A stretch of 64,000 bases of DNA from positions 248,001 to 312,000 of the forward strand of contig CAKUGR010000001.1 of assembly GCA_934654775.1 (NCBI GenBank), written 5' to 3'. Below are positions 1-64,000 of the stretch, piece by piece. This stretch comes from an uncultured Collinsella sp. (GTDB lineage: Bacteria > Actinomycetota > Coriobacteriia > Coriobacteriales > Coriobacteriaceae). Position 1 is the first letter of the stretch; every line of letters starts with the position of its first letter. Under the pieces are notes generated by a model. The model saw only the letters and a program-made list of their open reading frames with translations. It did not search any database and was not told where the DNA came from. The position numbers and the translations under genes are program-made.

Positions 1-175
1 GCATGCTGCCCATAACCCGTGCCAAGCCCTCTTCATCGATTCCGGCGATGTCGACCTGCATCGAGACGGTGTTAAAGGCATAGAAAACGGTGACGCCCAG
101 GGTAAGCGTCAGCAGGTAGACGAGGTAGTCGTGGCCGGCGCGGCGGACGTTGCCCCAAGCGAGTTTACAGAGCAT
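1..175 (-). CDS. ABC transporter permease, FtsX-like (N-terminus only)
   Basis: Only the first 58 codons lie in the window; the gene runs off the left edge. The start MLCKLAWGNVRR followed by a hydrophobic stretch (YLVYLLTLTLGVTVFYAF) is typical of the first membrane helix of FtsX/MacB/BceB-type permeases. Its ATG at 175 overlaps the stop of the upstream ATPase by 11 bp, which indicates translational coupling and a two-subunit exporter. In BceAB-like modules this permease works with the adjacent ATPase, often in antimicrobial-peptide resistance or lipoprotein export. The substrate cannot be told from this fragment. Confidence 0.8.
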   Translation of the reverse strand, partial: MLCKLAWGNVRRAGHDYLVYLLTLTLGVTVFYAFNTVSMQVDIAGIDEEGLARVMGSM

Positions 176-950
176 CGGAGCCCTCACCGCCCATCATGGC
201 AACGACCTCCATAATGCGGTCGAAGAACTCGCGGCGGTCGGTGTCGCCGCGGCGCAGCTCGGTGAAGATCTTGCCGTCGCGGATAAACAGCACACGGCTC
301 GTATAGCTGGCGGCAAAGCTGTCGTGCGTGACCATGAGCACGGTGGCGCGTAGGCGGCGGTTAAGGGCCTCCAGGCTCTCGAGCAGCAGGCGAGCGCTCT
401 TGGAATCGAGGGCGCCGGTGGGCTCGTCGGCCATGATCATGGTGGGGTCGGTGACGAGCGCGCGAGCCGCGGCAACGCGCTGCTGCTGACCGCCGGACAT
501 CTGGTAGGGATACTTGTCGAGCACCTGGCTGATGGACAGGCGCGCTGCCACGTCCTGCACGCGGGTCGAGATCTCTGCCGAGTTTACGCGGGCAATGGTG
601 AGCGGCAGGGCGATGTTTTCGCGCGCCGTGAGCGTGTCGAGCAGGTTGGAATCCTGGAAGATGAAGCCCAGCTCCTCGCGGCGGAACTGCGAGAGCTTGG
701 CCTGCTTCATGCGCGTCACGTCCTGGCCGTTGATGCGAATGATACCGCTCGTGGCGCTGTCGATGGTCGACACGCAGTTGAGCAACGTCGACTTTCCCGA
801 GCCCGAGGCACCCATGATGCCCACGAATTCGCCACGGTTGACGGTAAAGCTGACGTCGTTGAGCGCGCGGGTCACGTTGCCTAGCGCGCCGTATACCTTT
901 TCGAGATGCGCGACCTCCAGTACCGGGGTCGCTGCTTGCATGGTTTGCAT
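165..950 (-). CDS. ABC transporter ATP-binding protein (BceA/MacB/LolD type)
   Basis: This 261-residue ATPase has Walker A GASGSGKST at about residues 47-55, Q-loop FIFQD (Gln99), signature MSGGQQQR at about 151-158, Walker B MIMADE at about 171-176, and the switch His in VTHD near 209. It is the length and type of the ATPases paired with FtsX-like permeases, which power membrane extraction or export rather than uptake. The start is preceded by AAAGGA. The gene is followed by an overlapping permease. No two-component system is visible in the window, so a link to bacitracin-like resistance is only a possibility. Confidence 0.9.
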   Translation of the reverse strand: MQTMQAATPVLEVAHLEKVYGALGNVTRALNDVSFTVNRGEFVGIMGASGSGKSTLLNCVSTIDSATSGIIRINGQDVTRMKQAKLSQFRREELGFIFQDSNLLDTLTARENIALPLTIARVNSAEISTRVQDVAARLSISQVLDKYPYQMSGGQQQRVAAARALVTDPTMIMADEPTGALDSKSARLLLESLEALNRRLRATVLMVTHDSFAASYTSRVLFIRDGKIFTELRRGDTDRREFFDRIMEVVAMMGGEGSDAL

Positions 951-1053
951 ACCGAGTCCTTTCTTGCGATTAGTCTACGGCATCTATAGTCGCAAGAAGA
1001 CGAGTCGGCTACCATCGATATGGCTTACGCTTGCCTTACCGTTGTGTAAGGTA

Positions 1054-1206
1054 GGGGTAGCTAATTTGGCGATGATTTTTCTGGGACGGGGATTAAAAAA
1101 TCATTGTGTACCTAATGATTTTTTCATCCCCGTCCCAGAAAAATCATCGAGTGGATCGACCGCTTGAAAGGTAGTCAAAATAGCCCCGTCCCAAATTAGC
1201 TACCCC
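1054..1206. repeat. nested long inverted repeat between divergent genes
   Basis: Two inverted repeats are nested. The outer arms (1054-1069 and 1191-1206) are a perfect 16-bp pair built on GGGGTAGCTAATTTGG. The inner arms (1070-1105 and 1114-1149) pair over 36 bp with one mismatch around an 8-nt loop. The inner stem carries TGGGACGGGGA. The unit lies between the ABC operon and the Nudix-Vsr gene, which diverge, so it is not simply a shared terminator. Confidence 0.8.
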
Positions 1207-1234
1207 ACGTATCGATGATGAGGAAGGACTCCTG

Positions 1235-2221
1235 TTGAAGACTGTTCATGTTGCTGCTGGGATCATTCGCAAGGAAGGATCTGACGAGCTGCTTGCCGTG
1301 CAGCGCGGCTATGGCGACATGCAGGGACTTTGGGAGTTCCCAGGCGGCAAGCTCATGCGCGGCGAGACGCCCGAGGACGCCGTGCGCCGCGAGCTTATGG
1401 AAGAGCTGCAGGTAAAGGTCACCAACCTGCGCGATTTCTATACCGTTGAGTACGACTATCCCGACTTTCATCTCTCCATGGAGTGCTATTACTGCTCACT
1501 GGCCGATGAGTCCGGCGAGCCCCAAAAACACGACCGCCAGCTCGACATCCGCTGGATTCCACGCACCTCGCTGGCAACGGTAGAGTGGATGCCCGCCGAC
1601 AAGGGGCTGATCGATGCGCTGATTGAGCTGAAGGAAGACCGGCTTGAGGCCAGCGCCGCCGATGACGCTGAGGCCACTACGGCCGACAAACCCGCCACCA
1701 AACCCAAGCGCGCACCTAAGCGCCGCAGCAAAAAGCGTCCCAAGCCCGGTCTGCTCGACGGCATCGACACCTCGGACCTTTCCGCCGACGAGCGCGAACT
1801 GGTTCGCCGTCGTGCCGCCATTAAAAAGTCTATGAAGGGCAACAAGCGCGCCAACACCAAGCCCGAGTTGCTCGTTCGCCAGCGCCTGCGCGCCGCGGGA
1901 CTCACGGGATACCGTTTGGAGTGGAAGGTCCCCGGCAAGCCCGACATCGCCTTCCCCGGACGCAAGATCGCCATCTTCGTCAACGGCTGCTTTTGGCACC
2001 GCTGCCCCAAGTGCAATCCGAGCCAGCCCAAGCGCAACGTTGAGTTTTGGAAAGCAAAGTTCCGGCGCAACGTCGAGCGCGACCGAGCTGCCGTGGCAGC
2101 ACTCACCGAAATGGGCTGGACGCCCATAACCATCTGGGAATGCGAACTCAAAAAGGACCGCATCGACGCCACCATGGAAAAGGTCATCGAGCAGGTTCGC
2201 GCCGCGACCCCGCAGCGCTAA
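1235..2221 (+). CDS. Nudix hydrolase fused to Vsr-type mismatch endonuclease
   Basis: The 328-residue protein has two domains. Residues 1-135 are a MutT-like Nudix hydrolase; the Nudix box runs from Gly38 (GKLMRGE) to RELMEEL at 52-58. Residues 136-180 are a Lys/Arg/Pro/Ala-rich linker. Residues 181-328 match Vsr, the very short patch repair endonuclease: KPELLVRQ, GKPDIAF (Asp237, equivalent to the catalytic Asp), FVNGCFWHRC (His255), NVERDR and WECEL. A second Vsr His (the THG position) is Asn250 here. The start is TTG at 1235, set by AGGAAGGA six bases upstream. MutT removes oxidised nucleotides and Vsr nicks T:G mismatches, so both halves deal with mutagenic lesions. No Dcm methyltransferase is nearby. 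Confidence 0.88.
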   Translation: MKTVHVAAGIIRKEGSDELLAVQRGYGDMQGLWEFPGGKLMRGETPEDAVRRELMEELQVKVTNLRDFYTVEYDYPDFHLSMECYYCSLADESGEPQKHDRQLDIRWIPRTSLATVEWMPADKGLIDALIELKEDRLEASAADDAEATTADKPATKPKRAPKRRSKKRPKPGLLDGIDTSDLSADERELVRRRAAIKKSMKGNKRANTKPELLVRQRLRAAGLTGYRLEWKVPGKPDIAFPGRKIAIFVNGCFWHRCPKCNPSQPKRNVEFWKAKFRRNVERDRAAVAALTEMGWTPITIWECELKKDRIDATMEKVIEQVRAATPQR

Positions 2222-2472
2222 AACGAGCCATTCACAGACCCCGCACGCGCGCGCCACATCCGCGCCACAAACCTTAGAAAGCCCTTAAGCTCAAAACCTT
2301 TCAAGAGTGTTACTCAGCACCTCTGACCTGCTGTTTCATCGTACCATCAAACCTCATTAAGCCTTTCTTTAGCGCTTCTTTGCAACGACCGCGGCATAAT
2401 ACTGCCAACGCACGGGACCTAGCAGCACACCCCGTGCGCAACCTTTTGGTGGACATCGAGGAGGCCGCACGC

Positions 2473-2682
2473 ATGCATTCTTCCAATGACGCAGCACAGC
2501 AGCCATCCCTAAAACATGCAAACCTTTTCTCCTTCCCCCCGACACAGAGAGACGGTCTCCTCGACTCCTCCACCACAAAAGCCAAACGCTCAACTAATCA
2601 GAACCTCAACTTACGAGCATCCTTCGAAAAGCTCCAAGCATCCCTAGACAAGGCGTTCCCCGAACAGGCAAGGGCAATCTAA
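2473..2682 (+). CDS. small hypothetical protein
   Basis: A 69-codon frame starts at ATG 2473 behind a good ribosome site (GAGGAGG, 8-nt spacing) and ends 26 bp before the AraC gene. The product is polar and Ser/Gln/Lys-rich with no recognisable domain, signal peptide or membrane segment. The evidence for coding is mainly the ribosome site. It could be chance in a region otherwise without a gene (2222-2707). Confidence 0.3.
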   Translation: MHSSNDAAQQPSLKHANLFSFPPTQRDGLLDSSTTKAKRSTNQNLNLRASFEKLQASLDKAFPEQARAI

Positions 2683-2707
2683 GCCCATCGCGCTTTATAC
2701 TGATGCC

Positions 2708-3640
2708 ATGCGAAACATGGATCACATAGAATTGCACCGCGGAGGACGCGAGGAAGCGTTTCCCGAGACCGCCGAAGACTGGCCCTATATTGCCGAACGC
2801 GCAGAATTCGCTCGCTATCCGGGCAATTCCGTCCCCTGGCACTGGCATTCCGAAGTCGAGCTTTTCTACATGGAACAGGGAGCAATTGACTATCGCACGC
2901 ATGCGACTCATGAGCACATGCGCTTTGAGGAAGGGTCCGCCGGCTTTATCAACGGCGGCGTTTTGCACAGCACGCTGCAATCACCCAACTCGGCGCCAGC
3001 CATTCAAATGCTGCATATCTTTCAGCCGTCAATGCTCGGCGATCCCGCGGGACGTCTTCAAAAGCGCTACATCAATCCATTACTGCAATGTCGAGGCGTC
3101 GATGTACTCAAATGGTCGCCCACCAACCCCGACGATCGGCCTTTTGTCGATTTGTTGACGCGCTCCTTTAACCACGATCTTCAACAGCCGCAGAACGAGA
3201 TGGCGCTTCGAAATAGCCTGTCAGAACTCTGGATTCAGATTTATGCCAAGGCTGAATCACAATTCGCTTTGGACAATAGTTCTTTGATGACCAGCCGCGA
3301 TATTCGGTTCAGGGAAATTCTGGACTACATCCGCACACACTATGCAGACAGCATAGATGTTCCCCAAATTGCATCCGCGGTCGGCATCAGCGAAAGAGAT
3401 TGTTATCGCACCATCAAAGCTTGCGCGGGAACAACCCCAGCCGCGTATCTACGCGCATACCGCATCACCCGCGCCTGCACGCTCTTGACGCACACCACGC
3501 GAACGGTACAGACAATCGCTCGCCAATGCGGCTTTGCAACAGCGAGCCACCTTGGGCAGGTATTCAAGGAACAAATTGGCTGTACCCCTTCTGAGTATCG
3601 AGCCATGAGGCAGAATTTCGATACTACAGGGCAAAAATAA
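2708..3640 (+). CDS. AraC-family transcriptional regulator with N-terminal cupin
   Basis: This 310-residue protein has an N-terminal sugar-sensing cupin-like half (PWHWHSEVELFYMEQG at about 43-60) and a C-terminal pair of helix-turn-helix motifs (residues ~200-300: IDVPQIASAVGISERDCYRTI, then TVQTIARQCGFATASHLGQVF), ending in the family-typical GCTPSEYR. AraC proteins bind two direct half-sites about 21 bp apart. A TATACT box at 2696-2701 sits just upstream of the ATG and there is no clear Shine-Dalgarno, so the message may be leaderless; ATG 2717 is an alternative start. The gene stands alone ahead of a HAD phosphatase. It is a candidate to read the 21-bp repeats found elsewhere in this window, but that is inference. 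Confidence 0.88.
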   Translation: MRNMDHIELHRGGREEAFPETAEDWPYIAERAEFARYPGNSVPWHWHSEVELFYMEQGAIDYRTHATHEHMRFEEGSAGFINGGVLHSTLQSPNSAPAIQMLHIFQPSMLGDPAGRLQKRYINPLLQCRGVDVLKWSPTNPDDRPFVDLLTRSFNHDLQQPQNEMALRNSLSELWIQIYAKAESQFALDNSSLMTSRDIRFREILDYIRTHYADSIDVPQIASAVGISERDCYRTIKACAGTTPAAYLRAYRITRACTLLTHTTRTVQTIARQCGFATASHLGQVFKEQIGCTPSEYRAMRQNFDTTGQK

Positions 3641-3699
3641 CGCTAGCGCTTCCACCTCACCTGTCCCACACTATTAGACAGATGAGAGAAAGGAATGCC

Positions 3700-4323
3700 A
3701 TGAAACAATTCGACCATGTCGTGTTTGACGTTGACGGAACATTGGCAGATACAGAAGAAAGCGTTCTGTCATCGCTTGCCCAGATTGTCCAAGAAGAGAC
3801 CGGCAAAACGCTCCCCCGAAACGATCTTGAATTTGCCCTCGGCATACCCGGCAAGGATGCTCTTGAGAAACTTGGAATCTACTCGCAAGCAACATTGGAT
3901 CGCTGGTGCCAAGTTGCTGCCAGCTTTAAAAGCACCATCAGCGTGTTTCCAGGTTTGCTTGAAGTCATCGCAAAACTCGCCGATAGCGGTTGCAATCTTG
4001 GCATTGTCTCCTCACGTGCGCGCGACGAATACGCAGAAGAAATAGCACCCCTTGGCTTCGATACGTATTTTGAGCACATCATCCTTGTCGAAGACACAAC
4101 CGAACACAAGCCTTCGCCAGCACCCATGCTCGAATATCTCCGACGTACGGGCGCAAACCCCGACAGCGTCATCTACGTTGGCGACACCATCTACGACGAA
4201 CAATGCGCAACTTCAGCAGGGGTCAATTTTGCCCGAGCAGCATGGGGATCACACCAAGACATCCCAAACGCCACCTACAACCTCAAAACCCCCAACGACC
4301 TACTAACCCTAACAACCAAATAG
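3700..4323 (+). CDS. HAD-superfamily hydrolase (phosphoglycolate phosphatase-like)
   Basis: The start at ATG 3700 is chosen because AGAAAGGA lies six bases upstream; an in-frame ATG at 3682 has no such site. The 207-residue product has HAD motif I FDVDGTLADTE near the N-terminus, motif II GIVSSRA, the Lys of motif III in EHKPSP, and motif IV IYVGDTIYDEQ. The helical cap between motifs I and II is the type found in phosphoglycolate phosphatases and beta-phosphoglucomutases. It probably dephosphorylates a small metabolite; the substrate is not evident. It follows the AraC gene closely (59 bp) and may be co-transcribed. Confidence 0.85.
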   Translation: MKQFDHVVFDVDGTLADTEESVLSSLAQIVQEETGKTLPRNDLEFALGIPGKDALEKLGIYSQATLDRWCQVAASFKSTISVFPGLLEVIAKLADSGCNLGIVSSRARDEYAEEIAPLGFDTYFEHIILVEDTTEHKPSPAPMLEYLRRTGANPDSVIYVGDTIYDEQCATSAGVNFARAAWGSHQDIPNATYNLKTPNDLLTLTTK

Positions 4324-4339
4324 CCCACGCGTCCCACCC

Positions 4340-4611
4340 TTTCAGCCCCAACGCCACAAGGGCGATTGAGCAGGACGGTTTGGGCGGGTCCCGTACTTAG
4401 TTTCCAAAATCATTCCGCAGCGCGAAGGCTTCTTATTATTTTCAGACCTAACGCCACAAGGGCGACGACCTCGAGTAGGTCAACCTGGGAGGGACGAGGG
4501 CTTAGTTCTCCAATCTTTCCGCAGGGGGCAAAAAGCCTCGCCGCACGAAGTGCGCAGCGAGGCTTTTTGCATGCCCGAGGACGATTGGGGAACTAAGCCC
4601 TCGTCCCTCCC
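4340..4611. repeat. diverged tandem repeat ending in a long nested hairpin
   Basis: The 16-mer AACGCCACAAGGGCGA occurs at 4350 and again at 4450, exactly 100 bp apart, and further similarity follows each copy (CTTAGTT ... TTCCGCAG), so two diverged ~100-bp units lie in tandem. The second unit leads into a 29-bp inverted repeat (4487-4515 with 4583-4611, one mismatch) that encloses the terminator hairpin. This fills the gap between the convergent HAD and aldolase genes (4324-4644); no gene is seen there. Confidence 0.7.
4529..4569. terminator. bidirectional rho-independent terminator
   Basis: Arms CAAAAAGCCTCGC (4529-4541) and GCGAGGCTTTTTG (4557-4569) pair perfectly, with runs of A and T on the two sides. 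It lies between two convergent genes and can end both transcripts. Confidence 0.85.
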
Positions 4612-4644
4612 CGGGATATGTAGCGAGTCGGAGTACCCTTGCTG

Positions 4645-5502
4645 TTACTTTGCTTTGCCCACAGAGTTGAGGTTGGTCATGCGGATCTTAACCAGCTCAG
4701 TGATCTCGCGCATGCCCTCCTTGGCCGGCTTCTTGGGATCGAAGCAGGCGGGGTTCTCGGCCATGTAGGCCATGAAGCCCTTGGTGTAGGCCTGACGCAG
4801 CTCGGTGGCGTAGTTGACCTTGCAGATGCCGTTCTTCACAGCCTCGGCAACCTGCTCATCGGGCACACCGGAGGTGCCGTGCAGGACCAGCGGCACGTCG
4901 ACGGCGTCGCGGATGGCCTTGACCACGGACTGCTCGATGTGCGGATCGCTCGTGTACACGCCGTGGCTGGTGCCAACGCCAATGGCAAGGGAGGTGCAGC
5001 CAGTGCGCTCGACGAACTCCTTGGCCTCGGCGGGGTCGGTGTAGGGGCTCTCGCCCTCAACCGCGGGACCGTCGTCCTCCTTGCCGCCAACCTTACCAAG
5101 CTCGGCCTCGACGGGCACGCCCATGGCGCGGCCGGCGTCGGCGACGGACTTGGTCAGGGCGATGTTGTCCTCGAAGGACTCGTGCGAACCGTCGATCATG
5201 ACGGAGGTGTAGCCAGTGCGGAAGGCCTGCATGCAGCGGTCATAGCCATCGCCATGATCGAGGTGCAGAGCGACGGGCACGGAAGCACGCTCGGCAGCAG
5301 CCTTGACCATGCCGTAGAAGTAATCCAGGCCAGCGGTCTTGATGGTGCCCGGGGTGGTCTGCATGATGACGGGGGACTTGGTCTCCTCGGCAGCGGCCAG
5401 AACGGCCATAACAAACTCGAGGTTCTCGACGTTAAACGCGCCGACGGCGTAGTGGCCGGCCTGAGCGTCCTTGAGCATCTTTTCGGTGGTAACAAGTGCC
5501 AT
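4645..5502 (-). CDS. class II fructose/tagatose-bisphosphate aldolase (GatY/KbaY-like)
   Basis: This 285-residue zinc aldolase has the metal-binding ALHLDHGD, the DGSHESFEDN segment, VEAELG, VGTSHGVY and LVLHGTSG motifs of the class II family. Its length and local sequence fit the KbaY/GatY tagatose-1,6-bisphosphate branch as well as fructose-bisphosphate aldolases. The start at 5502 has GGAGAGGAG upstream; the open frame extends further but without a ribosome site. No other aldolase is seen near the lac genes, so this one probably completes the tagatose-6-phosphate pathway, giving glyceraldehyde-3-phosphate and dihydroxyacetone phosphate. It diverges from a DeoR regulator. Confidence 0.88.
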   Translation of the reverse strand: MALVTTEKMLKDAQAGHYAVGAFNVENLEFVMAVLAAAEETKSPVIMQTTPGTIKTAGLDYFYGMVKAAAERASVPVALHLDHGDGYDRCMQAFRTGYTSVMIDGSHESFEDNIALTKSVADAGRAMGVPVEAELGKVGGKEDDGPAVEGESPYTDPAEAKEFVERTGCTSLAIGVGTSHGVYTSDPHIEQSVVKAIRDAVDVPLVLHGTSGVPDEQVAEAVKNGICKVNYATELRQAYTKGFMAYMAENPACFDPKKPAKEGMREITELVKIRMTNLNSVGKAK

Positions 5503-5836
5503 GAGCGTTTGCTCCTCTCCCTCGCCCGCATCTGGACATCGGGCGTACGTGTCCGCAAGGCGATTTACCTTGCGTTTTGCTGCGCTCATTGTATGAAATT
5601 CGGCGGGTTTGAATGTGCGGGATGTTGTCACTCCGCAGGGCAAGACTCTCAATTTTGAAAAGCAAACGGAAGGGATCGAGGCCGAGTGCACGTGTTCGAT
5701 ATTGAGTTTTGAGCATCGAGCGTCTTTCTTTTATAGAAAAGATAAGTATTCGAAAGGCGTTTTCTTACTCAAAAAGAAAATGAACGAAAATAGAGTCAAC
5801 ACAATTCCTGCAAATTTTGCCGAGAAAGGAGTTGCC
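5503..5836. promoter_or_regulatory. divergent control region of aldolase and deoR
   Basis: This AT-rich 334-bp stretch between two divergent genes holds no convincing gene. It contains short dyads: CTTTT-ATAG-AAAAG around 5727-5740, and TTTTCTT/AAGAAAA at 5760-5766 and 5774-5780. These could be operators for the adjacent DeoR protein. No promoter box could be fixed with confidence. Confidence 0.45.
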
Positions 5837-6640
5837 ATGGCCCACACAACAACCCGTGCTTTCGCCGACGAACGCCGAGCTGCCATCATGGAAATGCTCG
5901 AGCACAATGCCTCGGTGCAGGTGGCAGAAATCGCTCAGACCTTTGGCGTGTCCTCCGTCACGGCCCGCGCCGACCTGGACGCCCTCGCCGAGGCTGGCAA
6001 ACTGCGCCGCACGCATGGCGGCGCTGTGTCACTCCACAAGCGCCTGACCGTCTCCACGCAAGACCGGCGCATTAACGTCAACGTTGCCGCCAAGCAAGCC
6101 ATCGCGCAAAGCGCCATTGCACTCGTCGGCGACGGAGACACGCTGCTCGTCGACTCGGGCACCACGGCGCTCGAGTTTGTCCGACTGCTTGACCAACGCG
6201 ACGGCATCACCGTCATCACGGCCGACATTACCATCGCCGATTACATCGACGAGAGTATGCCCTCGGTCGACGTCGTCATGCTGGGCGGCGCGCTGCGCAA
6301 GGGCCACCGCTATCTGTACGGTCCGCTCACCATGCAGGCGCTGCAGATGGTTCATGCGGACCTCGCCATCATGTGCCCCGGTGCCTTTGTTCCGGGTTGC
6401 GGCTTTACCACGGACTTTCCGCAGATGGCCGAGACCAAGACGGCCATGATCGCCGCCGCACGTCAAAGCGTCGCCCTCATGGACGCGAGCAAGGTCAACG
6501 GACGCGGCATGTACCGCTTCGCCGAACTCACCGACGTCGACACCATCGTGATGGACCGCGACCCCGATGGCTCCGTCGCTACCTCAATCGCCGAGATCGT
6601 CGACAACGCCCGCCCAAATCTCCTCATCGCCGGCGCTTAA
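5837..6640 (+). CDS. DeoR/GlpR-family transcriptional regulator
   Basis: The ATG at 5837 follows AGAAAGGA and gives 267 residues. The N-terminus is a DeoR winged helix-turn-helix (VAEIAQTFGVSSVTARADLD, then KLRRTHGGA). The C-terminus is the sugar-phosphate-binding DeoRC domain, with DSGTTALEF and VMLGGALRKGHRYLYGP. These repressors normally respond to phosphorylated sugars of the pathway they control. Being divergent from the class II aldolase, it probably regulates that gene. Confidence 0.88.
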   Translation: MAHTTTRAFADERRAAIMEMLEHNASVQVAEIAQTFGVSSVTARADLDALAEAGKLRRTHGGAVSLHKRLTVSTQDRRINVNVAAKQAIAQSAIALVGDGDTLLVDSGTTALEFVRLLDQRDGITVITADITIADYIDESMPSVDVVMLGGALRKGHRYLYGPLTMQALQMVHADLAIMCPGAFVPGCGFTTDFPQMAETKTAMIAAARQSVALMDASKVNGRGMYRFAELTDVDTIVMDRDPDGSVATSIAEIVDNARPNLLIAGA

Positions 6641-6644
6641 ACAA

Positions 6645-6683
6645 AAACCACCACAAAGGTGCCTGTCCCCTTTGTGGTGGTTT
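6645..6683. terminator. bidirectional terminator hairpin
   Basis: A perfect 15-bp stem, AAACCACCACAAAGG (6645-6659) with its complement at 6669-6683, separates the convergent deoR and flavodiiron genes. The loop contains the CCTGTCC motif also seen in the hairpin at 12276-12310. Confidence 0.8.
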
Positions 6684-6706
6684 GTGCGTTAAGAGTGAAC
6701 GTATCG

Positions 6707-7867
6707 TTACTTGGACAGCTCGTCGGCGAGGGCTTCGATCTGGGCGCGCGATGCGTCGTTGAGCGAACCCAGGACGGTCACCTTGTTCTGCGTCAGGGTG
6801 ATGTCCTTCATGCCCTCGAGCTCCTTGGTCATAACCTTGGCAGCGGCGGGTGCCCAAGAGCCGGCCTCGACAAGCGCCACGGTGCGGTTCTGGTAGGCAT
6901 GCTCGGCGAGCGTGTGGATGAAGGTGCTCATGAACGGGAAGATCTCGCCCTGGTAGGTGATGGAAGCGAGCACCAGACGGTCATAGCGGAACGCATCCTC
7001 AACGGCCTCGGCCATGTCGTCGCGAGCCAGGTCAAAGACGGAGACCTTCTGGCCGCGGGCCTCAAGCGCAGATGCGAGCTCCTCAACAGCAGCCTTCAGG
7101 TGGCCGTACACGCTCGCATAGGCAATGGTGATGCCCTCATCCTCGGGCTGGTAGCTCGACCAGGTGCTGTAGGTGTCGAGGTAGTAGCTCAGGTTCTCGG
7201 TCAGCACGGGACCGTGGAGCGGGCAGATGATCTGGATGTCCAGATCGGCAGCCTTCTTGAGCACGGCCTGCACGAACTTGCCGAACTTGCCCACGATACC
7301 AAAGTAGTAACGACGCGCCTCGCAGGCCCAGCCTTCCGGGTCCTCGATGTCGTTGGCGCCGAACTTGCCAAAGCCGTCAGCGCTGAAGAGCACCTTGTCG
7401 GTGGCCTCGTAGGAGAAGAGTACCTCGGGCCAGTGCACGTTAGGAGCGCCGACAAAGGTCAAGCTGTGGCCGCCCAGATCGAGCACGTCACCCTCTTTGA
7501 CGACCATCTTGCGCTCGGGGTAATCGGTGCCAAAGTAGTTGACCATCATGCGGAAGGCGCCCATGCTGGCCACGATCTGGGCCTGGGGATAGCGCTCCAT
7601 AAAGGCGGCGATGCCAGCGGAGTGATCGGGCTCCATGTGGTGGACGACCAGGTAATCGGGCGTGCGACCGTCGAGCACGGCCTCGATGTTGCCGAGCCAC
7701 TCATCAACAAAACCGCCGTCGACCGAATCGGCGACAGCGATCTTCTCGCCCAAGATAACGTAGCTGTTGTATGCCATACCGTTCTCGGACACATCGTACT
7801 GGCCCTCGAACAGGTCAATGTCGTGATCGTCGACGCCAACGTAGCGGATATCCTTGGTGATCTCCAT
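6707..7867 (-). CDS. flavodiiron protein (FprA-type oxygen/NO reductase)
   Basis: The 386-residue product has an N-terminal metallo-beta-lactamase-like diiron domain and a C-terminal flavodoxin domain. The diiron ligands are visible: HMEPDH (His77, Glu79, Asp81, His82), His145 in NVHWPE, Asp164 in SADGF and the His in CPLHGP. The FMN loop is in IAYASVYGH. Flavodiiron proteins reduce O2 to water or NO to N2O and protect anaerobes. The ATG at 7867 has AGGAGG upstream. No rubredoxin gene is adjacent. Confidence 0.93.
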   Translation of the reverse strand: MEITKDIRYVGVDDHDIDLFEGQYDVSENGMAYNSYVILGEKIAVADSVDGGFVDEWLGNIEAVLDGRTPDYLVVHHMEPDHSAGIAAFMERYPQAQIVASMGAFRMMVNYFGTDYPERKMVVKEGDVLDLGGHSLTFVGAPNVHWPEVLFSYEATDKVLFSADGFGKFGANDIEDPEGWACEARRYYFGIVGKFGKFVQAVLKKAADLDIQIICPLHGPVLTENLSYYLDTYSTWSSYQPEDEGITIAYASVYGHLKAAVEELASALEARGQKVSVFDLARDDMAEAVEDAFRYDRLVLASITYQGEIFPFMSTFIHTLAEHAYQNRTVALVEAGSWAPAAAKVMTKELEGMKDITLTQNKVTVLGSLNDASRAQIEALADELSK

Positions 7868-7883
7868 CAGGCAAAGCCTCCTA

Positions 7884-7910
7884 GATAGACAAAAGAACTT
7901 GTCTATCATA
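7884..7910 (-). promoter_or_regulatory. -10 box with overlapping palindromic operator for the flavodiiron gene
   Basis: On the minus strand TATGAT (7905-7910) is a good -10 element about 40 bp ahead of the start codon. Its end overlaps a perfect 9-bp inverted repeat, GATAGACAA (7884-7892) and TTGTCTATC (7899-7907), separated by 6 bp. The position suggests a repressor site, perhaps for an O2/NO-responsive regulator (inference). Confidence 0.55.
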
Positions 7911-7996
7911 GCACTCGGCCGCATCCCAACAGCTATCTGCCGGCATCCTTACCGTTTGTTATCCAAACGCAGCAACGCGCCGTTTACCTGCGCAAA

Positions 7997-9028
7997 CTAC
8001 GCTCGCGGAGCCGCTGTGGTATGTCGAACGATGAGCTGGCCGGGGATACGGATCGCGACGGTCTTGCCCGGCGTCCCCTCCTTGGGGACCGCATGCTCAA
8101 ACACTTCGCGCCCGCGCTGGTGCAAATCGAATCGCACGGTCGTGAGCTCGTTGTGTGCAACAAAGTCGTCGAGCGAATCGTCGACACCCACCACGCTCAC
8201 GTCCTCGGGCACGCGCAGGCCGCTATCGCGCAGCGCGGCGATGGCACCATTTGCCATCTGATCGTTTGCCGCATAGATCGCCGTCATGGCGCGGTCGTGC
8301 TCGGCCAGATACCTGCCGGCTTCGTAGCCGCTGTTGGCAGACCAATCGCCCTCGAGCGGCTCCGTCGGCTCAATATGCCTGCGCTTGAGCGCATCTTGCC
8401 AACCGGCGCGGCGGAACTGCTCGTCCACCGAGAAGGACGGGCCGCCGATATAGCGAATCTGTTCGTGACCAAGCTCAAACAGGTGATCCATAAGCAGCAG
8501 CGAGCAGCCGTAATGGTCGGAGTCGACCGTGGTCACGCGCGGATGCGCATACATGGTGACGATAACCGTGCCGATTCCCGGCAGTGGATCAAACGTCTCA
8601 AAGTCGGGCGCCATGCGGCTCATGCCGATGATGATGCCATCGACCGGCAGCGCCGCCATGCGACGCGTGGCTTCGGCAAGCGAAAACTCCTCGGTCTTGG
8701 ACATCTCGACCAGCGTGATGGCGCAGCCATGCTCGCGAGCGGCACTGGCGATACCGTCGATCATTGAGAGGTTGCCAAATTTGGTGACATCGTTGACGCA
8801 CAGGCCGACCGAATGGTAACGGCCGTCGCGCAGCGAACGACCGGCATAACTCGGACGGAAGCCGAGATCTTGCATAGCGGCTTGCACGCGCTGGCGCGTC
8901 TGCTCGTTGACGTTAGGCAAGCCGTTGGCGACGCGCGAAACCGTCTGCTGCGAAACGCCAGCAGCGCGGGCGACGTCGGCCATGGAGACCGGACGCGAGC
9001 CTGTATCGTTGGAGGGGCGCCTTGCCAC
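7997..9028 (-). CDS. LacI-family repressor, probably of galKT
   Basis: This 343-residue protein begins with a LacI headpiece (SMADVARAAGVSQQTVSRV), the hinge follows, and the rest is the periplasmic-binding-like effector domain (IPEDVSVVGVDDS-type signature near the end). The start codon is GTG at 9028 with GAAGGTGA upstream. It diverges from galK across a 338-bp region holding three copies of a 12-bp operator-like sequence. The likely inducer is galactose or a galactoside, inferred from this context only. Confidence 0.9.
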   Translation of the reverse strand: MARRPSNDTGSRPVSMADVARAAGVSQQTVSRVANGLPNVNEQTRQRVQAAMQDLGFRPSYAGRSLRDGRYHSVGLCVNDVTKFGNLSMIDGIASAAREHGCAITLVEMSKTEEFSLAEATRRMAALPVDGIIIGMSRMAPDFETFDPLPGIGTVIVTMYAHPRVTTVDSDHYGCSLLLMDHLFELGHEQIRYIGGPSFSVDEQFRRAGWQDALKRRHIEPTEPLEGDWSANSGYEAGRYLAEHDRAMTAIYAANDQMANGAIAALRDSGLRVPEDVSVVGVDDSLDDFVAHNELTTVRFDLHQRGREVFEHAVPKEGTPGKTVAIRIPGQLIVRHTTAAPRA

Positions 9029-9122
9029 AAGATCACCTTCACCCTTGCAAGATCAAAAGAGCGTACATACCGGCCCGTGCAGGAATAGAGCCCGCGCGGA
9101 GGGCCGCTATCGTCGGACGCAT

Positions 9123-9134
9123 GTTAACGTACTC
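9123..9134 (+). promoter_or_regulatory. LacI1 operator copy 1
   Basis: GTTAACGTACTC, the first of three copies in the 338-bp lacI-galK interval (9029-9366). LacI-family operators usually have a central CG, as here. Confidence 0.6.
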
Positions 9135-9182
9135 TACTTTTTCTAGCTGCAGCTCTTCTGCTCCATAAGTCCATACGGCACT

Positions 9183-9214
9183 ACCGTTCGCGGCTGAAAA
9201 TCTACCGATTACCA
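9183..9214 (+). promoter_or_regulatory. 21-bp tandem motif, copy 1 (galK upstream)
   Basis: ACCGTTCG at 9183 and ACCGATTA at 9204, 21 bp apart, with GAAAATCT between. It belongs to the seven-copy family described under findings. Confidence 0.6.
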
Positions 9215-9245
9215 GATTCTCAAAAAGTGATATGCGTTGTGTTAT

Positions 9246-9257
9246 GAGTACGTTAAC
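9246..9257 (-). promoter_or_regulatory. LacI1 operator copy 2
   Basis: The same 12-mer as at 9123 in inverted orientation (GAGTACGTTAAC on the plus strand). With flanks it matches copy 3 at about 18 of 20 positions. Copies 1 and 2 are about 123 bp apart between centres. Confidence 0.65.
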
Positions 9258-9309
9258 ATAGCCCTTAACGTGCGGCATCGTGGATGCTGAGTTCACACCG
9301 CTTCAAATT

Positions 9310-9321
9310 GTTAACGTACTC
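9310..9321 (+). promoter_or_regulatory. LacI1 operator copy 3
   Basis: Third copy of GTTAACGTACTC, 45 bp before the galK start. Its position overlapping the likely promoter fits repression of galKT; copy 1 near lacI fits autoregulation or looping. Confidence 0.65.
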
Positions 9322-9366
9322 ATAACGACGCAAAACCCACCTGTTCGCGCCAAAGAAAGGACCCTC

Positions 9367-10572
9367 ATGACCGCCCCCGACGAAAAGACGCTCGCCACGC
9401 TCACCAAGCTGTTTGAGGAGGAGTTTGGCCCCATCGGCGACCGCCAGGTGCTCTATGTGCACGCGCCCGGCCGTTCCGAGATCAGCGGCAACCACACCGA
9501 CCACGAGGGTGGCCACGTCATCGCCGGCTCGCTCGACGTCGCCGTCGACGGCATCGCCGTGGCAACCGACACCAACAAGGTCCGCGTTGCCGACGAGGGC
9601 TACCCCACCTTTGAGATCACGCTCGACACGCTGGATGTTCAGGAGTCCGAGAAGGGCACGTCCGCGAGCCTCGTTCGCGGCATGGCCCATGAAGTTGCAG
9701 CCCTGGGCGTTGAGCCCCACGGCTTCGACTTTGCCTTCACCTGCTCCGTCCCCTCGGGCGGCGGCCTTTCCAGCTCCGCTGCCGTCGAGGCAGCATACGG
9801 CCGCGCCATGGAGACGCTCTGGGGCGCGCCCGCCATTGAGCCCGTCGCGCTTGCGCAGATGAGCCAGCGCACCGAGAACAACTACTACGGCAAGCCCTGC
9901 GGCCTGATGGACCAGGCTGCCGTGTGCCTGGGCGGCCTTGCCTACATGGATTTTGAGGACCAAGCTCAGCCTAAGACCCAGAAGCTCGAGCTCAACTTTG
10001 AGGATCATGGCTACGCGCTCGTGCTCGTTAAGGTTGGCGCCGACCATGTGGCAGCCACCGACGACTACGCCGCCGTTCCGCGCGAGATGCAGGATGTTGC
10101 CGCCGAGTTTGGCAAGGCGCGTCTGTGCGAGGTCGACGTTGCCGACTTTGACGCCAAGCTTCCCGAGCTGCGCGCCAAGCTGGGCGACCGCGCCTGCCTG
10201 CGCGCCGTTCACTACTGGTACGAGAACGGCCTGGTCGACAAGCGCTGGGCAGCCCTTAACGCCGGCGCCATCGACCAGTTCCTGGTCCTGACGCGCGAGT
10301 CCGGCGCCAGCTCTGCCATGTACCTGCAGAATGTCGTTGCCAAGCTGGGCTCCGAACAGCCCTCCATGTATGCCCTGGCACTGGCCGAGCACGTGCTCGA
10401 CGGCCGCGGCGCCGTCCGCATCCACGGCGGTGGCTTTGGCGGCACTATTCAGGCCTTCGTGCCGCTCGATCTGGTCGATACCTTCGTTACCAAGATGAAT
10501 GGCTGGCTGGGCGAGGGCTCTGCCCGTCACTACGCTATCTCTGACAAGGGGGCTTACGCGGCATGGCTGTAA
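9367..10572 (+). CDS. galK: galactokinase
   Basis: The ATG at 9367 follows AAAGAAAGGA and gives 401 residues. GHMP-kinase motifs are present: the galactokinase signature region GRSEISGNHTDHEGG near the N-terminus, the ATP-binding PSGGGLSSSAAVE, and the C-terminal RIHGGGFGGTIQ. It phosphorylates galactose at C1, the first step of the Leloir pathway. Its stop overlaps the galT start by 10 bp. The signature reads SEISGNHTDH instead of the more usual NLIGEHTDY form. Confidence 0.95.
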   Translation: MTAPDEKTLATLTKLFEEEFGPIGDRQVLYVHAPGRSEISGNHTDHEGGHVIAGSLDVAVDGIAVATDTNKVRVADEGYPTFEITLDTLDVQESEKGTSASLVRGMAHEVAALGVEPHGFDFAFTCSVPSGGGLSSSAAVEAAYGRAMETLWGAPAIEPVALAQMSQRTENNYYGKPCGLMDQAAVCLGGLAYMDFEDQAQPKTQKLELNFEDHGYALVLVKVGADHVAATDDYAAVPREMQDVAAEFGKARLCEVDVADFDAKLPELRAKLGDRACLRAVHYWYENGLVDKRWAALNAGAIDQFLVLTRESGASSAMYLQNVVAKLGSEQPSMYALALAEHVLDGRGAVRIHGGGFGGTIQAFVPLDLVDTFVTKMNGWLGEGSARHYAISDKGAYAAWL

Positions 10573-12191
10573 TGACCGACGTGCGCGAGGCTGCGCAGAA
10601 CCTGATCGAGTACGCCATCCACCGATCCATGATCGGACAGGACGACCGCATCTGGGCCTACAACACCATTCTTGAGTGCATTGGCGCCACGGGTCCCGCG
10701 CTCGACATGACCTGGGCGCTGCAGACCGAGAAGATTTCGCTTCTGCACCCCGACACGCTCCCCGACTTTGACCTTGAAGGCACGCTTGCCGCGCTTGCCG
10801 AGGCCGCCGTTGCCAACGGTGCTGCCGAGGACACGGCATCGGGCCGCGACCGCATCGCCATGCGCATCATGGGCGTGCTCATGCCGAGGCCTTCGGTTGT
10901 AAACGAGGAATTCAACGGCCGCATGGGTGTCAATGAGCCCCGCGCCGCGACCGACTGGTTCTACGGCCTGTGCTGCGACGCCGGCTATGTGCGCCGCGCC
11001 GCTATCGCGCGCAATATCAAATGGAGCACTTCCACCAACTGGGGTAACCTGGAGATCACCATCAACCTGTCCAAGCCCGAAAAGGACCCGCGCGACATTG
11101 CCGCGGCCGGTGCCGCAAAGAACACGGGCGAGAAGTATCCCGCCTGTCAGCTCTGCATCGAAAACGAGGGGTATCCCGGACGCTCCGCCGCAGCCGACGG
11201 CGGCGCTCACCCCGCCCGTCAGAACCTACGCGTTATTCCCATTCAGCTTAATGGCGAGCGCTGGGGCTTCCAGTACAGCCCGTATGCGTATTTTGACGAG
11301 CACTGCATCACGATGAGCTCCGAGCATCGTCCGATGCACGTCGACCGCAAGGGCCTGACCTGCCTGCTCGACTTTGTGGACCTATTCCCGCATTACTTCA
11401 TCGGCTCCAACGCCGACCTGCCCATCGTGGGCGGCTCGATCTTGTCGCACGACCACTTCCAGGGCGGCGCGCACGAGTTCCCCATGATGCACGCCGCCGA
11501 GGTCTCGCAGTTTAACGTGCCCGGTTTTGACCAGGTCAGCGGTACCGTGCTGCAGTGGCCGCTTTCGGTGCTGCGTCTGCGCTCACACGACCGCGCTCAG
11601 CTGCTCGACGCTGCTGAGAAGATCATCCTCGCCTGGCGCGAGTGGACCGACGAGTCCGTGGGCGTCATCGCGCACACGGCCGACGGCGTGGCACACAACA
11701 CCGTGACGCCCGTCATCCGCCGCGTCGACTCCCGCGGTAATGCCGGCGGCGAGATCTACGAGGCCTACCTGGCGCTTCGCTGCAACATCACGACCGACGA
11801 GCATCCACTGGGCGTGTTCCACCCACATGCCGAGTATCACCACATTAAGAAGGAGAACATCGGCCTGATCGAGGTCATGGGTCTGGCCATTCTTCCGCCC
11901 CGCTTGGTTCCCGAGCTCGGCGCCGTTCGCGAGCACCTGCTGGCAGCCAAGGTCGACGCCAGCTACGACCTTGCCGCCGCGCTCGAGGGCGACGACCTCT
12001 GCCGCAGCCACGCCGCATGGGCCCTGGACGTCTTTGCCCGTCGTGCCGATGAGCTGACGGCGGATAACGCTATCGACATCCTGCACGAGGAAGTCGGCGT
12101 GGTGTTTGGCCACGTGCTCGACAACGCCGGCGTCTTTAAGTGGGACGAAGCCGGCCGCGCCGCCCAGCAGCGCTTTATCGACTCGCTGTAG
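10563..12191 (+). CDS. galT: UDP-glucose--hexose-1-phosphate uridylyltransferase (class II)
   Basis: The 542-residue length and sequence fit the class II GalT family of Firmicutes and Actinobacteria, which is not the ~350-residue enterobacterial type. The active-site segment reads GGSILSHDHFQGG, with the His-x-His that forms the uridylyl intermediate. It exchanges galactose-1-phosphate with UDP-glucose. The start overlaps galK by 10 bp (ATGGCTGTAATG), so the two are translationally coupled. No galE is found in the window. Confidence 0.95.
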   Translation: MAVMTDVREAAQNLIEYAIHRSMIGQDDRIWAYNTILECIGATGPALDMTWALQTEKISLLHPDTLPDFDLEGTLAALAEAAVANGAAEDTASGRDRIAMRIMGVLMPRPSVVNEEFNGRMGVNEPRAATDWFYGLCCDAGYVRRAAIARNIKWSTSTNWGNLEITINLSKPEKDPRDIAAAGAAKNTGEKYPACQLCIENEGYPGRSAAADGGAHPARQNLRVIPIQLNGERWGFQYSPYAYFDEHCITMSSEHRPMHVDRKGLTCLLDFVDLFPHYFIGSNADLPIVGGSILSHDHFQGGAHEFPMMHAAEVSQFNVPGFDQVSGTVLQWPLSVLRLRSHDRAQLLDAAEKIILAWREWTDESVGVIAHTADGVAHNTVTPVIRRVDSRGNAGGEIYEAYLALRCNITTDEHPLGVFHPHAEYHHIKKENIGLIEVMGLAILPPRLVPELGAVREHLLAAKVDASYDLAAALEGDDLCRSHAAWALDVFARRADELTADNAIDILHEEVGVVFGHVLDNAGVFKWDEAGRAAQQRFIDSL

Positions 12192-12239
12192 GACGCGGCC
12201 TCGGACGCCTGCGCTCGATAAATAGCGCCCACACGACAA

Positions 12240-12278
12240 CGGCGCCCGCCGGCAACATAGCCGACGGGCGCCGTTTTT
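12240..12278 (+). terminator. rho-independent terminator of galKT
   Basis: A 14-bp GC-rich stem with one mismatch (12240-12253 and 12260-12273) is followed by five T residues. A near-identical hairpin follows galM at 30178. Confidence 0.85.
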
Positions 12279-12495
12279 GGTGCAAAGAAACCTGTCCCCC
12301 TTGCACCAAACCCTTGACAGCAATGAAAACGCCGATGTCTTGGCAACGCCAGCGAAAACCCACCAGAGTGAGCAAGGTGCCTTGAAGCGAAGCGGCATTG
12401 ACCTTCTGGTCATGCCGCTGAAGCTGAAAGGCAGATTGCCGCTCTGGTGGGTTTGCAGCATCGGCCCGTTACGCGGTTTGGTAAAACCGCGTAAC
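12276..12495. repeat. cluster of three hairpin repeats between galT and lacC1
   Basis: First, TTTGGTGCAA (12276-12285) pairs with 12301-12310 around a CCTGTCC loop. Second, outer arms 12356-12368 and 12442-12454 (13 bp perfect) enclose an inner hairpin AGCGGCATTGACC (12391-12403) with 12408-12419. Third, GTTACGCGGTTT (12468-12479) pairs with 12484-12495 directly behind the lacC1 stop and recurs almost unchanged at 14571-14598. The first two belong to the hairpin families seen elsewhere. No gene is visible in 12192-12496. Confidence 0.7.
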
Positions 12496-12496
12496 C

Positions 12497-13432
12497 TTAA
12501 AGCTCTACGACCTCAACGCTGTTGTAGACCTCGTCCCAGCGGTCCATGACCAGGTGGCCGGTCTTGGGATCCATGGCGTTGAGCTTGCCGCAAGTGTTAG
12601 CGGTCTTGAGTACGGTAACATCGTCGGCGCCGGCAGCAATGGCATGCGCAAAGCCGGCGATGGTCGAGTCACCGGAACCCGTCGCGTTCACGGCCGCAAT
12701 CGCGGGCGTCTTGGCGCGGAACGCGCGACCCTCATGAAAGCCCACCGAACCGGCAGCACCCATCGAAACGACAACCCAGGGAATACCGGCAAAGCGGCCA
12801 TCGAAGGCAAGCGCCTCGCGCAGGGCATCGACATCATCGGTCGTAAAGGACGTACCCAGCAGACCGTTAATCTCGGTCAGGTTGGGCTTTACGAGCTCAG
12901 GCTTAGCGTCGGACTCCAGCGCGGCCTCCAGCGATGCACCCGAGGTGTCGAGCAGCACCTTGGCGCCCGCCTCCTCGGCAATCTTGACGAGCTCGGCATA
13001 GTAGCCGGCATCGACGCCACGCGGCAGCGAGCCCGAAAGCGTCACAACGTCCGCCTTCGCTGCAAGCTCGGCGAACTTGGCAGTAAAGGCCTCGAGCTCG
13101 GCCGGGGCGATCTGCGGGCCGCTCTCCAGCAGCTCGGTCTGATTACCCTCGTGCAGAATATTCAGGCAAATGCGCGTCTCACCGGCGATGGGCACAAAGT
13201 CGTTCTTGACGCCGTCGGCATCCATAAGCTCGGCCATATAGGCACCCATGTGGCCTCCGAGCAGACCGGTTGCGAGCACGTCATCGCCCAGCTGCAGCAG
13301 CACACGGCTCACGTTGAGGCCCTTGCCACCAGCGGTCTTTTCGGGCGTCACGCGATTCACGTCGTCGATGATCAGCTTGTCGAGCTGATAGCGCGTATCA
13401 ATCGACGGGTTCATGGTAACGGTCAGAATCAT
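12497..13432 (-). CDS. lacC: tagatose-6-phosphate kinase (LacC, PfkB family), copy 1
   Basis: This 311-residue ribokinase-fold enzyme starts MILTVTMNPSIDTRY and contains TAGGKGLNVSRVL, the LLESGP segment and the PfkB C-terminal signature NATGSGDSTIAGFAH with its catalytic Asp. The N-terminal third closely resembles lactococcal LacC; 1-phosphofructokinase is the main alternative. It converts tagatose-6-phosphate to tagatose-1,6-bisphosphate. The ATG at 13432 has AGGAGATC upstream. It lies 56 bp behind lacX1 as the last gene of the lacA-lacB-lacX-lacC run, and has a close paralogue at 32080-33015. Confidence 0.88.
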   Translation of the reverse strand: MILTVTMNPSIDTRYQLDKLIIDDVNRVTPEKTAGGKGLNVSRVLLQLGDDVLATGLLGGHMGAYMAELMDADGVKNDFVPIAGETRICLNILHEGNQTELLESGPQIAPAELEAFTAKFAELAAKADVVTLSGSLPRGVDAGYYAELVKIAEEAGAKVLLDTSGASLEAALESDAKPELVKPNLTEINGLLGTSFTTDDVDALREALAFDGRFAGIPWVVVSMGAAGSVGFHEGRAFRAKTPAIAAVNATGSGDSTIAGFAHAIAAGADDVTVLKTANTCGKLNAMDPKTGHLVMDRWDEVYNSVEVVEL

Positions 13433-13488
13433 GTTGATCTCCTGTTTCCGGGGCACGACGTGTGCGTCCCCAAACATACGATAGCTCG

Positions 13489-14370
13489 TTAAAGAATCTC
13501 GATCTCAAAGCCACGGGTGACGGTCTCCCCCGGCTTGGCCACCAGGCAGCCACGCTTGTGCTCCAGGATATCGTCCTCGTCGGAGCAGGTGGACAGGCCG
13601 CCCCACGGCTCAACCGCGACAAAATCGCCCTCGGGCTTGCTCCACACAATCAGGTACGGCATACCGGGGAATGTCAGGCGCACGCCCTTGTCCTCGGTCT
13701 TCTTGGTCAGCGTGACCACACGACTCTCGAGCACATCAAAGATGGTCTCGGCAAAGTCGAAAAGCTCGTGGGTAAGCGGCAGGTCATGGCCAACCATCGG
13801 GTTCTTGCTGCGATGCTCAACATCGATCAGGCCCGTCGAGGGAACGGCAGTGCAGAGCTCTGCCGCCTCACGCCGCTCAAATCGAAGCTCGTAATCGTCG
13901 TAGGACTCGCCCTCGTCGAGCGGGCACTTAAAGCCGGGGTGACCGCCCACAAAGAACGGCATGTCCTCGGTCCCCTCGTTGGTCACCTCGTACGACACGG
14001 CCACCTTTGTCGCATCGATCGTGTAGCGTGCAACGATCTTAAACGGATACGGATACTGCTCGAGCAGCTCGGCGTGGTCGGCAGAGCTCAGGCTCAGCGC
14101 AACCATGCTGTCGCCCTGCTCCTCGAGCTTCCACTCCTGCTTGCGGGCGAAACCATGACGCGCGAGGTTGATCTCGTGGCCGGCGCGCGTCATAGCGCGG
14201 CCATCGCGCAGACCGCCGCAGATGGGAAAGCAGATCGGGGCCTGACCCGACCAGACCGAAGGATCGCCCTGCCACAGGTACTCGCGACCGTTGGCTTTAA
14301 TCGAAGTGAACGATCCGCCAGCCGTGCTCAGTGCCACGCGGACAGAACCGTTATCAAGAACAAACTCCAT
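13489..14370 (-). CDS. lacX: LacX-like aldose 1-epimerase family protein, copy 1
   Basis: The 293-residue protein is of the galactose-mutarotase fold (aldose 1-epimerase, LacX branch). Visible are AGGSFTSIKANGREYLWQG, HGFARKQEW, FFVGGHPGFKCPL with the conserved His, and VAVEPWGGLSTC. LacX is regularly linked to lacABCD operons, where it probably interconverts anomers of sugars or sugar phosphates; its exact role is not established. It sits between lacB and lacC and is duplicated at 33075-33956. Confidence 0.85.
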   Translation of the reverse strand: MEFVLDNGSVRVALSTAGGSFTSIKANGREYLWQGDPSVWSGQAPICFPICGGLRDGRAMTRAGHEINLARHGFARKQEWKLEEQGDSMVALSLSSADHAELLEQYPYPFKIVARYTIDATKVAVSYEVTNEGTEDMPFFVGGHPGFKCPLDEGESYDDYELRFERREAAELCTAVPSTGLIDVEHRSKNPMVGHDLPLTHELFDFAETIFDVLESRVVTLTKKTEDKGVRLTFPGMPYLIVWSKPEGDFVAVEPWGGLSTCSDEDDILEHKRGCLVAKPGETVTRGFEIEIL

Positions 14371-14570
14371 AGGAGCCTTCCCTTTCGTACGCCAGCCCGC
14401 CGAGTCAGTGGGGCTGATAGAAAACCGGCCCGCGCCCCCTCACAGAAACGCGAGCCGTTAATTGAAAAGCTGCAGAATGCCGGATACCGCCAAAACGAAG
14501 CGCACAAGCTCAGCAAGCAAACGTGTTATCGGAGCAGCTTGCCTGCCAGATGGCTTCGCAGCGTCGACCC

Positions 14571-14598
14571 GTTACGCGGTTTGGTAAAACCGCGTAAC
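14571..14598 (-). terminator. hairpin behind lacB
   Basis: A perfect 12-bp stem GTTACGCGGTTT (14571-14582) with 14587-14598 and a 4-nt loop lies 4 bp beyond the lacB stop. It is the same sequence as the hairpin behind lacC1. Lacking a strong T run, it may be an attenuator or an mRNA 3'-end stabiliser that sets lacAB above lacXC. Confidence 0.6.
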
Positions 14599-14602
14599 CT
14601 CC

Positions 14603-15127
14603 TTAGTCGTGATACTCGCCGCGGTCCCACTTCTCCAGGAACTCATCGAAGAAGTGCGGGTCGGCCTGGGCCTCGGCGTCGGCCTTGTTGCAGGCGTCGA
14701 TCTTGGCGATCAGGGCGTCGTGCTCGGGAGTCTTCTCGTAGGGCTCCTCCAGGAAGGCGAGCATAATGTCGGCCATCAGGAACTCACCGGTGATCTTGCC
14801 GCCAAAGCCCACGATGTTGGCGTTAAGCTCGCGACGGGCATACAGGGCCGAGGTCATGTCGCGGACCAGGGCGCAACGGGCGCCGGGAACCTTGTTGACG
14901 GCGTTGGTGATGCCGATGCCGGTGCCGCACAGGGCCACGCCAAAATCGGCCTTGCCGCTGGCAACGGCCTCGCCCACGGCCTTGCCGTAAATGGGATAGT
15001 GCGTGCGGCTGTGGCTGTAGGTGCCGCAGTCGAGCACCTGATAGCCGGCCTGCTCCAGGCGGTCGGCCAGATAGATCTTCTCGTCCGTAACGATATGGTC
15101 GCAACCGATTGCGATGGTCTTCTTCAT
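14603..15127 (-). CDS. lacB: galactose-6-phosphate isomerase subunit LacB
   Basis: The 174-residue RpiB/LacAB-fold protein has the length of LacB and carries [13 protein letters not shown] at the N-terminus and [20 protein letters not shown], the phosphate-binding loop. Together with LacA it isomerises galactose-6-phosphate to tagatose-6-phosphate. It lies 63 bp behind lacA on the same strand. Confidence 0.93.
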
Positions 15128-15190
15128 CAGAACGTCCTTTCGTCTGAATTCACAAGTTGAGGTAGAAGTTCGAGTTCTCGGTGGCTCTCG

Positions 15191-15619
15191 TTAGGCCATC
15201 TTGTTGAGCATGTCGACACGGATCTGGTGACGACCGCCGGCGTACTGGGCGCGCAGGAACTCGCGGGCGATCTTCTTGGCGACCTCGGTGCCCACAACGC
15301 CCGGGCCCATGGTGACCATGCGCGAGCCATTGTGCTCGCGGGTCATGTAGGCGGAGCGCTCGTCGGAAATGTTGGCGACGACCATGCCCTTCATCTTGAC
15401 GGCGGCCATATAGGAACCGACGCCGTACTTATCGAAGGCAAAGCCCTGGGAATCCTTGTGCTCCAGCAGGTCCTTGGCGACGGCGGTCGCGGAATCGACA
15501 AAGTCCGCGGCAGGGGTCTCGGAATAGTCGACGACCTCGTGACCGTCGGCGATGAGCATCTCCTTGATGGACTCCTTCATCGACATACCGTCGGCATCGG
15601 AAGCGATTACAACCCTCAT
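15191..15619 (-). CDS. lacA: galactose-6-phosphate isomerase subunit LacA
   Basis: The 142-residue protein has the RpiB fold and usual LacA length: VVIASDADGMSMKESIKEML at the N-terminus, and FDKYGVGSYMAA in place of the RpiB active-site Cys loop, as expected for the non-catalytic partner. It starts at ATG 15619 with a clear AAGGAGGAT site. First gene of lacA-lacB-lacX-lacC. Confidence 0.93.
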   Translation of the reverse strand: MRVVIASDADGMSMKESIKEMLIADGHEVVDYSETPAADFVDSATAVAKDLLEHKDSQGFAFDKYGVGSYMAAVKMKGMVVANISDERSAYMTREHNGSRMVTMGPGVVGTEVAKKIAREFLRAQYAGGRHQIRVDMLNKMA

Positions 15620-15727
15620 GACATCCTCCTTGAGAGATACGCAGGTGCGTAGTTTCTGTTTGGAAGTGTTGAATCGCGTTCAGGTCCGGGCATCTGAATG
15701 TGCGGTTCTTCACTGTTCATGTTTATT

Positions 15728-15788
15728 TGAACACATTCGAACAACGACTGCAACAACTATTTGTTTATCTTTGTTCTTTTTTGAACAA
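15728..15788. promoter_or_regulatory. GAACA/TGTTC operator cluster upstream of lacA
   Basis: TGAACACATTCGAACA (15728-15743) carries two GAACA units 10 bp apart, and TTGTTC-N6-GAACAA (15771-15788) is a perfect dyad. A 16-mer matching the first at 13 of 16 positions lies upstream of lacF at 17651. DeoR-family repressors such as LacR bind direct repeats of this kind, so this is a candidate LacR operator. Confidence 0.5.
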
Positions 15789-15790
15789 TT

Positions 15791-15822
15791 ACCGTTCGCG
15801 GGTGTTTGTTGACCGTTTGGGC
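15791..15822 (+). promoter_or_regulatory. 21-bp tandem motif, copy 2 (lacA upstream)
   Basis: ACCGTTCG at 15791 and ACCGTTTG at 15812, 21 bp apart, about 170 bp before lacA. With the GAACA cluster this occupies the 305-bp gap 15620-15924, which holds no gene. Confidence 0.6.
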
Positions 15823-15856
15823 CTGACGGAGGCGTGAGCGGTCACGCACTCAACAA

Positions 15857-15891
15857 AAAGGGCGACCGAGAACGCATCTCGGTCGCCCTTT
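15857..15891 (-). terminator. rho-independent terminator of the 15925-16926 gene
   Basis: A perfect 14-bp stem AAAGGGCGACCGAG (15857-15870) with 15878-15891, followed by T residues on the minus strand. Confidence 0.85.
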
Positions 15892-15924
15892 CGGAGATAT
15901 GGATCAGCAAAACGATCCTTTTAG

Positions 15925-16926
15925 CTACTCAGTCTGCCCGCCCTTCTTGACGTGCTTGGAGGGGGCGCTCAGAAAACGACCCGTCAGATAGTTCGTGGGA
16001 CCGGAGATATCGATCCCCAGCAGTACGTGCCCAAGCCACAAGAATGCAGCAAGCACCAGCAGCGGAATCACGCACGAAGTCACAATCATCACGATGACAC
16101 CTTCGATGAGATCAGTCACCTGCTGGACAACCTCGTCGGTCATCGACTTGGCGCTATCGGTCACCGAAGTCAGCAGACTCGAGGCGCCTTCGGTCAGTTG
16201 CTCAAGCACGTTTTTGTCTGACTTTGCTTCAGATTTCTTTTTGCTCTTTGACGAGCTCGCCTCAGCCGCGCCTGTCGCCTTTTGCTCGGCCTGCTCGATG
16301 CTCACCTGGTACGTCTCGTCGACTTTTTGCGATACCCACACGCTTGCGGGCACCAACGCCATGCCGATCATGGCAACCACCAGCACGCGTGTTGCCACGC
16401 GGCGCAGGACGGCGCTGGTGCTCCAGCGTCCGTGAATGCCAAGCGACACCGCGAAGAGTACGAGCGAGAACGGGATTAGGATGCCCAAGCCCACCGACCA
16501 TAATATAGTGAGCAGGTATTTCTCGAGGTACAGCACGGCAAGCACGATGCCTAAGTTGCCCGAAAGCTGTGCGAGTTGCTCAGCCACCGGTGTTCCCGTG
16601 TCGCCCGGCAGCGCGGTAATGCCCGCAGACAGCGCCACGCACGACGTCGTGAGCGCCAACACGTTGCCCTTCTTTTGGTCGATGACCTCGATAGTTGAGT
16701 CCCAGGTCTTGGTGTCGGCAAAATGCGGGCGCGCGACAAAACCCGACAGAAGCGCCAGTACCACGAGCGCAACGATGAGCCCGATCTGCAGCTTTTTGTT
16801 TGCACACACGACATCGGACAGGCTGGGTTGCAGCTCGGTCACTGTCGTATGCTCGGTTATTTGGACGGGGCGCCCGTGAGCCATCTCATGCGCGCCCTTC
16901 TTTTGAATCGATCCGTTGTCCGGCAT
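15925..16926 (-). CDS. polytopic membrane protein of unknown function
   Basis: I do not recognise this 333-residue protein. The start at ATG 16926 has GAGGAGG upstream. A hydrophilic N-terminus is followed by a helix at about 47-66 (LIVALVVLALLSGFVA), a soluble stretch, paired helices near 125-160 and 175-200, a Lys/Ser/Glu-rich loop with SSSKSKKKSEAKSDK, and a helix near 280-305 (VIVMIVTSCVIPLLVLAAFL). It lies between lacA and lacF and is transcribed in the same direction as both, but has its own terminator. A link to lactose use is not shown. Confidence 0.7.
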   Translation of the reverse strand: MPDNGSIQKKGAHEMAHGRPVQITEHTTVTELQPSLSDVVCANKKLQIGLIVALVVLALLSGFVARPHFADTKTWDSTIEVIDQKKGNVLALTTSCVALSAGITALPGDTGTPVAEQLAQLSGNLGIVLAVLYLEKYLLTILWSVGLGILIPFSLVLFAVSLGIHGRWSTSAVLRRVATRVLVVAMIGMALVPASVWVSQKVDETYQVSIEQAEQKATGAAEASSSKSKKKSEAKSDKNVLEQLTEGASSLLTSVTDSAKSMTDEVVQQVTDLIEGVIVMIVTSCVIPLLVLAAFLWLGHVLLGIDISGPTNYLTGRFLSAPSKHVKKGGQTE

Positions 16927-17001
16927 TTGGATACCTCCTCAGTCCGGCCTGTATTGCGGATGAAAGTATACCCATGAAGCAAAATATCCAACGGCGCCGA
17001 A

Positions 17002-17070
17002 TAAGTTGCGGTGAAATAGGGACTGTTTGCTGTTAGAAGGCCCATTCAGTCCCTATTTCACCGCAACTTA
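17002..17070. repeat. 24-bp perfect inverted repeat
   Basis: Arms 17002-17025 and 17047-17070 are perfect complements around a 21-nt loop; the stem includes GTGAAATAGGGACTG. It lies between two minus-strand genes and adjoins a separate terminator. The GGGAC core recalls the other hairpin repeats of the window. Confidence 0.75.
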
Positions 17071-17083
17071 GGCTGAGGGACAG

Positions 17084-17117
17084 AAAAGCCCTGCCGCGGG
17101 GTTGCGGCAGGGCTTTT
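17084..17117 (-). terminator. rho-independent terminator of lacF
   Basis: Perfect 14-bp stem AAAAGCCCTGCCGC (17084-17097) with 17104-17117. Confidence 0.85.
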
Positions 17118-17144
17118 GGAAGGGGACTTGGTTGTGGGGGCTCG

Positions 17145-17483
17145 TTAGGCGAGCTTGGCCTCGAGATCGGCGATGCGCTTGTAGGCATCGATGGTAAAGC
17201 GGGTCTGCTTCTCCAGGATCATGGTGGTCATAAGGGTGTCCTGAGCGTGAGCCATGATGAAGGTCATCTCCATCTCGCCGCCGCCGGCCTCCTGCGAAAG
17301 CAGCTTGGTCTGCGTGTCGTGAGCACCGATGAGCGCGTCGCTGGCATCCTTGTGCAGCTGCTCGGCCTTCTCAAAGTCACCCTCACGGGCAGCATCGAGT
17401 GCAGCGAGCAGGTCGGTCTGGGCGTCACCCGCGTATGCGACGATCTCGAATCCAACCATCGAGATTTCTTCTTTGGTTGCCAT
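17145..17483 (-). CDS. lacF: PTS lactose-specific EIIA component
   Basis: The 112-residue helical protein matches lactose/cellobiose IIA. The phosphorylated histidine is His79 in FIMAHAQDTLM. It accepts phosphate from HPr and passes it to the IIB domain of LacE. It is the only IIA of this type in the window and probably serves both LacE proteins. It is monocistronic, with its own terminator and upstream copies of two putative operators. Confidence 0.93.
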   Translation of the reverse strand: MATKEEISMVGFEIVAYAGDAQTDLLAALDAAREGDFEKAEQLHKDASDALIGAHDTQTKLLSQEAGGGEMEMTFIMAHAQDTLMTTMILEKQTRFTIDAYKRIADLEAKLA

Positions 17484-17608
17484 ATTGCGTTCCTTTCACA
17501 TATGAACCAATGGAGAGCATCGCGTCCGGGCATACGCGCTGCGTTGTGTATGCCAGAAACATTAACATTCAAACAAAAAAGAACAATCCAAAACGCAATT
17601 TGAAGCTA

Positions 17609-17637
17609 TGAACGGTCGATTTTCACCCGTGAACGGT
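17609..17637 (-). promoter_or_regulatory. 21-bp tandem motif, copy 3 (lacF upstream)
   Basis: On the minus strand ACCGTTCA occurs at 17637-17630 and again at 17616-17609, an exact 21-bp repeat with GAAAATCG between. This is the best copy of the family and points toward lacF. Confidence 0.65.
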
Positions 17638-17650
17638 TTTTAAACTATTC

Positions 17651-17666
17651 TGAACAATATCGAACA
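17651..17666 (+). promoter_or_regulatory. putative LacR operator upstream of lacF
   Basis: TGAACAATATCGAACA matches the lacA-upstream 16-mer at 15728 in 13 of 16 positions, including both GAACA units 10 bp apart. Confidence 0.45.
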
Positions 17667-17696
17667 CATAAATCGACAACCAAACAGGTCCGCACC

Positions 17697-18701
17697 CTAG
17701 CGCAGGCTGCGTACCGTATCGCCCTCGACGAGCACACCGGGGATCAGCATGTGCTCCACGCCCGGTGCGACGTCTTCGGCGCCGGCAATCTTGTCGACCG
17801 CCCACATGCCAACGCGCTTGTTATCAAAGCGCACCGTAGTTAGGCGACGATCGGGCACGATATCGCCCAGGCTATCGTCAACGCCCACCACGCTCACGTC
17901 CTCGGGCACGCGCTTTCCGCGCGACTCGAGCCCGCGAATGCAGCCATAGGCCATAGCATCGTTCGAAGCATAGATAGCCGTGCAGCTCGGATCGTCCGCC
18001 AATGCCTGGCCAGCGGCGTATCCGCTCTGCGCCGTCCAATCGCCGCGGATAAGCCGTGGCGGCTCAATGCCATGCGCGCGCAACGTCTCGCGCCAGCCCT
18101 CCTCGCGCTGCATGCCCGAAAGCGAGCGCTCGGGGCACGAGATAAAGTGCACCGTCTTGTGCCCTTGCTCCAGCAGGTACTCGACCACTTGGCGCGAGCA
18201 ATCGAACTGGTCGTTATCGACCGTCGAGCACAGCGGATGCTCCAGCATGGTAACGAGCACCGTCTGCATACCGGGCAGCGGCTCAAAGGTGCCAAAGTCT
18301 GCCGGCATACGGTTCATGATCACAACCATGCCGTCCACCGGCAGCGCACTCATGCGCGACGACGCGCTCTCGAGGGTATAGGGATGTCCATCCACTTTAG
18401 TAAGGGTGATGGCATAGCCGTGCTTGTCAGCCGCAGCGGCAAAGCCCTCCATGCGGTCGAGGTTTCCGGTGCCGGTGATATTGAACATGGCGACGCCGAC
18501 GGTCTTGAACTTGCCGCGGCGCAGCGACCGGCCGGCAAAGTTGGGTCGATATCCGAGCTCGCGCATGGCGGCGCGCACGCGCTCCTTGGTCTCGGGACGT
18601 ACGCTGGGCGAATCGTGCACAGTGCGCGAGACCGTCTGCTCCGAGACGCCCGCAAGACGTGCCACGTCCTTAACGGATACCGATTTTTTAACAGCGGCCA
18701 T
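17697..18701 (-). CDS. LacI-family repressor, probably of lacE1-lacG1
   Basis: This 334-residue LacI protein has the headpiece VSVKDVARLAGVSEQTVSRTV at the N-terminus and a complete effector domain ending with the VPEDVSVVGVDDS region. It diverges from lacE1 across a 356-bp interval that contains two or three copies of ATGGCAACGTYAACATTT, a likely operator. It resembles the other two LacI proteins in the window (9 kb and 23 kb), suggesting they arose by duplication. Confidence 0.9.
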   Translation of the reverse strand: MAAVKKSVSVKDVARLAGVSEQTVSRTVHDSPSVRPETKERVRAAMRELGYRPNFAGRSLRRGKFKTVGVAMFNITGTGNLDRMEGFAAAADKHGYAITLTKVDGHPYTLESASSRMSALPVDGMVVIMNRMPADFGTFEPLPGMQTVLVTMLEHPLCSTVDNDQFDCSRQVVEYLLEQGHKTVHFISCPERSLSGMQREEGWRETLRAHGIEPPRLIRGDWTAQSGYAAGQALADDPSCTAIYASNDAMAYGCIRGLESRGKRVPEDVSVVGVDDSLGDIVPDRRLTTVRFDNKRVGMWAVDKIAGAEDVAPGVEHMLIPGVLVEGDTVRSLR

Positions 18702-18791
18702 AGGTCGATCTTTCTATGTCAACGATGCCATCGCGGGCATCCCAACAGACAAAATGAACGTCTCCAAGTATATCTAACGCCTCCCCCGCCA

Positions 18792-18823
18792 TACGCTCAC
18801 CACCCAAAACCTACCGTTCACCG
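18792..18823 (+). promoter_or_regulatory. 21-bp tandem motif, copy 4 (lacE1 upstream)
   Basis: TACGCTCA at 18792 and ACCGTTCA at 18813, 21 bp apart. The first half matches the consensus at six of eight positions. A further inverted CGAACGGT lies at 18839-18846. Confidence 0.5.
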
Positions 18824-18857
18824 ACAATCCTGCGTCCCCGAACGGTTTTTATCGCCC

Positions 18858-18997
18858 AAATGTTAACGTTGCCATTGTGCAAACACAGAGCCACCGGGCG
18901 GCTCAAACGTTTACGCGCAAGGAATCGACGGTCCACAGGCACAGGGGCCACCGGTTCGCGTCTTTTTTTGTGTCACAAAATGGCAACGTCAACATTT
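18858..18997. promoter_or_regulatory. LacI2 operator pair upstream of lacE1
   Basis: The 18-mer ATGGCAACGTYAACATTT occurs on the minus strand at 18858-18875 and on the plus strand at 18980-18997, differing at one base. A weaker version lies near 19013-19026. Two operators 122 bp apart would allow looping by the adjacent LacI protein. No gene is present in 18702-19057. Confidence 0.6.
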
Positions 18998-19057
18998 TGG
19001 CAAACAAGGTCCAAACGTTACCATCGTTGCTAACCCACCGACTCTTAGGAGCTTTGC

Positions 19058-20830
19058 ATGGAGCAACTCATCGCCACCATCGAAAAGGGCCAGCCCCTTT
19101 TCAACGCGATCGCCCGCAACAAGTACCTCAAGGCGATCCGCGACGGCTTTATCTCCGTCATCCCCATCATCATCTTCTCGTCCATCTTCTGCCTGGTGGC
19201 CTCGGTCCCCAACATCTGGGGTTTCTACTGGCCCGATGACATCAACAACGCTCTGTGGAAGTGCTACAACTACTCCATGGGCATCCTGGCCATCGCCTGC
19301 GCCGCCACCACGGCCAAGCACTTCGCCGACGCTCAGAACCGCGATCTGCCCAAGAATAACCAGATCAACTTCATCTCCTGCATGTGCGCGGCCATCATCG
19401 GCTTCCTGCTGCTTTCGAGCGACACGATCTCCACGGATGCCGCCAGCGGCTTCAACACCACCTACCTTGGCTCCAAGGGCCTGCTGACCGCCTTCATCGC
19501 TGCGTTTGTGACTGGCATCATCTACAAGTTCTTCATTAAGCGCAACATCACCGTCAAGATGCCCGAGCAGGTTCCGCCCAACATCTCGCAGACCTTTAAG
19601 GACATCATCCCCTTCTCCGTCTGCATCACCGTCTTTTGGGTCTTTGACATCGTCTTCCGCTCTGCCTTTGGCTTCTGCTTTGCCCAGGGCGTCATCCAGG
19701 TGTTCCAGCCCTTGTTCACCGCTGCCGACGGCTACATCGGCCTCGCTGTGATCTACGGCGCTATGAGCCTCTTCTGGTTCGTCGGTGTCCACGGCCCCTC
19801 GATCGTCGAGCCTGCCATCGCCGCCGCCCTCGTTGCCAACATGACCGACAACCTGGCTGCTTACCAGGCCGGTCAGCACGCTTCTGCCGTCCTGACGCAG
19901 GGCGCCCAGTACTTCGTCGTCTGCATGGGCGGCACCGGCGCCACGCTCGTCCTCGTCTTCATGTTCTGCTTCCTGGCTAAGTCCCAGGAGATGCGTGCGG
20001 TCGGTAAGGCCTCCATCGTCCCGGTCTGCTTCGCCGTCAACGAGCCGCTGCTGTTCGCCGCGCCCATCGTGCTCAACCCCGTCTTCTTTGTCCCGTTTGT
20101 CTTTGCCCCGATCGCCAACGTCTGGATCCTCAAGGTCTTTATCGACTTCCTGGGCATGAACGGCTTTATGTACACCCTGCCTTGGACCGTTCCCGGCCCC
20201 ATCGGCACCATCATGGGCCTGGGCTTCCAGCCGCTCGCCTTTGTGATGCTCGCCGTCATCCTGGTCGTCGACTTCCTTCTGTACTACCCGTTCTTCCGTG
20301 CCTATGACGCCCAGAAGTGCGCCGAGGAGGCCGAGATTTCCCAGGAGGAGCTCGCCGCCAAGAACGCTGAGAAGGCTGCCAAGCTCAACGATGCCTTCCA
20401 GGGCAAGGCCGATGCCAAGAGCGTTGCCGACGGCGCTGCCGCCGAGGCCGTGAAGGCCGACGCCCCCGCTGCTGCAGCCCCCGCTGCCGAGGCAACGACC
20501 GCCAGCGACCTTAACGGCAAGCGCGTGCTCGTGCTCTGCCAGGGTGGCGGCACCTCGGGCCTGCTCGCCAACGCGCTGGCCAAGGCCGCCAAGGAGCGCG
20601 GTATCGACCTGGAGACCGCTGCCGACGCCTATGGCAACCACGTGGATATGCTCCCCGACTTTGACCTGGTCGTCCTGGCCCCGCAGGCCGCGAGCTACTT
20701 GGCAGACCTGCAGAAGGACTGCGAACGCGTGGGCAACAAGTGCGTCGCCTGCCGCGGTAAGCAGTACATCGAGCTCTCCCAGAACGGCGACAAGTCTCTC
20801 GCCTTCGTGAGTGAGCAGCTCTCGAAGTAA
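19058..20830 (+). CDS. lacE: PTS lactose-specific EIICB, copy 1
   Basis: The 590-residue protein has an N-terminal IIC domain of about ten membrane segments (residues ~25-415; VGVHGPSIVEP and AVNEPLLFAAP are typical of the lactose/cellobiose/chitobiose family). An Ala/Glu-rich linker (~430-480) follows, then a C-terminal IIB domain whose phosphorylated residue is Cys494 in VLVLCQGGGTSG. It imports and phosphorylates lactose or a related beta-galactoside. The start has TTAGGAG upstream. lacG1 follows after a terminator. Confidence 0.92.
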   Translation: MEQLIATIEKGQPLFNAIARNKYLKAIRDGFISVIPIIIFSSIFCLVASVPNIWGFYWPDDINNALWKCYNYSMGILAIACAATTAKHFADAQNRDLPKNNQINFISCMCAAIIGFLLLSSDTISTDAASGFNTTYLGSKGLLTAFIAAFVTGIIYKFFIKRNITVKMPEQVPPNISQTFKDIIPFSVCITVFWVFDIVFRSAFGFCFAQGVIQVFQPLFTAADGYIGLAVIYGAMSLFWFVGVHGPSIVEPAIAAALVANMTDNLAAYQAGQHASAVLTQGAQYFVVCMGGTGATLVLVFMFCFLAKSQEMRAVGKASIVPVCFAVNEPLLFAAPIVLNPVFFVPFVFAPIANVWILKVFIDFLGMNGFMYTLPWTVPGPIGTIMGLGFQPLAFVMLAVILVVDFLLYYPFFRAYDAQKCAEEAEISQEELAAKNAEKAAKLNDAFQGKADAKSVADGAAAEAVKADAPAAAAPAAEATTASDLNGKRVLVLCQGGGTSGLLANALAKAAKERGIDLETAADAYGNHVDMLPDFDLVVLAPQAASYLADLQKDCERVGNKCVACRGKQYIELSQNGDKSLAFVSEQLSK

Positions 20831-20840
20831 GTAACGCGTA

Positions 20841-20877
20841 AAGGCCAGCCGAGCAAATCAGACCGGCTGGCCTTTTT
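20841..20877 (+). terminator. terminator between lacE1 and lacG1
   Basis: AAGGCCAGCC (20841-20850) pairs with GGCTGGCCTT (20865-20874), followed by T residues. Lying inside the lacE-lacG unit, it probably lowers lacG1 expression by partial read-through. Confidence 0.8.
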
Positions 20878-20896
20878 ACTAGACGATTGGATCATC

Positions 20897-22336
20897 ATGT
20901 CCGTTAACCCCGCCAGCGTCACCAACCCGCCCGCGCAGTTTCCCGAGGACTTTGTCTTTGGCGGCGCCACCGCTGCCTACCAGGTAGAGGGCGAGACCCG
21001 CACTCACGGTAAGGGCAAGGTTGCCTGGGACGACTTCCTGGAGGCCCAGGGCCGCTTCTCCCCCGATCCCGCTTCCGACTTCTACAACCAGTATCCCGTC
21101 GATCTGGAGCTGTGCGAGGAGTTCGGCATCAACGGCATCCGCCTCTCCATCGCCTGGAGCCGCATCTTCCCCAACGGCACCGGCGAGATCAACCCCGAGG
21201 GCGTGCAGTTCTACCACGATCTCTTCGCCGAGTGCCACAAGCATCACGTCGAGCCGTTCGTCACGCTGCACCACTTCGATACGCCGCTCCCCCTCTTTGA
21301 GAAGGGCGACTTCCTCAACCGCGAGACCATCGACGCCTTTGTGGACTTTGCCACCTTCTGCTTTAAGGAGTACGCCGACCAGGTGACCTACTGGTTCACC
21401 TTTAACGAGATCTGGGCCGACGCCTCCAACACCTACATCGAGGGTACCTTCCCCGGCGGCGTCAAGGCGCATCTGGCCGAGGCCTTCCAGTGCGAGCACA
21501 ACATGATGCTCGCCCACGCCAAGGCAGTGCTCGCCTTCCACAACGGCGGCTTTAAGGGCAAGATCGGCGTCATCCAGTCGCTGGAGTTTAAGTACCCGCT
21601 CAACGAGAACGACCCCGCCGACATCAAGGCCGCCAACAACGAGCACGTGCTGCAGAACCAGTTCCTGCTCGACGCCACCTTCCGCGGCGACTATGCGCCC
21701 GACACGCTCGAGTGTGCCAACCGCCTGGCTGCCGTCTCGGGCGGCACCATCGAGATCCTGGACGAGGACCTGGAGATTATGCGCGAGGCTGCGCTCTACA
21801 ACGACTACTTGGGCGTTAACAACTACCAGTGCCGTTTCCTCAAGGCCTACGATGGCGAGAACGACCTGCACCACAACGGTACGGGCGAGAAGGGCACCGG
21901 CCGTTGGCGCGTCAAGGGCATTGGCGAGCATGTGAACAAGCCCGGCATCCCCACCACCGACTGGGACTGGATTATCTACCCCGAGGGCCTGTTCGATCTG
22001 CTCGTCTACATTAAGCAGCGCTACCCCAACTACAAGCAGATCTTCATCACCGAGAACGGCATGGGCTACAAGGATCCCTACAAGGACGGCTTTGTGGACG
22101 ACCAGCCGCGCATCGACTACATCGAGCAGCACCTGCGCTGGCTGCTCAAGGCCATGGAGGTCGGCGTCAACGTGGGCGGCTACTTCCTGTGGAGCCTGCA
22201 GGACCAGTTCTCCTGGACCAACGGCTATAACAAGCGCTACGGCTTCTTCTACGTAGACTTTGAGACCCAGAAGCGCACGCCCAAGGCAAGCGCCTACTGG
22301 TACAAGCACGTGGCGCAGACCCGTCGTCTGGACTAG
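20897..22336 (+). CDS. lacG: 6-phospho-beta-galactosidase (GH1), copy 1
   Basis: The 479-residue GH1 enzyme carries FVFGGATAAYQVEG at the N-terminus, the acid/base Glu in WFTFNEIW and the nucleophile Glu in ITENGMGY. The C-terminal FSWTNGYNKRYGFFYVDF holds the Ser/Lys/Tyr-type 6-phosphate contacts found in LacG rather than in plain beta-glucosidases. It cuts lactose-6-phosphate into glucose and galactose-6-phosphate. The start at ATG 20897 has no strong Shine-Dalgarno (only GATTGGA), unlike its neighbours. Confidence 0.93.
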   Translation: MSVNPASVTNPPAQFPEDFVFGGATAAYQVEGETRTHGKGKVAWDDFLEAQGRFSPDPASDFYNQYPVDLELCEEFGINGIRLSIAWSRIFPNGTGEINPEGVQFYHDLFAECHKHHVEPFVTLHHFDTPLPLFEKGDFLNRETIDAFVDFATFCFKEYADQVTYWFTFNEIWADASNTYIEGTFPGGVKAHLAEAFQCEHNMMLAHAKAVLAFHNGGFKGKIGVIQSLEFKYPLNENDPADIKAANNEHVLQNQFLLDATFRGDYAPDTLECANRLAAVSGGTIEILDEDLEIMREAALYNDYLGVNNYQCRFLKAYDGENDLHHNGTGEKGTGRWRVKGIGEHVNKPGIPTTDWDWIIYPEGLFDLLVYIKQRYPNYKQIFITENGMGYKDPYKDGFVDDQPRIDYIEQHLRWLLKAMEVGVNVGGYFLWSLQDQFSWTNGYNKRYGFFYVDFETQKRTPKASAYWYKHVAQTRRLD

Positions 22337-22390
22337 CGGCTTGCGACGAGCGGAATTGCCCCGCTCACATAACCTGTCTCCATTTCTCAG

Positions 22391-22430
22391 CCGGGGGCGG
22401 CGCGTCACACGGCGCGCCGCCCCCGGTCTT
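22391..22430 (+). terminator. rho-independent terminator of lacG1
   Basis: A perfect 14-bp GC stem CCGGGGGCGGCGCG (22391-22404) with 22413-22426, followed by TCTTTTT. Confidence 0.88.
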
Positions 22431-22456
22431 TTTGGGCGGACCGTGCCGCACGTTTG

Positions 22457-22511
22457 TCTCAATCTGTAACATCTAGCCGAGATTTTCGGCCCCAACTGTT
22501 ACAGATCGAGA
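22457..22511. repeat. TCTCRATCTGTAACA hairpin repeat, copy A
   Basis: Arms 22457-22471 and 22497-22511 pair over 15 bp with one mismatch. It lies between the lacG1 terminator and the convergent LacI3 gene. Two further copies lie behind lacG2 at 27163 and 27243. Confidence 0.75.
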
Positions 22512-22529
22512 TGAACGGGCCGAGCAAAC

Positions 22530-23540
22530 CTACGCCCGCAGGTCCCTTACGCTGGAGCGCTCGACCAGCACGCCGGAGACGAGCGTCCGGCTTCTGGAGC
22601 TTGGAGCTTCCAGGCCTGCAACGACCTCGTTAAGCGCACGGATGCCCAACTCACGGTGGCGGAACTTCACCGACGTCAAAATCGAATTGGGAATCGTCTT
22701 ATAGAGCTCGTCGTCGAAGCCGATCACGGACACATCATCGGGCACACTGAGCCCTTTGTCACGTAGAGCCATCATCACGCCGTTTGCCATGCAGTCGTTA
22801 GCGGCGAGGACCGCCGTGCAATCGGGTTTATCGGCAAGCACAAGGCCCGCGGCATAGCCACTATCCGCATTCCAATCGCCTTGCAGAGGCTCAGGCGGCT
22901 CAATGCCACGCGCCTCGAGCGCTGCGCGCCAGCCCTTCATACGGCACTGACTCGACAGCGATTCTTCCTTACCGGCAACGAAGTACACATTCTTGTGCCC
23001 GTGATTCAAAAAGTACTCGCACGCCATACGCGCGCCGCCCTCTTGGTCGTCACTGACGGTAGAGCAGGTGGGATGCTCCATGGGCGTGATAATCACGGTC
23101 TTGAGATCCTTCGGCGCCTCAAACGTATCGAAGTCATCGACCATCTGACGCAAGTTGAAGATCATGCCATCGACAGGCAGCTGTGACATCCTGCGCGCTG
23201 CATCGGCAAGGGTCATCTTCTCCCCCGCCCGCTTCTTGATCATCGTAAGCGCAAAGCCGCGCTCCTCGGCGGCATCGGCGATACCGTCAATCATGTCCAC
23301 GGCACCGCCCGACAAGTGAAATAGCACCACGCCGATGCACCCGTAACGGCCCAACTTGAGCGAGCGCGCGGCAAAGTTCGTTCGGAACCCGAGCGCCTCC
23401 ATGGCCGCATGGACCTTATCGCGCGTCGACTCGCGTACGCTATCGGGCTCGTTGATCACACGAGACACCGTCTTGAGAGAAACACCTGTGGCAACCGCCA
23501 CATCGTTCATCGAGACGTTTTTCTTGTCCATCGTTGCCAC
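22530..23540 (-). CDS. LacI-family repressor, probably of lacE2-lacG2
   Basis: The headpiece VSMNDVAVATGVSLKTVSRVI is followed by a full LacI effector domain, ending with the VPDDVSVIGFDDE region. I chose GTG 23540 (MATMDKK) because GGGAGAA lies five bases upstream; ATG 23531 is nearly as good, and a longer frame upstream lacks a ribosome site. It diverges from lacE2, with an AAATGACA/TGTCATTT dyad between them as the likely operator. Confidence 0.88.
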   Translation of the reverse strand: MATMDKKNVSMNDVAVATGVSLKTVSRVINEPDSVRESTRDKVHAAMEALGFRTNFAARSLKLGRYGCIGVVLFHLSGGAVDMIDGIADAAEERGFALTMIKKRAGEKMTLADAARRMSQLPVDGMIFNLRQMVDDFDTFEAPKDLKTVIITPMEHPTCSTVSDDQEGGARMACEYFLNHGHKNVYFVAGKEESLSSQCRMKGWRAALEARGIEPPEPLQGDWNADSGYAAGLVLADKPDCTAVLAANDCMANGVMMALRDKGLSVPDDVSVIGFDDELYKTIPNSILTSVKFRHRELGIRALNEVVAGLEAPSSRSRTLVSGVLVERSSVRDLRA

Positions 23541-23613
23541 TGCTTCTCCCGTCGGTTTCCTGTCGCTTGTTTTCTGCGTTCTAGCATACACTACCTGCTC
23601 AACTGATAAATCA

Positions 23614-23645
23614 ACCGTTAACCGGACAATATCGACCGCTCACCC
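23614..23645 (+). promoter_or_regulatory. 21-bp tandem motif, copy 5 (lacE2 upstream)
   Basis: ACCGTTAA at 23614 and ACCGCTCA at 23635, 21 bp apart, with CAATATCG between. Confidence 0.6.
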
Positions 23646-23669
23646 GTAAATCCTTGTTGCTCTTCCAAA

Positions 23670-23712
23670 AATGTCTTACGTTGTCATTAACGAAATGACA
23701 GCGTTGTCATTT
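23670..23712. promoter_or_regulatory. LacI3 operator region upstream of lacE2
   Basis: AAATGACA (23693-23700) and TGTCATTT (23705-23712) form a perfect 8-bp dyad around GCGT. A related sequence sharing CGTTGTCATT lies 23 bp upstream (23679-23688). This matches the size of LacI-family operators. Confidence 0.6.
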
Positions 23713-23816
23713 CACACATGCCTTCCTTACGCAGGAAGGTTTCCGGGCAGTCCTGACCATCCATCGACGACCAGTTCCATCCACATGCATCGCGCATCAA
23801 GCAGCAAAGGAGCTCT

Positions 23817-25574
23817 ATGGACGCCATCGTAAAGATGCTCGAGAAGCATCAGCCGTTCTTTGAGAAGATCTCGAGGAACATCTATCTCCAGGCCATTAAG
23901 GACGGATTCCTTGGGTGCATGCCCATCGTCCTCACCTCTTCGATCTTCCTGCTGATCGCCACGCTTCCCGGCGTGGTCGGCATCACGTTGCCTCAACCGC
24001 TCATCGACTGGTGCAACAAGCTGTACAACTTCACCATGGGTGTCATGGGCATCATGGTTGCCGGCACCACCGCCAAGAACTTCACGGCATCCATGAACCG
24101 CCGTATGCCCGCCGGCAAGGTGCTCAACGACGGCTCCACCATGGTTGCTGCCCAGTGCAGCATGCTTTTGCTCGCTGTTACGCAGTTCACCACCAAGCTC
24201 GACGGCTCCGAGCTCTCGGTCTTCGATTGCACCAGCATGGGTACGCGCGGTCTGTTCTCGGCCTATATCGCCGCGTTCATTACCGTGTGGGTCTATAAGT
24301 TCTGCGTCTCGCGCGATCTGACCATTAAGCTGCCCAAGGAGGTTCCGGGCGCCATCGCTCAGAACTTCCGCGACATTATCCCCTTTGGCGGCGCCGTCAT
24401 CATCTGCGGCATCATCGATGTCGTCGTGCGCAACCTCATGGGCGTTCCGTTCTCCGAGCTGCTTATCAAACTGCTCTCCCCGCTCTTTACCGCTGCAGAA
24501 ACCTATCCTGGCCTTATCCTTATTCAGGCAGCCACCGCGTTCTTCTGGTTCATCGGCGTCCACGGTCCCTCGATCGTCCAGCCGGGCATCGACCCCATCC
24601 GTCTTGCCAACCAGGCCGAGAACCTGCAGGTTCTGCTGGCCGGCGGCCACCCCGCCCACTCCCTCACCTTTAACATGTCGCTCGTGGGCGAGTTCGGCGG
24701 CACCGGCGCCACGTTCATCGTGCCGCTTCTGCTGATCCTCTTTATGAAGTCCAAGCAGCTCAAGGCCGTCGGTAAGGCCTCGATTGTTCCTGTTGCCTTC
24801 GCCGTTAACGAGCCGCTGCTCTTTGGCGCGCCGATGATCCTCAACCCCTACATGCTCATCCCCTTTGTCGCCGCCGGCTGCGTCAACGTGAGTGTTGCCA
24901 AGTTCTTTATCGATAATGTGGGCATGAACGGCTTCTCCTTCGTGGTGCCTTGGGCTACCCCCGCCCCCATCGGCATCTTTATCACCACGAACTTCCAGCT
25001 CATCGCTTTGGTGTTTGTCGCAATCATCATCTTGCTGGACGCCATCATCTACCTGCCGTTCTTAAAGGCCTACGATAAGCTGCTCTGCGATCAGGAGGCC
25101 GAGCGCGCCGCCGAGCTGGGCCTCGAGTCCGATGGCGCCGCTGCCATCGCTGCCAGCGCGCCTGCACCCGCCGTCGAGACGACCGCCGCTGCCGTCGACA
25201 GCGAGCCTGTCGCCGATCAGCCCGAGCCCGCCGCCGACGCATCCGCTAAGAAGGACGTCGATGGCCTGAAGGTCCTCGTCCTGTGCGCCGGCGCCGGCAC
25301 CTCCGCCATGCTCGCCAACGCCATTAAGGAAGGCGCCGCGCAGACCGGCGAGAACATCGCCTCCTCCGCAGGTGCCTACGGTCAGCACACCGCCATCATG
25401 GATCAGTACGACGTTATCGTGCTCGCTCCGCAGGTTCGCAGCTACTACAACGACATGAAGGCCGATACCGACCGTCTGGGTATTAAGCTGCTCGCCCCGC
25501 GTGGCAAGGAATACATCGACCTTACCCGCGACCCCGCCGGCGCCATCAAGTGGCTCCGCGAGAACCTCGACTAA
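23817..25574 (+). CDS. lacE: PTS lactose/beta-galactoside EIICB, copy 2
   Basis: This 585-residue paralogue of the 19-kb LacE has the same IIC membrane domain (VHGPSIVQPGID, AVNEPLLFGAP), an Ala/Pro/Glu-rich linker (~420-480) and a IIB domain with Cys490 in VLVLCAGAGTSA. AAAGGAG precedes the ATG. No IIA gene is adjacent, so LacF at 17 kb is the probable donor. Its substrate may differ from lactose, since it has its own repressor and hydrolase. Confidence 0.9.
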   Translation: MDAIVKMLEKHQPFFEKISRNIYLQAIKDGFLGCMPIVLTSSIFLLIATLPGVVGITLPQPLIDWCNKLYNFTMGVMGIMVAGTTAKNFTASMNRRMPAGKVLNDGSTMVAAQCSMLLLAVTQFTTKLDGSELSVFDCTSMGTRGLFSAYIAAFITVWVYKFCVSRDLTIKLPKEVPGAIAQNFRDIIPFGGAVIICGIIDVVVRNLMGVPFSELLIKLLSPLFTAAETYPGLILIQAATAFFWFIGVHGPSIVQPGIDPIRLANQAENLQVLLAGGHPAHSLTFNMSLVGEFGGTGATFIVPLLLILFMKSKQLKAVGKASIVPVAFAVNEPLLFGAPMILNPYMLIPFVAAGCVNVSVAKFFIDNVGMNGFSFVVPWATPAPIGIFITTNFQLIALVFVAIIILLDAIIYLPFLKAYDKLLCDQEAERAAELGLESDGAAAIAASAPAPAVETTAAAVDSEPVADQPEPAADASAKKDVDGLKVLVLCAGAGTSAMLANAIKEGAAQTGENIASSAGAYGQHTAIMDQYDVIVLAPQVRSYYNDMKADTDRLGIKLLAPRGKEYIDLTRDPAGAIKWLRENLD

Positions 25575-25649
25575 TTTCCTCCCTCTGCTGGTGCCCGAAT
25601 CCCCGTTCGGGCACCTCTCCCTATCCACGACCTTATGAAAGGACAGCAG

Positions 25650-27071
25650 ATGACGAACCTCATGCAGTTCCCCGACGGCTTTGTGTTTGGCGGCGCCACC
25701 GCCGCTTACCAAGTTGAGGGCGAGACCCGCACGCACGGAAAGGGTAAAGTGCCCTGGGACGATTTCCTGGCTGCTCAGGGTCGCTTCTCCCCCGATCCCG
25801 CAAGCGATTTCTACAACAAGTACCCGGTCGATATCGACCTGTGCCAGCGCTTCGGCATCAACGGCATCCGTGTCTCCATCGCTTGGAGCCGTATCTTCCC
25901 CAACGGCACTGGTGAGATCAACCCCGAGGGTGTTGCCTTCTATCACGAGCTCTTTGCCACCTGCAATAAAGCCGGCGTTATCCCCTATGTCACGCTCGAT
26001 CACTTTGATACGCCCGAGGCCTTCTACCAGGACGGCGGCGAGGGCTTCCTGACGCGCACGACGATCGACGCCTTTGTCGAGTACGCCAAGTTCTGCTTTG
26101 CCGAGTTCACCGAGGTCAAGCACTGGTTTACCTTTAACGAGATTCCCGCGACCGCCGAGGGCAGCTTTATCGTCGGCAACTGGCCGCACGGCGAGAAGTA
26201 TCGCCTGGACAAGGCCTTCCAGCTTATGCATAACATGATGGTGGCCCATGCCAAGGCCGTCGTTGCCTTCCACGAGGGCGGCTTTGAGGGCGAGATCGGC
26301 ATTGTCCAGAACCTGGAGCCCAAGTATCCCCTCGATCCCAACAGTGCTGCCGACTGCGAGGCCGCCCGCATGGCCGACGTCATCAACAACCGCTGGGTAC
26401 TCGACGCCACCTTCCGCGGCCACTATGCAGCCGACACCATGGAGGCTGCGACCAAGCTGGCCCATATCGCCGGCGGCGAGCTCGACGTCCGCGACGAGGA
26501 CATCGCCGCGCTGAGCGCCGCGCTCCCCTACAACGATTGCCTAGGCGTCAACACCTACAAGTGCCAGTTCCTGCGTGCCGCCGAGGGCGAAAACGACATC
26601 AACCACAATGGCACTGGCGACAAGGGCTCCTCGCGCTGGTTCCTCAAGGGCGTTGGTGAGTCATGCGTGCGCGAAGGCGTACCCACCACCGATTGGGACT
26701 GGATTATCTATCCCGAGGGCCTGTACGATCTGCTGCTCCGCATTAAGAACGATTACCCCAACTACAAGAAGATTTACATCACCGAGAACGGCATGGGCTA
26801 TAAGGACGACTTCGAGAACGGCTTTATCGACGATGCCCCTCGTATCGACTACATGCGCCAGCACCTCGCGTGGGTTCTCAAGGCAATCGACGGCGGCGTG
26901 AACGTCGACGGCTACTTTGTGTGGTCGCTGCAGGACCAGTTCTCCTGGACCAACGGCTACAACAAGCGCTATGGCCTGTTCTACATCGACTTCGAAACCC
27001 AGGAGCGTTATCCCAAGGCGAGCGCGTACTGGTACAAGAACGTCGCGGAGACCGGCCTGCTCATGGCCTAG
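25650..27071 (+). CDS. lacG: 6-phospho-beta-galactosidase (GH1), copy 2
   Basis: The start at ATG 25650 is set by GAAAGGA six bases upstream; an in-frame ATG at 25635 would place that site inside the gene. The 473-residue product is closely similar to the 21-kb LacG: FVFGGATAAYQVEG, WFTFNEIPA, ITENGMGY and WTNGYNKRYGLFYIDF. It cleaves the 6-phospho-beta-galactoside brought in by LacE2. The lacE-lacG gap here (75 bp) lacks the terminator seen in copy 1. Confidence 0.92.
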   Translation: MTNLMQFPDGFVFGGATAAYQVEGETRTHGKGKVPWDDFLAAQGRFSPDPASDFYNKYPVDIDLCQRFGINGIRVSIAWSRIFPNGTGEINPEGVAFYHELFATCNKAGVIPYVTLDHFDTPEAFYQDGGEGFLTRTTIDAFVEYAKFCFAEFTEVKHWFTFNEIPATAEGSFIVGNWPHGEKYRLDKAFQLMHNMMVAHAKAVVAFHEGGFEGEIGIVQNLEPKYPLDPNSAADCEAARMADVINNRWVLDATFRGHYAADTMEAATKLAHIAGGELDVRDEDIAALSAALPYNDCLGVNTYKCQFLRAAEGENDINHNGTGDKGSSRWFLKGVGESCVREGVPTTDWDWIIYPEGLYDLLLRIKNDYPNYKKIYITENGMGYKDDFENGFIDDAPRIDYMRQHLAWVLKAIDGGVNVDGYFVWSLQDQFSWTNGYNKRYGLFYIDFETQERYPKASAYWYKNVAETGLLMA

Positions 27072-27093
27072 TTTTTGCCACATACCCCTTGTC

Positions 27094-27134
27094 GGCCGCA
27101 TGCGAATCCCCCACGGGTCGCATGCGGCCTTTTT
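27094..27134 (+). terminator. rho-independent terminator of lacG2
   Basis: Perfect 12-bp stem GGCCGCATGCGA (27094-27105) with 27118-27129, then five T residues. Confidence 0.88.
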
Positions 27135-27162
27135 GTTTTTGGTGAGCCCGAGCGGATCATTC

Positions 27163-27219
27163 GTCTCGATCTGTAACATCTAGCAGGGGTTTTCGGTCCT
27201 ACTTGTTACAGATCGAGAC
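27163..27219. repeat. TCTCGATCTGTAACA hairpin repeat, copy B
   Basis: GTCTCGATCTGTAACA (27163-27178) and its exact complement at 27204-27219: a 16-bp perfect stem with a ~25-nt loop containing TTTTCGGTCC. Confidence 0.8.
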
Positions 27220-27242
27220 AAACGAGCGGCCCGAAGCAGAAG

Positions 27243-27299
27243 ATCTCGATCTGTAACATCTAACCCGGTTTTCTACTCCCAACTGTTACAGATTGAGAT
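27243..27299. repeat. TCTCGATCTGTAACA hairpin repeat, copy C
   Basis: Arms 27243-27258 and 27284-27299 pair over 16 bp with one mismatch. It is in tandem with copy B, 23 bp away. Confidence 0.8.
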
Positions 27300-27365
27300 A
27301 ATTCGTCGACGCCGACGTTTTACTATGCCGTGGTACAATTGTGTCCCAACGCAAAGGAGGTACCC

Positions 27366-27632
27366 ATGTCAGTTTGTGTGCCCGTCCGAGATATGAAGGA
27401 CACTGCTGCATTCACCACGCTTGTTGAGTCTGAGCGCGACGTCACCGTAACTAAGAACGGCTATGAGGCCATGCACTGCATCAGCAGCGACCAGTATCGC
27501 CTCATGCAAGAAGAAATCGCCAAGGCAAAACTGCTGTCTCGTATGATGTTGGCAGAAGACGAAATATCGCAAGGCGACTACAGCGACTACGAATCCTTCG
27601 CGGCTTCGATACGAGACAAATATGACCTATAA
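27366..27632 (+). CDS. type II antitoxin, Phd/YefM-like
   Basis: ATG 27366 follows AAAGGAGG and gives 88 residues. The N-terminal half (VPVRDMKDTAAFTTLVE, then DVTVTKNGYEAMHCIS) fits the Phd/YefM fold that binds operator DNA; the C-terminus is acidic and would wrap the toxin. A TACAAT box lies at 27334-27339. The stop overlaps the toxin start by 11 bp. Confidence 0.85.
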   Translation: MSVCVPVRDMKDTAAFTTLVESERDVTVTKNGYEAMHCISSDQYRLMQEEIAKAKLLSRMMLAEDEISQGDYSDYESFAASIRDKYDL

Positions 27633-27927
27633 CGTCGTAATCCTCAAAAGCGCGCGATATGAGTACGAGAGTATTGTCGGATACCTTGCTCAAATCCTCA
27701 AGAATCCGCGTGCAGCAGGCAATTTTGTCGCTGAGTTTGAATATCAGCTTGACCTGCTTCGCGAGCAGCCTCTTTTACGTCCCCTCTCGCACATGCAAGA
27801 GCTGGCGGCACGTAATTACCGATCGTTTCCCGTCAACAACTACGTATGTCTATACAAATTTGAACACGAAACAATCTATATCGCCCACATCTTTCATCAG
27901 TCACAGGACTACGCCCGCTTGGTCTAG
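27622..27927 (+). CDS. RelE/ParE-family toxin
   Basis: The 101-residue protein has the compact RelE/ParE pattern: a beta-strand start (YNVVILKSARYEYESI), a helix with FVAEFEYQLDLLREQP, and C-terminal strands YRSFPVNNYVCLYKF and IYIAHIFHQSQDYARLV. RelE-type members cut mRNA on the ribosome and ParE-type members poison gyrase; this sequence alone does not decide. It overlaps the antitoxin gene by 11 bp, the usual coupled arrangement. Confidence 0.87.
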   Translation: MTYNVVILKSARYEYESIVGYLAQILKNPRAAGNFVAEFEYQLDLLREQPLLRPLSHMQELAARNYRSFPVNNYVCLYKFEHETIYIAHIFHQSQDYARLV

Positions 27928-27984
27928 CCCACAAGCTGAATACTTGGCCCGAGCGCATTTGCGTGTCATATCGCGCCACGTTGA

Positions 27985-28014
27985 CGCGTAAAATGACGCG
28001 CAAATTTTTACGCG
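27985..28014. repeat. TGACGCGYAAA repeats with hairpin
   Basis: TTGACGCGTAAAA, TGACGCGCAAAT and TTGACGCACAAAT follow each other between about 27981 and 28036. The first pairs with TTTTACGCG (28006-28014) as a 9-bp stem. It lies between the toxin gene and the convergent lacR. Function unknown. Confidence 0.4.
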
Positions 28015-28128
28015 CAATCATATTTGACGCACAAATGGTGTTTTTACTTATACGTGTCATTCTGCACGTCGTATTGAAGCGATAATCCCCGCGCCGGCAG
28101 AGGGCAAAAGTATCGCCTGCAGCGTTAG

Positions 28129-28893
28129 CTAGCAAATGACCCGCGTGTGTTCCTCGATGGCGGCACGATCCTCGGCGGTAATACCCGGCTCGCACACCAC
28201 GGCGTCCAAATTGTCCAGGCGGCAGAAGGTATAGAAGTCGCGCTTGCCGATCTTGCTGGAGTCGGCGATCAGATAGCGCGAGTCTGCCTTGCTAAAAGCG
28301 AGCTGCTGGATACGGCCCTCATCCATGTTTGACGTAGACACGTCGCCATCCAGAATGCCGTTGGCGCCGATAAACGCCGCATCGATGCCCAGCGCGCGAA
28401 GGGTATCCTCGGCCGTTGGTCCCACAAAAGCGGCGGTGCGGCGACGGTACACACCGCCCACGAGGCACAAGTCGCAGTCCTCGCGCGCCTCGAGCAGGTT
28501 AAACACCGAAAGCGAATTGGTCACAATGCGCAGGCGAAACGTCGGCAGCATCGAGGCCATCTGCTCAACCGTGGTGCCCGTACCCAAAAAGATGGTCGAG
28601 TCTTCCTCGATAAGCTCCACAGCACGGCGCGCAATCTGCAGCTTTTCCTCGGCATGCTTAGTTCGCTTTTCGCTGTGCGAATACTCATGGCGCAGCATAG
28701 CGTGCGGACGGCCCTGTGCACTGCGGGCTCCGCCGTGCACGCGCTCGATCTCGCCCAGGCTCGCAAGTTCCTCAAGGTCGCGGCGAATCGTCATGTCCGA
28801 AACGCCCAGCGCATCAGAAATCTCTTTGACCGAGACCGTGCCCTGCTCCTCGAGCAGCTGCCGAACCTTATCCTGTCGCTCCGCTTTAATCAC
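28129..28893 (-). CDS. lacR: lactose phosphotransferase repressor LacR-like (DeoR family)
   Basis: The start is GTG 28893 with GAGGA upstream, giving 254 residues, the length of LacR. The N-terminal helix-turn-helix reads VSVKEISDALGVSDMTIRRDL, followed by ERVHGGAR. The DeoRC domain has IFLGTGTTVEQMA, RIVTNSLSVFNLL, LVGGVYRRRTAAFVGP and IQQLAFSKADSRYLIADSSK, closely resembling lactococcal LacR. LacR represses lac PTS operons and is released by tagatose-6-phosphate. It is a good candidate for the GAACA-type sites before lacA and lacF. Confidence 0.82.
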   Translation of the reverse strand: MIKAERQDKVRQLLEEQGTVSVKEISDALGVSDMTIRRDLEELASLGEIERVHGGARSAQGRPHAMLRHEYSHSEKRTKHAEEKLQIARRAVELIEEDSTIFLGTGTTVEQMASMLPTFRLRIVTNSLSVFNLLEAREDCDLCLVGGVYRRRTAAFVGPTAEDTLRALGIDAAFIGANGILDGDVSTSNMDEGRIQQLAFSKADSRYLIADSSKIGKRDFYTFCRLDNLDAVVCEPGITAEDRAAIEEHTRVIC

Positions 28894-29098
28894 GATGAGT
28901 CCTCGCTGTTCCACGCTCACGTCAATCCAAACAGTAACGAACAAATTGTATCAGAATCGCGCGCGCTAAAAATGAGCGCCCACACAGCCCAAATCATCAC
29001 TTTTTTGAGAAAAATACCCCCTGCTTTAGTGGGGTGTAGTGATAATCTCGCCTGTTCGCGCTACAGTTTGTCCGGAATACCTCGATGTTAGGAACTAA

Positions 29099-30151
29099 AT
29101 GATCACTTCCGAGCTTTTCGGCACCGCGCCGTGCGGTACCCCCGTTCATCGTTACACCCTCAACGGGCCCGAGATCTGCGTTCGCATTATGGACTATGGC
29201 GCCACCGTGCTGGGTATCGATGTGCCCGACATTCCCGGCAACGTGCGCGATGTGGTGTTGGGCTTCGACAAGCTCGAGGATTACTTTGACAACCCCGCTT
29301 GCTTTGGCGCGACCATCGGCCCCGTGGCCAACCGCACTGCGGGTGCCACGATCACCATCGACGGCACAGACTGGCATATGCCGGCCAACGAAGGCGTCAA
29401 CAACCTGCACAGCGATCTTGAGCACGGCCTGCACAAGCGCGTGTGGGACGTTGAACTCGACGAGGTCCACAACGCCGTGCGCATGACCACCTCGCTTGAG
29501 GATGGCGAGTTGGGTCTGCCCGGCAACCGCACCTTTACGGCCGTGTTTACCGTTACACACACCGGCGTCTTTCGTATCGAGTATGGCTGCGAGAGCGATC
29601 GCGCCACCTACGTGTCCATGACCAACCACACGTACTTTAACCTTGCCGGTCATAACGCCGGCATGGACTGTGAGCACTTCTTTGTTGCTAACGCTGCCCA
29701 CTACCTGCCCATTGATGACCAGAATATCCCCACCGGCGAGATTGCTCCGGTCGAGGGAACACCATTTGACTTTCGCGAGCTGCGCCCCGTCGCTCCCGGC
29801 ATGGAGGCCGACGACCCGCAGATTAAGCAGGCCCGTGGCTACGATCACTGTCTGTGCATTGACGGCTATCAGTACGGCCGTAATCTGCGCCGCGCCCTGC
29901 ATGTTGAGGAGATGTGGACCGGCCGCGAGCTTGACTACTACACCACCGCCCCGGGCGTGCAGCTCTACACTGGCAACTGGCTGGGCGACGAGCACGCCAA
30001 GGACGATGCTAACTATGGCTGGGGTGCCGGCTTTGCCCTCGAGGCAGAGATGTACCCCGACACGCCGCACCAGCCTCTGTTCCCACAGGGCATTGTGGGC
30101 CCGGGTCACCCCTATAGCAATGTGATCGAGTACCACTTTATGAGGCACTAA
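29099..30151 (+). CDS. galM: aldose 1-epimerase (galactose mutarotase)
   Basis: The 350-residue GalM contains GPVANRT, NNLHSDLEHGLHKRVW, MTNHTYFNLAGH (with the catalytic His), the catalytic-Glu region GFALEAEMYPD, and YDHCLCID. It interconverts alpha- and beta-galactose, feeding GalK with the alpha form. It is unlike the two LacX-type epimerases in this window. It diverges from lacR and ends at a strong terminator. Confidence 0.93.
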   Translation: MITSELFGTAPCGTPVHRYTLNGPEICVRIMDYGATVLGIDVPDIPGNVRDVVLGFDKLEDYFDNPACFGATIGPVANRTAGATITIDGTDWHMPANEGVNNLHSDLEHGLHKRVWDVELDEVHNAVRMTTSLEDGELGLPGNRTFTAVFTVTHTGVFRIEYGCESDRATYVSMTNHTYFNLAGHNAGMDCEHFFVANAAHYLPIDDQNIPTGEIAPVEGTPFDFRELRPVAPGMEADDPQIKQARGYDHCLCIDGYQYGRNLRRALHVEEMWTGRELDYYTTAPGVQLYTGNWLGDEHAKDDANYGWGAGFALEAEMYPDTPHQPLFPQGIVGPGHPYSNVIEYHFMRH

Positions 30152-30177
30152 GCCCATAACGCAACATATCGCACAGC

Positions 30178-30213
30178 AGCGCCCGCCGGCAACACCGCCG
30201 ACGGGCGCTTTTT
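30178..30213 (+). terminator. rho-independent terminator of galM
   Basis: Perfect 13-bp stem AGCGCCCGCCGGC (30178-30190) with 30197-30209, followed by T residues; near-identical to the galKT terminator. Confidence 0.88.
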
Positions 30214-30258
30214 CATCTTTTAGGCTCATTTTAGCTGTGACTGTATGAGTGACATATC

Positions 30259-30410
30259 AAAACTATGCCCATTTACTACGTTTAGCCCGGGATGCTCGAC
30301 CATGCACCGCTTTTTGTTAAATTCGCGAGCCGTCTACCTGCGGTTTTGTTTTTCCCAAATTCGACATGCTCGGCGATAGCCGATCAAAAGTAGTGAATGG
30401 ACATAGTTTT
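30259..30410. repeat. MITE-like element with 21-bp inverted ends
   Basis: Arms 30259-30279 and 30390-30410 (AAAACTATGCCCATTTACTA...) pair over 21 bp with two mismatches and enclose 110 bp without a gene. The inside carries TCTACCTGCGGTTTTG (30333-30348), which recurs at 41712-41727. With the galM terminator it fills the gap 30152-30477. Confidence 0.55.
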
Positions 30411-30477
30411 TGACAGGTGGCATCGCGCGCGTCCCTCGCAAAGGCAAAATGATCCGTTTTCCTCCATCCCCAAGGGA

Positions 30478-30960
30478 TCAGTTAAACAGATTGCTGATGG
30501 AGTCGGGGTCGGAGCTGGGAAGGTAGCGGATTTCTAGCTCTATGCCGAGCTCTTGCAGCTCTTTGAGGGCGGCAACATCCTCGTCGTCTACGGCAACTGC
30601 GGGCGTTACGGGACGCTTGCCCTCCCCTGCCTGCATATGGCCGATGCTGATCTTGGTGATGGGCACGCCGCCCTTAACCAGCGCCAATGCGTCCGCAGGC
30701 GACGCTACCATAATCAGGATCCATTGGCGCGGCGTCGCGGTATGAATGATGTCAATCGTCCTTTGGACCGAGAAAAACCGTGTCCACACGCCCTCGGGCG
30801 CCGCCACCCTCATGGGTGCCCACTTGCGCGAATCCGCCGCAATCCCGTCGTTGACGATCAGGACAAGGTTGGAGCCTACGGCCTCATTCCACTGCTCAAT
30901 GTCTTGTGCATAGATAAAGCGGTCGTCAATGCGTGTAAGAAGAATCTTGGGTTGAGCCAT
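30478..30960 (-). CDS. orphan PTS mannose-family EIIB lacking the active-site His
   Basis: The 160-residue protein is a clear paralogue of the IIB at 40221-40703: both read LLTRID-R and share TRFFS-Q-TID, LVKGGVP, and LKELQELG-ELEIR. In the working copy the phosphorylated residue is His17 (LVHGQV); here that position is Tyr17 (FIYAQD), so phosphotransfer by the normal route should be impossible. No IIA, IIC or IID is adjacent and the ribosome site is weak. It may be regulatory or decaying. The frame is intact. Confidence 0.85.
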   Translation of the reverse strand: MAQPKILLTRIDDRFIYAQDIEQWNEAVGSNLVLIVNDGIAADSRKWAPMRVAAPEGVWTRFFSVQRTIDIIHTATPRQWILIMVASPADALALVKGGVPITKISIGHMQAGEGKRPVTPAVAVDDEDVAALKELQELGIELEIRYLPSSDPDSISNLFN

Positions 30961-31049
30961 CGCCGCCCCATTCTGTTCGAGGCCCGTAAGAGCAAGACAT
31001 CACGTCTCCAATATTAGTGCATTTAAAGTGAGAAAAGCCGTCAGAACAC

Positions 31050-31078
31050 TTGCGCGGATTTGCGATGTCCCGTATCAT
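31050..31078 (+). promoter_or_regulatory. promoter of the tRNA-Thr gene
   Basis: TTGCGC (31050-31055) and TATCAT (31073-31078) are separated by 17 bp and lie about 40 bp before the tRNA. Confidence 0.6.
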
Positions 31079-31117
31079 AGACAGCCGTTGACGCCTCAGT
31101 TGCGTCACCACATGGCC

Positions 31118-31193
31118 GCCAGCGTAGCTCAGTTGGTAGAGCACCGCTCTCGTAAAGCGGGGGTCACCGGTTCGAGCCCGGTCGCTGGCTCCA
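31118..31193 (+). tRNA. tRNA-Thr (anticodon CGT)
   Basis: The 76-nt gene folds into a standard cloverleaf: acceptor GCCAGCG/CGCTGGC, D stem GCTC/GAGC with AGTTGGTA loop, anticodon stem CCGCT/AGCGG with loop CTCGTAA, T stem ACCGG/CCGGT with loop TTCGAGC. The 3' CCA is encoded. The anticodon CGT reads ACG (Thr). Confidence 0.97.
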
Positions 31194-31204
31194 TTGCACA
31201 AGAT

Positions 31205-31227
31205 AGCCGCCTTCGGGCGGCTTTTTT
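31205..31227 (+). terminator. terminator of the tRNA gene
   Basis: AGCCGCC-TTCG-GGCGGCT followed by a T run. From here to 31402 nothing further is seen. Confidence 0.88.
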
Positions 31228-31402
31228 GTTGCCGATTTTCGCGCACGCCCGTCAATCCAAGCACCACGCCGTCGGGCACCCCCTACTCAACAACAAAAGC
31301 CCCGCCGACCGCGAACTCCCAAGCGGAAGCCACAATCAACGGGGCTCATGCGCGACCGCCTCGAGGGAATCGCGCCAATACACGGCTCAATCGAGCGGCG
31401 CG

Positions 31403-31876
31403 CTACTCCTCCCAGTAGGCGTCGGCAAGCAGCTTAAAGCAGATCTTCTTGACCGGCTGCGCGCCATCGCCCGGGAACTCGAGCGTGGGCATATGAGGCT
31501 CGCCGGCAACGAACAGGGCGAACTTGTCGTCAGCCAGATCGCCGGCGATCGAGGCGTCGGAATCGACCAGATCGTAGTCGTCCTTCTCGTCGAACTCCTG
31601 AACCAGCGTCAGGCTGCCCGTGGCGACCTTAAAGGCCTCGCGACCCTCAACGTCAATCTGCAGGTCGTGATAGCGCTGATGCGTCTCATAGTGAGCGTCG
31701 GCCTCGGGACGCGTCGTGGGGGCCATGACGTTCGCAAAGACCTTGTCGCCCAGAATCGGATGGCTGCCGACCTCGAGCTCCGCCGAATCGTTCTCCTCGA
31801 GCCAATCGATCAGCACGTCGAGACCCTTGAGCATTCCGCGGTATTCCTCGATATCGCCCAGTGCACCGTAAATCAT
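31403..31876 (-). CDS. YhcH/YjgK/YiaL family protein
   Basis: The 157-residue cupin-like protein has the family pattern: start MIYGALGDIEEYR, YETHQRYHDLQIDVEGRE with the conserved His/Glu metal site, FALFVAGEPHMPTL and the C-terminal KKICFKLLADAY. Members occur in sialic acid and amino-sugar gene clusters and are thought to act on sugar anomers or as epimerases; the reaction is not firmly known. It fits the GalNAc context and follows the lacC2/nagA-remnant segment on the same strand. Confidence 0.85.
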   Translation of the reverse strand: MIYGALGDIEEYRGMLKGLDVLIDWLEENDSAELEVGSHPILGDKVFANVMAPTTRPEADAHYETHQRYHDLQIDVEGREAFKVATGSLTLVQEFDEKDDYDLVDSDASIAGDLADDKFALFVAGEPHMPTLEFPGDGAQPVKKICFKLLADAYWEE

Positions 31877-31908
31877 CTAAATCCCCTCTCGGATCGTCTC
31901 TTTGGCAG

Positions 31909-32079
31909 CTACTCGGTAAACGCGTTACCAACGCTGTTGCCGCCCACACACGTCTCGACCAGGGTAAGGTCGGGATTGAACACGACAAAGTCGGCGTCGC
32001 GCCCCGGCATAATGCTACCGCACTTGTCGCCCACACGGACAAACAAGGAGCGAGCAATACCGAGGCGCAACCCAAACTC
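31909..32079 (-). pseudogene. 3' remnant of a nagA gene
   Basis: The minus strand reads 57 codons directly behind the lacC2 stop and in the same frame. The last ~39 codons (DKCGSIMPGRDADFVVF ... GNSVGNAFTE, stop at 31909) match the C-terminus of the intact NagA at 34777 at about 34 of 39 residues. There is no start codon or ribosome site and the catalytic part is missing. It is probably what remains of a second nagA after deletion or recombination. Confidence 0.8.
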
Positions 32080-33015
32080 TTACAGCTCGGTTACGACAAC
32101 ACCGTTGTAGACCTCGTCCCAACGGTCCATGACCAGATGGCCGGTCATCGGATCCATGGCATTGAGCTTGCCGCAGGTGTTGGCGGTACGCAGCACCGTC
32201 TCGTCGTCCGCGCCAGCAGCGATGGCATGCGCAAAGCCGGCGATGGTGGAGTCGCCGGAGCCAGTGGCGTTAACAGCCGGGATATCGGGCGTCTTGGCGC
32301 GGAACGCACGGCCGTTGTGGAAGCCCACGGAGCCGGCGGCGCCCATGGACACGACGACCCAAGGGATATCGGAGAAGCGGGCGTCGGAGGCAAGCGCTGC
32401 GCGAAGCTCGTCCACGTCGTCGGTGGTAAAGCTCGTGCCCAGAAGGCCGTTGATTTCGGTCAGGTTAGGCTTAACCAGCTCGGGCTTGACCTCGGACTTA
32501 AGGGCGGCCTCGAGCGAGGCACCCGAGGTGTCGAGTAGCACCTTGGCGCCGGCGTTCTCGGCAATGTCCGTAATCTTGGCATAGTAGTCGGCCTCGACGC
32601 CGCGGGGCAGCGAGCCCGAGATAGTGACGACATCGGCCTTGCTCGCTAGCTCGGTAAACTTGGCGGTAAAGGCATCGAGCTCCTCGGGAGCAATCGTCGG
32701 GCCGCTCTCGAGCAGCTCGGTCTGGTTGCCAGCGTGGAGAATATTCAGGCAGATGCGGGTCTCGCCGGCGATGGGTACAAAATCGTTCTTGATGCCGTTG
32801 GCATCCATGAGCTCCGCCATGTAGGCGCCCATGTGACCGCCGAGCAGACCGGTAGCAACAACATCGTCGCCCAGCTGACCCAGGACACGGGCCACGTTGA
32901 GGCCCTTGCCACCGGCGGTCTTTTCGGGCGTCACGCGGTTGACGTCGTCGATAACAAGCTCGTCGAGCTGATAGCGCGTATCGACGGACGGATTCATCGT
33001 AACGGTGAGGATCAT
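32080..33015 (-). CDS. lacC: tagatose-6-phosphate kinase (LacC), copy 2
   Basis: The 311-residue PfkB kinase is nearly identical in layout to the copy at 12497: MILTVTMNPSVDTRY, TAGGKGLNVARVL, SGSLPRGVEADYY and NATGSGDSTIAGFAH. AAGGAG precedes the ATG at 33015. Here it lies in the GalNAc cluster, where it would phosphorylate the tagatose-6-phosphate made by AgaS. A nagA remnant follows in frame. Confidence 0.88.
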   Translation of the reverse strand: MILTVTMNPSVDTRYQLDELVIDDVNRVTPEKTAGGKGLNVARVLGQLGDDVVATGLLGGHMGAYMAELMDANGIKNDFVPIAGETRICLNILHAGNQTELLESGPTIAPEELDAFTAKFTELASKADVVTISGSLPRGVEADYYAKITDIAENAGAKVLLDTSGASLEAALKSEVKPELVKPNLTEINGLLGTSFTTDDVDELRAALASDARFSDIPWVVVSMGAAGSVGFHNGRAFRAKTPDIPAVNATGSGDSTIAGFAHAIAAGADDETVLRTANTCGKLNAMDPMTGHLVMDRWDEVYNGVVVTEL

Positions 33016-33074
33016 TTTTAGCTCCTTATCTCGCAGGCTCCTTGTGCCTCGCGATACGAGTCGACAAAACGGAA

Positions 33075-33956
33075 TTACAGAATCTCAATCGTGAACGAGC
33101 GAACGACGGTCTCCTTGGGCTTGGCGACAAGGCAGCCGCGCTTGTGTTCAAGCACATCGTCCTCATCAGAGCAGGTCGAAAGGCCGCCCCAAGGCTCAAC
33201 TGCCACAAAATCGCCCTCGGGCTTGCTCCACACAATGAGATACGGGAAGCCCTCAAAACTCAGGCGAACGCCCTTGTCCTCCCCCTTCTTGGAAAGCGTG
33301 ACCTGACGGCTCTCGAGCACGTCAAAGATAGTCTCGGCAAAATCGAAAAGCTCGTGCGACAGCGGCAGGGTCTTTCCCACCATGGGGTTCTTGGAGCGGT
33401 TGGCCACGTCGATCAAACCGGTCGAGGGAACGGCGGTGCAAAGCTCCGCGGCCTCGTCCTTCTCAAACCGCAGCTCGTAGTCCGTATAGGCCTCGTCCTC
33501 GTCGAGCGGGCACCTAAAACCGGGATGTCCGCCAATAAAGAACGGCATGTCCTCGGTACCCTCGTTGGTCACCTCGTAGGAGACGCGCACGGCAGTGCCC
33601 TCGAGCGTGTAGCGGGCAACGAGCTTAAACGGATACGGATAGTCGCTCAGCAACGCGGCGTTATCCTCCGAAGCCAGGCACATCGCCAGCTCGCTCTCGC
33701 TTTGACTCAGCAGCTTCCACTCCTGCTTGCGCGCAAACCCGTGACGGGCGAGCTTCACGTGATGTCCGGCAAACGTCATGGCATTGCCATCGCGCAGGCC
33801 TCCGCAAATCGGGAAACAGATCGGTGCTTGACCGGACCACACGGCAGGGTCGCCCTGCCACAGATACTCGCGACCGTCGGCGTCGATTGAGGTGAACGAG
33901 CCGCCAGCCGTGGAAACCTTAATAGAAATCGAATCGTTGGAAAGAGCGTATTCCAT
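33075..33956 (-). CDS. lacX: LacX-like aldose 1-epimerase family protein, copy 2
   Basis: The 293-residue protein has the same length and motifs as the 13489 copy (AGGSFTSIDADGREYLWQG, FFIGGHPGFRCPL, VAVEPWGGLSTC). It precedes lacC2 by 59 bp, preserving the lacX-lacC order of the first cluster. It probably supports the tagatose-6-phosphate route; the exact substrate is unknown. Confidence 0.85.
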   Translation of the reverse strand: MEYALSNDSISIKVSTAGGSFTSIDADGREYLWQGDPAVWSGQAPICFPICGGLRDGNAMTFAGHHVKLARHGFARKQEWKLLSQSESELAMCLASEDNAALLSDYPYPFKLVARYTLEGTAVRVSYEVTNEGTEDMPFFIGGHPGFRCPLDEDEAYTDYELRFEKDEAAELCTAVPSTGLIDVANRSKNPMVGKTLPLSHELFDFAETIFDVLESRQVTLSKKGEDKGVRLSFEGFPYLIVWSKPEGDFVAVEPWGGLSTCSDEDDVLEHKRGCLVAKPKETVVRSFTIEIL

Positions 33957-34116
33957 TGCCCATCCTTTCGAACAACTGCTCTGTCATCGCTCGCAAGCAC
34001 CCGTCTCAGTCCTAGCCAAAAGACAAACCTGCACGTTCATCGATGTGTCCGGTATCCCAGCCATCCAACGGGGTACCATATTGACATTGACTTCATTACA
34101 GCTGAAAGGCCTTCTT

Positions 34117-34701
34117 ATGCGAACCATCATCCTCTACGCCTCGCGCCACCACGGCAACACGAAAAAGCTCGTGGACGCCATTGTCGAGGCGCATCCCGAA
34201 ATCGATACCCTCGACGTAAAGGCACTCGGTAAAAACGAGTACCCCGACCTGCACGAATACCATCTGATCGGCGTCGCCACGGGCATCTATTACTCCGAGA
34301 TCGACAAGGACATGGCACGCGTGCTCACGAACGTGCTGCAGCCGCAGGACAAGGTGTTTGGCCTTATGACCTACGGTGGCAAAAACAAGTGGTACGGCAA
34401 GGATATCGATGGCATCTGCCGCATGAGGCAGGCCATCTTTATGGGTGTCTACGGCTGCCCCGGCTTTGATACGTGGGGGCCGTTCAAGCTCGCCGGCGGT
34501 GTCCAAAAGGGACACCCGACCGCTGAGGAAATTAAGGGCGCCGTCGACTTCTTCGACAAGATCGAAGACGAGTATGGCGACATCATTGTCGAAGAGTACG
34601 CCAAGCGCGAGAAGCGCCTAGCATACGAGAAGGAGCATCCTGCGGGAGGCCTGGTGGCCGGCGTGAAGCGCACGGCAAAGAAGATCGCTAACAAGCTGTA
34701 A
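34117..34701 (+). CDS. flavodoxin-family protein
   Basis: The start at ATG 34117 is preceded by GAAAGG and gives 194 residues. Residues 1-160 form a flavodoxin fold, with the FMN phosphate loop SRHHGNTKKLVDAI and the flavin-contact region MTYGGKNKWYG. A Lys/Glu-rich C-terminal extension follows. It would carry electrons as a single-domain flavoprotein. It is transcribed against the surrounding amino-sugar genes, so a functional link is doubtful. Confidence 0.85.
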   Translation: MRTIILYASRHHGNTKKLVDAIVEAHPEIDTLDVKALGKNEYPDLHEYHLIGVATGIYYSEIDKDMARVLTNVLQPQDKVFGLMTYGGKNKWYGKDIDGICRMRQAIFMGVYGCPGFDTWGPFKLAGGVQKGHPTAEEIKGAVDFFDKIEDEYGDIIVEEYAKREKRLAYEKEHPAGGLVAGVKRTAKKIANKL

Positions 34702-34733
34702 CTGTGAAGGTACTTTTGAGCGTTTAACCCATA

Positions 34734-34768
34734 CGGCGGGTCCGAGCTGATTCGGGCCCGCCGTCTTT
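34734..34768. terminator. terminator between flavodoxin and nagA
   Basis: CGGCGGGTCCGA (34734-34745) pairs with 34752-34763 (one mismatch), followed by TCTTTTT. It lies between convergent genes. Confidence 0.8.
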
Positions 34769-34776
34769 TTCTATCG

Positions 34777-35946
34777 TTACTCGGTAAAGGCGTTGCCGAC
34801 GCTCTGGCCGCCAACGTAGGTCTCAACGAGGGTGAGCTCGTGGTCGAACACAACAAAGTCGGCGTCACGACCTGGCATGATGCTGCCGCACTTATCCTCG
34901 ATGTGCGCGGAACGAGCCGGCACCTCGGTCGCCATGCGAATGGCGATATCGGCGCTGGCGATGCCCCAGTCGACGATGTTCTTGACGCCCTGGGCGAGCG
35001 TGAGCACCGAACCGGCGATGCTCTTGCCGTCGGCGAGCCAGCACAGGTTGTCCTTCATGATGACATCCATGCCACCGCTGGTGTAGCTACCCTCGGGCAT
35101 GCCGCCGCAGCCCAGGCAGTCGGTGATAAGTACCGTGTGCTGCCAGCCCTTTGCCTGCAGCAGCGCCTTGATGGCGGCAGGGTTCACATGCTTGCCGTCG
35201 CAGATGATCTCGGCGTAGGTCTCGGGGGTGGTCATAGCGGCACCCACAACACCGGGCTCGCGATGATGCAGGCCGCGCTGGCCGTTGTAGGTGTGCGTAA
35301 AGCAGCTGGCACCGGCGTTGATAGCGGCGATGCACTCATCGTAGGTGGCATCGGAGTGGCCAATGCTAGTCACCACGCCCTTGGCGTTCAGGGCAGCAGC
35401 GTAGGCGGCGGCACCGTCACGCTCGGCGGCCATAGCGCTCTTGACGATGCGCCCACCGGCAGCCTCCTGCCACTGGTCGAAGATCTCCTCGGAGGGATCG
35501 ATCAGATAGGCGGGGTTCTGCGCACCCACGTGCTTCATGGTAAAGAAGGGGCCCTCCAGGTAGATGCCCTGGATGCGAGCACCGCAGAAGTCGGGGCCAC
35601 GGCCCTCGTCGGCCTGGGCGATGGCGGCGCAGGCATCCTTGATCTGCTCAACGCCGTCGGTAAACGTCGTGGGCAGCCAGCTGGTGGTGCCGCGACGGGC
35701 GAGCTCGGTCGAGCTGATATCGATGCCCTCAGGGTCGTTATCGGTAGTCGAGTGGTTATAGAAGCCATGGATGTGGGTGTCGACCATGCCCGGCGCGATC
35801 CACGATCCCGTGTAGTCCTTGATCTCGCAAGAGGGCTCATCGGCCTGCCAGGCGCCAAAGACGCCGTCCTCGACCATGAGATAGCCGCCCAGCTGCGGGC
35901 CTGCCGGCAAGAAGAACTTGTCAGCCTTAATTGCGTACGTGCTCAT
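34777..35946 (-). CDS. nagA: N-acetylglucosamine/galactosamine-6-phosphate deacetylase
   Basis: ATG 35946 with AAGGAG five bases upstream gives 389 residues. Amidohydrolase motifs are clear: VDTHIHGFYNHST (first metal site), YLEGPFF, TSIGHSDATYDEC, CFTHTYNGQRGLHHREPG and ITDCLGCGGMPEGSY, ending with GSIMPGRDADFVVFD. It removes the acetyl group from GlcNAc-6-phosphate or GalNAc-6-phosphate. Beside agaS and a mannose-family PTS, the AgaA role on GalNAc-6-phosphate is likely. Confidence 0.92.
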   Translation of the reverse strand: MSTYAIKADKFFLPAGPQLGGYLMVEDGVFGAWQADEPSCEIKDYTGSWIAPGMVDTHIHGFYNHSTTDNDPEGIDISSTELARRGTTSWLPTTFTDGVEQIKDACAAIAQADEGRGPDFCGARIQGIYLEGPFFTMKHVGAQNPAYLIDPSEEIFDQWQEAAGGRIVKSAMAAERDGAAAYAAALNAKGVVTSIGHSDATYDECIAAINAGASCFTHTYNGQRGLHHREPGVVGAAMTTPETYAEIICDGKHVNPAAIKALLQAKGWQHTVLITDCLGCGGMPEGSYTSGGMDVIMKDNLCWLADGKSIAGSVLTLAQGVKNIVDWGIASADIAIRMATEVPARSAHIEDKCGSIMPGRDADFVVFDHELTLVETYVGGQSVGNAFTE

Positions 35947-36006
35947 ATGCACTCCTTGCTTCTAAAGCAGTTAACTGTGGTGATGCTTATACCCAGCTCA
36001 CGTAAA

Positions 36007-36045
36007 ACAAAAAGCGCCCGCCCGCCGTTATGAGCGGACGGGCGC
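36007..36045 (-). terminator. terminator of agaS
   Basis: GCGCCCGCCCGC (36014-36025) pairs with 36034-36045 (one mismatch); the minus strand continues with a T-rich run. Confidence 0.78.
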
Positions 36046-36063
36046 CCTTACAGGGGGACGCGA

Positions 36064-37230
36064 TTAAGCGGTGAAGGGGTGAATCGTCACGCCCTTAACC
36101 ACGCGGTTGACCGTGCCGGTGGGGCTCGGCGTATCGGGCGTGTTGCCCACGCGCACGGAGTTGAGCAGGCTGATGGCCTGGGCAAACATCACGAACGGCA
36201 GGGCGAGGTAACCCTCGGGGAGTGCCTCATAGCCCTTAAAGGTGAAAGACTCGCCCTCGTAGACGGTAGCGCCATCCTGCTGAACGGCAACGGTGTGCTG
36301 AGCGATCTTGTCGCCACCGATCTCGTTGAGGATGTCGATATCGTACTGACGGGTGTAGGCGTCGTTGTTGACGAACACGAAGACGAGCGTCTTATCGTCG
36401 ACGAAGGACTTAGGTCCGTGACGATAGCCCATGGAGGTGTCGTAGGAAGTAGCAACCAGACCGTGAGCGAGCTCGAGGATCTTGAGCTGGCTCTCCTGGG
36501 CAAGGCCACCAAAGGAGCCGGAGCCCAGGTAGGTCACGCGGTTGAAGTCGCCAGCGAGGTAGTCGGCAACCTCGGGCTCGCGAGCGATAACCTCTTCGCC
36601 CATCTTGGCGATGGTCTCGACCCACTCGGCCTTCTGCTCATCGGAAGCCTCGTCAAAGATGAGGGTGGAGAGCAGGGTCATGCAGGTGTAAGAACCGGTC
36701 ATGGCGAAGCCCTTGTCGTTGGCGCGCGGGATGAGCAGCGTCAGCGCATTGGGGTCATCGGCGGACTCGACGGCCAGCTTGCCCTCGGGAGCGCAGGTGA
36801 TGTTGAGGAACTTGACGTTGTGGACGAGCTCCTTGGCAACGGCGACGGCGGCAAGGCTCTCGGGGCTGTTGCCAGAACGGGCGAAGGAAACCACGAGCGT
36901 GGGATCCTCGGCGCGCAGGAAGTCACGCGGAGCGCTCACGATGTCGGTCGTGGCGATGGGCTTAAAGTCGTAGAGATCAGTGTTGCCGGCGTGACGCAGG
37001 TACGGAGCGCAGGTATCGCCCACATAGTCAGAAGTACCGGCACCAGTGAAGACAACGGACAGACGGCCCTCGCCCATGGCGCGAGCCTCGGCCAGGAAGG
37101 CCTCGATGGCCTCCTTGTTCTCGCGGTAGATGTTGAGCGTATCACGCCAAAGCTCGGGCTGCTGGGCAATCTCGGCCGTGGTGATCTGGGCGCCGAGCTC
37201 GGTGAGCTCCTCGACACTCTTCTCGAACAT
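36064..37230 (-). CDS. agaS: galactosamine-6-phosphate deaminase/isomerase AgaS
   Basis: The 388-residue protein has two SIS domains. SIS1 carries VFTGAGTSDYVGD and VVSFARSGNSPESLAA; SIS2 carries YLGSGSFGGLAQE and TSMGYRHGPKSFVDD. The length and sequence match AgaS (about 384 residues). AgaS converts galactosamine-6-phosphate to tagatose-6-phosphate and ammonia. A GntR-type operator lies just upstream (37292-37305). Confidence 0.92.
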   Translation of the reverse strand: MFEKSVEELTELGAQITTAEIAQQPELWRDTLNIYRENKEAIEAFLAEARAMGEGRLSVVFTGAGTSDYVGDTCAPYLRHAGNTDLYDFKPIATTDIVSAPRDFLRAEDPTLVVSFARSGNSPESLAAVAVAKELVHNVKFLNITCAPEGKLAVESADDPNALTLLIPRANDKGFAMTGSYTCMTLLSTLIFDEASDEQKAEWVETIAKMGEEVIAREPEVADYLAGDFNRVTYLGSGSFGGLAQESQLKILELAHGLVATSYDTSMGYRHGPKSFVDDKTLVFVFVNNDAYTRQYDIDILNEIGGDKIAQHTVAVQQDGATVYEGESFTFKGYEALPEGYLALPFVMFAQAISLLNSVRVGNTPDTPSPTGTVNRVVKGVTIHPFTA

Positions 37231-37291
37231 TTCTAATACCTCTCTCTAGAAGTAATCCTCTGACGTGCAATTATACACTTCGGTTGGTTAT

Positions 37292-37305
37292 CTGGTAGTA
37301 ACCAG
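37292..37305. promoter_or_regulatory. GntR (AgaR-like) operator upstream of agaS
   Basis: CTGGT-AGTA-ACCAG is a perfect 5-bp dyad in the gap between agaS and the GntR gene. The same core TGGTAGTAACCA occurs before the PTS operon at 41582, and the half-site pattern resembles the TGGT...ACCA sites of NagR/DasR-type regulators. Confidence 0.65.
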
Positions 37306-37344
37306 TTAAATGCAAAGAATCATCACATGAAACCACTGGGGACG

Positions 37345-38076
37345 CTAAACGTTGCGCTGGTGATAAACCTTGTATTTAAACTGATCGGCACGAGCAACCG
37401 AGAGGGTATACTCCACAACCTCGTTTGACTCGTTATACGTAGTCCTGACCAAATCGAGCACGGGCGAGCCCTCGACGATGCCCAAGAGATGGGCGTCGGT
37501 GGGACGGGCTATGCTCGCATAGAACTCCTCTTCGGCCACGCGTATCTTTTGCTGAAAGTCTTGTTCAATCACATCGTAAAGCGGCTTGCGCTCCAGAAGC
37601 GGTCGCTTGAGAGACAGAAATTGACGAACCGGTAGATAGCTGCGTTCGACCATCATGGGCATGTTGTCGGCAGAGCGAAGGCGCTTGAGCTTAAAGATAC
37701 GGTCACCGATGCGGCATCCCATATGCTCGGCCAGATTCTTATCGGCCTCCATCTCGCAAAACTCGAGAATCGTAGTCTCTGGATCGCGACCCATCGCACG
37801 CATCTGCTCGGTAAAGCTGTAGGACTGCATAAGGTTGGTTGCTTTTGCCGAACGGTCGGTCACAAAGGTACCGCGACCGTGCTGCCGAACCACCAGTCCC
37901 AAACGCTCCAGCTCCTGCAGAGCCAGACGTACCGTGGTGCGCGAGAGACCATAGCGCTCCGAAAGTTCGCGCTCGGAAGGAATCATGTCACCGGCGTGAT
38001 ATTCGTGGTCAATCTTTTCGGTCAGAATATCGACCAGCTGATCGTACAGCGGTTGCTTGCGCGCTCCGATCGCCAT
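37345..38076 (-). CDS. GntR/HutC-family repressor of the GalNAc genes (AgaR/NagR-like)
   Basis: The 243-residue protein has a GntR winged helix (residues ~8-75: PLYDQLVDILTEKI, MIPSERELSERYGLSRTTVRLALQEL, GRGTFV) and a UTRA effector domain (residues ~90-240, with VERSYLP and YDVIEQDF). UTRA domains of this group sense GlcNAc-6-phosphate or GalN-6-phosphate. It lies between agaS and the PTS operon, and TGGTAGTAACCA sites precede both. Autoregulation is possible. Confidence 0.88.
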   Translation of the reverse strand: MAIGARKQPLYDQLVDILTEKIDHEYHAGDMIPSERELSERYGLSRTTVRLALQELERLGLVVRQHGRGTFVTDRSAKATNLMQSYSFTEQMRAMGRDPETTILEFCEMEADKNLAEHMGCRIGDRIFKLKRLRSADNMPMMVERSYLPVRQFLSLKRPLLERKPLYDVIEQDFQQKIRVAEEEFYASIARPTDAHLLGIVEGSPVLDLVRTTYNESNEVVEYTLSVARADQFKYKVYHQRNV

Positions 38077-38156
38077 CCTATCCTCCCTTTTGCTCGAATT
38101 CAGCTACTACTTAGGGTGTTTAGCATTATCTGACTGCTACACCCGAATCATCAAGA

Positions 38157-38194
38157 AAACAAAAGCCGCGCGCTCTTTCGAGCACGCGGCTTTT
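38157..38194 (-). terminator. terminator of the PTS operon
   Basis: AAAAGCCGCGCGCTC (38161-38175) pairs with 38180-38194 (one mismatch), with T residues on the minus strand, 67 bp behind the IID stop. Confidence 0.83.
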
Positions 38195-38260
38195 AACATA
38201 CACACGGCTTAAGGGGTCGGGGTGTGAGCCGCGTAGGGACACACCCCTCAAGCTAGAGCC

Positions 38261-39343
38261 TTACCAGATGCTCGGCCAGAGACCAAGCGGGCCAGCGCCC
38301 AGGATGCCCAGCACGAAGAGCAGGAGAATGCCCTTGGTCGGGGTCCAGCTGTGCTTAGCGAACATGTAGTAAAGCAGCAGCGTAAGCAGCAGCGGGACGA
38401 GCTTGGGGACGATGGTGTTGAGGGTGTCGGCAACGGAGAAGTTGACCGGATCCTCGGTAACGGTGCCGTAGGTGACGGACTCCATGCCGTTACCCAGATC
38501 GGTGACGCCGCACGGGACAGCATTGCCGTCGGCATCGGTGGCGGTGAGGGCGTCGCCGTCCTCATTAGTCATGGCGATGGTGCCGGCCTCGGCGGTCTCG
38601 GTGTCGATGCCCTCCATACCGGTGAAGTTCTCGGCCTCCTTCTCGGAGACGATCACGGTAGTAGCGGACAGGCCACGAGTGGTGCCGTTGGGGATCTGGA
38701 GGTTGATCTGGGTGCCACCCATGGTGACGACCAGGCAACCGACGACGAAGACGCCCATGATGGAAGCGGCGCGGGTGAAGGCCTGCATGTTGGCGGTCAG
38801 AGCGTCAATGGCGCTGGTGCCAAGCTTGTAGGACCAGTTCATAAGCCAGAAGCGCAGAGCGAACTGGACGGCGTTGAAGATCACCAGGAAGATGATCGGC
38901 GCAGCGGCGTTGCCGTTGATGGCCATGTTGGAGGTGATGCCGGCCGTGATAGGCACGAGCGTCAGCCAGAACAGGGCGTCACCGATACCACCAAGCGGGC
39001 CCATTGCGGCGACGCGGACGGCGCGGATCGTGGGGATGTCAACCTTGTTCTGCTCGAGCGAAAGCACGATGCCCATAACAAAGGTGACGAGGAACGGGTG
39101 GGTGTTGAAGAACTCCAGGTTGTGGCTCATGGAAGCCGCGAGGTCGTTCTTGTTGGTGTGGATCTTCTCCAGACCGGGGATGATGGAGTAGAGCCAGCCA
39201 GCAGCCTGCATACGCTCGTAGTTGAACGATGCCTGCAGGAAGCAGGAGCGCCAAGCCATCTTGTTGAGGGTCTTCTGGTCGAGCTGCGGAGCAGGAGTGA
39301 GATCCTCGTAGTGCTCCGGGATCACATACTCATTAGATGCCAT
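38261..39343 (-). CDS. PTS mannose/GalNAc-family EIID
   Basis: ATG 39343 with GGAGGTGA upstream gives about 360 residues. EIID features include WRSCFLQASFNYERMQAAGWLYS, MGPLGGIGDALFW and a C-terminal membrane helix region (LVPLLLTLLLYYMFAK). Compared with usual ~275-residue IIDs there is an extra acidic Thr/Gly-rich insert of roughly 80-90 residues (about residues 225-310). The gene overlaps IIC by 11 bp. Confidence 0.88.
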   Translation of the reverse strand: MASNEYVIPEHYEDLTPAPQLDQKTLNKMAWRSCFLQASFNYERMQAAGWLYSIIPGLEKIHTNKNDLAASMSHNLEFFNTHPFLVTFVMGIVLSLEQNKVDIPTIRAVRVAAMGPLGGIGDALFWLTLVPITAGITSNMAINGNAAAPIIFLVIFNAVQFALRFWLMNWSYKLGTSAIDALTANMQAFTRAASIMGVFVVGCLVVTMGGTQINLQIPNGTTRGLSATTVIVSEKEAENFTGMEGIDTETAEAGTIAMTNEDGDALTATDADGNAVPCGVTDLGNGMESVTYGTVTEDPVNFSVADTLNTIVPKLVPLLLTLLLYYMFAKHSWTPTKGILLLFVLGILGAGPLGLWPSIW

Positions 39344-40133
39344 CTTCGAAGTCACCTCCGTCAGAAACAGCTGCACCCTTCAGCTCGGTCTGCTGCTGGA
39401 AGTCCCAGAAAGCGATGCCGAAGCCGATGAGAGCAAGGATGAGCAGGGCAGGGGTTGCCAGAGAATCGTTGGCAACGGTGATGAGCGCGAGGCCAAAGCC
39501 CATGAGGAAGAAGCCCCACATATCGCGGTTCATCATAACCTTGAGCAGGACGGCGAAGCCGACGAAGCGCATCATGCCGCCTGCAGCGGAGAGACCGGTC
39601 TGCAGCCAGGTCGGGATGGCGGAAGCGATGGTCTGACCGATGGTGGCGCCAGCGATGAAGAACAGGGTGACGACGACAGCGAAGATCAGGCCGAGCAGAG
39701 CCATGGCGAAGTAGTTCAGACGCTCGATACCCTTGGTGTCAGCGTTGTGAGCCATGTTGTCCGCGGAGGACATAAGCGGCGACATAAGCGTGAAGACCAG
39801 GGTGACGCCGAGCTGGCCGAGCAGAGCGAACGGAATGGCAAGGCCGACAGCCGCGTTGGGCTCGAGGCCCGTGGCGATTGCGAGAATGGCTGCCATGATG
39901 CCGCCGATAACGGCGTTAGGCGGCTGAGCGCCTCCGATCGGCATGTTGCCGATCGTCATGAGCTGATAGGTACCACCCACGAGAAGACCGGTGTTGAGGT
40001 CGCCAAGGATAAGACCGATGACGGCGCCGGTGACGATGGGCTGATAGAGAGACTCGAGGAAGTTGAACTGGTCGATTGCCGCGATGAACGTGACGACGAA
40101 GACCAGAGCGACCTGGATGATCGAGTATTCCAT
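39333..40133 (-). CDS. PTS mannose/GalNAc-family EIIC
   Basis: ATG 40133 with AAAGGAGGAG upstream gives 266 residues. Multiple membrane helices and the family motif GGTYQLMTIGNMPIGGAQPPN are present. With IID it forms the sugar channel of the mannose-family PTS. It lies 88 bp behind IIB and overlaps IID by 11 bp. Confidence 0.92.
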   Translation of the reverse strand: MEYSIIQVALVFVVTFIAAIDQFNFLESLYQPIVTGAVIGLILGDLNTGLLVGGTYQLMTIGNMPIGGAQPPNAVIGGIMAAILAIATGLEPNAAVGLAIPFALLGQLGVTLVFTLMSPLMSSADNMAHNADTKGIERLNYFAMALLGLIFAVVVTLFFIAGATIGQTIASAIPTWLQTGLSAAGGMMRFVGFAVLLKVMMNRDMWGFFLMGFGLALITVANDSLATPALLILALIGFGIAFWDFQQQTELKGAAVSDGGDFEDGI

Positions 40134-40220
40134 CTTGCTCCTCCTTTCAAAATGTATGTACGCACTTGGATTCACGTACAGAATGTCAGGGTTTCATTCC
40201 TGACAACGTGGATACGAGGA

Positions 40221-40703
40221 TTACGAGAAGAGCTTGCTCGTGTCCTCAACAGGCGTGCTCGGAACGCGCCTGATCTCCAACTCCACCCCCAATTCCTGCA
40301 GCTCTTTAAACGCAGCGACATCCTCGTCGTTAACTGCGACGGAGGTGGCGACTTGGCGCTTTCCTTCCGACATGTGCATGTTGCCGATGTTTACCTTCTT
40401 TATAGGCACACCGCCCTTGACGAGCGTAAGCACGTCTTCCGGTGTTTCGGCCACGATGAAGATCTTCTGGCGCGGGCTCGCCTTGCCAATGACGTCGATG
40501 GTCTTCTGCAGAGAGAAGAAACGCGTAGCGACGCCGGTGGGAGCGGCCATCTTCATGAGGTTCTGGCGCATGGTGTTGGTCGACACGTCGTCATTGGCGA
40601 CGAGGATGAGGTTGGAGCCCAGGGTGGAGTTCCACTGGGTGGCAACCTGACCATGAACCAGTCGGTTATCGATGCGGGTAAGAAGAATGTTGGGTTCTGC
40701 CAT
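40221..40703 (-). CDS. PTS mannose/GalNAc-family EIIB
   Basis: The 160-residue cytosolic IIB has the phosphorylated His17 in LLTRIDNRLVHGQV, plus VANDDVS and LVKGGVPIKKVNIGNMH. It passes phosphate from IIA to the sugar. It lies 37 bp behind the YajC-like gene. The paralogue at 30478 has Tyr instead of His17. Confidence 0.92.
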   Translation of the reverse strand: MAEPNILLTRIDNRLVHGQVATQWNSTLGSNLILVANDDVSTNTMRQNLMKMAAPTGVATRFFSLQKTIDVIGKASPRQKIFIVAETPEDVLTLVKGGVPIKKVNIGNMHMSEGKRQVATSVAVNDEDVAAFKELQELGVELEIRRVPSTPVEDTSKLFS

Positions 40704-40739
40704 GTTGATCAGCTTCCTTTCGTTGATTGCTGACGACAG

Positions 40740-41021
40740 TTACTTGATCTCCTGAATCGCGTAACGCGAGACATCTACGACGGCACCGGATCGAACTTTG
40801 ATTTGGACCTTATCGCCTTCGATGCCCTTGACGGTTCCGTAGATACCGCCGGCGAAAAGGACCTCCTGACCCGGCTTGAGCTCGGTGTGCAGCTCTTTGA
40901 AGTACTTCTGCTTCTTCTTCATGTTGATCTGAGACCAGATAGTGTAAATGACACCCATGATGACGAGCAGACCCAAAAGAGCGACCGAGGAGCTCAGGAC
41001 GCTGGCTCCGAAATCGGCCAT
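40740..41021 (-). CDS. YajC-like small membrane protein within the PTS operon
   Basis: The 93-residue protein has one N-terminal membrane helix (VALLGLLVIMGVIYTIW, about 12-30), a basic stretch MKKKQKYFKEL and the YajC beta-domain (LKPGQEVLFAGGIYGTVKGI, then VQIKVRSGAVVDVSR). YajC normally belongs to the Sec accessory complex beside secDF. Here it is coupled to IIA by a TAATG overlap and followed by IIB, so it is probably a PTS-dedicated paralogue; its role there is unknown. Confidence 0.85.
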   Translation of the reverse strand: MADFGASVLSSSVALLGLLVIMGVIYTIWSQINMKKKQKYFKELHTELKPGQEVLFAGGIYGTVKGIEGDKVQIKVRSGAVVDVSRYAIQEIK

Positions 41022-41464
41022 TAGATGCCGTCCTCGTCGCCGAAGATATCCTCTTCCTCGGCACCAGCAACGGAGGCGACCGTCTGGGCGGTGATGCCCG
41101 TCTGGCCAACGGTCACCGCCTGCTCGCCAAGCTCGGCGAGCGTGGCATTGCCGCGGAGGAACAGGAGCTCAATAACCATGGGAAGGTTGGTGCCGGTCAG
41201 AACCTCGACGTTGTCGACATCCTGGGCAATCATCATCGACTGATTGAAGGGGGTACCGCCAAGCAGGTCGGTAAAGACGAGCACGCCATCGCACTCCTCA
41301 CGCATAGCGGTAATGGCGGCGCGAAGATCCTCACCGTAGGAGGCAGCCTGGTCGCCCTCGAAAGGAACGACGGTAAAAGCGGGCTGGTCGCCAGCGACCA
41401 TAGCGATAGCGCTTGCAAGGCCGGGTGCAAACTGTCCATGACCGGTAAGAATAAAGCCAACCAT
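41021..41464 (-). CDS. PTS mannose/GalNAc-family EIIA
   Basis: The 147-residue protein has the IIA-Man fold: FILTGHGQFAPGL with phosphorylated His9, FEGDQAASYGEDL and VFTDLLGGTPFNQS. First gene of the operon IIA-yajC-IIB-IIC-IID. The C-terminus is extended and acidic (GAEEEDIFGDEDG). Confidence 0.92.
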   Translation of the reverse strand: MVGFILTGHGQFAPGLASAIAMVAGDQPAFTVVPFEGDQAASYGEDLRAAITAMREECDGVLVFTDLLGGTPFNQSMMIAQDVDNVEVLTGTNLPMVIELLFLRGNATLAELGEQAVTVGQTGITAQTVASVAGAEEEDIFGDEDGI

Positions 41465-41563
41465 TCAAATTTCCCTTCCGAAGGTGTGTACGATCTGAGT
41501 TCGATGGTTTTCGGAAGCCAGCGGGCGGGTGCCCTTAAAGCTTCTTGGAAAGCGTTCTTTGAA

Positions 41564-41594
41564 GACCAGTGGTCTCTCAACTGGTAGTAACCAC
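41564..41594. promoter_or_regulatory. GntR (AgaR-like) operator upstream of the PTS operon
   Basis: CTGGTAGTAACCAC at 41581-41594 shares 13 of 14 bases with the agaS site, and a second dyad GACCA-G-TGGTC lies at 41564-41574. They are about 100-130 bp before the IIA start, near a TATAGT box (minus strand, 41611-41616). Confidence 0.6.
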
Positions 41595-41667
41595 GTGACG
41601 TGTTGTTGTCACTATATCACCCCAGAAGAGGTCGCTTTCGTTGATTCATACAGTAAAACGTTTTTGC

Positions 41668-41699
41668 ACCGCTCACGGCAAAAAATCGACCGTTTACCG
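41668..41699 (+). promoter_or_regulatory. 21-bp tandem motif, copy 6 (GalNAc PTS upstream)
   Basis: ACCGCTCA at 41668 and ACCGTTTA at 41689, 21 bp apart, with AAAATCG between. Confidence 0.6.
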
Positions 41700-41887
41700 C
41701 TCGTTAACACTTCTACCTGCGGTTTTGAAATCGTTTCGAAATGATTCGGCGTCTGATCGGGTCTTGCTCTGCGTCTAAACAACGTAGGGTGGCTAAAAAT
41801 AGCATGTAGAAAAATTGCAGGTCATTATGAAGATTTGTGAATTGGTCTTTTTAACTTAATACCAGTTAGAACCAGTTTTGAGATTAT

Positions 41888-41938
41888 CGGTGAACGGTAG
41901 TTTTTGACCGTTCACCGGAAAATTGCAATCGTTTACAG
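41888..41938 (+). promoter_or_regulatory. 21-bp tandem motif, copy 7, with an inverted partner
   Basis: ACCGTTCA at 41907 and ATCGTTTA at 41928 are 21 bp apart. In addition CGGTGAACGGT (41888-41898) forms a perfect 11-bp dyad with 41907-41917. The 636-bp stretch 41465-42100 holds these sites and no gene. Confidence 0.6.
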
Positions 41939-42017
41939 CCGTTTTCCCAGATGAAATGGGGAAACCAGATGGAGCACTTGCGCGATCAATAGGCATACCC
42001 TAGGGATCTCAGTGGTA

Positions 42018-42056
42018 CAAAAAACCCGCTGGAACGGGTCAATCCATTCCGGCGGG
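42018..42056 (-). terminator. terminator of the 42101-43192 gene
   Basis: CCCGCTGGAA (42025-42034) pairs with TTCCGGCGGG (42047-42056, one mismatch); seven A residues at 42018-42024 give the T run on the minus strand. Confidence 0.82.
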
Positions 42057-42100
42057 CTCACAGCGTGAATCAGTTGTATGGGCGGGAAAGCCCAACGAGC

Positions 42101-43192
42101 TTACGCAAACAGGCCGTAGATGCTGATGTTGGCTTTGGCGTACAGACCGTTGGCGTACTCGGTCCACTTGGAGCTGGCACTCGAGGCCTGCGAGGAATAC
42201 TGCTGATAGGCAGTGTAGTAGGCGGTCATGGCCTGCTTGTAGGTGGCGCTATCGGCGGTAAAGGCATCGTCAGCGAAGGCCTTGGCATAGGTGCTATCCT
42301 CGTCCTTCCAGGTGCCCTTCGAGCTATCCCACTCGTCGCCGGCAAGGTTGATGATGTAGTCGGCGTAATCCTTGCTCGCGGTCTCCTCGTTGCCGTCGGC
42401 AGGCTCGGTCGGAGCGGTCGGCATGCTCGCGGAGGTGTCGCCCACCTTCTTCTTGTAGAGCTTCTGCAGCGTCGCGGACTGACGGACGATCTGCTTGGCC
42501 TGGTCCTTGGACACGCCATACTGCGTGGCCATGGTCTTGTAGTCGGAGGTGCCGATGGAATCCTCGGCGTACTGCTTCATCTCCTTGGAAGAGACGGTAA
42601 TGCCCTCGTCCTCGGCAGCGTCGAGCAGAATCTGATTGCGCACGTAGGACAGGATAACGTCGGCAGACGGGGCGGTGTAGTTGCCGTCGTCGTCCTTGAC
42701 GGTATCGAGGCTGTACTGGCTCTCGATGGCCTCGCGCGCGGTGATATCGCTCTTCTTGCCGTTGTAGCTATAGCTTGCCACGGTCGAGTCGAGCTGGTCC
42801 TCGGTGAGGGTTGCCGAGCCAACGCCCTTGCCGCCAAAGCCGCCATTGCCCACAAAGAAGCCCACCACGGCAGCGATCACGACGGCAACCACGAAGGCGG
42901 CAATCATCGTCTTCTTATGCTTGGAGGCGTGGTCGTCCTCGTCGGTATCGACGTCGTCGTCCTCGTCCTGCGGCTCGGGCATGAGGTTCTCGTCCGCAGC
43001 GTCCGCGGCGATCTGAGCCTCCAGGCGGGCGTCCTCTTCCTCGGCGGTCGTGCCGGCGGCAATATGCTCGGCAGACGTACCGGCGACCAAGTCGATCTTC
43101 TCTTCCTCGTCACCGTCGGGGCCTTCGCCGCGCTCGATGATCTGGATGCCGTCGATCTCGTCCTTCTCGTCCTTCTTTTGAATCAGACCCAT
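42101..43192 (-). CDS. membrane-anchored protein with SurA/PrsA-like external domain (putative)
   Basis: The 363-residue protein has a long acidic cytosolic N-terminus (residues 1-94, runs of Glu/Asp), one membrane helix (95-115, TMIAAFVVAVVIAAVVGFFVG) and an external part of about 245 residues, largely helical, with Lys/Gln/Ser/Tyr-rich segments such as VSSKEMKQYAEDSIG and TQYGVSKDQAKQIV. That pattern recalls the chaperone-like N-domain of SurA/PrsA/trigger-factor proteins, but I see no parvulin domain. AAGGAGTAA precedes the ATG. The function is a guess; extracytoplasmic folding is one possibility. Confidence 0.6.
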   Translation of the reverse strand: MGLIQKKDEKDEIDGIQIIERGEGPDGDEEEKIDLVAGTSAEHIAAGTTAEEEDARLEAQIAADAADENLMPEPQDEDDDVDTDEDDHASKHKKTMIAAFVVAVVIAAVVGFFVGNGGFGGKGVGSATLTEDQLDSTVASYSYNGKKSDITAREAIESQYSLDTVKDDDGNYTAPSADVILSYVRNQILLDAAEDEGITVSSKEMKQYAEDSIGTSDYKTMATQYGVSKDQAKQIVRQSATLQKLYKKKVGDTSASMPTAPTEPADGNEETASKDYADYIINLAGDEWDSSKGTWKDEDSTYAKAFADDAFTADSATYKQAMTAYYTAYQQYSSQASSASSKWTEYANGLYAKANISIYGLFA

Positions 43193-43231
43193 AGTCAGTT
43201 ACTCCTTGATGGGAAACAAAGTCCTCAATAG

Positions 43232-43260
43232 AATACGCCCGACGGAGCGCCGGGCGTATT
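43232..43260. terminator. hairpin between icd and the 42101 gene
   Basis: AATACGCCCG (43232-43241) pairs perfectly with 43251-43260. The T run is weak on the minus strand. Confidence 0.6.
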
Positions 43261-43319
43261 GTTTCTTAGGTTATACGCAAACACTTAAGTACTATTTAGG
43301 CGTTTGCGGGCTATTTACC

Positions 43320-44405
43320 TTAGGCAAGATGCGCGATAACGGCATCGGCGAAGGCCTGCGTGCCCACGGCGCCCTCAACGGAGCCGGTCTGGGCGCGACG
43401 CACGTCACCGGTAACCTGCTTGCCCTCGTCGAGCGTGGCAGAAACGGCAGCGCGGATGCGGTTGGCCGCGTCGTTCTCGCCCAGGTGGTCGAGCATCATG
43501 GCAGCGGAGAGGATCTCGGCCGTGGGGTTGGCGATATCCTGGCCCGCGATATCGGGCGCGGAGCCGTGCGTTGCCTCGAAGATGGCGCAGTCGGCACCGA
43601 TGTTGGAACCCGGAGCCATACCCAGACCACCCACCAGGCCAGCGCACAGGTCGCTGACGATATCGCCGTACAAGTTGGGCAGCACCAGGACATCAAAGTC
43701 ATTAGGGTTCTGGACCAGGCCCATGCAGGTGGCGTCGACGATCTTGTCGTTGAACTCGATATCGGGATAGTTAGCGGCCACCTCGCGCGCAACGCGCAGG
43801 AACAGGCCGTCGGTCGCCTTCATGATGTTGGCCTTGTGCACGGCCGTCACCTTTTTGCGGCCGCAGCGGCGGGCATACTCAAAGGCGTACTCCACAATGC
43901 GGCGGCTCTTGGCGATAGAGATCGGCTTGATCGAGATCGCGGAATCGGCGGCGAAGGTCTTTTGGCCCGAACGCTCGACGAGTTGCGAGAGCTCCTCGAC
44001 CTCGGCAGCGCCCTCATCGAACTCGATGCCGGCGTAGAGGTCCTCGGTGTTCTCGCGCACGATGACCAGGTCGACGTCGCGGAAGCGCGAGCCGTCGCCC
44101 GGCTGCGACAGGCAGGGGCGCACGCAGGCATACAGGTCGAAGTGCTTGCGCAGGGCGACGTTAACGCTGCGGAAGCCCGTGCCGACCGGCGTGGTGATGG
44201 GGCCCTTGATGGCAACCTTGGTCTCGGCGACCGCATCGAGGACGTGCTGGGGCAGCGGCGTGCCAAACTCGTCCATGACGCCGGCACCGGCCTCCTGGAC
44301 GTTCCAGTTGATCTGGACACCGGTGGCCTCGACCACGCGGCGCATGGCCTGCGTAATCTCGGGACCGATACCGTCACCGGGAATCAGGACTACATCGTGC
44401 GCCAT
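43320..44405 (-). CDS. icd: isocitrate/isopropylmalate dehydrogenase family (NAD-dependent isocitrate dehydrogenase)
   Basis: The 361-residue decarboxylating dehydrogenase shows [25 protein letters not shown] (isocitrate type rather than isopropylmalate type), [12 protein letters not shown], the metal-binding [26 protein letters not shown] and [13 protein letters not shown]. It is closest in form to short NAD-linked isocitrate dehydrogenases. No leucine genes are nearby. It stands ahead of the 42101 gene and behind a HEAT-repeat gene on the same strand. Confidence 0.88.
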
Positions 44406-44411
44406 AATCTG

Positions 44412-45110
44412 TTACTCCTCGTCTTCGGCGTCGTCAGATTTTTTAACGCTAGCACGCTTCTTCTTTTTGGAGAGATCCAGGCCAAAACGTTTAACAAGCA
44501 TTTCGCAAATCTCGCTCGAGCGGGCCTTGAGATAGCTGCCCTTGCCGTTCTCGGCGTCGAACTTCAGGCGCAGCGCGAGCTTCTCGGCAACCTCGGCGTC
44601 GATCTCGCCCTGGCCAAACTCGTACAGGCAACCGAGCATGTCGCGGTACTCGAGGTCGCCGTGATAGCACTGGATGGCCTCGTCCAGGATCGGCCAAGCC
44701 TCGCGCGAGCGCTCGACACTCGTGGCGCCCCACACGCACAGTAGGCGGAAGGCGGCGTAGCGCAGCGTGGACGAAAGCTCGTCGAACAGTGCGGTCTCGG
44801 CGCCCTCAAAGGCGTCGCCCATCTGCTCGGGGCAGGTGGTGGCGAGCGCCGTCAGGGCATCGAGGGCCTCCCAGCGGGTCTGCGCCTCGGGGCGGTCGAG
44901 CGCCTCGATCAGCGCGGGCACGCAGGGCACGACGCGCTGCGGATCGCGCTCGGCAAGTAGGTGCAGCACGCGGGCGGCAAACTGGCGGATGCGGCGCGTG
45001 GGGCAGCCGAGCTCCTGGACCAGGCGATCGACGGCGTTCTCGTTCTCCTCTGCCAGCTGGAGCTGTGCCAGCTCCTCATCGGTGAGCTGTTCGTCTTTGT
45101 TTTCTGCCAT
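44412..45110 (-). CDS. HEAT-repeat protein of unknown function
   Basis: The 232-residue soluble protein has an acidic start, then helical pairs of HEAT type (RRIRQFAARVLHLLAERDP, VPALIEALDRPEAQTRWEALDAL, SSTLRYAAFRLLCVWG), and a Lys-rich tail KKKKRASVKKSDDAEDEE. Such proteins are usually scaffolds. It is 6 bp upstream of icd and probably co-transcribed with it. Confidence 0.7.
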   Translation of the reverse strand: MAENKDEQLTDEELAQLQLAEENENAVDRLVQELGCPTRRIRQFAARVLHLLAERDPQRVVPCVPALIEALDRPEAQTRWEALDALTALATTCPEQMGDAFEGAETALFDELSSTLRYAAFRLLCVWGATSVERSREAWPILDEAIQCYHGDLEYRDMLGCLYEFGQGEIDAEVAEKLALRLKFDAENGKGSYLKARSSEICEMLVKRFGLDLSKKKKRASVKKSDDAEDEE

Positions 45111-45125
45111 AGTTACCTCTTCTTA

Positions 45126-45554
45126 CTATTTCTTAGCGTGCTTGCCAGCACCCTTGCTGTCATCGGTGACCGAGATGAGCTGTCGGTCGGCCGCGCCATT
45201 GCGACGTGCGCGGCGGCGCTCCTCGGCGTCGCCCGCATCGGCGGCGGCGCGATGAGCCTTGTTGACGTTAAAGACCTCGTCGTGCTTGCACCACGGACCG
45301 ACGGACTCGCCAAAGCTCATCTTAAGGCCGGCGATAAAGCCGCCGAGCCAGCCGATCGGCGCAAACTGCACCAGCGGGAACAGCGAGAACACCCAGGTCA
45401 GCAGGACGACTGCCGCCGCACCCGCAAAGTTGGCAATCCAGTAGTCGCGCTTGGTGATCACGCGCTTTTCGCAGGCCCACTGGCCGCACAAAAAGCCGAT
45501 GTAGATCGCAAAGAGAAAGAGCACCAGCGCAAGCACCACGAACGTCCAGCTCAT
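45126..45554 (-). CDS. small membrane protein of unknown function
   Basis: ATG 45554 has GGGGAG upstream and lies 5 bp behind the dehydrogenase stop. The 142-residue product has a helix at about 3-25 (FVVLALVLFLFAIYIGFLCG) and a second near 38-65 (FAGAAAVVLLTWVFSLFPLV), then a basic Arg/Ala-rich cytosolic tail. Not recognised. It probably forms an operon with its neighbours. Confidence 0.65.
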   Translation of the reverse strand: MSWTFVVLALVLFLFAIYIGFLCGQWACEKRVITKRDYWIANFAGAAAVVLLTWVFSLFPLVQFAPIGWLGGFIAGLKMSFGESVGPWCKHDEVFNVNKAHRAAADAGDAEERRRARRNGAADRQLISVTDDSKGAGKHAKK

Positions 45555-45559
45555 AGGCG

Positions 45560-46639
45560 CTACTCCCCGTGATGGTGGCCGCAGCAGCACTCGTGGCCGT
45601 CGTCATGGCCGTGGCCACCGCAGCACTCGTGGTCCTCGCCATGGTGGTGGCCACAACCGCACTCGTGGTCGTCGCCGTGCTCGCCGCAACCGCAGCCCTC
45701 CTCGTGGGCACCATGCTCCTCGGGGCGATACTGCGACCAGTCCAGACCGGCGGCGATGGCATCGGCCTCCTCCTTGTAGAGAACCGTGATGGCCTGGGTG
45801 CCCAGCTTGGCGCCACCGATGGCGTCGAGCATGTCGTAGAGCGTAAAGGCGACGTCGGCGCCGGGCAGCGCGAGCTCGCGGTCGTCGGCGTAGGCAAGGG
45901 CCAGGCGCAGGTCCTTAATGAAATGCTCGACCATAAAACCGGGCTTGTAGTCGCCGTCGAGCGCCTTGGGGGCCAGGCTCTCCATGGCGCCGGACTTGCC
46001 GGTGCCGCCCAGGATCATCTGACGGGTCTTCTCCAGATCAAGGCCGCTCAGCTCGGCAAACGCCAGCGCATCGGCCATACCGACCATGCAGGCGCCCAGC
46101 GACACCTGGTTGGCGAGCTTGGCAGCCTGGCCCTTGCCGGCGCCGTCGAAGCAGCAGATGTTGGCCGCGAAGGTGGCAAGGATGTCGCGGACCGGCGCGA
46201 TGTCGTTCTCGGTAGCGCCCACGATAGCCGTGAGCGTGCCGGCGATAGCACCCGACTCGCCGCCGGTGACGGGGCAGTCAAACGCCATGCGACCGGAGAC
46301 CTGGGCAGCCTCGGCAATGTCACGGGCGAGCTCGGGGGAGCTCGTGGTGAGGTCGATCAGCACCGCGCCCGGCTTGGTGCACGCGAGCAGGCCGTCGCCC
46401 GCCAGGTAGAGCTCCTCGACCTCGGAGGGATAGCCCACCATGGTAAAGACGACATCGGCGTTCGCCACGGCGTCGGCCGGCGTATCGGCCCAAACGGCAC
46501 CGCGCTCGATAAGCGCGGCGGCCTTGGACTTGGTACGGTTGTTGACCGTGACGGGATAGCCGGCATCCAGGATGTGGCCGGCGATGGGGGCACCCATGAT
46601 TCCGGTGCCGATGAATGCGACGGAGAGCTTGTTTGCCAT
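45560..46639 (-). CDS. beta-hydroxyacid dehydrogenase (GarR/MmsB-like) with His/Cys-rich metal-binding tail
   Basis: Residues 1-305 form a complete beta-hydroxyacid dehydrogenase: NAD(P) loop VAFIGTGIMGAPIAGHIL, substrate motif DCPVTGGESGAIAGTL, the catalytic Lys in GKGQAAKLANQ and a C-terminal helical domain with KDLRLALAYA. The typical enzyme (tartronate semialdehyde reductase or 3-hydroxyisobutyrate dehydrogenase) ends near residue 300. Here about 54 further residues are packed with His, Cys, Glu and Asp (EEGCGCGEHGDDHECGCGHHHGE and similar repeats), a likely Ni/Zn/Co store or sensor. Confidence 0.88.
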   Translation of the reverse strand: MANKLSVAFIGTGIMGAPIAGHILDAGYPVTVNNRTKSKAAALIERGAVWADTPADAVANADVVFTMVGYPSEVEELYLAGDGLLACTKPGAVLIDLTTSSPELARDIAEAAQVSGRMAFDCPVTGGESGAIAGTLTAIVGATENDIAPVRDILATFAANICCFDGAGKGQAAKLANQVSLGACMVGMADALAFAELSGLDLEKTRQMILGGTGKSGAMESLAPKALDGDYKPGFMVEHFIKDLRLALAYADDRELALPGADVAFTLYDMLDAIGGAKLGTQAITVLYKEEADAIAAGLDWSQYRPEEHGAHEEGCGCGEHGDDHECGCGHHHGEDHECCGGHGHDDGHECCCGHHHGE

Positions 46640-46737
46640 GAAACCTTTCCTTTTGGGTTGGGCGTTGTTACCAGGTTGAATACTCGGTGCCAGCGTTTGG
46701 GCTGTGAGTTGGGATCGATTACGGCCGCGTTACTTGC

Positions 46738-47691
46738 CTACTGACCGCGCACGCGGCGGGCGATGCGGTCGGAAAGCGACGCCTTGTCGGCGCGGTTCTT
46801 GCCCCAAAACGCGCAGGCCACCATGCCGGGGCCCACGTGCGAGCCGATGGTGGGACCCACGGAGCTGCGAATGATCGTGACGTCGGCGCAACCCTCCTCC
46901 TTGCGGATGGCGGCTTCGAGCCAGTCGCCGTCCTTTTCGGCATCGGCCGTCATAATGGCGATGGGCATGGTGCGATCGGGCACATAGTTCTCGCGGAACG
47001 ACTTGAGAATGGACTTGAGCGCCTTCTTGCGACCGCGGTTGACGCCGATCAGCGACAGCGAGCCAGCCAGGTCGTAGGACAGCTCGGGTTTGACGTCGAG
47101 CTTTGCCGTGAGCTGTGCCGCCGCGGGCGGAATGCGGCCGCCGGCAGCCAGCGCGTCAAAGCTCTCGAGCGTAAAGTAACCGTGGACATAGGTCTTGGCC
47201 TCGTTTGCCCAGTCGACCAGCTGCTTGGCGGTCAGTCCCGCCGAACGCTGGCGCACGGCCTCAAGCGCCAAGAGCTCGCCGGTCGCACAGGGCAGAGCGT
47301 TGTCGACCACGTACAGCTCAAAGTTGGGATACTCGGCGCGCACGGCGTCCGCCGCCTGGCACGCGGAGTTGTAGCTCGACGACAGCGCCGAGGTAAAGCA
47401 CAGGTAGACCGTGGGCGTACCCTCTTTGGCGCACTCGGTAAAGAACTCGATATAGCGACCGAGCGACACAGCCGAGGTGGACACGCGGGCACCGGCGCGC
47501 ATGCGGTCGTAGAACTCCTTGGGTGTGATGCTCGACCAGATGTCATCCGTGCGCTCCTCGCCATCGATAATGAAGGGGAAACCCAAGATATCGACATCGA
47601 GGTTCGCGGCGACCTCGGGGCTAAAGTCGCAGCAGGTATCGACGACGATGCGGCAACGGTCCGAATGACCGGCGGATGCGGCCTTGTCCAT
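46738..47691 (-). CDS. DegV-family fatty-acid-binding protein
   Basis: ATG 47691 with AAGGAG eight bases upstream gives 317 residues. DegV features are IVVDTCCDFSPEVA, STSAVSLGRYIEFF with fatty-acid head-group contacts, and LCFTSALSSSYNSA. DegV/FakB proteins bind a fatty acid for phosphorylation by FakA; no fakA is adjacent. The C-terminal domain ends GPTIGSHVGPGMVACAFWG. Confidence 0.9.
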   Translation of the reverse strand: MDKAASAGHSDRCRIVVDTCCDFSPEVAANLDVDILGFPFIIDGEERTDDIWSSITPKEFYDRMRAGARVSTSAVSLGRYIEFFTECAKEGTPTVYLCFTSALSSSYNSACQAADAVRAEYPNFELYVVDNALPCATGELLALEAVRQRSAGLTAKQLVDWANEAKTYVHGYFTLESFDALAAGGRIPPAAAQLTAKLDVKPELSYDLAGSLSLIGVNRGRKKALKSILKSFRENYVPDRTMPIAIMTADAEKDGDWLEAAIRKEEGCADVTIIRSSVGPTIGSHVGPGMVACAFWGKNRADKASLSDRIARRVRGQ

Positions 47692-47708
47692 CAAAGCGAC
47701 TCCTTACG

Positions 47709-47741
47709 TAAAAAGGCGGCCACCCGCATGGGATGGCCGCC
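47709..47741 (-). terminator. terminator of hpf
   Basis: GGCGGCCA (47715-47722) pairs with TGGCCGCC (47734-47741), with A residues at 47709-47714 that read as T on the minus strand. Confidence 0.78.
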
Positions 47742-47770
47742 AACCGTTAACTCATGCAAGTTAACGTATT

Positions 47771-48355
47771 TTACTCGTCAAGTGTTTCGATACGGGGCTT
47801 GATGATGCCATATCCACCATTCTTACGGTGATACACCACATTGATGAGGCCAGTCGTCGCGTTCTCGAACACGTAGAAGTCGTGGCCGAGCAGATCGGTC
47901 TGCACCAGCGCCTGCTCCTCAGTCATCGGGGTGACATCGATGACCTTCTCGCGGACGAGCAGGTCGTCGTCCTCCTCGGGCAGCAGTAGGTCGGCCAGAT
48001 CCTCGACACGCTCGACCGGTGCAACATCCGCTGCGCTGGCACCACCCTGACGGTTGTCCACGACCTTGGTCTTGAACTTGCGCAGCTGGCGGGTGACCTT
48101 ATCGGCGGAGAGGTCGATGGCGGCGTACATATCTGCACCATGCTCGGCAACGCGAATCACCGAACCGCGGGCGCGAACCGTAACCTCGACGATTGCCGGG
48201 TTGGGGTTCGAGGGATTCTTCTCATAGCGAAGTACAACGTCGACCGTCATGGGCTCGATATCGAAAACCTTGAGCGCCTCGCCGATCTTCTCATCCACAT
48301 GCGCACGCAGAGCATCGGTTACCGTCGTCTTGCGTCCAGAAACCTTGATATCCAT
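47771..48355 (-). CDS. hpf: ribosome hibernation-promoting factor, long form
   Basis: The start at ATG 48355 gives 194 residues. The N-terminal ~100 residues are the S30AE ribosome-binding domain (IKVSGRKTTVTDALRAHVDEKI ends near 23; then VVLRYEKNPSNPNPAIVE and MYAAIDLSADKVTRQLRK). The C-terminal domain (VIDVTPMTEEQALVQTDLLGHDFYVFEN ...) mediates 100S ribosome dimers in long HPFs. Confidence 0.93.
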   Translation of the reverse strand: MDIKVSGRKTTVTDALRAHVDEKIGEALKVFDIEPMTVDVVLRYEKNPSNPNPAIVEVTVRARGSVIRVAEHGADMYAAIDLSADKVTRQLRKFKTKVVDNRQGGASAADVAPVERVEDLADLLLPEEDDDLLVREKVIDVTPMTEEQALVQTDLLGHDFYVFENATTGLINVVYHRKNGGYGIIKPRIETLDE

Positions 48356-48672
48356 ACGTGGCTCCAATCTGCCTCGGGGACTTACTGTACTGGCTATGTA
48401 CCCATTGCCGTGCATTTAATCACGCGGATTCCCAAAGACCCGAATAACGATTGCTTGATACCGCATACCGAAGTCTCGCACTTTTCTGTGGCAAAGTGCG
48501 CTATAGGAGGGAGCCGGCGACTTTGTATTTGGTCCCGAAAATTGGCTTTGACCTGCTGGTTTTATAGAGATGAAAAAGCCGGGCTCCCCTATTGGGGAAG
48601 CCCGGCAGTGCGTGTTGAAACCGTGAAGAGACGTCTCTCCTAGCGCATAGGAGACGCCACCCCTAGCAATAA
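48356..48672. other. intergenic stretch with terminator
   Basis: No gene is seen in these 317 bp. The part nearest hpf presumably holds its promoter (a TACAGT box on the minus strand near 48390), and 48573-48606 is a terminator for the lipoprotein gene. Confidence 0.5.
48573..48606 (-). terminator. terminator of the lipoprotein gene
   Basis: GCCGGGCTCCCC (48578-48589) pairs with 48594-48606 (one bulge), with A residues at 48573-48577 giving the T run on the minus strand. Confidence 0.82.
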
Positions 48673-49698
48673 CTAGCTATTAAGCTTGTTAATGTCGTCG
48701 TCGGTGATGGTGTCTTCCTGGCTGGACGATTTGTCTTCGGAGGATGCGGTCTCATTGTTGGAATCGGAGGACTCGCTGCCGGAGGACGTGGTCTCACTGG
48801 ACTCAGAGTCGCCCGGCTGCACGTTAGCGCCCGAAACCGTCTTAGTGGTGAGGTCGTAGGGCATCGTGCCGTACCAGACGCAGTGGACCGCCTCGAGCGT
48901 GCCGTCGGCCGTAATACCGTCGAGGGCATCGCTCACGGCACGGCACAGTTCGTCATTGGACGAGAGGCCCGCAACACCAAGCGTCGAGGGCGCCTCGAGC
49001 GCACCGACATAGGAGATCTCGCTCATCAGGCGTGCAAGGTAGCCGCCGGCCGTGGAGTCGCAGATCACATAGTCGACTTCGCCGGACTCGAGCGCCTCAA
49101 AGCACTCGTTGATGTTGGAGTAGGTCTTTTGGTTGGCGGTGATGCTCTGCTTAGCAAGCGCCTCCTGCGAGGCCGAGGACATCTGGATACCCAGAGTAGA
49201 CGTGTTAAGGGTATCGGTGGAAACGCTTAGCGACCCACCATCGCTGGTTTTACCGAACACGGAAGCGGCATCGTACAGGCAGGTGCCGAGCGAGCTAACG
49301 TCCCCGTCCGTAGAGTTGATCTCGCCGATAAAGATATCAGCCTTTTTGTCGCCGAGCGCGGAACCTGCCGAGGACGCATCGACAAAGGCGACCTTAAGGC
49401 CCATGCGGCTTGCGAGGGCGCGGGCAGCGTCGACTGCATACCCCGTGAGCTCGCCGTCAGCGCCCTGCATGGCCTGCGGCGCATCGGAGGTATCGAGGGC
49501 GACCGTCAGGGTACCGGGAGTGACCAGGGCATCATCCGACACCGTGGGCGTGACGGTCTCGTACTCGATCTGGTCGATCGTGGGAGTCGTGAACGTAGAC
49601 AGCGGGTTGAACGCGCATCCGCTCAGGCCCAAAACGGCGATGACCGCTGCGGTCCCAGCACCTAACCGAGCCGCGTGCATCAAGCTGCCCCTCACCAT
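48673..49698 (-). CDS. solute-binding lipoprotein (SBP_bac_3-like)
   Basis: From ATG 49698 the protein has 341 residues: a lipoprotein signal with lipobox VLGLSGC, then an amino-acid-type binding domain (LTVALDTSDAPQAMQGADGELTGYAVDAARALASRMGLK, then KKADIFIGEIN and GEVDYVICDSTAGGYLA), and a Ser/Glu/Asp-rich C-terminal tail of about 45 residues. ATG 49680 with GAGGGG upstream is an equally good start. No permease or ATPase is adjacent, so it is an orphan binding protein. The open frame extends 127 codons further upstream. Confidence 0.78.
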   Translation of the reverse strand: MVRGSLMHAARLGAGTAAVIAVLGLSGCAFNPLSTFTTPTIDQIEYETVTPTVSDDALVTPGTLTVALDTSDAPQAMQGADGELTGYAVDAARALASRMGLKVAFVDASSAGSALGDKKADIFIGEINSTDGDVSSLGTCLYDAASVFGKTSDGGSLSVSTDTLNTSTLGIQMSSASQEALAKQSITANQKTYSNINECFEALESGEVDYVICDSTAGGYLARLMSEISYVGALEAPSTLGVAGLSSNDELCRAVSDALDGITADGTLEAVHCVWYGTMPYDLTTKTVSGANVQPGDSESSETTSSGSESSDSNNETASSEDKSSSQEDTITDDDINKLNS

Positions 49699-50029
49699 GT
49701 CCACTACCCTGCCTTCTGTGTCGTATACGATCCGTGCGTTGCGCGGAATATCAGATTGTTCCCACCAGCTGACCTGGTATTTGACCCCACACTTGCGCAC
49801 CGGGGTGTTTGCTCGGGAGGCCGCAGCCACCTTCACGACTGGCCCGCTCGCCCGCGAGGCGGTATTGCCCCAAAGAAAGTAGAACGGACGGTGCGGCTTA
49901 CATCTAGGACGCGCCATGATCGCGCCGCGCGCACGCGGTCGCTTACGTGGATCCCTTTGACCGCGTCTGTCTTGGACTAGGACGGGCATTTCGTCCGTCC
50001 GCAACCACAGCCTGGTAGGAACGTAGCGC

Positions 50030-50058
50030 ATTATAGCTAAGTTCAAGCTAAAGTTTAA
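50030..50058 (-). promoter_or_regulatory. promoter of the lipoprotein transcript
   Basis: On the minus strand TATAAT (50035-50030) is preceded, 17 bp upstream, by TTAAAC (50058-50053). Transcription would start near 50023. Confidence 0.55.
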
Positions 50059-50130
50059 GGTTAGGGGCGTCATTCGCATCGCGAGTACAGATTTCGCAGG
50101 TCGGAGTGGGCTATTCGTGCCCCTGTGAAG

Positions 50131-50180
50131 CCCGGAGCTCCCCTATGGGGAGCTCCGGGGCACCCTTCTTGGGGTGCCGT
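50131..50180. terminator. pair of strong GC hairpins
   Basis: CCCGGAGCTCCCC (50131-50143) pairs perfectly with 50147-50159, and GGCACCC...GGGTGCC follows at about 50159-50178. They could end transcription from the 50431 gene (minus strand), although T runs are short. Confidence 0.55.
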
Positions 50181-50395
50181 GGCCAAAAAACGGCAAATAT
50201 GAGTACTGTCACCAATTTAATAACAGGCAATTTTGGCCTCTCGGACAGATTTTGCGCTCAGTGTCGCCAACCTGATGCTTAGTTATTCCACATTTGTTTA
50301 TTATCTTCTTACTTTATGCCTCCTCCGAGTCCTAAATTCCTTGATTTTGCTGTTACTGATTTAGTGACAGTACTCATATTTGCCATATTTTGGCC
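50181..50395. repeat. MITE-like element with 32-bp terminal inverted repeats
   Basis: Arms 50181-50212 and 50364-50395 pair over 32 bp with three mismatches; the inner 21 bp (GGCAAATATGAGTACTGTCA...) are perfect. They enclose 151 AT-rich bp with no reading frame. The size and structure fit a non-autonomous miniature element or a very long hairpin RNA. Confidence 0.6.
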
Positions 50396-50430
50396 AGAGC
50401 ATATGATTAACCCCCTAATTTCGACGTGAA

Positions 50431-51540
50431 TTAGACCGGCTTAAGCCCAAAACACGCCCGCAGCGTGTTAAGCAACGCCTCTTGCTTCTTCCTGCGGGCA
50501 TCGACACGATTCCGGTACCGCTTTCGCATACGCTGGTGCATGCGCCATGCGAGCGCTTCCATCGCTTCCATGTCGCAGAGCATTTCGTTGTTGACCGTCG
50601 CGACCTCGATTCCCATAGTAATCAAGCCCGTGTTGCGTTTTTCATCATGGATACGTCCCCTCCGAGAGGAATGGCCCAGCTCACCGTTGTATTCCAGGTC
50701 AAACCGGGCTGCCTCTTGATACGCATCGCAAACTGCATGGGGCATCCCCGAGATTGCCTGCGCACGGTCATCGAACTCGATCTTGTAGTCGGTCTTAAAA
50801 GGTCCGCAGGCAAACCCGCCATAGGAAAACGGAAGCGAAAACAGGGCAAGCATGATGCACTCCATGGGCGAGAGCAGGTTTTCTGACAGGTAGGGACACA
50901 GACGCAGCAGCTGTTTGGCCACATTCCCCTTGCATGCCGCAAGGTAATCTGCCAGGCGATCGGGCGTCAGCGCCGGCTCGACTTCAAAGTAGCCCACGTC
51001 TGCTGGCTGGTCCTTGTCCTTTGCAAGTTTATTCGTAACAGGCGAGGTGTAGGGAGGCAGATACTTCCCGCGGTCGCTCAGTGAAATCTTAGAGCACAGC
51101 TCCTGGGCCAGGGCAAACGCCTGGATGCAGCCGACCTCGCGCGCAACGGCAACACAAAGGGCCTCGGGAGATAGGCTGTACACCCCCGGTTCCACCTCTA
51201 GAATCGAGCCGGCGGGCAACCCGGAACACACGGACCAGCCTACGCCAGGCATGCGGCGGCGCTGCGCCGCAGATCCCACCAGCAAGCACAGATCTTCTTG
51301 CACCTCGCCACTTTTGGCTCCAATTCGCACCAAGTCAGGAAGATAGATATCCTCGGTCGAGGGCGACGACGTGCGCAGCACACGGCGCTCTTCATCGGGA
51401 TTAAGGTCCTTCCAGCTGATATAGCCCATCTGCCGGCGCTCGGCGCGCATCATGCGCAGCGCTGAAGCGCCTGTTAGGATTACGGAAGCCGCTAGCTGTT
51501 CGCCTGTCGGCTCGTTGCGCCGCTCAATCTTCACTGCCAC
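50431..51540 (-). CDS. hypothetical protein with PD-(D/E)XK/DUF559-like C-terminus
   Basis: The start is GTG 51540, 11 bp behind the comF stop, with AGGGGTGG upstream; the open frame continues into comF but that part is out-of-frame comF sequence. The 369-residue product is unrecognised over most of its length. The segment FDLEYNGELGHSS, RRGRIHDEKRN and GIEVATVNNEML (about 280-325) resembles the E/D...H...D..R core of DUF559/Vsr-like endonuclease folds seen in actinobacterial AbiEi-type proteins. The tail is basic (RMRKRYRNRVDARRKKQ). A nuclease role is a guess. Confidence 0.6.
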   Translation of the reverse strand: MAVKIERRNEPTGEQLAASVILTGASALRMMRAERRQMGYISWKDLNPDEERRVLRTSSPSTEDIYLPDLVRIGAKSGEVQEDLCLLVGSAAQRRRMPGVGWSVCSGLPAGSILEVEPGVYSLSPEALCVAVAREVGCIQAFALAQELCSKISLSDRGKYLPPYTSPVTNKLAKDKDQPADVGYFEVEPALTPDRLADYLAACKGNVAKQLLRLCPYLSENLLSPMECIMLALFSLPFSYGGFACGPFKTDYKIEFDDRAQAISGMPHAVCDAYQEAARFDLEYNGELGHSSRRGRIHDEKRNTGLITMGIEVATVNNEMLCDMEAMEALAWRMHQRMRKRYRNRVDARRKKQEALLNTLRACFGLKPV

Positions 51541-51550
51541 AAAACCACCC

Positions 51551-52357
51551 CTACCAAACACGTGCGATAGCAAGGCCATCGACTGCCGCAGCGCCGGCAC
51601 GCTTGAGCTCCGCCGAGGCTGCTGCCATGGTCGCGCCCGTGGTGATAACGTCATCGATAAGCAGTAGGCGGCGGCCGTGCACGTCCTCAACCGTCTCGTA
51701 CATGCCTTGGGCACGCTCGCGACGCTCCTCACGACCGAGTTCGCGCTGGTCGCCATGCCCGTACTTGACGAGGGCATCGAGCAGAGGAACACCCGACAGC
51801 TCGCAAAATGGGCGCGCAATGGCCTCCATATGATCAAAGCCACGCCGCCGAAACGCTGCCGCCGTCGCAGGCACAAACACCACCGCATCCGCACCGGACA
51901 GCACACCTCCTAAGCGATCGGGCGCTACGACCTGGGCATGCAGGGCGGTGTCGTAGAGCAGCTCCGCCAGATACGGCGCCAGGCGTCGCTCGCCCGCATC
52001 CTTGTACGCTTTAATGATGCGCGGCAGCGGATGCGCATAGACGGCGCACGCCAGGCAGCGGTCGAGCGCCTCCGCCATTGCCGAGGACGTGCCCTCGACC
52101 GAACACTCAGTGCACAGCAAATCCCCAAACGGGGCGCCGCATCGGGTACAGCTATGACGTGGGTCGATGAGCGTGAGCGCGGCCAGGCAGTCTTGGCAAA
52201 TAAGCGCACCGGCGCGCTCGCAGCCGGCACATCGTGTTGGCGACAATGCCTCGAGTGCCTCGCGTGCCGCCCGCTCGGCAAACGGCAGCAATTCGTCCGC
52301 AAACGGTAGGGCACCGGCACCCTGCAGACGGCTCAATTTGTTCAGATGGCTCTTCAA
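51551..52357 (-). CDS. comF: ComF family phosphoribosyltransferase-like protein
   Basis: TTG 52357 with GGGAGGG upstream gives 268 residues. The N-terminus has zinc-ribbon Cys pairs (CAGCERAGALICQDC, CTRCGAPFGDLLCTEC), the middle has YKDAGERRLAPYLAELL, and the PRPP-binding loop is LLLIDDVITTGATMA. ComF proteins take part in DNA uptake or in related ssDNA handling. The ribosome site lies within the arm of a 12-bp hairpin. Confidence 0.9.
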   Translation of the reverse strand: MKSHLNKLSRLQGAGALPFADELLPFAERAAREALEALSPTRCAGCERAGALICQDCLAALTLIDPRHSCTRCGAPFGDLLCTECSVEGTSSAMAEALDRCLACAVYAHPLPRIIKAYKDAGERRLAPYLAELLYDTALHAQVVAPDRLGGVLSGADAVVFVPATAAAFRRRGFDHMEAIARPFCELSGVPLLDALVKYGHGDQRELGREERRERAQGMYETVEDVHGRRLLLIDDVITTGATMAAASAELKRAGAAAVDGLAIARVW

Positions 52358-52360
52358 GAC

Positions 52361-52396
52361 ACAACCCTCCCTACGTTCGGTCGCAGGGAGGGTTGT
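52361..52396 (-). terminator. hairpin overlapping the comF ribosome site
   Basis: ACAACCCTCCCT (52361-52372) pairs perfectly with 52385-52396. It lies between ricT and comF. On the minus strand its second arm contains the GGGAGGG that serves comF, so it may act as a terminator or as a translational switch. Confidence 0.65.
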
Positions 52397-52459
52397 TGAT
52401 TCAGCGCTATGGTACCCCGACGCGATTAGGGTAAGGCGGGTTAAATCCGCTCGCGGGCG

Positions 52460-54160
52460 TTATTCGCCGGCGGGCGGTTGTGGTGCGGCCGAAGACGGGG
52501 TCGAGCCCTCGCCACCATTCTGGCGCGGCTTGCGGGAACGGCGACGGCGACGGCGCTTTTGGCCCTGGTCGGCCGAGCCCTCGCCACCGCGATCCTCGCG
52601 CGCCTCGCGCTCGTCGCGAGCGGTGCCACGCGAAGCCTTGGCAGCCGCTCCCCCGCCATCTCCGGGACGCCGGCGTGTGACCTTGACCTCGCCATCCGAG
52701 ACCTGATCGGCCACGGAGGGCACTGAGGGCTTCTGCTGCGCGCCCGAGGAATGGCGACGGCGCGGACGCGGGGCGCGCTCCTCCTCGCCACGTGACTTGC
52801 CGCCCTTGTCGGCAGGCGTATCGGAACCCGAGGGATCCTTGGAAGCGGCACCAGCCTCGCGAACAGCTGCGGCGCGGAAGGCATCCTCGCGCTCCTCGCT
52901 CGACAGGTGACGGCGGCGACGGCGCGTGGGGTTCATGCCACCGCCGCGGTTTTGCTGCTGAGGCTGCTGAGTCTCGCGCTCGCGGGAGGAGTTCTTGCCT
53001 GCAGCTGCAGCCTCGCCGACATCGCCCGAGCCCGCGCGCTTGCGACGACGACGGCCACCGGCGGCCTCCTCGGCCTCAGGCGTTGCGGCATTGCCACGGC
53101 CCTTTCCGCGGCCACGACCCTCGCCCTGCCCCTGACCGGCGCGAGCATCGGATTCAGCATCGCGACGACGGCGCTTGGGCATCGACGTGCCGGCAAGACG
53201 GTCGGCGTTCGACAGGCCATCGCCCACGTCGACGCCGTTCTCGCGGTCGAGCTCCATAAGCGCCAGGCGCATCTCGGGCGACTCGATGCGCTCGAGCACA
53301 TCGCGCGTCACGCAGTCGGGGCGGCAGCTGCAGCCCTGCTCGGCGGCCTTCTTCTTGCAGCCCTCCGAGCACGTCATATCGGCCAAGTTGACCTTAAAGA
53401 CTTTGCCGTTCTCCAGGCGCAACACCAGCTGCTCACGCGGCGTGTCATATTCCTGGATGCGCGCCTTGCCAAGCGGCGTATCGATAAGCGTCTTCTTTTT
53501 GGGCGCGCGGCTCTTAAAGTCCTTGTACGCCTCGAACTCGTAGCGCAGGCAGCACATCAGGCGGCCGCAGACGCCGCTAATCTTGGACGAGTTGAGCGGC
53601 AGGTCCTGCTCTTTTGCCATGCGGATCGAAACCGGCTCAAACTGTCCGCCAAAGCGCGTGCAGCAGAGCTCCTGGCCGCACTGGGCATAGCCGCCCACCA
53701 GGCGGGTCTCGTCACGCACGCCGATCTGGCGCATGTCGACGCGAATGCGCAGCGTCGAGGACAGGTCCTTGACGAGCTGACGGAAATCGACGCGTTCCTC
53801 GGCAGCAAAGTAGAACACAGCCTTCTCGCCGCCAAACAGGTACTCGACGCCGACCGGCTTCATCTCGAGGTCGAGTTCCTTGACCAGACGGCGGAAATCG
53901 ACCATCGCCTCGTCGCCCTGGATGGCCAGGTCGTCGGCAAGCTGCAGGTCGATGTCGCTCGCTACGCGCAACACGGGCTTGAGCGGCTGACCGATTTCGT
54001 CGAGCGGCACCTCGAAGGGATCGGCCGTGACCAGGCCGATCTCGGTTCCGCGCTCGGTAGAGCAAATGGCATAATCGGCCTCGAGGATATCCAGATCCTG
54101 TGGGTCGAACCACAGGTCGCGCGAGGCGTAGGTAAACTTAACGGGTACGACTAACGGCAT
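52460..54160 (-). CDS. ricT: RicT/YaaT-like PSP1-domain protein with long Arg-rich tail
   Basis: The 566-residue protein begins with the PSP1/RicT core (residues ~1-290): FTYASRDLWFDPQDLD, YFAAEERVDFRQLVKDLSS, RQIGVRDETRLVGG, and the Cys pairs CGQELCC and CGRLMCCLRYE that hold an Fe-S cluster in RicT. A further Cys cluster follows (CSEGCKKKAAEQGCSCRPDC). Residues ~325-566 are low-complexity, rich in Arg/Gly/Ala/Glu with RRRRR runs, far beyond the family's ~275 residues. RicT guides RNase Y. The gene overlaps holB by 10 bp, as in Bacillus where yaaT adjoins holB and tmk. Confidence 0.9.
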   Translation of the reverse strand: MPLVVPVKFTYASRDLWFDPQDLDILEADYAICSTERGTEIGLVTADPFEVPLDEIGQPLKPVLRVASDIDLQLADDLAIQGDEAMVDFRRLVKELDLEMKPVGVEYLFGGEKAVFYFAAEERVDFRQLVKDLSSTLRIRVDMRQIGVRDETRLVGGYAQCGQELCCTRFGGQFEPVSIRMAKEQDLPLNSSKISGVCGRLMCCLRYEFEAYKDFKSRAPKKKTLIDTPLGKARIQEYDTPREQLVLRLENGKVFKVNLADMTCSEGCKKKAAEQGCSCRPDCVTRDVLERIESPEMRLALMELDRENGVDVGDGLSNADRLAGTSMPKRRRRDAESDARAGQGQGEGRGRGKGRGNAATPEAEEAAGGRRRRKRAGSGDVGEAAAAGKNSSRERETQQPQQQNRGGGMNPTRRRRRHLSSEEREDAFRAAAVREAGAASKDPSGSDTPADKGGKSRGEEERAPRPRRRHSSGAQQKPSVPSVADQVSDGEVKVTRRRPGDGGGAAAKASRGTARDEREAREDRGGEGSADQGQKRRRRRRSRKPRQNGGEGSTPSSAAPQPPAGE

Positions 54161-55278
54161 TTCAGTGCCTTCCTGATATCGAACAGCATGACCTCGATGG
54201 CCAGCTGGGGAGTAACGTTTCTGGCGATGTTGCGCTCAGCGGTGGTAACCGCCTCGAGCGCCCGGGTGGCACCCGCAACATTGGTCGCGGCGGCAAGCCG
54301 CCCGATCGTGTCGCGCACGTCCTCGTTCACAACGTCTGCCGCCTCATCCTGAAGCGTCAGCAGCACGTCGCGCATGAGCGTCCGCGCGCTCGCCAGCGCT
54401 TCCATGATACCCGAACGCTCGCGCGCGTTGAGTTCGCGCTTGTTGCGGTCCTCAAGCTGCTTCAATGCTCCACGCGAAAGGTAGTCGGCATTTTGCTCGA
54501 GTACCTTTTCCTGCGTGGACTTGACCTCGGCGAGCGGCGCCTTGACGGCGATGATGAGCGACTTAGCGCGGCTGAGCACATCGGCCTCGTCGGCAGCGAT
54601 GAGCGAATCGATGGCGCGGACCATCTGGCGGCGGGCGTCCTGACGCTCGGCGCTCTTGAGGAACTCGATACCACGCGTAGGGCTTCCCGCCACAGCGACG
54701 GCCATGCGGCAGCGCGCGGGGTCCTGACCGGTGGCGCGGCTCACGGCCTGCGCGGCGACGGCGGGCGATACCAGCCGAAACGGCACGCACTGGCAGCGGC
54801 TCACAATGGTGGGCAGCATTACGTCGGCCGAGGTGCCCAGCAGGATGAACATGACGCCCTCGGGCGGTTCCTCAAGCGTTTTGAGCAGCGCATTGGCGGT
54901 GTTGGCGCGCAGCTGCTCGGCGCGGTCGATGATGTAGACCTTGGCCTTGGCGCGGATGGGTGCGAGGGGCACGTCGTCGAGGAGCTCGCGGGTCTGGGCG
55001 ATGAGGTAGCCTGTGGCGCTCTCGGGCGTGTAATAGTGCACGTCGGGGTGCGTATGGCGCGCGACGCGCACACAGCTGTCGCACGATCCGCAGCCGTCCC
55101 GCTCGCACAGGAATGCCTGGGCAAGCGCCCATGCGGCGTCGAGCTTACCGGCGCCGGGTGCACCCAAGAATAGGTAGGCGTGCGATGCGCGGCCGCTGGC
55201 GATAGCGTTGGTCAAAAAGTCGCGCACGCGCTCTTGGGTGTCGAGCTTGGCGAGCAGGCTTGCCTGAGCGGGGGCCAT
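54151..55278 (-). CDS. holB: DNA polymerase III subunit delta'
   Basis: ATG 55278 with AGGAGG upstream gives 375 residues. The clamp-loader AAA+ fold has ASHAYLFLGAPGAGK with Leu in place of the usual Thr/Ser of the P-loop (delta' does not hydrolyse ATP), zinc Cys residues in CERDGCGSCDSC, YIIDRAEQLRANTANALLKTLEEPP and PTIVSRCQ. It starts 1 bp after the tmk stop. Confidence 0.93.
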   Translation of the reverse strand: MAPAQASLLAKLDTQERVRDFLTNAIASGRASHAYLFLGAPGAGKLDAAWALAQAFLCERDGCGSCDSCVRVARHTHPDVHYYTPESATGYLIAQTRELLDDVPLAPIRAKAKVYIIDRAEQLRANTANALLKTLEEPPEGVMFILLGTSADVMLPTIVSRCQCVPFRLVSPAVAAQAVSRATGQDPARCRMAVAVAGSPTRGIEFLKSAERQDARRQMVRAIDSLIAADEADVLSRAKSLIIAVKAPLAEVKSTQEKVLEQNADYLSRGALKQLEDRNKRELNARERSGIMEALASARTLMRDVLLTLQDEAADVVNEDVRDTIGRLAAATNVAGATRALEAVTTAERNIARNVTPQLAIEVMLFDIRKALKCR

Positions 55279-55279
55279 G

Positions 55280-55963
55280 TTACTCAGCCTCCTGGGCAAG
55301 CGCGGCGGCGACAGCATCTTGGGGAATGTCGAGGCCGTACGCGCGAACCTGCTCGACCGTCTGCGCGAAGACATCTGCGATTGGCGCGGTGGCATCGATG
55401 AGCTTCACACGGTCCGGCTCCTCGGCAGCAATAGCGCAAAAGCCCTGGTAGACGCGCTCTTGGAATGCCATGCCCTTGGCCTCCATGCGATCGGCCGCAC
55501 CGCGGGCCGCCATGCGCAGCGCCGCCTGCTCGGGCGTGATGTGATAGACGAGCGTGAGCGCCGGATGCGTACCGGCGACAGCCAGGTTGTTGGCATCGCG
55601 CACCATCTGACGGTCGAGGCCATCGGCAAACGCCTGATAGCAGGTCGTGGAATCGTAGAAACGGTCGCACAGGACCACCTTGCCGGCAGCGAGGGCGGGG
55701 GCTATGACCTCGTGTACCAGCTGGGCGCGCGCGGCCTCGTAGAGCAGCAGTTCGCAGGTGTCGCCCATCGCCGTATTGGCGGGGTCGAGCAGCAGGGCGC
55801 GGATCTTTTCGCTGATGGCGGTGCCGCCCGGCTCGCGCAGAGTTACGACCTGATAGCCAGCGAGGTCGAGCGCGCGGGCCAGCAGGCGCGCCTGCGTGGA
55901 CTTGCCGGCGCCGTCGACGCCCTCGAGCGTGATAAAGCTATGTTGAGCGGGCTCAAAAGCCAT
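55280..55963 (-). CDS. tmk: thymidylate kinase
   Basis: The 227-residue kinase has the P-loop FITLEGVDGAGKSTQ, the LREPGGT motif that binds dTMP, the DRFYDST motif and the lid segment. It makes dTDP from dTMP. First gene of tmk-holB-ricT-comF. Confidence 0.95.
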   Translation of the reverse strand: MAFEPAQHSFITLEGVDGAGKSTQARLLARALDLAGYQVVTLREPGGTAISEKIRALLLDPANTAMGDTCELLLYEAARAQLVHEVIAPALAAGKVVLCDRFYDSTTCYQAFADGLDRQMVRDANNLAVAGTHPALTLVYHITPEQAALRMAARGAADRMEAKGMAFQERVYQGFCAIAAEEPDRVKLIDATAPIADVFAQTVEQVRAYGLDIPQDAVAAALAQEAE

Positions 55964-56053
55964 GGGCGCAGCCCCTTCCTACAAGGCGCGAAAGTGCGAG
56001 GTATAGCAACCAAGTCATGATACCCCAGGGGCAGGCGCACCCCAAACCCGACC

Positions 56054-56141
56054 TAGTCGTTGGGGACGTTCTTGAATGACTAGTCGTTTAAGAACGTCCC
56101 CAATGACTACCCGGCCGAAAAGGAACGTCCCTAACTGCCGG
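56054..56141. repeat. hairpin repeat upstream of the zinc-ribbon gene
   Basis: TAGTCGTTGGGGACGTTCTT (56054-56073) pairs with 56090-56109 (one mismatch). Directly after it comes a 25-bp sequence at 56117-56141 containing AAGGAACGTCCCTAACTG that is repeated exactly at 57237-57261, on the other side of the next gene. Confidence 0.75.
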
Positions 56142-56201
56142 CTTTTTGGGGCGCTGGGTATAATCGTCGTATTGCATTGAAATGTGGCGAAAGGAGCGGC
56201 A

Positions 56202-57185
56202 ATGTCTCGGTATTGCGCCTCGTGCGGCAAGCTTCTTGCAGATGATGCCAAGTTCTGCACCTCGTGCGGTGCACCCGTTGAGCAAGCAGCCGCGAGCGAT
56301 AGCCAGCCCGCTTTTGAGCAGACCGGCGCCCTCGATACGTCGCAAACCAAATCAAACGATCCTCTCGCCTATCGCCCCGACCCCGCCGCCGGCCCCGCGG
56401 CGGTCGAAACGACGCAGCGCATCCCTGTCGCGGGCGGCTCGCCCCAGCAGCAGCCGGCTTCCGCGTATACGCCCGCCTCGCTACAGGCCCCCGCTCCCAA
56501 AAAGAGCGGCACCGGGCCGCTCATCGCCGTTATCGTTGTGCTGGTGGCGATCATCATCGCCCTGGTCATCTTCTTTGTGATCAGACCGTTCGACAACGCC
56601 GCCACGCAGACGACTGCCGAGGTAACCAAGCTGCACCACGATGACGATGCCGATGACCTAAAGCCCTTCGGCGATCCCAACAGCCTGTACGACGATGATG
56701 ACGATGACGACGAGGATGGCGGCGAAACAACGCTTTCCGAGCAGAACCTCTACCGTCGATTGAGCGAATACTACGACCTGCTCGAAGACCTCGACAGCCA
56801 GGTTCGCGCCTGCGCGCAGGCCTTTAACGGCAGCTATCTGGAAGAAGATCGCACCACCCGTCAAAATCTCGCCGACGTCGCCGAGCGCACGGAGGACACC
56901 ATCGAGCAGTATTACGATATCGTCGAGGACCTGGACGTCCCCACGAACTCCAAGAATTACAGCTCCTGGAAGGACATCATCGCCCTGTACGACGACCTAG
57001 ACCACCGCATTGACGCAATCTGCGATGCCTGGGAAATCAGCCTGAAGTACTCCAAGCCCGAGGACCACAAGGAAGAGATCGTGGCGCCGTTGGCGCGCGA
57101 CAACGAACCGGGAACCAGCAGCAGCAAGTACCGCCTGGACTTTGAGGACCGCTACCCCGGTGCCAAGCCCGTCGAGGTGAACTAG
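56202..57185 (+). CDS. zinc-ribbon membrane protein of unknown function
   Basis: ATG 56202 with AAGGAG five bases upstream gives 327 residues. A zinc ribbon (Cys5, Cys8, Cys19, Cys22: YCASCGKLLADDAKFCTSCG) is followed by a Pro/Ala/Gln-rich linker, a membrane helix (about 104-127, LIAVIVVLVAIIIALVIFFVI), a run of seven Asp residues, and a helical, acidic external domain (LYRRLSEYYDLLEDLDSQV ...). Such zinc-ribbon membrane proteins are common in Coriobacteriia and Firmicutes but lack a known role. A TATAAT box lies at 56159-56164. It is flanked by copies of the same repeat. Confidence 0.7.
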   Translation: MSRYCASCGKLLADDAKFCTSCGAPVEQAAASDSQPAFEQTGALDTSQTKSNDPLAYRPDPAAGPAAVETTQRIPVAGGSPQQQPASAYTPASLQAPAPKKSGTGPLIAVIVVLVAIIIALVIFFVIRPFDNAATQTTAEVTKLHHDDDADDLKPFGDPNSLYDDDDDDDEDGGETTLSEQNLYRRLSEYYDLLEDLDSQVRACAQAFNGSYLEEDRTTRQNLADVAERTEDTIEQYYDIVEDLDVPTNSKNYSSWKDIIALYDDLDHRIDAICDAWEISLKYSKPEDHKEEIVAPLARDNEPGTSSSKYRLDFEDRYPGAKPVEVN

Positions 57186-57203
57186 TCACTGGGCGCCCCA
57201 AAG

Positions 57204-57261
57204 CCGGCAGTTAGGGACGTTCCTAAACTGCCGGCAGAAAAGGAACGTCCCTAACTGCCGG
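57204..57261. repeat. 21-bp perfect inverted repeat behind the zinc-ribbon gene
   Basis: CCGGCAGTTAGGGACGTTCC(T) at 57204-57224 and its exact complement at 57241-57261, with a 16-nt loop. The right arm, with flank, is the 25-mer also found at 56117-56141. Confidence 0.8.
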
Positions 57262-57268
57262 ATAAAAG

Positions 57269-57302
57269 ACGAGCGAGGATTTTGAGGTCCTCGCTCGTTT
57301 TT
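57269..57302 (+). terminator. terminator between the zinc-ribbon gene and topB
   Basis: ACGAGCGAGGA (57269-57279) pairs perfectly with 57288-57298, followed by TTTTT. The genes converge here. Confidence 0.85.
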
Positions 57303-57329
57303 GTTTTGGGTGATGTTTCGACCGTACGG

Positions 57330-59891
57330 CTATTTGTCGGCGGCGGCCTTCTTTGTCGTGGCCTTCTTGGCGGCCGTCTTCTTCGCCGTTGAAGTCTTCT
57401 TTGCCGTGCTCGCCTTGGTCGTCGTCTTGCGGCCGCGGGCGGGCTTCTTCTCCTTGGTCGGGCAGTCCATGTTCACGCAAATGCGCCACGGGCCGCGCGC
57501 CGTGTTGACCACCACGATGGGGGCGCCGCACTCGGGACAGGTCTCGCCCGTCGCCTCGAGCTTGCCACGCGCCGGCAACGGATAGCTCACGCCGCAGTCA
57601 TCGTAGTTGGTGCAGCGGATAAAGCGCTTGCCACTCTTCTCGCTCTTGTGCGCGATCAAGTCGCCGTGGCGTCCCGCCTCGGCGCACACCTTGCACTCGC
57701 CCACCTTAAGGTCGGGCTCGTAGTTGGTGGGACACGTCGGGTTCACGCAGATCTCGAAAGCCTTCTGGCGGAACGGCTGACACTTAATGCGCGGCGCGCC
57801 GCACTCGGGGCACACGGCCGCCTCGCCCTCGAGCGGGCTTACCTTGACGCCGCTCGGCACCGGATAGGTCACGTCGCAGTCGGGCCAACCCATGCAGCCA
57901 ATGAAGCTGCCGCGGGTCTTGGCGCTCGTCTTCATGACCAGGTCCTTGCCGCACTTGGGGCAGCTACCCACGCGCGCGTCAGCCGTGACGGCATCGCTGA
58001 TGGCATCGCCCAGCTCCTGCGTGTGCTTGAGCAGCTCGTCGAGCACGCCGGCCAGCAGCGCGCGCGAGTGCGTCACGACATGCTCTTCGGTATCCTCGCC
58101 GCGCTCCACGCGGGTCATGTCGCCGTCGAGCTCGCTGGTCATATCGGGGCTCGTGATGCGCGGGGCAAACTGCGTCAGCGCGTCGATGATGGCGATGCCC
58201 AGCTGGCTCGGCTCCACGGGATCGTTTTTGAGGTAGCGCACGGCGTACAGGCGCTCGATGATGCTCGCGCGTGTGGACTTGGTGCCCAGGCCGCGCTTCT
58301 CCATCTCCTGCACGAGCTTGCCCTGGCTGTAGCGCGCAGGCGGCTCGGTCTGCTTGGCCTCGAGCTTGATGTCGAACACGTCGACCGTATCGCCCTGCTC
58401 CAGCGGCGGCATCTGCTCGTCGCGCTTAAGACCGTACGGATAGGCCTCGCGGAAGCCCGGGGTCACGAGCACGTCGCCCGAGGCCACGAACGGCTCGCCG
58501 TTCACATCGAGCTCGAGCTTGGTGTTTTCGATAGTCGCGGGACCCATGAGCGTCGCCAGGAAGCGGCGGGCGATGAGGTCGTAGAGCTTGCGCTGGCCGC
58601 CGTCGAGCGTGGACGGATCGCCCTCGCCCGTGGGATAGATCGGCGGGTGGTCGGTGGTCTCGACCTTGCCGCGGGTGGGCTTCATGGGACCGGCGAGCAC
58701 CTTTTTGCACACGGGTGCCAGCGCCGGGTTGATCTTTGCCAGGTCGCTCACCACGGCGCCCAGGTCGAGCGTCGCGGGGTACACGGTGTTGTCGACACGC
58801 GGGTAGCTGATGAGGCCGGCCATATAGAGGGACTCGGCGATGCGCATCGTACGCGCAGGCGAGATGCCCTCGGCCGCGGCGGCAGCCTGCAGCGAGGTCG
58901 TCGCGAACGGCGTGGGCGGCTGCTGCTTGCGCGAGCGCTTGGTCACCGCAGCGACGGTTGCCGTCGTGGCGCCGTCGACGTGGCCGTACGCCGTCTCGGC
59001 GGCATCTTTGTCGGGAAAGCGCGCCGTCTTGTGCGCGATCTTAAAGCGATCGTCCTCGGCGGCGCCCTGCGCAGCGCCCATGCCGCGAATCTGCCAATAG
59101 TCCTCGGGCACAAACGCCATGCGCTCGCGCTCGCGCTCGACCACCAAGGCGAGCGTCGGCGTCTGCACGCGGCCGGCAGAGCGCACGTTGCCAAAGCCGC
59201 CGAACTTGGCGAGCGTCAGGTAGCGCGTGAGCACCGCGCCCCAGATAAGGTCGATGTGCTGACGGCTCTCGCCAGCGTCGGCCAGATTCTGGTCGAGCGA
59301 GACGAGGTTATCGAAGGCCTGCGTGATCTCGGCCTTGGTAAACGAAGAATACTGGGCACGGGCAACCGGCAGGTCCGGCGCCACCTCGCGCACCTTGTTG
59401 AGGGCGTCCGAACCGATCAGCTCGCCCTCGCGGTCGAAGTCCGTGGCGATGATAACGCTGTCGGACTTTTTGGCCAGGTTCTTGAGCGAACGAATGAGCT
59501 CCTTCTCGGCCGGCAGTTTAATGACCGGCGCCCAGGTGAGATACGGCAGGCTCTCGAGCTTCCAGCCCTTGATGGAGATGCCGTCGGCAAGAAACGGCTT
59601 GCGCTTGGTGTCGTAGGGCGGGCGGGCCAGGCCATCGGGCATGTCGGCCGGCAGCATCTCGCCGTCCTCGGTCACCGAATACCAGCCCAGCTTTTTATCG
59701 AACAGCACGCTGTCGCAAAAATCGGGCGCCAGGATGTGACCGGCAAGGCCGATGGTCACGCACTCCTCGCCCTTCCACTCAAAACGGTAGATGGCGGTGT
59801 TGTACACCTTGTCCTTTTTGGGTTTGCCCGTGGACAGACGCTCGGCGATCTGACGCGCGGCATCGTTTTTCTCGGCGATGATGAGCTTCAA
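57330..59891 (-). CDS. topB: type IA DNA topoisomerase (TopB/topoisomerase III-like)
   Basis: The 853-residue enzyme has the TOPRIM domain (IIAEKNDAARQIAERL, IIATDFDREGELIG), the catalytic Tyr in YMAGLISYPRVDN and the QGKLVQEMEKRGLGTKSTRA segment. Three zinc-binding modules follow (CPKCGKDL ..., CPECGAPRIKC ..., CPECGAPIVVV ...). The last ~45 residues are a histone-H1-like Lys/Ala/Thr tail. It relaxes or decatenates DNA by single-strand passage. It is transcribed alone, convergent with the zinc-ribbon gene. Confidence 0.92.
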   Translation of the reverse strand: MKLIIAEKNDAARQIAERLSTGKPKKDKVYNTAIYRFEWKGEECVTIGLAGHILAPDFCDSVLFDKKLGWYSVTEDGEMLPADMPDGLARPPYDTKRKPFLADGISIKGWKLESLPYLTWAPVIKLPAEKELIRSLKNLAKKSDSVIIATDFDREGELIGSDALNKVREVAPDLPVARAQYSSFTKAEITQAFDNLVSLDQNLADAGESRQHIDLIWGAVLTRYLTLAKFGGFGNVRSAGRVQTPTLALVVERERERMAFVPEDYWQIRGMGAAQGAAEDDRFKIAHKTARFPDKDAAETAYGHVDGATTATVAAVTKRSRKQQPPTPFATTSLQAAAAAEGISPARTMRIAESLYMAGLISYPRVDNTVYPATLDLGAVVSDLAKINPALAPVCKKVLAGPMKPTRGKVETTDHPPIYPTGEGDPSTLDGGQRKLYDLIARRFLATLMGPATIENTKLELDVNGEPFVASGDVLVTPGFREAYPYGLKRDEQMPPLEQGDTVDVFDIKLEAKQTEPPARYSQGKLVQEMEKRGLGTKSTRASIIERLYAVRYLKNDPVEPSQLGIAIIDALTQFAPRITSPDMTSELDGDMTRVERGEDTEEHVVTHSRALLAGVLDELLKHTQELGDAISDAVTADARVGSCPKCGKDLVMKTSAKTRGSFIGCMGWPDCDVTYPVPSGVKVSPLEGEAAVCPECGAPRIKCQPFRQKAFEICVNPTCPTNYEPDLKVGECKVCAEAGRHGDLIAHKSEKSGKRFIRCTNYDDCGVSYPLPARGKLEATGETCPECGAPIVVVNTARGPWRICVNMDCPTKEKKPARGRKTTTKASTAKKTSTAKKTAAKKATTKKAAADK

Positions 59892-59945
59892 AAGAGGCTC
59901 CTATCTCGTATCTCTGCGGCTACGCCCGCCCGTATGGCGGCCGAC

Positions 59946-60629
59946 TTACGCCCTTGCTTGCTCAATCTGCCCGATGAGCCAATCGCACCAGGCATCCATG
60001 CCCTCGCCCTTGCGCGCGCTCACGGCAAACCGCGGCGCCTGCGGATTGAGGTCATCGAGTGTCTTAGTATACCTATCCATGTCAAAATCGAAAGCCGGGG
60101 CAACATCGACCTTGTTGAGTAGCTGTGCGCCGGCGTGTTGGAAGATGCCCGGGTACTTGATGGGCTTGTCGTCGCCCTCGGGAACCGAGAGGATCATGAT
60201 GGACAGGTTCTCGCCCAGGTCAAAGTCGACCGGGCAGACCAGGTTGCCCACGTTTTCGATAAAGATAACGTCGATGTTTTCCAGGCCAACCGCCTGGTCG
60301 AAGGCGTCGACGGCCTCCATGATCATATTGCCCTCAAGGTGGCACAGGCCGCCGGTGTTGATCTGAATAGCGGGCATGCCGGCTTCCTTCATGGTGATGG
60401 CGTCGACATCCGAGGCAATATCGCCCTCGATGACGGCGCAGCGAAGACCGGCCTTGTCGCGCAGGCGCTCGTTGGTGCCCAGAATCGTGGTGGTCTTACC
60501 CGAGCCGGGGCTCGACAGCACGTTGATCACGTAGGTGTTCGTCTGCTCAAATCGCTGACGCAGCTGATCTGCCAGGCGCTCGTTGCGCGACAGAATCGGC
60601 GATGCAATATCAATCGTTTTCTCGGCCAT
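59946..60629 (-). CDS. hypB: hydrogenase nickel incorporation GTPase HypB
   Basis: The 227-residue SIMIBI GTPase has the P-loop LSSPGSGKTTT, INTGGLCHLE with the Cys-His metal site, FIENVGNLVCPVDFDLGE and the base motif LNKVD. It lacks the N-terminal His-rich stretch of some HypB proteins. With HypA it delivers nickel to [NiFe]-hydrogenase; no hydrogenase structural gene is in the window. Confidence 0.95.
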   Translation of the reverse strand: MAEKTIDIASPILSRNERLADQLRQRFEQTNTYVINVLSSPGSGKTTTILGTNERLRDKAGLRCAVIEGDIASDVDAITMKEAGMPAIQINTGGLCHLEGNMIMEAVDAFDQAVGLENIDVIFIENVGNLVCPVDFDLGENLSIMILSVPEGDDKPIKYPGIFQHAGAQLLNKVDVAPAFDFDMDRYTKTLDDLNPQAPRFAVSARKGEGMDAWCDWLIGQIEQARA

Positions 60630-60684
60630 ACTTAGCGCTCCTTACTTTGGCCCCTTTATACCCCATCACCAGATGGCTAGCGGG

Positions 60685-61041
60685 CTAATCGTCGGGGGTT
60701 TCGATTTCGATACTTGCGATATCGAGCTCGCGGCCGTGCAGTAGGCGCACGTTGGCACCACCACACTGGGGACAGCGACAGTGGAAGCGATCGTGGTCGA
60801 AAACCTCACCGCAGTCCAGACACTCGCTTTGTGGATGGACCTCCTCCACGGCAAGCTCGCAGCCTCGCGTGAGCGGGTCCTCGTCGCGAAATGTCTCCCA
60901 CGCAAAGTCGAGCGCCTCGCGCACGACCTCGGTCATATCCCCGATACGCAGCGTTACCAAAACGGCGCGCGAGGCCCCCGCCCCACGCGCCGCGCGAATC
61001 ACTGTATCGAGTATGCCGTTGACAATGCCAACCTCGTGCAT
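60685..61041 (-). CDS. hypA: hydrogenase nickel chaperone HypA
   Basis: The 118-residue protein starts MHEVGIVNGIL, with the nickel-binding MHE N-terminus, and has the zinc site CLDCGEVFD and CRCPQCGG. It works with HypB, which follows 55 bp downstream. Confidence 0.95.
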   Translation of the reverse strand: MHEVGIVNGILDTVIRAARGAGASRAVLVTLRIGDMTEVVREALDFAWETFRDEDPLTRGCELAVEEVHPQSECLDCGEVFDHDRFHCRCPQCGGANVRLLHGRELDIASIEIETPDD

Positions 61042-61047
61042 ACCGAT

Positions 61048-61839
61048 TTACTCCTCGTCGTCCTCGTCGTCAGAGAACAGGTCCAGACGGCTCACGAACA
61101 GGCCCTCCTTGCCCTCGCGCGCGGTGATGACCACACGGGCAACGGCGAGCGAGATCTCGTAGAGCGAGAGCAGGGCGCCGTACATAAGGCCCAGGGTGAC
61201 GGGCGAGCCGTCGGGCGTGATCACGGCCGAGGCCACGAGCAGGCCCACGTACACATAGCGCCAAGCGCTGCGGAAGGCGGCGTAGGACACGATGTGGAAA
61301 ACGGACAGGTAGAAGATGATGAGCGGAAGCTCGAACGCCACGCCAAAGCCGATCATAAAGAGCAGCTCCATGTTGACGTAGTTCTCCAGATCGGGCAGCG
61401 CCGTAGCGACGGCCGAGGTCTCGCCGATGAGCCACTCAAAGCCTGCCGGGATAATGATGAAGTAGCAGAAGATAGCACCCAGGAAAAACAGCACCGTCGA
61501 GGCGAGCACCGTGGGCACGACCCACTTGCGCTCGTTGGGGCGCAGTGCCGGCAGGAAAAACGCCAGGATCTGCCAGATGATCATGGGCGTGCACATGACC
61601 ACGGCCATCTTGATGGCAAGCGAGAAGCGCAGGCCAAAGCCGCCGAGCGTGGTGGTGATGTAAAACTTCCCGTCCGGCACAAAGGAGCGGATGGGGTCTT
61701 CCAGGATATCGAGTACCACGGGCGTGGCGAAATACAGCACGATGGCGGCGGCAAAGACTGACACGACCACGATGGTCAGACGGCGACGGAGCTCTCCCAG
61801 GTGATCGAAGAGCGGCATTCGCGCAGGTCCGATAGGCAT
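61048..61839 (-). CDS. tatC: Sec-independent translocase subunit TatC
   Basis: The 263-residue membrane protein has six predicted helices and TatC hallmarks: MPLFDHLGELRRRL at the N-terminus, FVPDGKFY, GFGLRFSLAIKMAVV, and FGVAFELPLIIFYL. Its ATG overlaps the tatA stop (TAATG), so the two are coupled. The tail is acidic. hypA follows 7 bp downstream. Confidence 0.95.
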   Translation of the reverse strand: MPIGPARMPLFDHLGELRRRLTIVVVSVFAAAIVLYFATPVVLDILEDPIRSFVPDGKFYITTTLGGFGLRFSLAIKMAVVMCTPMIIWQILAFFLPALRPNERKWVVPTVLASTVLFFLGAIFCYFIIIPAGFEWLIGETSAVATALPDLENYVNMELLFMIGFGVAFELPLIIFYLSVFHIVSYAAFRSAWRYVYVGLLVASAVITPDGSPVTLGLMYGALLSLYEISLAVARVVITAREGKEGLFVSRLDLFSDDEDDEE

Positions 61840-62432
61840 TACTCATCGCCTCCCTTCGGGACGTCGACGGCAGCGACGTCGTCCTCGGCCTCGAGCTCGC
61901 GGGCGAGCTGGTCGACGACGGCTTTGCGCTTGCGGGGGCGACGGGCGTAGAGGTCAGCCGTCGTGGGCTCTGCCGGCTCGGGCTCGGGCTCTGCAGCAGG
62001 CTCGGGCTCGACAGCGGCTGTGGCCTCGGACTCGGCAGTGGCGGGCTCGACGCCCTCGGTCACAGGATCCTCGGCAGCGCCCTCGCCCTCAGCAGCACCC
62101 TCGCTTGCAGCCTTCTCGGCAGCAAGACGGGCGCGACGCTCGGCAAAGGTCTCCTTCTTGGCGGGCGCTGCCGTCTCGGCGGCATCCTCGTCCGCATCGG
62201 AATCGTCGTCGGTCGCAGCGGCCTTCTTGGGCTTGACCGGGGCCGACGCGGCCTCGCTTACCGGATCGATAATCTCGGACTGAACAACGGCCGTCATCTT
62301 TTCCTGCGTCTCGCGGAACTGACGGATGGCACGGCCGATCGTACGGCCCATCTGCGGGAGCTTATCCGGGCCAAACAGCAAAAAGCCGAAGACCACGATG
62401 ATCGCGAGCTCACCCTCTCCAATACCAAACAC
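61839..62432 (-). CDS. tatA: Sec-independent translocase subunit TatA/TatB
   Basis: The start is GTG 62432, set by GGAGG five bases upstream, giving 197 residues. The N-terminal helix (ELAIIVVFGFLLFGPDKLPQ) and the following amphipathic helix (GRTIGRAIRQFRETQEK) are diagnostic. About 140 residues of Ala/Glu/Pro-rich low-complexity tail follow, longer than usual TatA. TatA or TatB role is not decided; it may serve as both. Confidence 0.9.
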   Translation of the reverse strand: MFGIGEGELAIIVVFGFLLFGPDKLPQMGRTIGRAIRQFRETQEKMTAVVQSEIIDPVSEAASAPVKPKKAAATDDDSDADEDAAETAAPAKKETFAERRARLAAEKAASEGAAEGEGAAEDPVTEGVEPATAESEATAAVEPEPAAEPEPEPAEPTTADLYARRPRKRKAVVDQLARELEAEDDVAAVDVPKGGDE

Positions 62433-62585
62433 ACATACCTCCAAGGCTCGATGTGAGTCGAGCCCGCACCGCGCCATTCGGCCGGAACTCGTCTATTCAT
62501 TCGGTCAAGTATAGCGCCCGGACGTCAAAACGTCCGAGCGCATCACAAACATATGCCAAACGGCACGCCCTTTTGGGGGCCAAGA

Positions 62586-62900
62586 TTATGCAGCGGTGAT
62601 CAAAATCTCCTGGTCGACACCCAACAGCTGAACCACGCGCATCACCGGAGGCTGCACATTGGTGCAGCTAAAGCGCTTACCGTGGTCGACCGCGTGGTGC
62701 GCGGCGCCCACGAGCACGCCAATGCCCGTCGAATCGATGTAGCTCACCTGGGCAAAATCGAGCTCAACGGCCTCAGTGGGCTGCTCGAGCGCCAGGTCGA
62801 TGGCATTGCGCAGGCTATCGGCGTTAGAGATATCGATCTCGCCGGTGACCTTAATGGTGTAGAGCTCTGGCGTGGGGTTGGTGGAAATACCCAAATCCAT
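62586..62900 (-). CDS. STAS-domain anti-sigma factor antagonist
   Basis: The 104-residue single STAS domain has the SpoIIAA-type pattern GEIDISNADSLRNAI and the phosphorylation site Ser57 in SYIDSTGIGVLVGA. Unphosphorylated antagonists release a sigma factor by binding its anti-sigma kinase. No kinase or sigma gene is adjacent. Confidence 0.9.
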   Translation of the reverse strand: MDLGISTNPTPELYTIKVTGEIDISNADSLRNAIDLALEQPTEAVELDFAQVSYIDSTGIGVLVGAAHHAVDHGKRFSCTNVQPPVMRVVQLLGVDQEILITAA

Positions 62901-62951
62901 GTATACGCTCCTTTACGTATCGAAAGTGCGGATGGTACGGGAAGCCGCGCG

Positions 62952-64000
62952 TTAGGCGCGCTCGGCACGCGCAAGCTCGGCAGCGACAAGCTTAACGGCC
63001 AGCACCAGCACATCGAGCGCGGCCTCCAGGTCCTCGACCGTGGGATAGCTCGGCGCGATGCGGATGTTGGTGTCGCGCGGGTCCTTGCCATAGGGCCAGG
63101 TAGCACCGGCCGGCGTGAGCTTGACGCCCAGGTCGGCGCAAAGCGCGGCGACCTTCTGGGCCGAGCCCTCGGGACCATCGAAGCTCACAAAGTAGCCGCC
63201 GCGGGGGTGCGTCCAGGTGGCACAGCCCGTGTCGCCCAGGCCCTCGGTGAGCTTGCGCTCGACGGCCTCAAAGCGCGGGCGCAAAAACTCTGCGTGCTTC
63301 TTCATGTGCTCCTTGACCGCCTCGATGGTGGGAAGGAAGCGCACGTGGCGCAGCTGGTTGAGCTTGTCGGCACTGATCAGGCCGGCCTTCAAACGCTTAG
63401 AGAACTCGGCGATCACAGCGGGGCTCGCACCGATAAAGCCGATGCCGGCGCCCGGGAAGGTAATCTTGGACGTCGAGGCGAAGGCCACCACGCGATCCTC
63501 GGTGCCCGCCGCGCGGGCGAGGTCGAAGATGTTGGCGAGCTCGTCGGTCTCGTCGTACAGGTCGTGCACGCAGTAGGCGTTGTCCCAGAAGATGCGGAAA
63601 TCGGGCGCGGCCGTGGGCATCTCGACCAGGCGGCGCACGGTGTCCTCGCTAAAGGTGATGCCCGTGGGGTTGGAATACTTGGGCACGCACCAGATACCCT
63701 TGATGGAATCGTCGGCGGCAACGAGGCGCTCGATCTCGTCCATGTCGGGGCCGTTGTCGGTCATCGCGACGGGGACGTTCTCGATGCCCAGATCGGCGGT
63801 GATGCCAAAGTGGCGGTCGTAGCCGGGAACGGGGCACAGGAACTTGACCTTCTTGCCGTCGTGCGCGGCCTCGTAGGCGTCCCAGGGCTCGCTGCCGCAC
63901 GAGCCACAACGCCAGAACATGCCGGCGATGTCATGCTCGATCAAAAGGCTCGACGAACCCAGCACGAGCGTCTGCTCGGCGGGGCAGCCCAGGAACTCCC
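62952..64000 (-). CDS. class I/II aminotransferase, AspT-like (5' end outside the window)
   Basis: The gene runs off the right edge, so the N-terminus is missing. The visible 349 codons include CPVPGYDRHFGI, KGIWCVPKYSNPTG, IFWDNAYCVHDLYD and the PLP lysine in FASTSKITFPGAGIG. This combination fits the aspartate aminotransferase group typified by corynebacterial AspT rather than classical AspC. It ends 51 bp before the STAS gene. Confidence 0.85.
   Translation of the reverse strand, partial: EFLGCPAEQTLVLGSSSLLIEHDIAGMFWRCGSCGSEPWDAYEAAHDGKKVKFLCPVPGYDRHFGITADLGIENVPVAMTDNGPDMDEIERLVAADDSIKGIWCVPKYSNPTGITFSEDTVRRLVEMPTAAPDFRIFWDNAYCVHDLYDETDELANIFDLARAAGTEDRVVAFASTSKITFPGAGIGFIGASPAVIAEFSKRLKAGLISADKLNQLRHVRFLPTIEAVKEHMKKHAEFLRPRFEAVERKLTEGLGDTGCATWTHPRGGYFVSFDGPEGSAQKVAALCADLGVKLTPAGATWPYGKDPRDTNIRIAPSYPTVEDLEAALDVLVLAVKLVAAELARAERA

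What the first reader, a model, noticed from the sequence alone, without database searches (positions are those of the whole stretch)
9183..41938. Seven copies of a 21-bp-spaced tandem motif in front of galactose, lactose and GalNAc genes
An 8-9 bp unit, ACCGTTCAC (with variants), appears twice with a start-to-start distance of exactly 21 bp at 9183/9204, 15791/15812, 17630/17609 (minus strand), 18792/18813, 23614/23635, 41668/41689 and 41907/41928. The middle is also conserved (roughly GG..AAAATCG). All copies lie upstream of galK, lacA, lacF, lacE1, lacE2 or the GalNAc PTS operon. I did not see the tandem upstream of the housekeeping genes. These promoters have different local repressors (three LacI, a LacR, a GntR), so this points to one extra, shared regulator of galactoside and amino-sugar uptake. 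Direct half-sites two helical turns apart are the AraC-family pattern, and an AraC gene lies at 2708-3640.
Basis: partly seen in the sequence, partly recalled or inferred. Interest (0 to 1): 0.85.

Follow-up and report, generated by a model that had tools for sequence, protein, structure and literature searches.

The report
LytTR-type switch for sugar operons
A repeated DNA tag in front of many sugar-uptake genes of a gut bacterium looks like the landing site of a LytTR-type two-component regulator, a protein class better known for small gene sets, which here may govern much of the cell's carbohydrate use.

Summary
The tandem is real and lies at all seven stated places; unit pairs at 21 bp exceed every other distance and all 40 shuffles. 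It is not local: 35 of 35 genus genomes have it, with a 12-bp spacer in 87 of 94 matches, and in complete genome G107 29 of 32 hits are intergenic, 23 of them beside PTS, sugar or arginine genes. The AraC reading fails: 15 of 24 genomes that keep the lacF box lack the AraC gene. The anatomy (9-bp direct repeats, 12-bp spacer, A-rich centre) is that of a LytTR box. A matrix from 66 relatives' sites ranks the published E. coli BtsR site 2nd of 89,934 positions; in six clostridial loci perfect copies sit at LytTR genes. Best candidate binder: a conserved BtsS/BtsR-like pair. Of 14 genomes with a single LytTR gene, 8 have this one and boxes, 5 (one family) have it without boxes, 1 has boxes without it. 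No clear fixed distance to a -35 element and no binding data. Most likely a global carbohydrate/energy regulon under a LytTR two-component system; activation and signal are inferred.

The parts
9183..9212 (+). tandem box, pointing at galK (start near 9367 by my codon model, 155 bp downstream)
   Evidence: (33.5 bits)
15791..15820 (+). weak tandem box 172 bp upstream of lacA (15191-15619, -), pointing away from it
   Evidence: 20.9 bits; ortholog L013 in G001
17608..17637 (-). tandem box, pointing at lacF (17145-17483, -)
   Evidence: 35.9 bits; kept with 3 or fewer mismatches in 24 of 26 lacF-homolog loci
17650..17658 (-). third, degenerate unit 21 bp upstream of the lacF tandem
18792..18821 (+). 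tandem box, pointing at lacE1 (19058-20830); first unit has 3 mismatches
   Evidence: 32.4 bits
23614..23643 (+). tandem box, pointing at lacE2 (23817-25574)
   Evidence: 33.9 bits
41668..41697 (+). tandem box 204 bp upstream of the GalNAc-type PTS operon (first gene 41021-41464, -), pointing away from it
   Evidence: 33.7 bits; same place and orientation in G001 (L005)
41907..41936 (+). second tandem box of the same intergenic region
   Evidence: 32.0 bits; L006 in G001
41889..41898 (-). perfect inverted single unit facing the 41907 box (back to back, 8-bp gap)

Best explanation
Each copy is a LytTR box: two 9-bp direct repeats (ACCGTTCAC) separated by 12 bp with an A-rich centre, bound by two LytTR domains. 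The most likely binder is the response regulator of a BtsS/BtsR-like two-component system conserved in the order (RR at L060:803-1507, kinase at L060:1592-2923 in G001). When its kinase is active, the phosphorylated regulator is expected to bind, mostly 90-190 bp upstream of start codons, before many PTS, sugar-catabolism and arginine-deiminase genes and to raise their expression, on top of the local LacI, DeoR and GntR repressors. Shown here: the motif, its spacing, its promoter distribution in relatives, the similarity to the BtsR site, and the presence of the pair in relatives. Inferred: that this regulator binds it, that it activates, and that the signal is a central-metabolism or energy cue.
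For: Anatomy matches published LytTR sites: repeats of 9-11 nt with 11-13 nt spacers; the oligonucleotide given for the E. coli YehT (BtsR) site at yjiY/btsT parses (my parsing) as 9-12-9 with AAAAT in its spacer (passages of PMC4847170; tables of PMC6193735). A matrix from 66 sites of relatives ranks that site 2nd of 89,934 positions in 45 kb of E. coli (8.4 bits, weaker than coriobacterial sites); the first is inside hsdR. In a blind exact search of public genomes 7 of 119 loci hold a LytTR ORF; in 6 of them, 6 of the 12 loci with clostridial titles, the box lies at the LytTR gene or LytTR/kinase operon, and L313 reads box-10 bp-TTGAAA-17 bp-TATAAT. The core regulator has receiver + LytTR domains and 33% identity to BtsR. 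Orthologs in 25 of 26 genomes; kinase homolog in 11 of 12. Eight genomes whose single LytTR gene is the core one carry boxes, G079 11 of them. G107: 29 of 32 hits intergenic by my gene model, 15 of 15 at 2 or fewer mismatches; 13 sites point only at a gene, 3 only away (G001: 10 and 5).
Against: No clear fixed distance to a -35 element: 39 of 78 sites have a promoter-like pair downstream against 32.7 in shuffles; only 6 of 78 have it at 9-11 bp, the LytTR activator position, against 2.0 expected. Some sites, three in the window, point away from the nearest operon. No tandem with 3 or fewer mismatches in the 14 kb holding the core operon of G001. Family f2 has the core regulator but almost no boxes: 13 hits in 48 genomes (control 11); five f2 genomes have the core as their only LytTR and no box. 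G181 has 6 hits but neither core gene, though it is 96% complete in 100 contigs. In G033 and G120 (f2) regulator and kinase homologs are far apart. G153's single hit is at control level. The window's own assembly is not held, so the pair's presence there is inferred.
Confidence: 0.7

Rival explanations
1. It is a LytTR box, but bound by another LytTR regulator (the paralogous pair at L060:6808-8971 or the AgrA-like one at L029), or by several in common.
For: G001 has three LytTR genes; the paralog regulator is as close to BtsR (35%) as the core one (33%); the perfect boxes in Clostridia go with LytTR proteins that do not look like orthologs of the core one (my reading); G181 has boxes and one LytTR that is not the core.
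Against: Eight genomes have only the core LytTR and still carry boxes: G079, G059, G135 and G105 with 11, 6, 5 and 5 hits, the other four with 1 to 3.
Confidence: 0.15
2. A global regulator of another family (OmpR-type response regulator, CRP/FNR type or other) binds the tandem.
For: Global regulators of sugar genes are usually CcpA or CRP (recalled); I know of no LytTR protein with such a regulon; promoter geometry is not clearly the LytTR standard; family f2 has the core regulator without boxes.
Against: Unit sequence, 9-12-9 spacing and A-rich centre coincide with BtsR and other LytTR sites; no further repeat at 10-11 bp inside the spacer (columns), which OmpR-type proteins commonly use (recalled).
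Confidence: 0.1
3. The AraC-family protein at 2708-3640 binds the tandem.
For: An AraC gene with an AraC_binding domain is there; AraC proteins can use direct half-sites two turns apart (recalled).
Against: Ortholog in 9 of 43 genus genomes, two of them split, while the box is kept without it in 15 of 24; the regulon looks too broad for a local activator.
Confidence: 0.02
4. The local DeoR-type LacR (28129-28944) binds the tandem, since lactose and GalNAc catabolism meet at tagatose-6-phosphate.
For: DeoR-type protein confirmed; pathway logic (recalled).
Against: In relatives the box stands before fructose-type PTS, uronate and arginine genes. The distribution of this DeoR gene itself was not searched.
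Confidence: 0.02

Closest known systems
E. coli BtsS/BtsR (YehU/YehT) and its btsT (yjiY) site
   Same: Site 9-12-9 with similar units and A-rich spacer; regulator receiver + LytTR; kinase GAF + His_kinase + HATPase.
   Different: Kinase shows no 5TM-5TMR_LYT membrane domain, the region in which BtsS binds pyruvate (PMC10653868, abstract and passages); here tens of sites per genome, whereas btsT is the target named for BtsR in the passages I saw.
LytTR Regulatory Systems (HdrRM, BrsRM) and other LytTR regulators
   Same: 9-bp direct repeats, mostly with 12-bp spacer (PMC6193735 passages and tables).
   Different: Those boxes sit 4-11 bp upstream of the -35 of their own operons; coriobacterial boxes show no clear fixed distance and none was found near the core operon of G001.
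CcpA/HPr kinase and CRP global carbon control (recalled)
   Same: Breadth of the regulon: PTS, sugar catabolism, arginine deiminase.
   Different: Different type of binding site. HPr kinase was not found in 10 of 10 genomes, but the control search did not list B. subtilis, which has it (recalled), so absence is not established; CcpA and CRP were not searched.

Membership tests
LytTR-type binding site | two repeats of 9-11 nt with an 11-13 nt spacer | tested here: met
   87 of 94 genus matches have a 12-bp spacer out of 21 allowed lengths; definition from PMC4847170
LytTR-type binding site | unit resembles an established LytTR site | tested here: met
   matrix ranks the E. coli BtsR site 2nd of 89,934 positions
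LytTR-type binding site | LytTR regulator encoded in the same genome | tested here: met
   192 of 197 genomes of the order; window's own genome not held
LytTR-type binding site | box about 10 bp upstream of a -35 element (LRS promoters) | tested here: inconclusive
   6 of 78 sites at 9-11 bp vs 2.0 in shuffles; no single dominant distance; seen by eye in Clostridial L313, L316, L321
LytTR-type binding site | direct binding by a LytTR protein | not testable with these tools
   -
BtsS/BtsR-type two-component system | regulator = receiver + LytTR | tested here: met
   PF00072 and PF04397
BtsS/BtsR-type two-component system | kinase with GAF, His_kinase, HATPase_c | tested here: met
   PF13492, PF06580, PF02518; 28% identity to BtsS
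BtsS/BtsR-type two-component system | kinase with 5TM-5TMR_LYT domain (LytS family) | tested here: not met
   found in E. coli BtsS, no match in the core and paralog kinases at E 1e-5
BtsS/BtsR-type two-component system | response to pyruvate | not testable with these tools
   -
AraC-family operator of 2708-3640 | co-occurrence of box and gene | tested here: not met
   15 of 24 genomes keep the lacF box without the gene
CcpA/HPr-kinase system | HPr kinase present | tested here: inconclusive
   0 of 10 genomes, but the control did not list B. subtilis

The most novel reading that the evidence does not exclude
In Coriobacteriaceae-like gut bacteria a LytTR two-component system has taken the place of CcpA/CRP as the global switch for carbohydrate and arginine energy metabolism, with a kinase that lacks the pyruvate-binding membrane domain and reads an intracellular signal through its GAF domain.
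Probability: 0.35. Interest if true: 0.78.

Novelty: new variant of a known kind. Interest (0 to 1): 0.62.

Why it matters
How these gut bacteria choose among lactose, mucin and plant sugars seems little described: my paper searches (listings and abstract beginnings only) showed no account of a shared sugar regulator in them. If right, one conserved two-component system and one readable DNA tag would predict a large part of that regulon in many genomes at once, and LytTR regulators would gain a case of global carbon control. It makes the question directly testable with one purified protein.

Tried and rejected
AraC and LacR as binders: set aside on the distribution of the box; the LacR gene's own distribution was not searched. 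Chance or a coding repeat: rejected for the set as a whole, though two pairs at 21 bp (18309, 36259) and the matrix hit 52278 do lie in coding sequence. Fixed -35 spacing as proof of activation: looked for, at most a small excess at 9-11 bp (6 of 78 against 2.0). HPr kinase absence: the control did not list B. subtilis, so not used. G164 gene context: my codon model, trained on the window, missed most genes of that genome, so its count (1 of 27 in coding) is not used; for G105 8 of 10 hits lay in the stretches fetched (8 of 8 intergenic). One search used a mistyped pattern (20-bp spacing with AAA) and found nothing; corrected. Several first Pfam and NCBIfam submissions were of the wrong strand; the other strands were run. 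A search of solved structures with the LytTR domain gave only 3d6w at E 0.0017. Of 30 lacF-homolog loci fetched I used the 26 with 67% identity or more and left out four at 35-40%.

Full report
OBSERVATION. The mean at the 70 other distances is 0.27, and 40 shuffles gave 0.275 on average (maximum 1). The remaining two copies (15791, 18792) have 3 mismatches in one unit; all seven score 20 bits or more on a matrix from 66 sites of other genomes, where 20 shuffles gave none.

ORTHOLOGOUS PROMOTERS. The window's assembly is not held; the nearest genome, G001, shares 28% of sampled 31-mers. I took lacF homologs from 43 genomes of that genus without reference to the motif and looked upstream in the 26 loci with 67% identity or more (of 30 fetched). 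In 24 of 26 the tandem is kept at exactly 21 bp with 3 or fewer mismatches; one has 5 mismatches, one has none with 5 or fewer. Over 22 distinct promoters aligned without gaps (the window's own included, the most divergent, L146, left out) the two units are 99% conserved, the spacer 88%, the 60 bp upstream 89% and the 80 bp downstream 94%. Across the 43 genomes a search with exact degenerate units and any spacer from 4 to 24 bp gave 94 matches in 35 genomes (2 for the reversed control), 87 of the 94 with 12 bp (my count of the listing; sites shared by descent are counted in each genome).

GENOME-WIDE DISTRIBUTION. G001 has 26 tandems at 3 or fewer mismatches against 6 for the reversed control, 3 of the 26 in coding sequence. 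The complete genome G107 has 32 against 3; by my gene model 29 of 32 are intergenic, and 15 of 15 with 2 or fewer mismatches. Of these 29 I place 23 beside PTS, sugar or arginine genes: lacF (two overlapping pairs), lacE1, lacE2 and galK (by likeness to the window), a fructose-type PTS, an FGGY kinase, two PTS EIIBC genes (one 1,049 bp away), a mannose-type PTS, glucuronate isomerase, gluconate 5-dehydrogenase, a glucose-type IIA protein, two PRD antiterminators, argininosuccinate synthase, two neighbouring arginine-deiminase genes with three boxes (one gene confirmed as PF02274, the other by its identical start), and four proteins named only by models below their cut-offs (alpha-galactosidase-like, fructoselysine-deglycase-like, sugar-binding and isomerase-like). 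Six sites have other, unnamed or no neighbours within reach (L156, L167, L170, L172, L173, L179). This looks like a general carbohydrate/energy regulon, not a galactoside one. Over 197 genomes of the order (2 or fewer mismatches) 111 have a match; family f1, which holds the genus, has 356 hits in 48 genomes (48 of 48; reversed control 7), f5 80 in 49 (control 8), f2 13 in 48 (control 11, 8 of them in G165) (sums, controls by hand).

WHAT BINDS IT. The AraC protein is set aside by distribution: 7 full-length and 2 contig-split orthologs in 43 genomes, and 15 of the 24 genomes that keep the lacF box lack it. Local repressors do not explain boxes before unrelated operons. The box has the form of LytTR sites: 9-11 nt repeats, 11-13 nt spacer (PMC4847170, passages). 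It resembles listed LytTR sites such as ACCACTTAC-12 bp-ACCACTTAC (PMC6193735, passages and tables) and above all the E. coli YehT/BtsR site, which I parse from a published oligonucleotide as ACCGCTTAC-N12-ACCACTCAG with an AAAAT centre. A matrix trained on 66 coriobacterial sites, scanned over 45 kb of E. coli, puts that site 2nd of 89,934 positions at 8.4 bits; the first, at 9.1, lies in hsdR. Six of the seven are among the 12 loci with clostridial titles, and there a box lies just before or after the LytTR gene or LytTR/kinase operon, in L321 448 bp after it; L313 has TTGAAA and TATAAT in ideal position. The seventh (Arthrobacter, L239) has its LytTR ORF over 1 kb away and is not counted as support.

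THE CANDIDATE. G001 has three LytTR genes. One, L060:803-1507, has an ortholog in 25 of 26 genomes tried; a kinase homolog is found in 11 of 12, adjacent to the regulator in 8 of the 10 where both were placed (not in G033 and G120). Both genes are missing in G181, a 96%-complete draft that has 6 boxes. Among the 26 genomes, 14 have a single LytTR gene: in 8 (G067, G079, G135, G059, G153, G105, G061, G117) it is the core one and there are 1 to 11 boxes (G153's single hit equals its control); in 5 of family f2 (G092, G120, G151, G179, G194) it is the core one and there is no box; in G181 it is not the core one and there are boxes. The regulator is receiver + LytTR and 33% identical to BtsR. The kinase has GAF, His_kinase and HATPase domains and is 28% identical to BtsS, but shows no 5TM-5TMR_LYT domain, where BtsS binds pyruvate (PMC10653868, abstract and passages). 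A different signal is therefore likely.

MECHANISM AND ITS WEAK POINTS. In G107, 13 intergenic sites point only at a gene, 3 only away, 11 lie between divergent genes and 2 have no gene within 450 bp; in G001 the numbers are 10, 5, 6 and 2. Of 24 same-direction distances to the start codon in G107, 20 lie between 88 and 191 bp. This bias suggests an upstream activator. Against it, there is no clear fixed distance to a -35 element: 39 of 78 distinct sites have a promoter-like pair downstream against 32.7 in shuffles, 6 of them at 9-11 bp against 2.0. Three of the window's sites point away from their operon, and no tandem with 3 or fewer mismatches was found in the 14 kb holding the core operon in G001. 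Family f2 has the regulator but not the boxes, so the site may have changed there or the regulon may be small. Binding, sign and signal are inferred, not shown.

NOVELTY. Paper searches for Collinsella or Coriobacteria with LytTR, sugar PTS, catabolite repression or regulon terms (listings and abstract beginnings seen) showed no description of this regulon; the library lacks most subscription papers. LytTR boxes and BtsSR-like systems are known; a genome-wide carbohydrate regulon under one is, as far as I could see, not.

Noticed in passing
window 40740-41021 (-): A YajC-domain gene lies inside the mannose-family (GalNAc-type) PTS operon, between IIA and IIB.
   Followed up: no
window 1298-2221 (+): One ORF carries both a NUDIX and a Vsr (mismatch endonuclease) domain.
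   Followed up: no
window 52278-52307 (-): Matrix hit of 30.2 bits inside the comF-like reading frame; a reminder that coding hits occur.
   Followed up: yes
L321 2283-2312 and 2551-2580; L169: In an Oscillospiraceae MAG two tandem boxes lie between a LytTR/kinase operon and an argG-like gene; in G107 a box also precedes argG.
   Followed up: no
G042, G095, G184: In these genus members the exact-unit search found only spacers of 11 or 13 bp; G042 and G184 have 6 and 5 LytTR genes, G095 only 1.
   Followed up: no
G165: The reversed control pattern has 8 hits in this genome, far above all others; unexplained.
   Followed up: no
L153 and L168 (G107 318400-326400): Two neighbouring arginine-deiminase genes, each with a tandem box 120 bp upstream, plus a third box pointing away.
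   Followed up: partly
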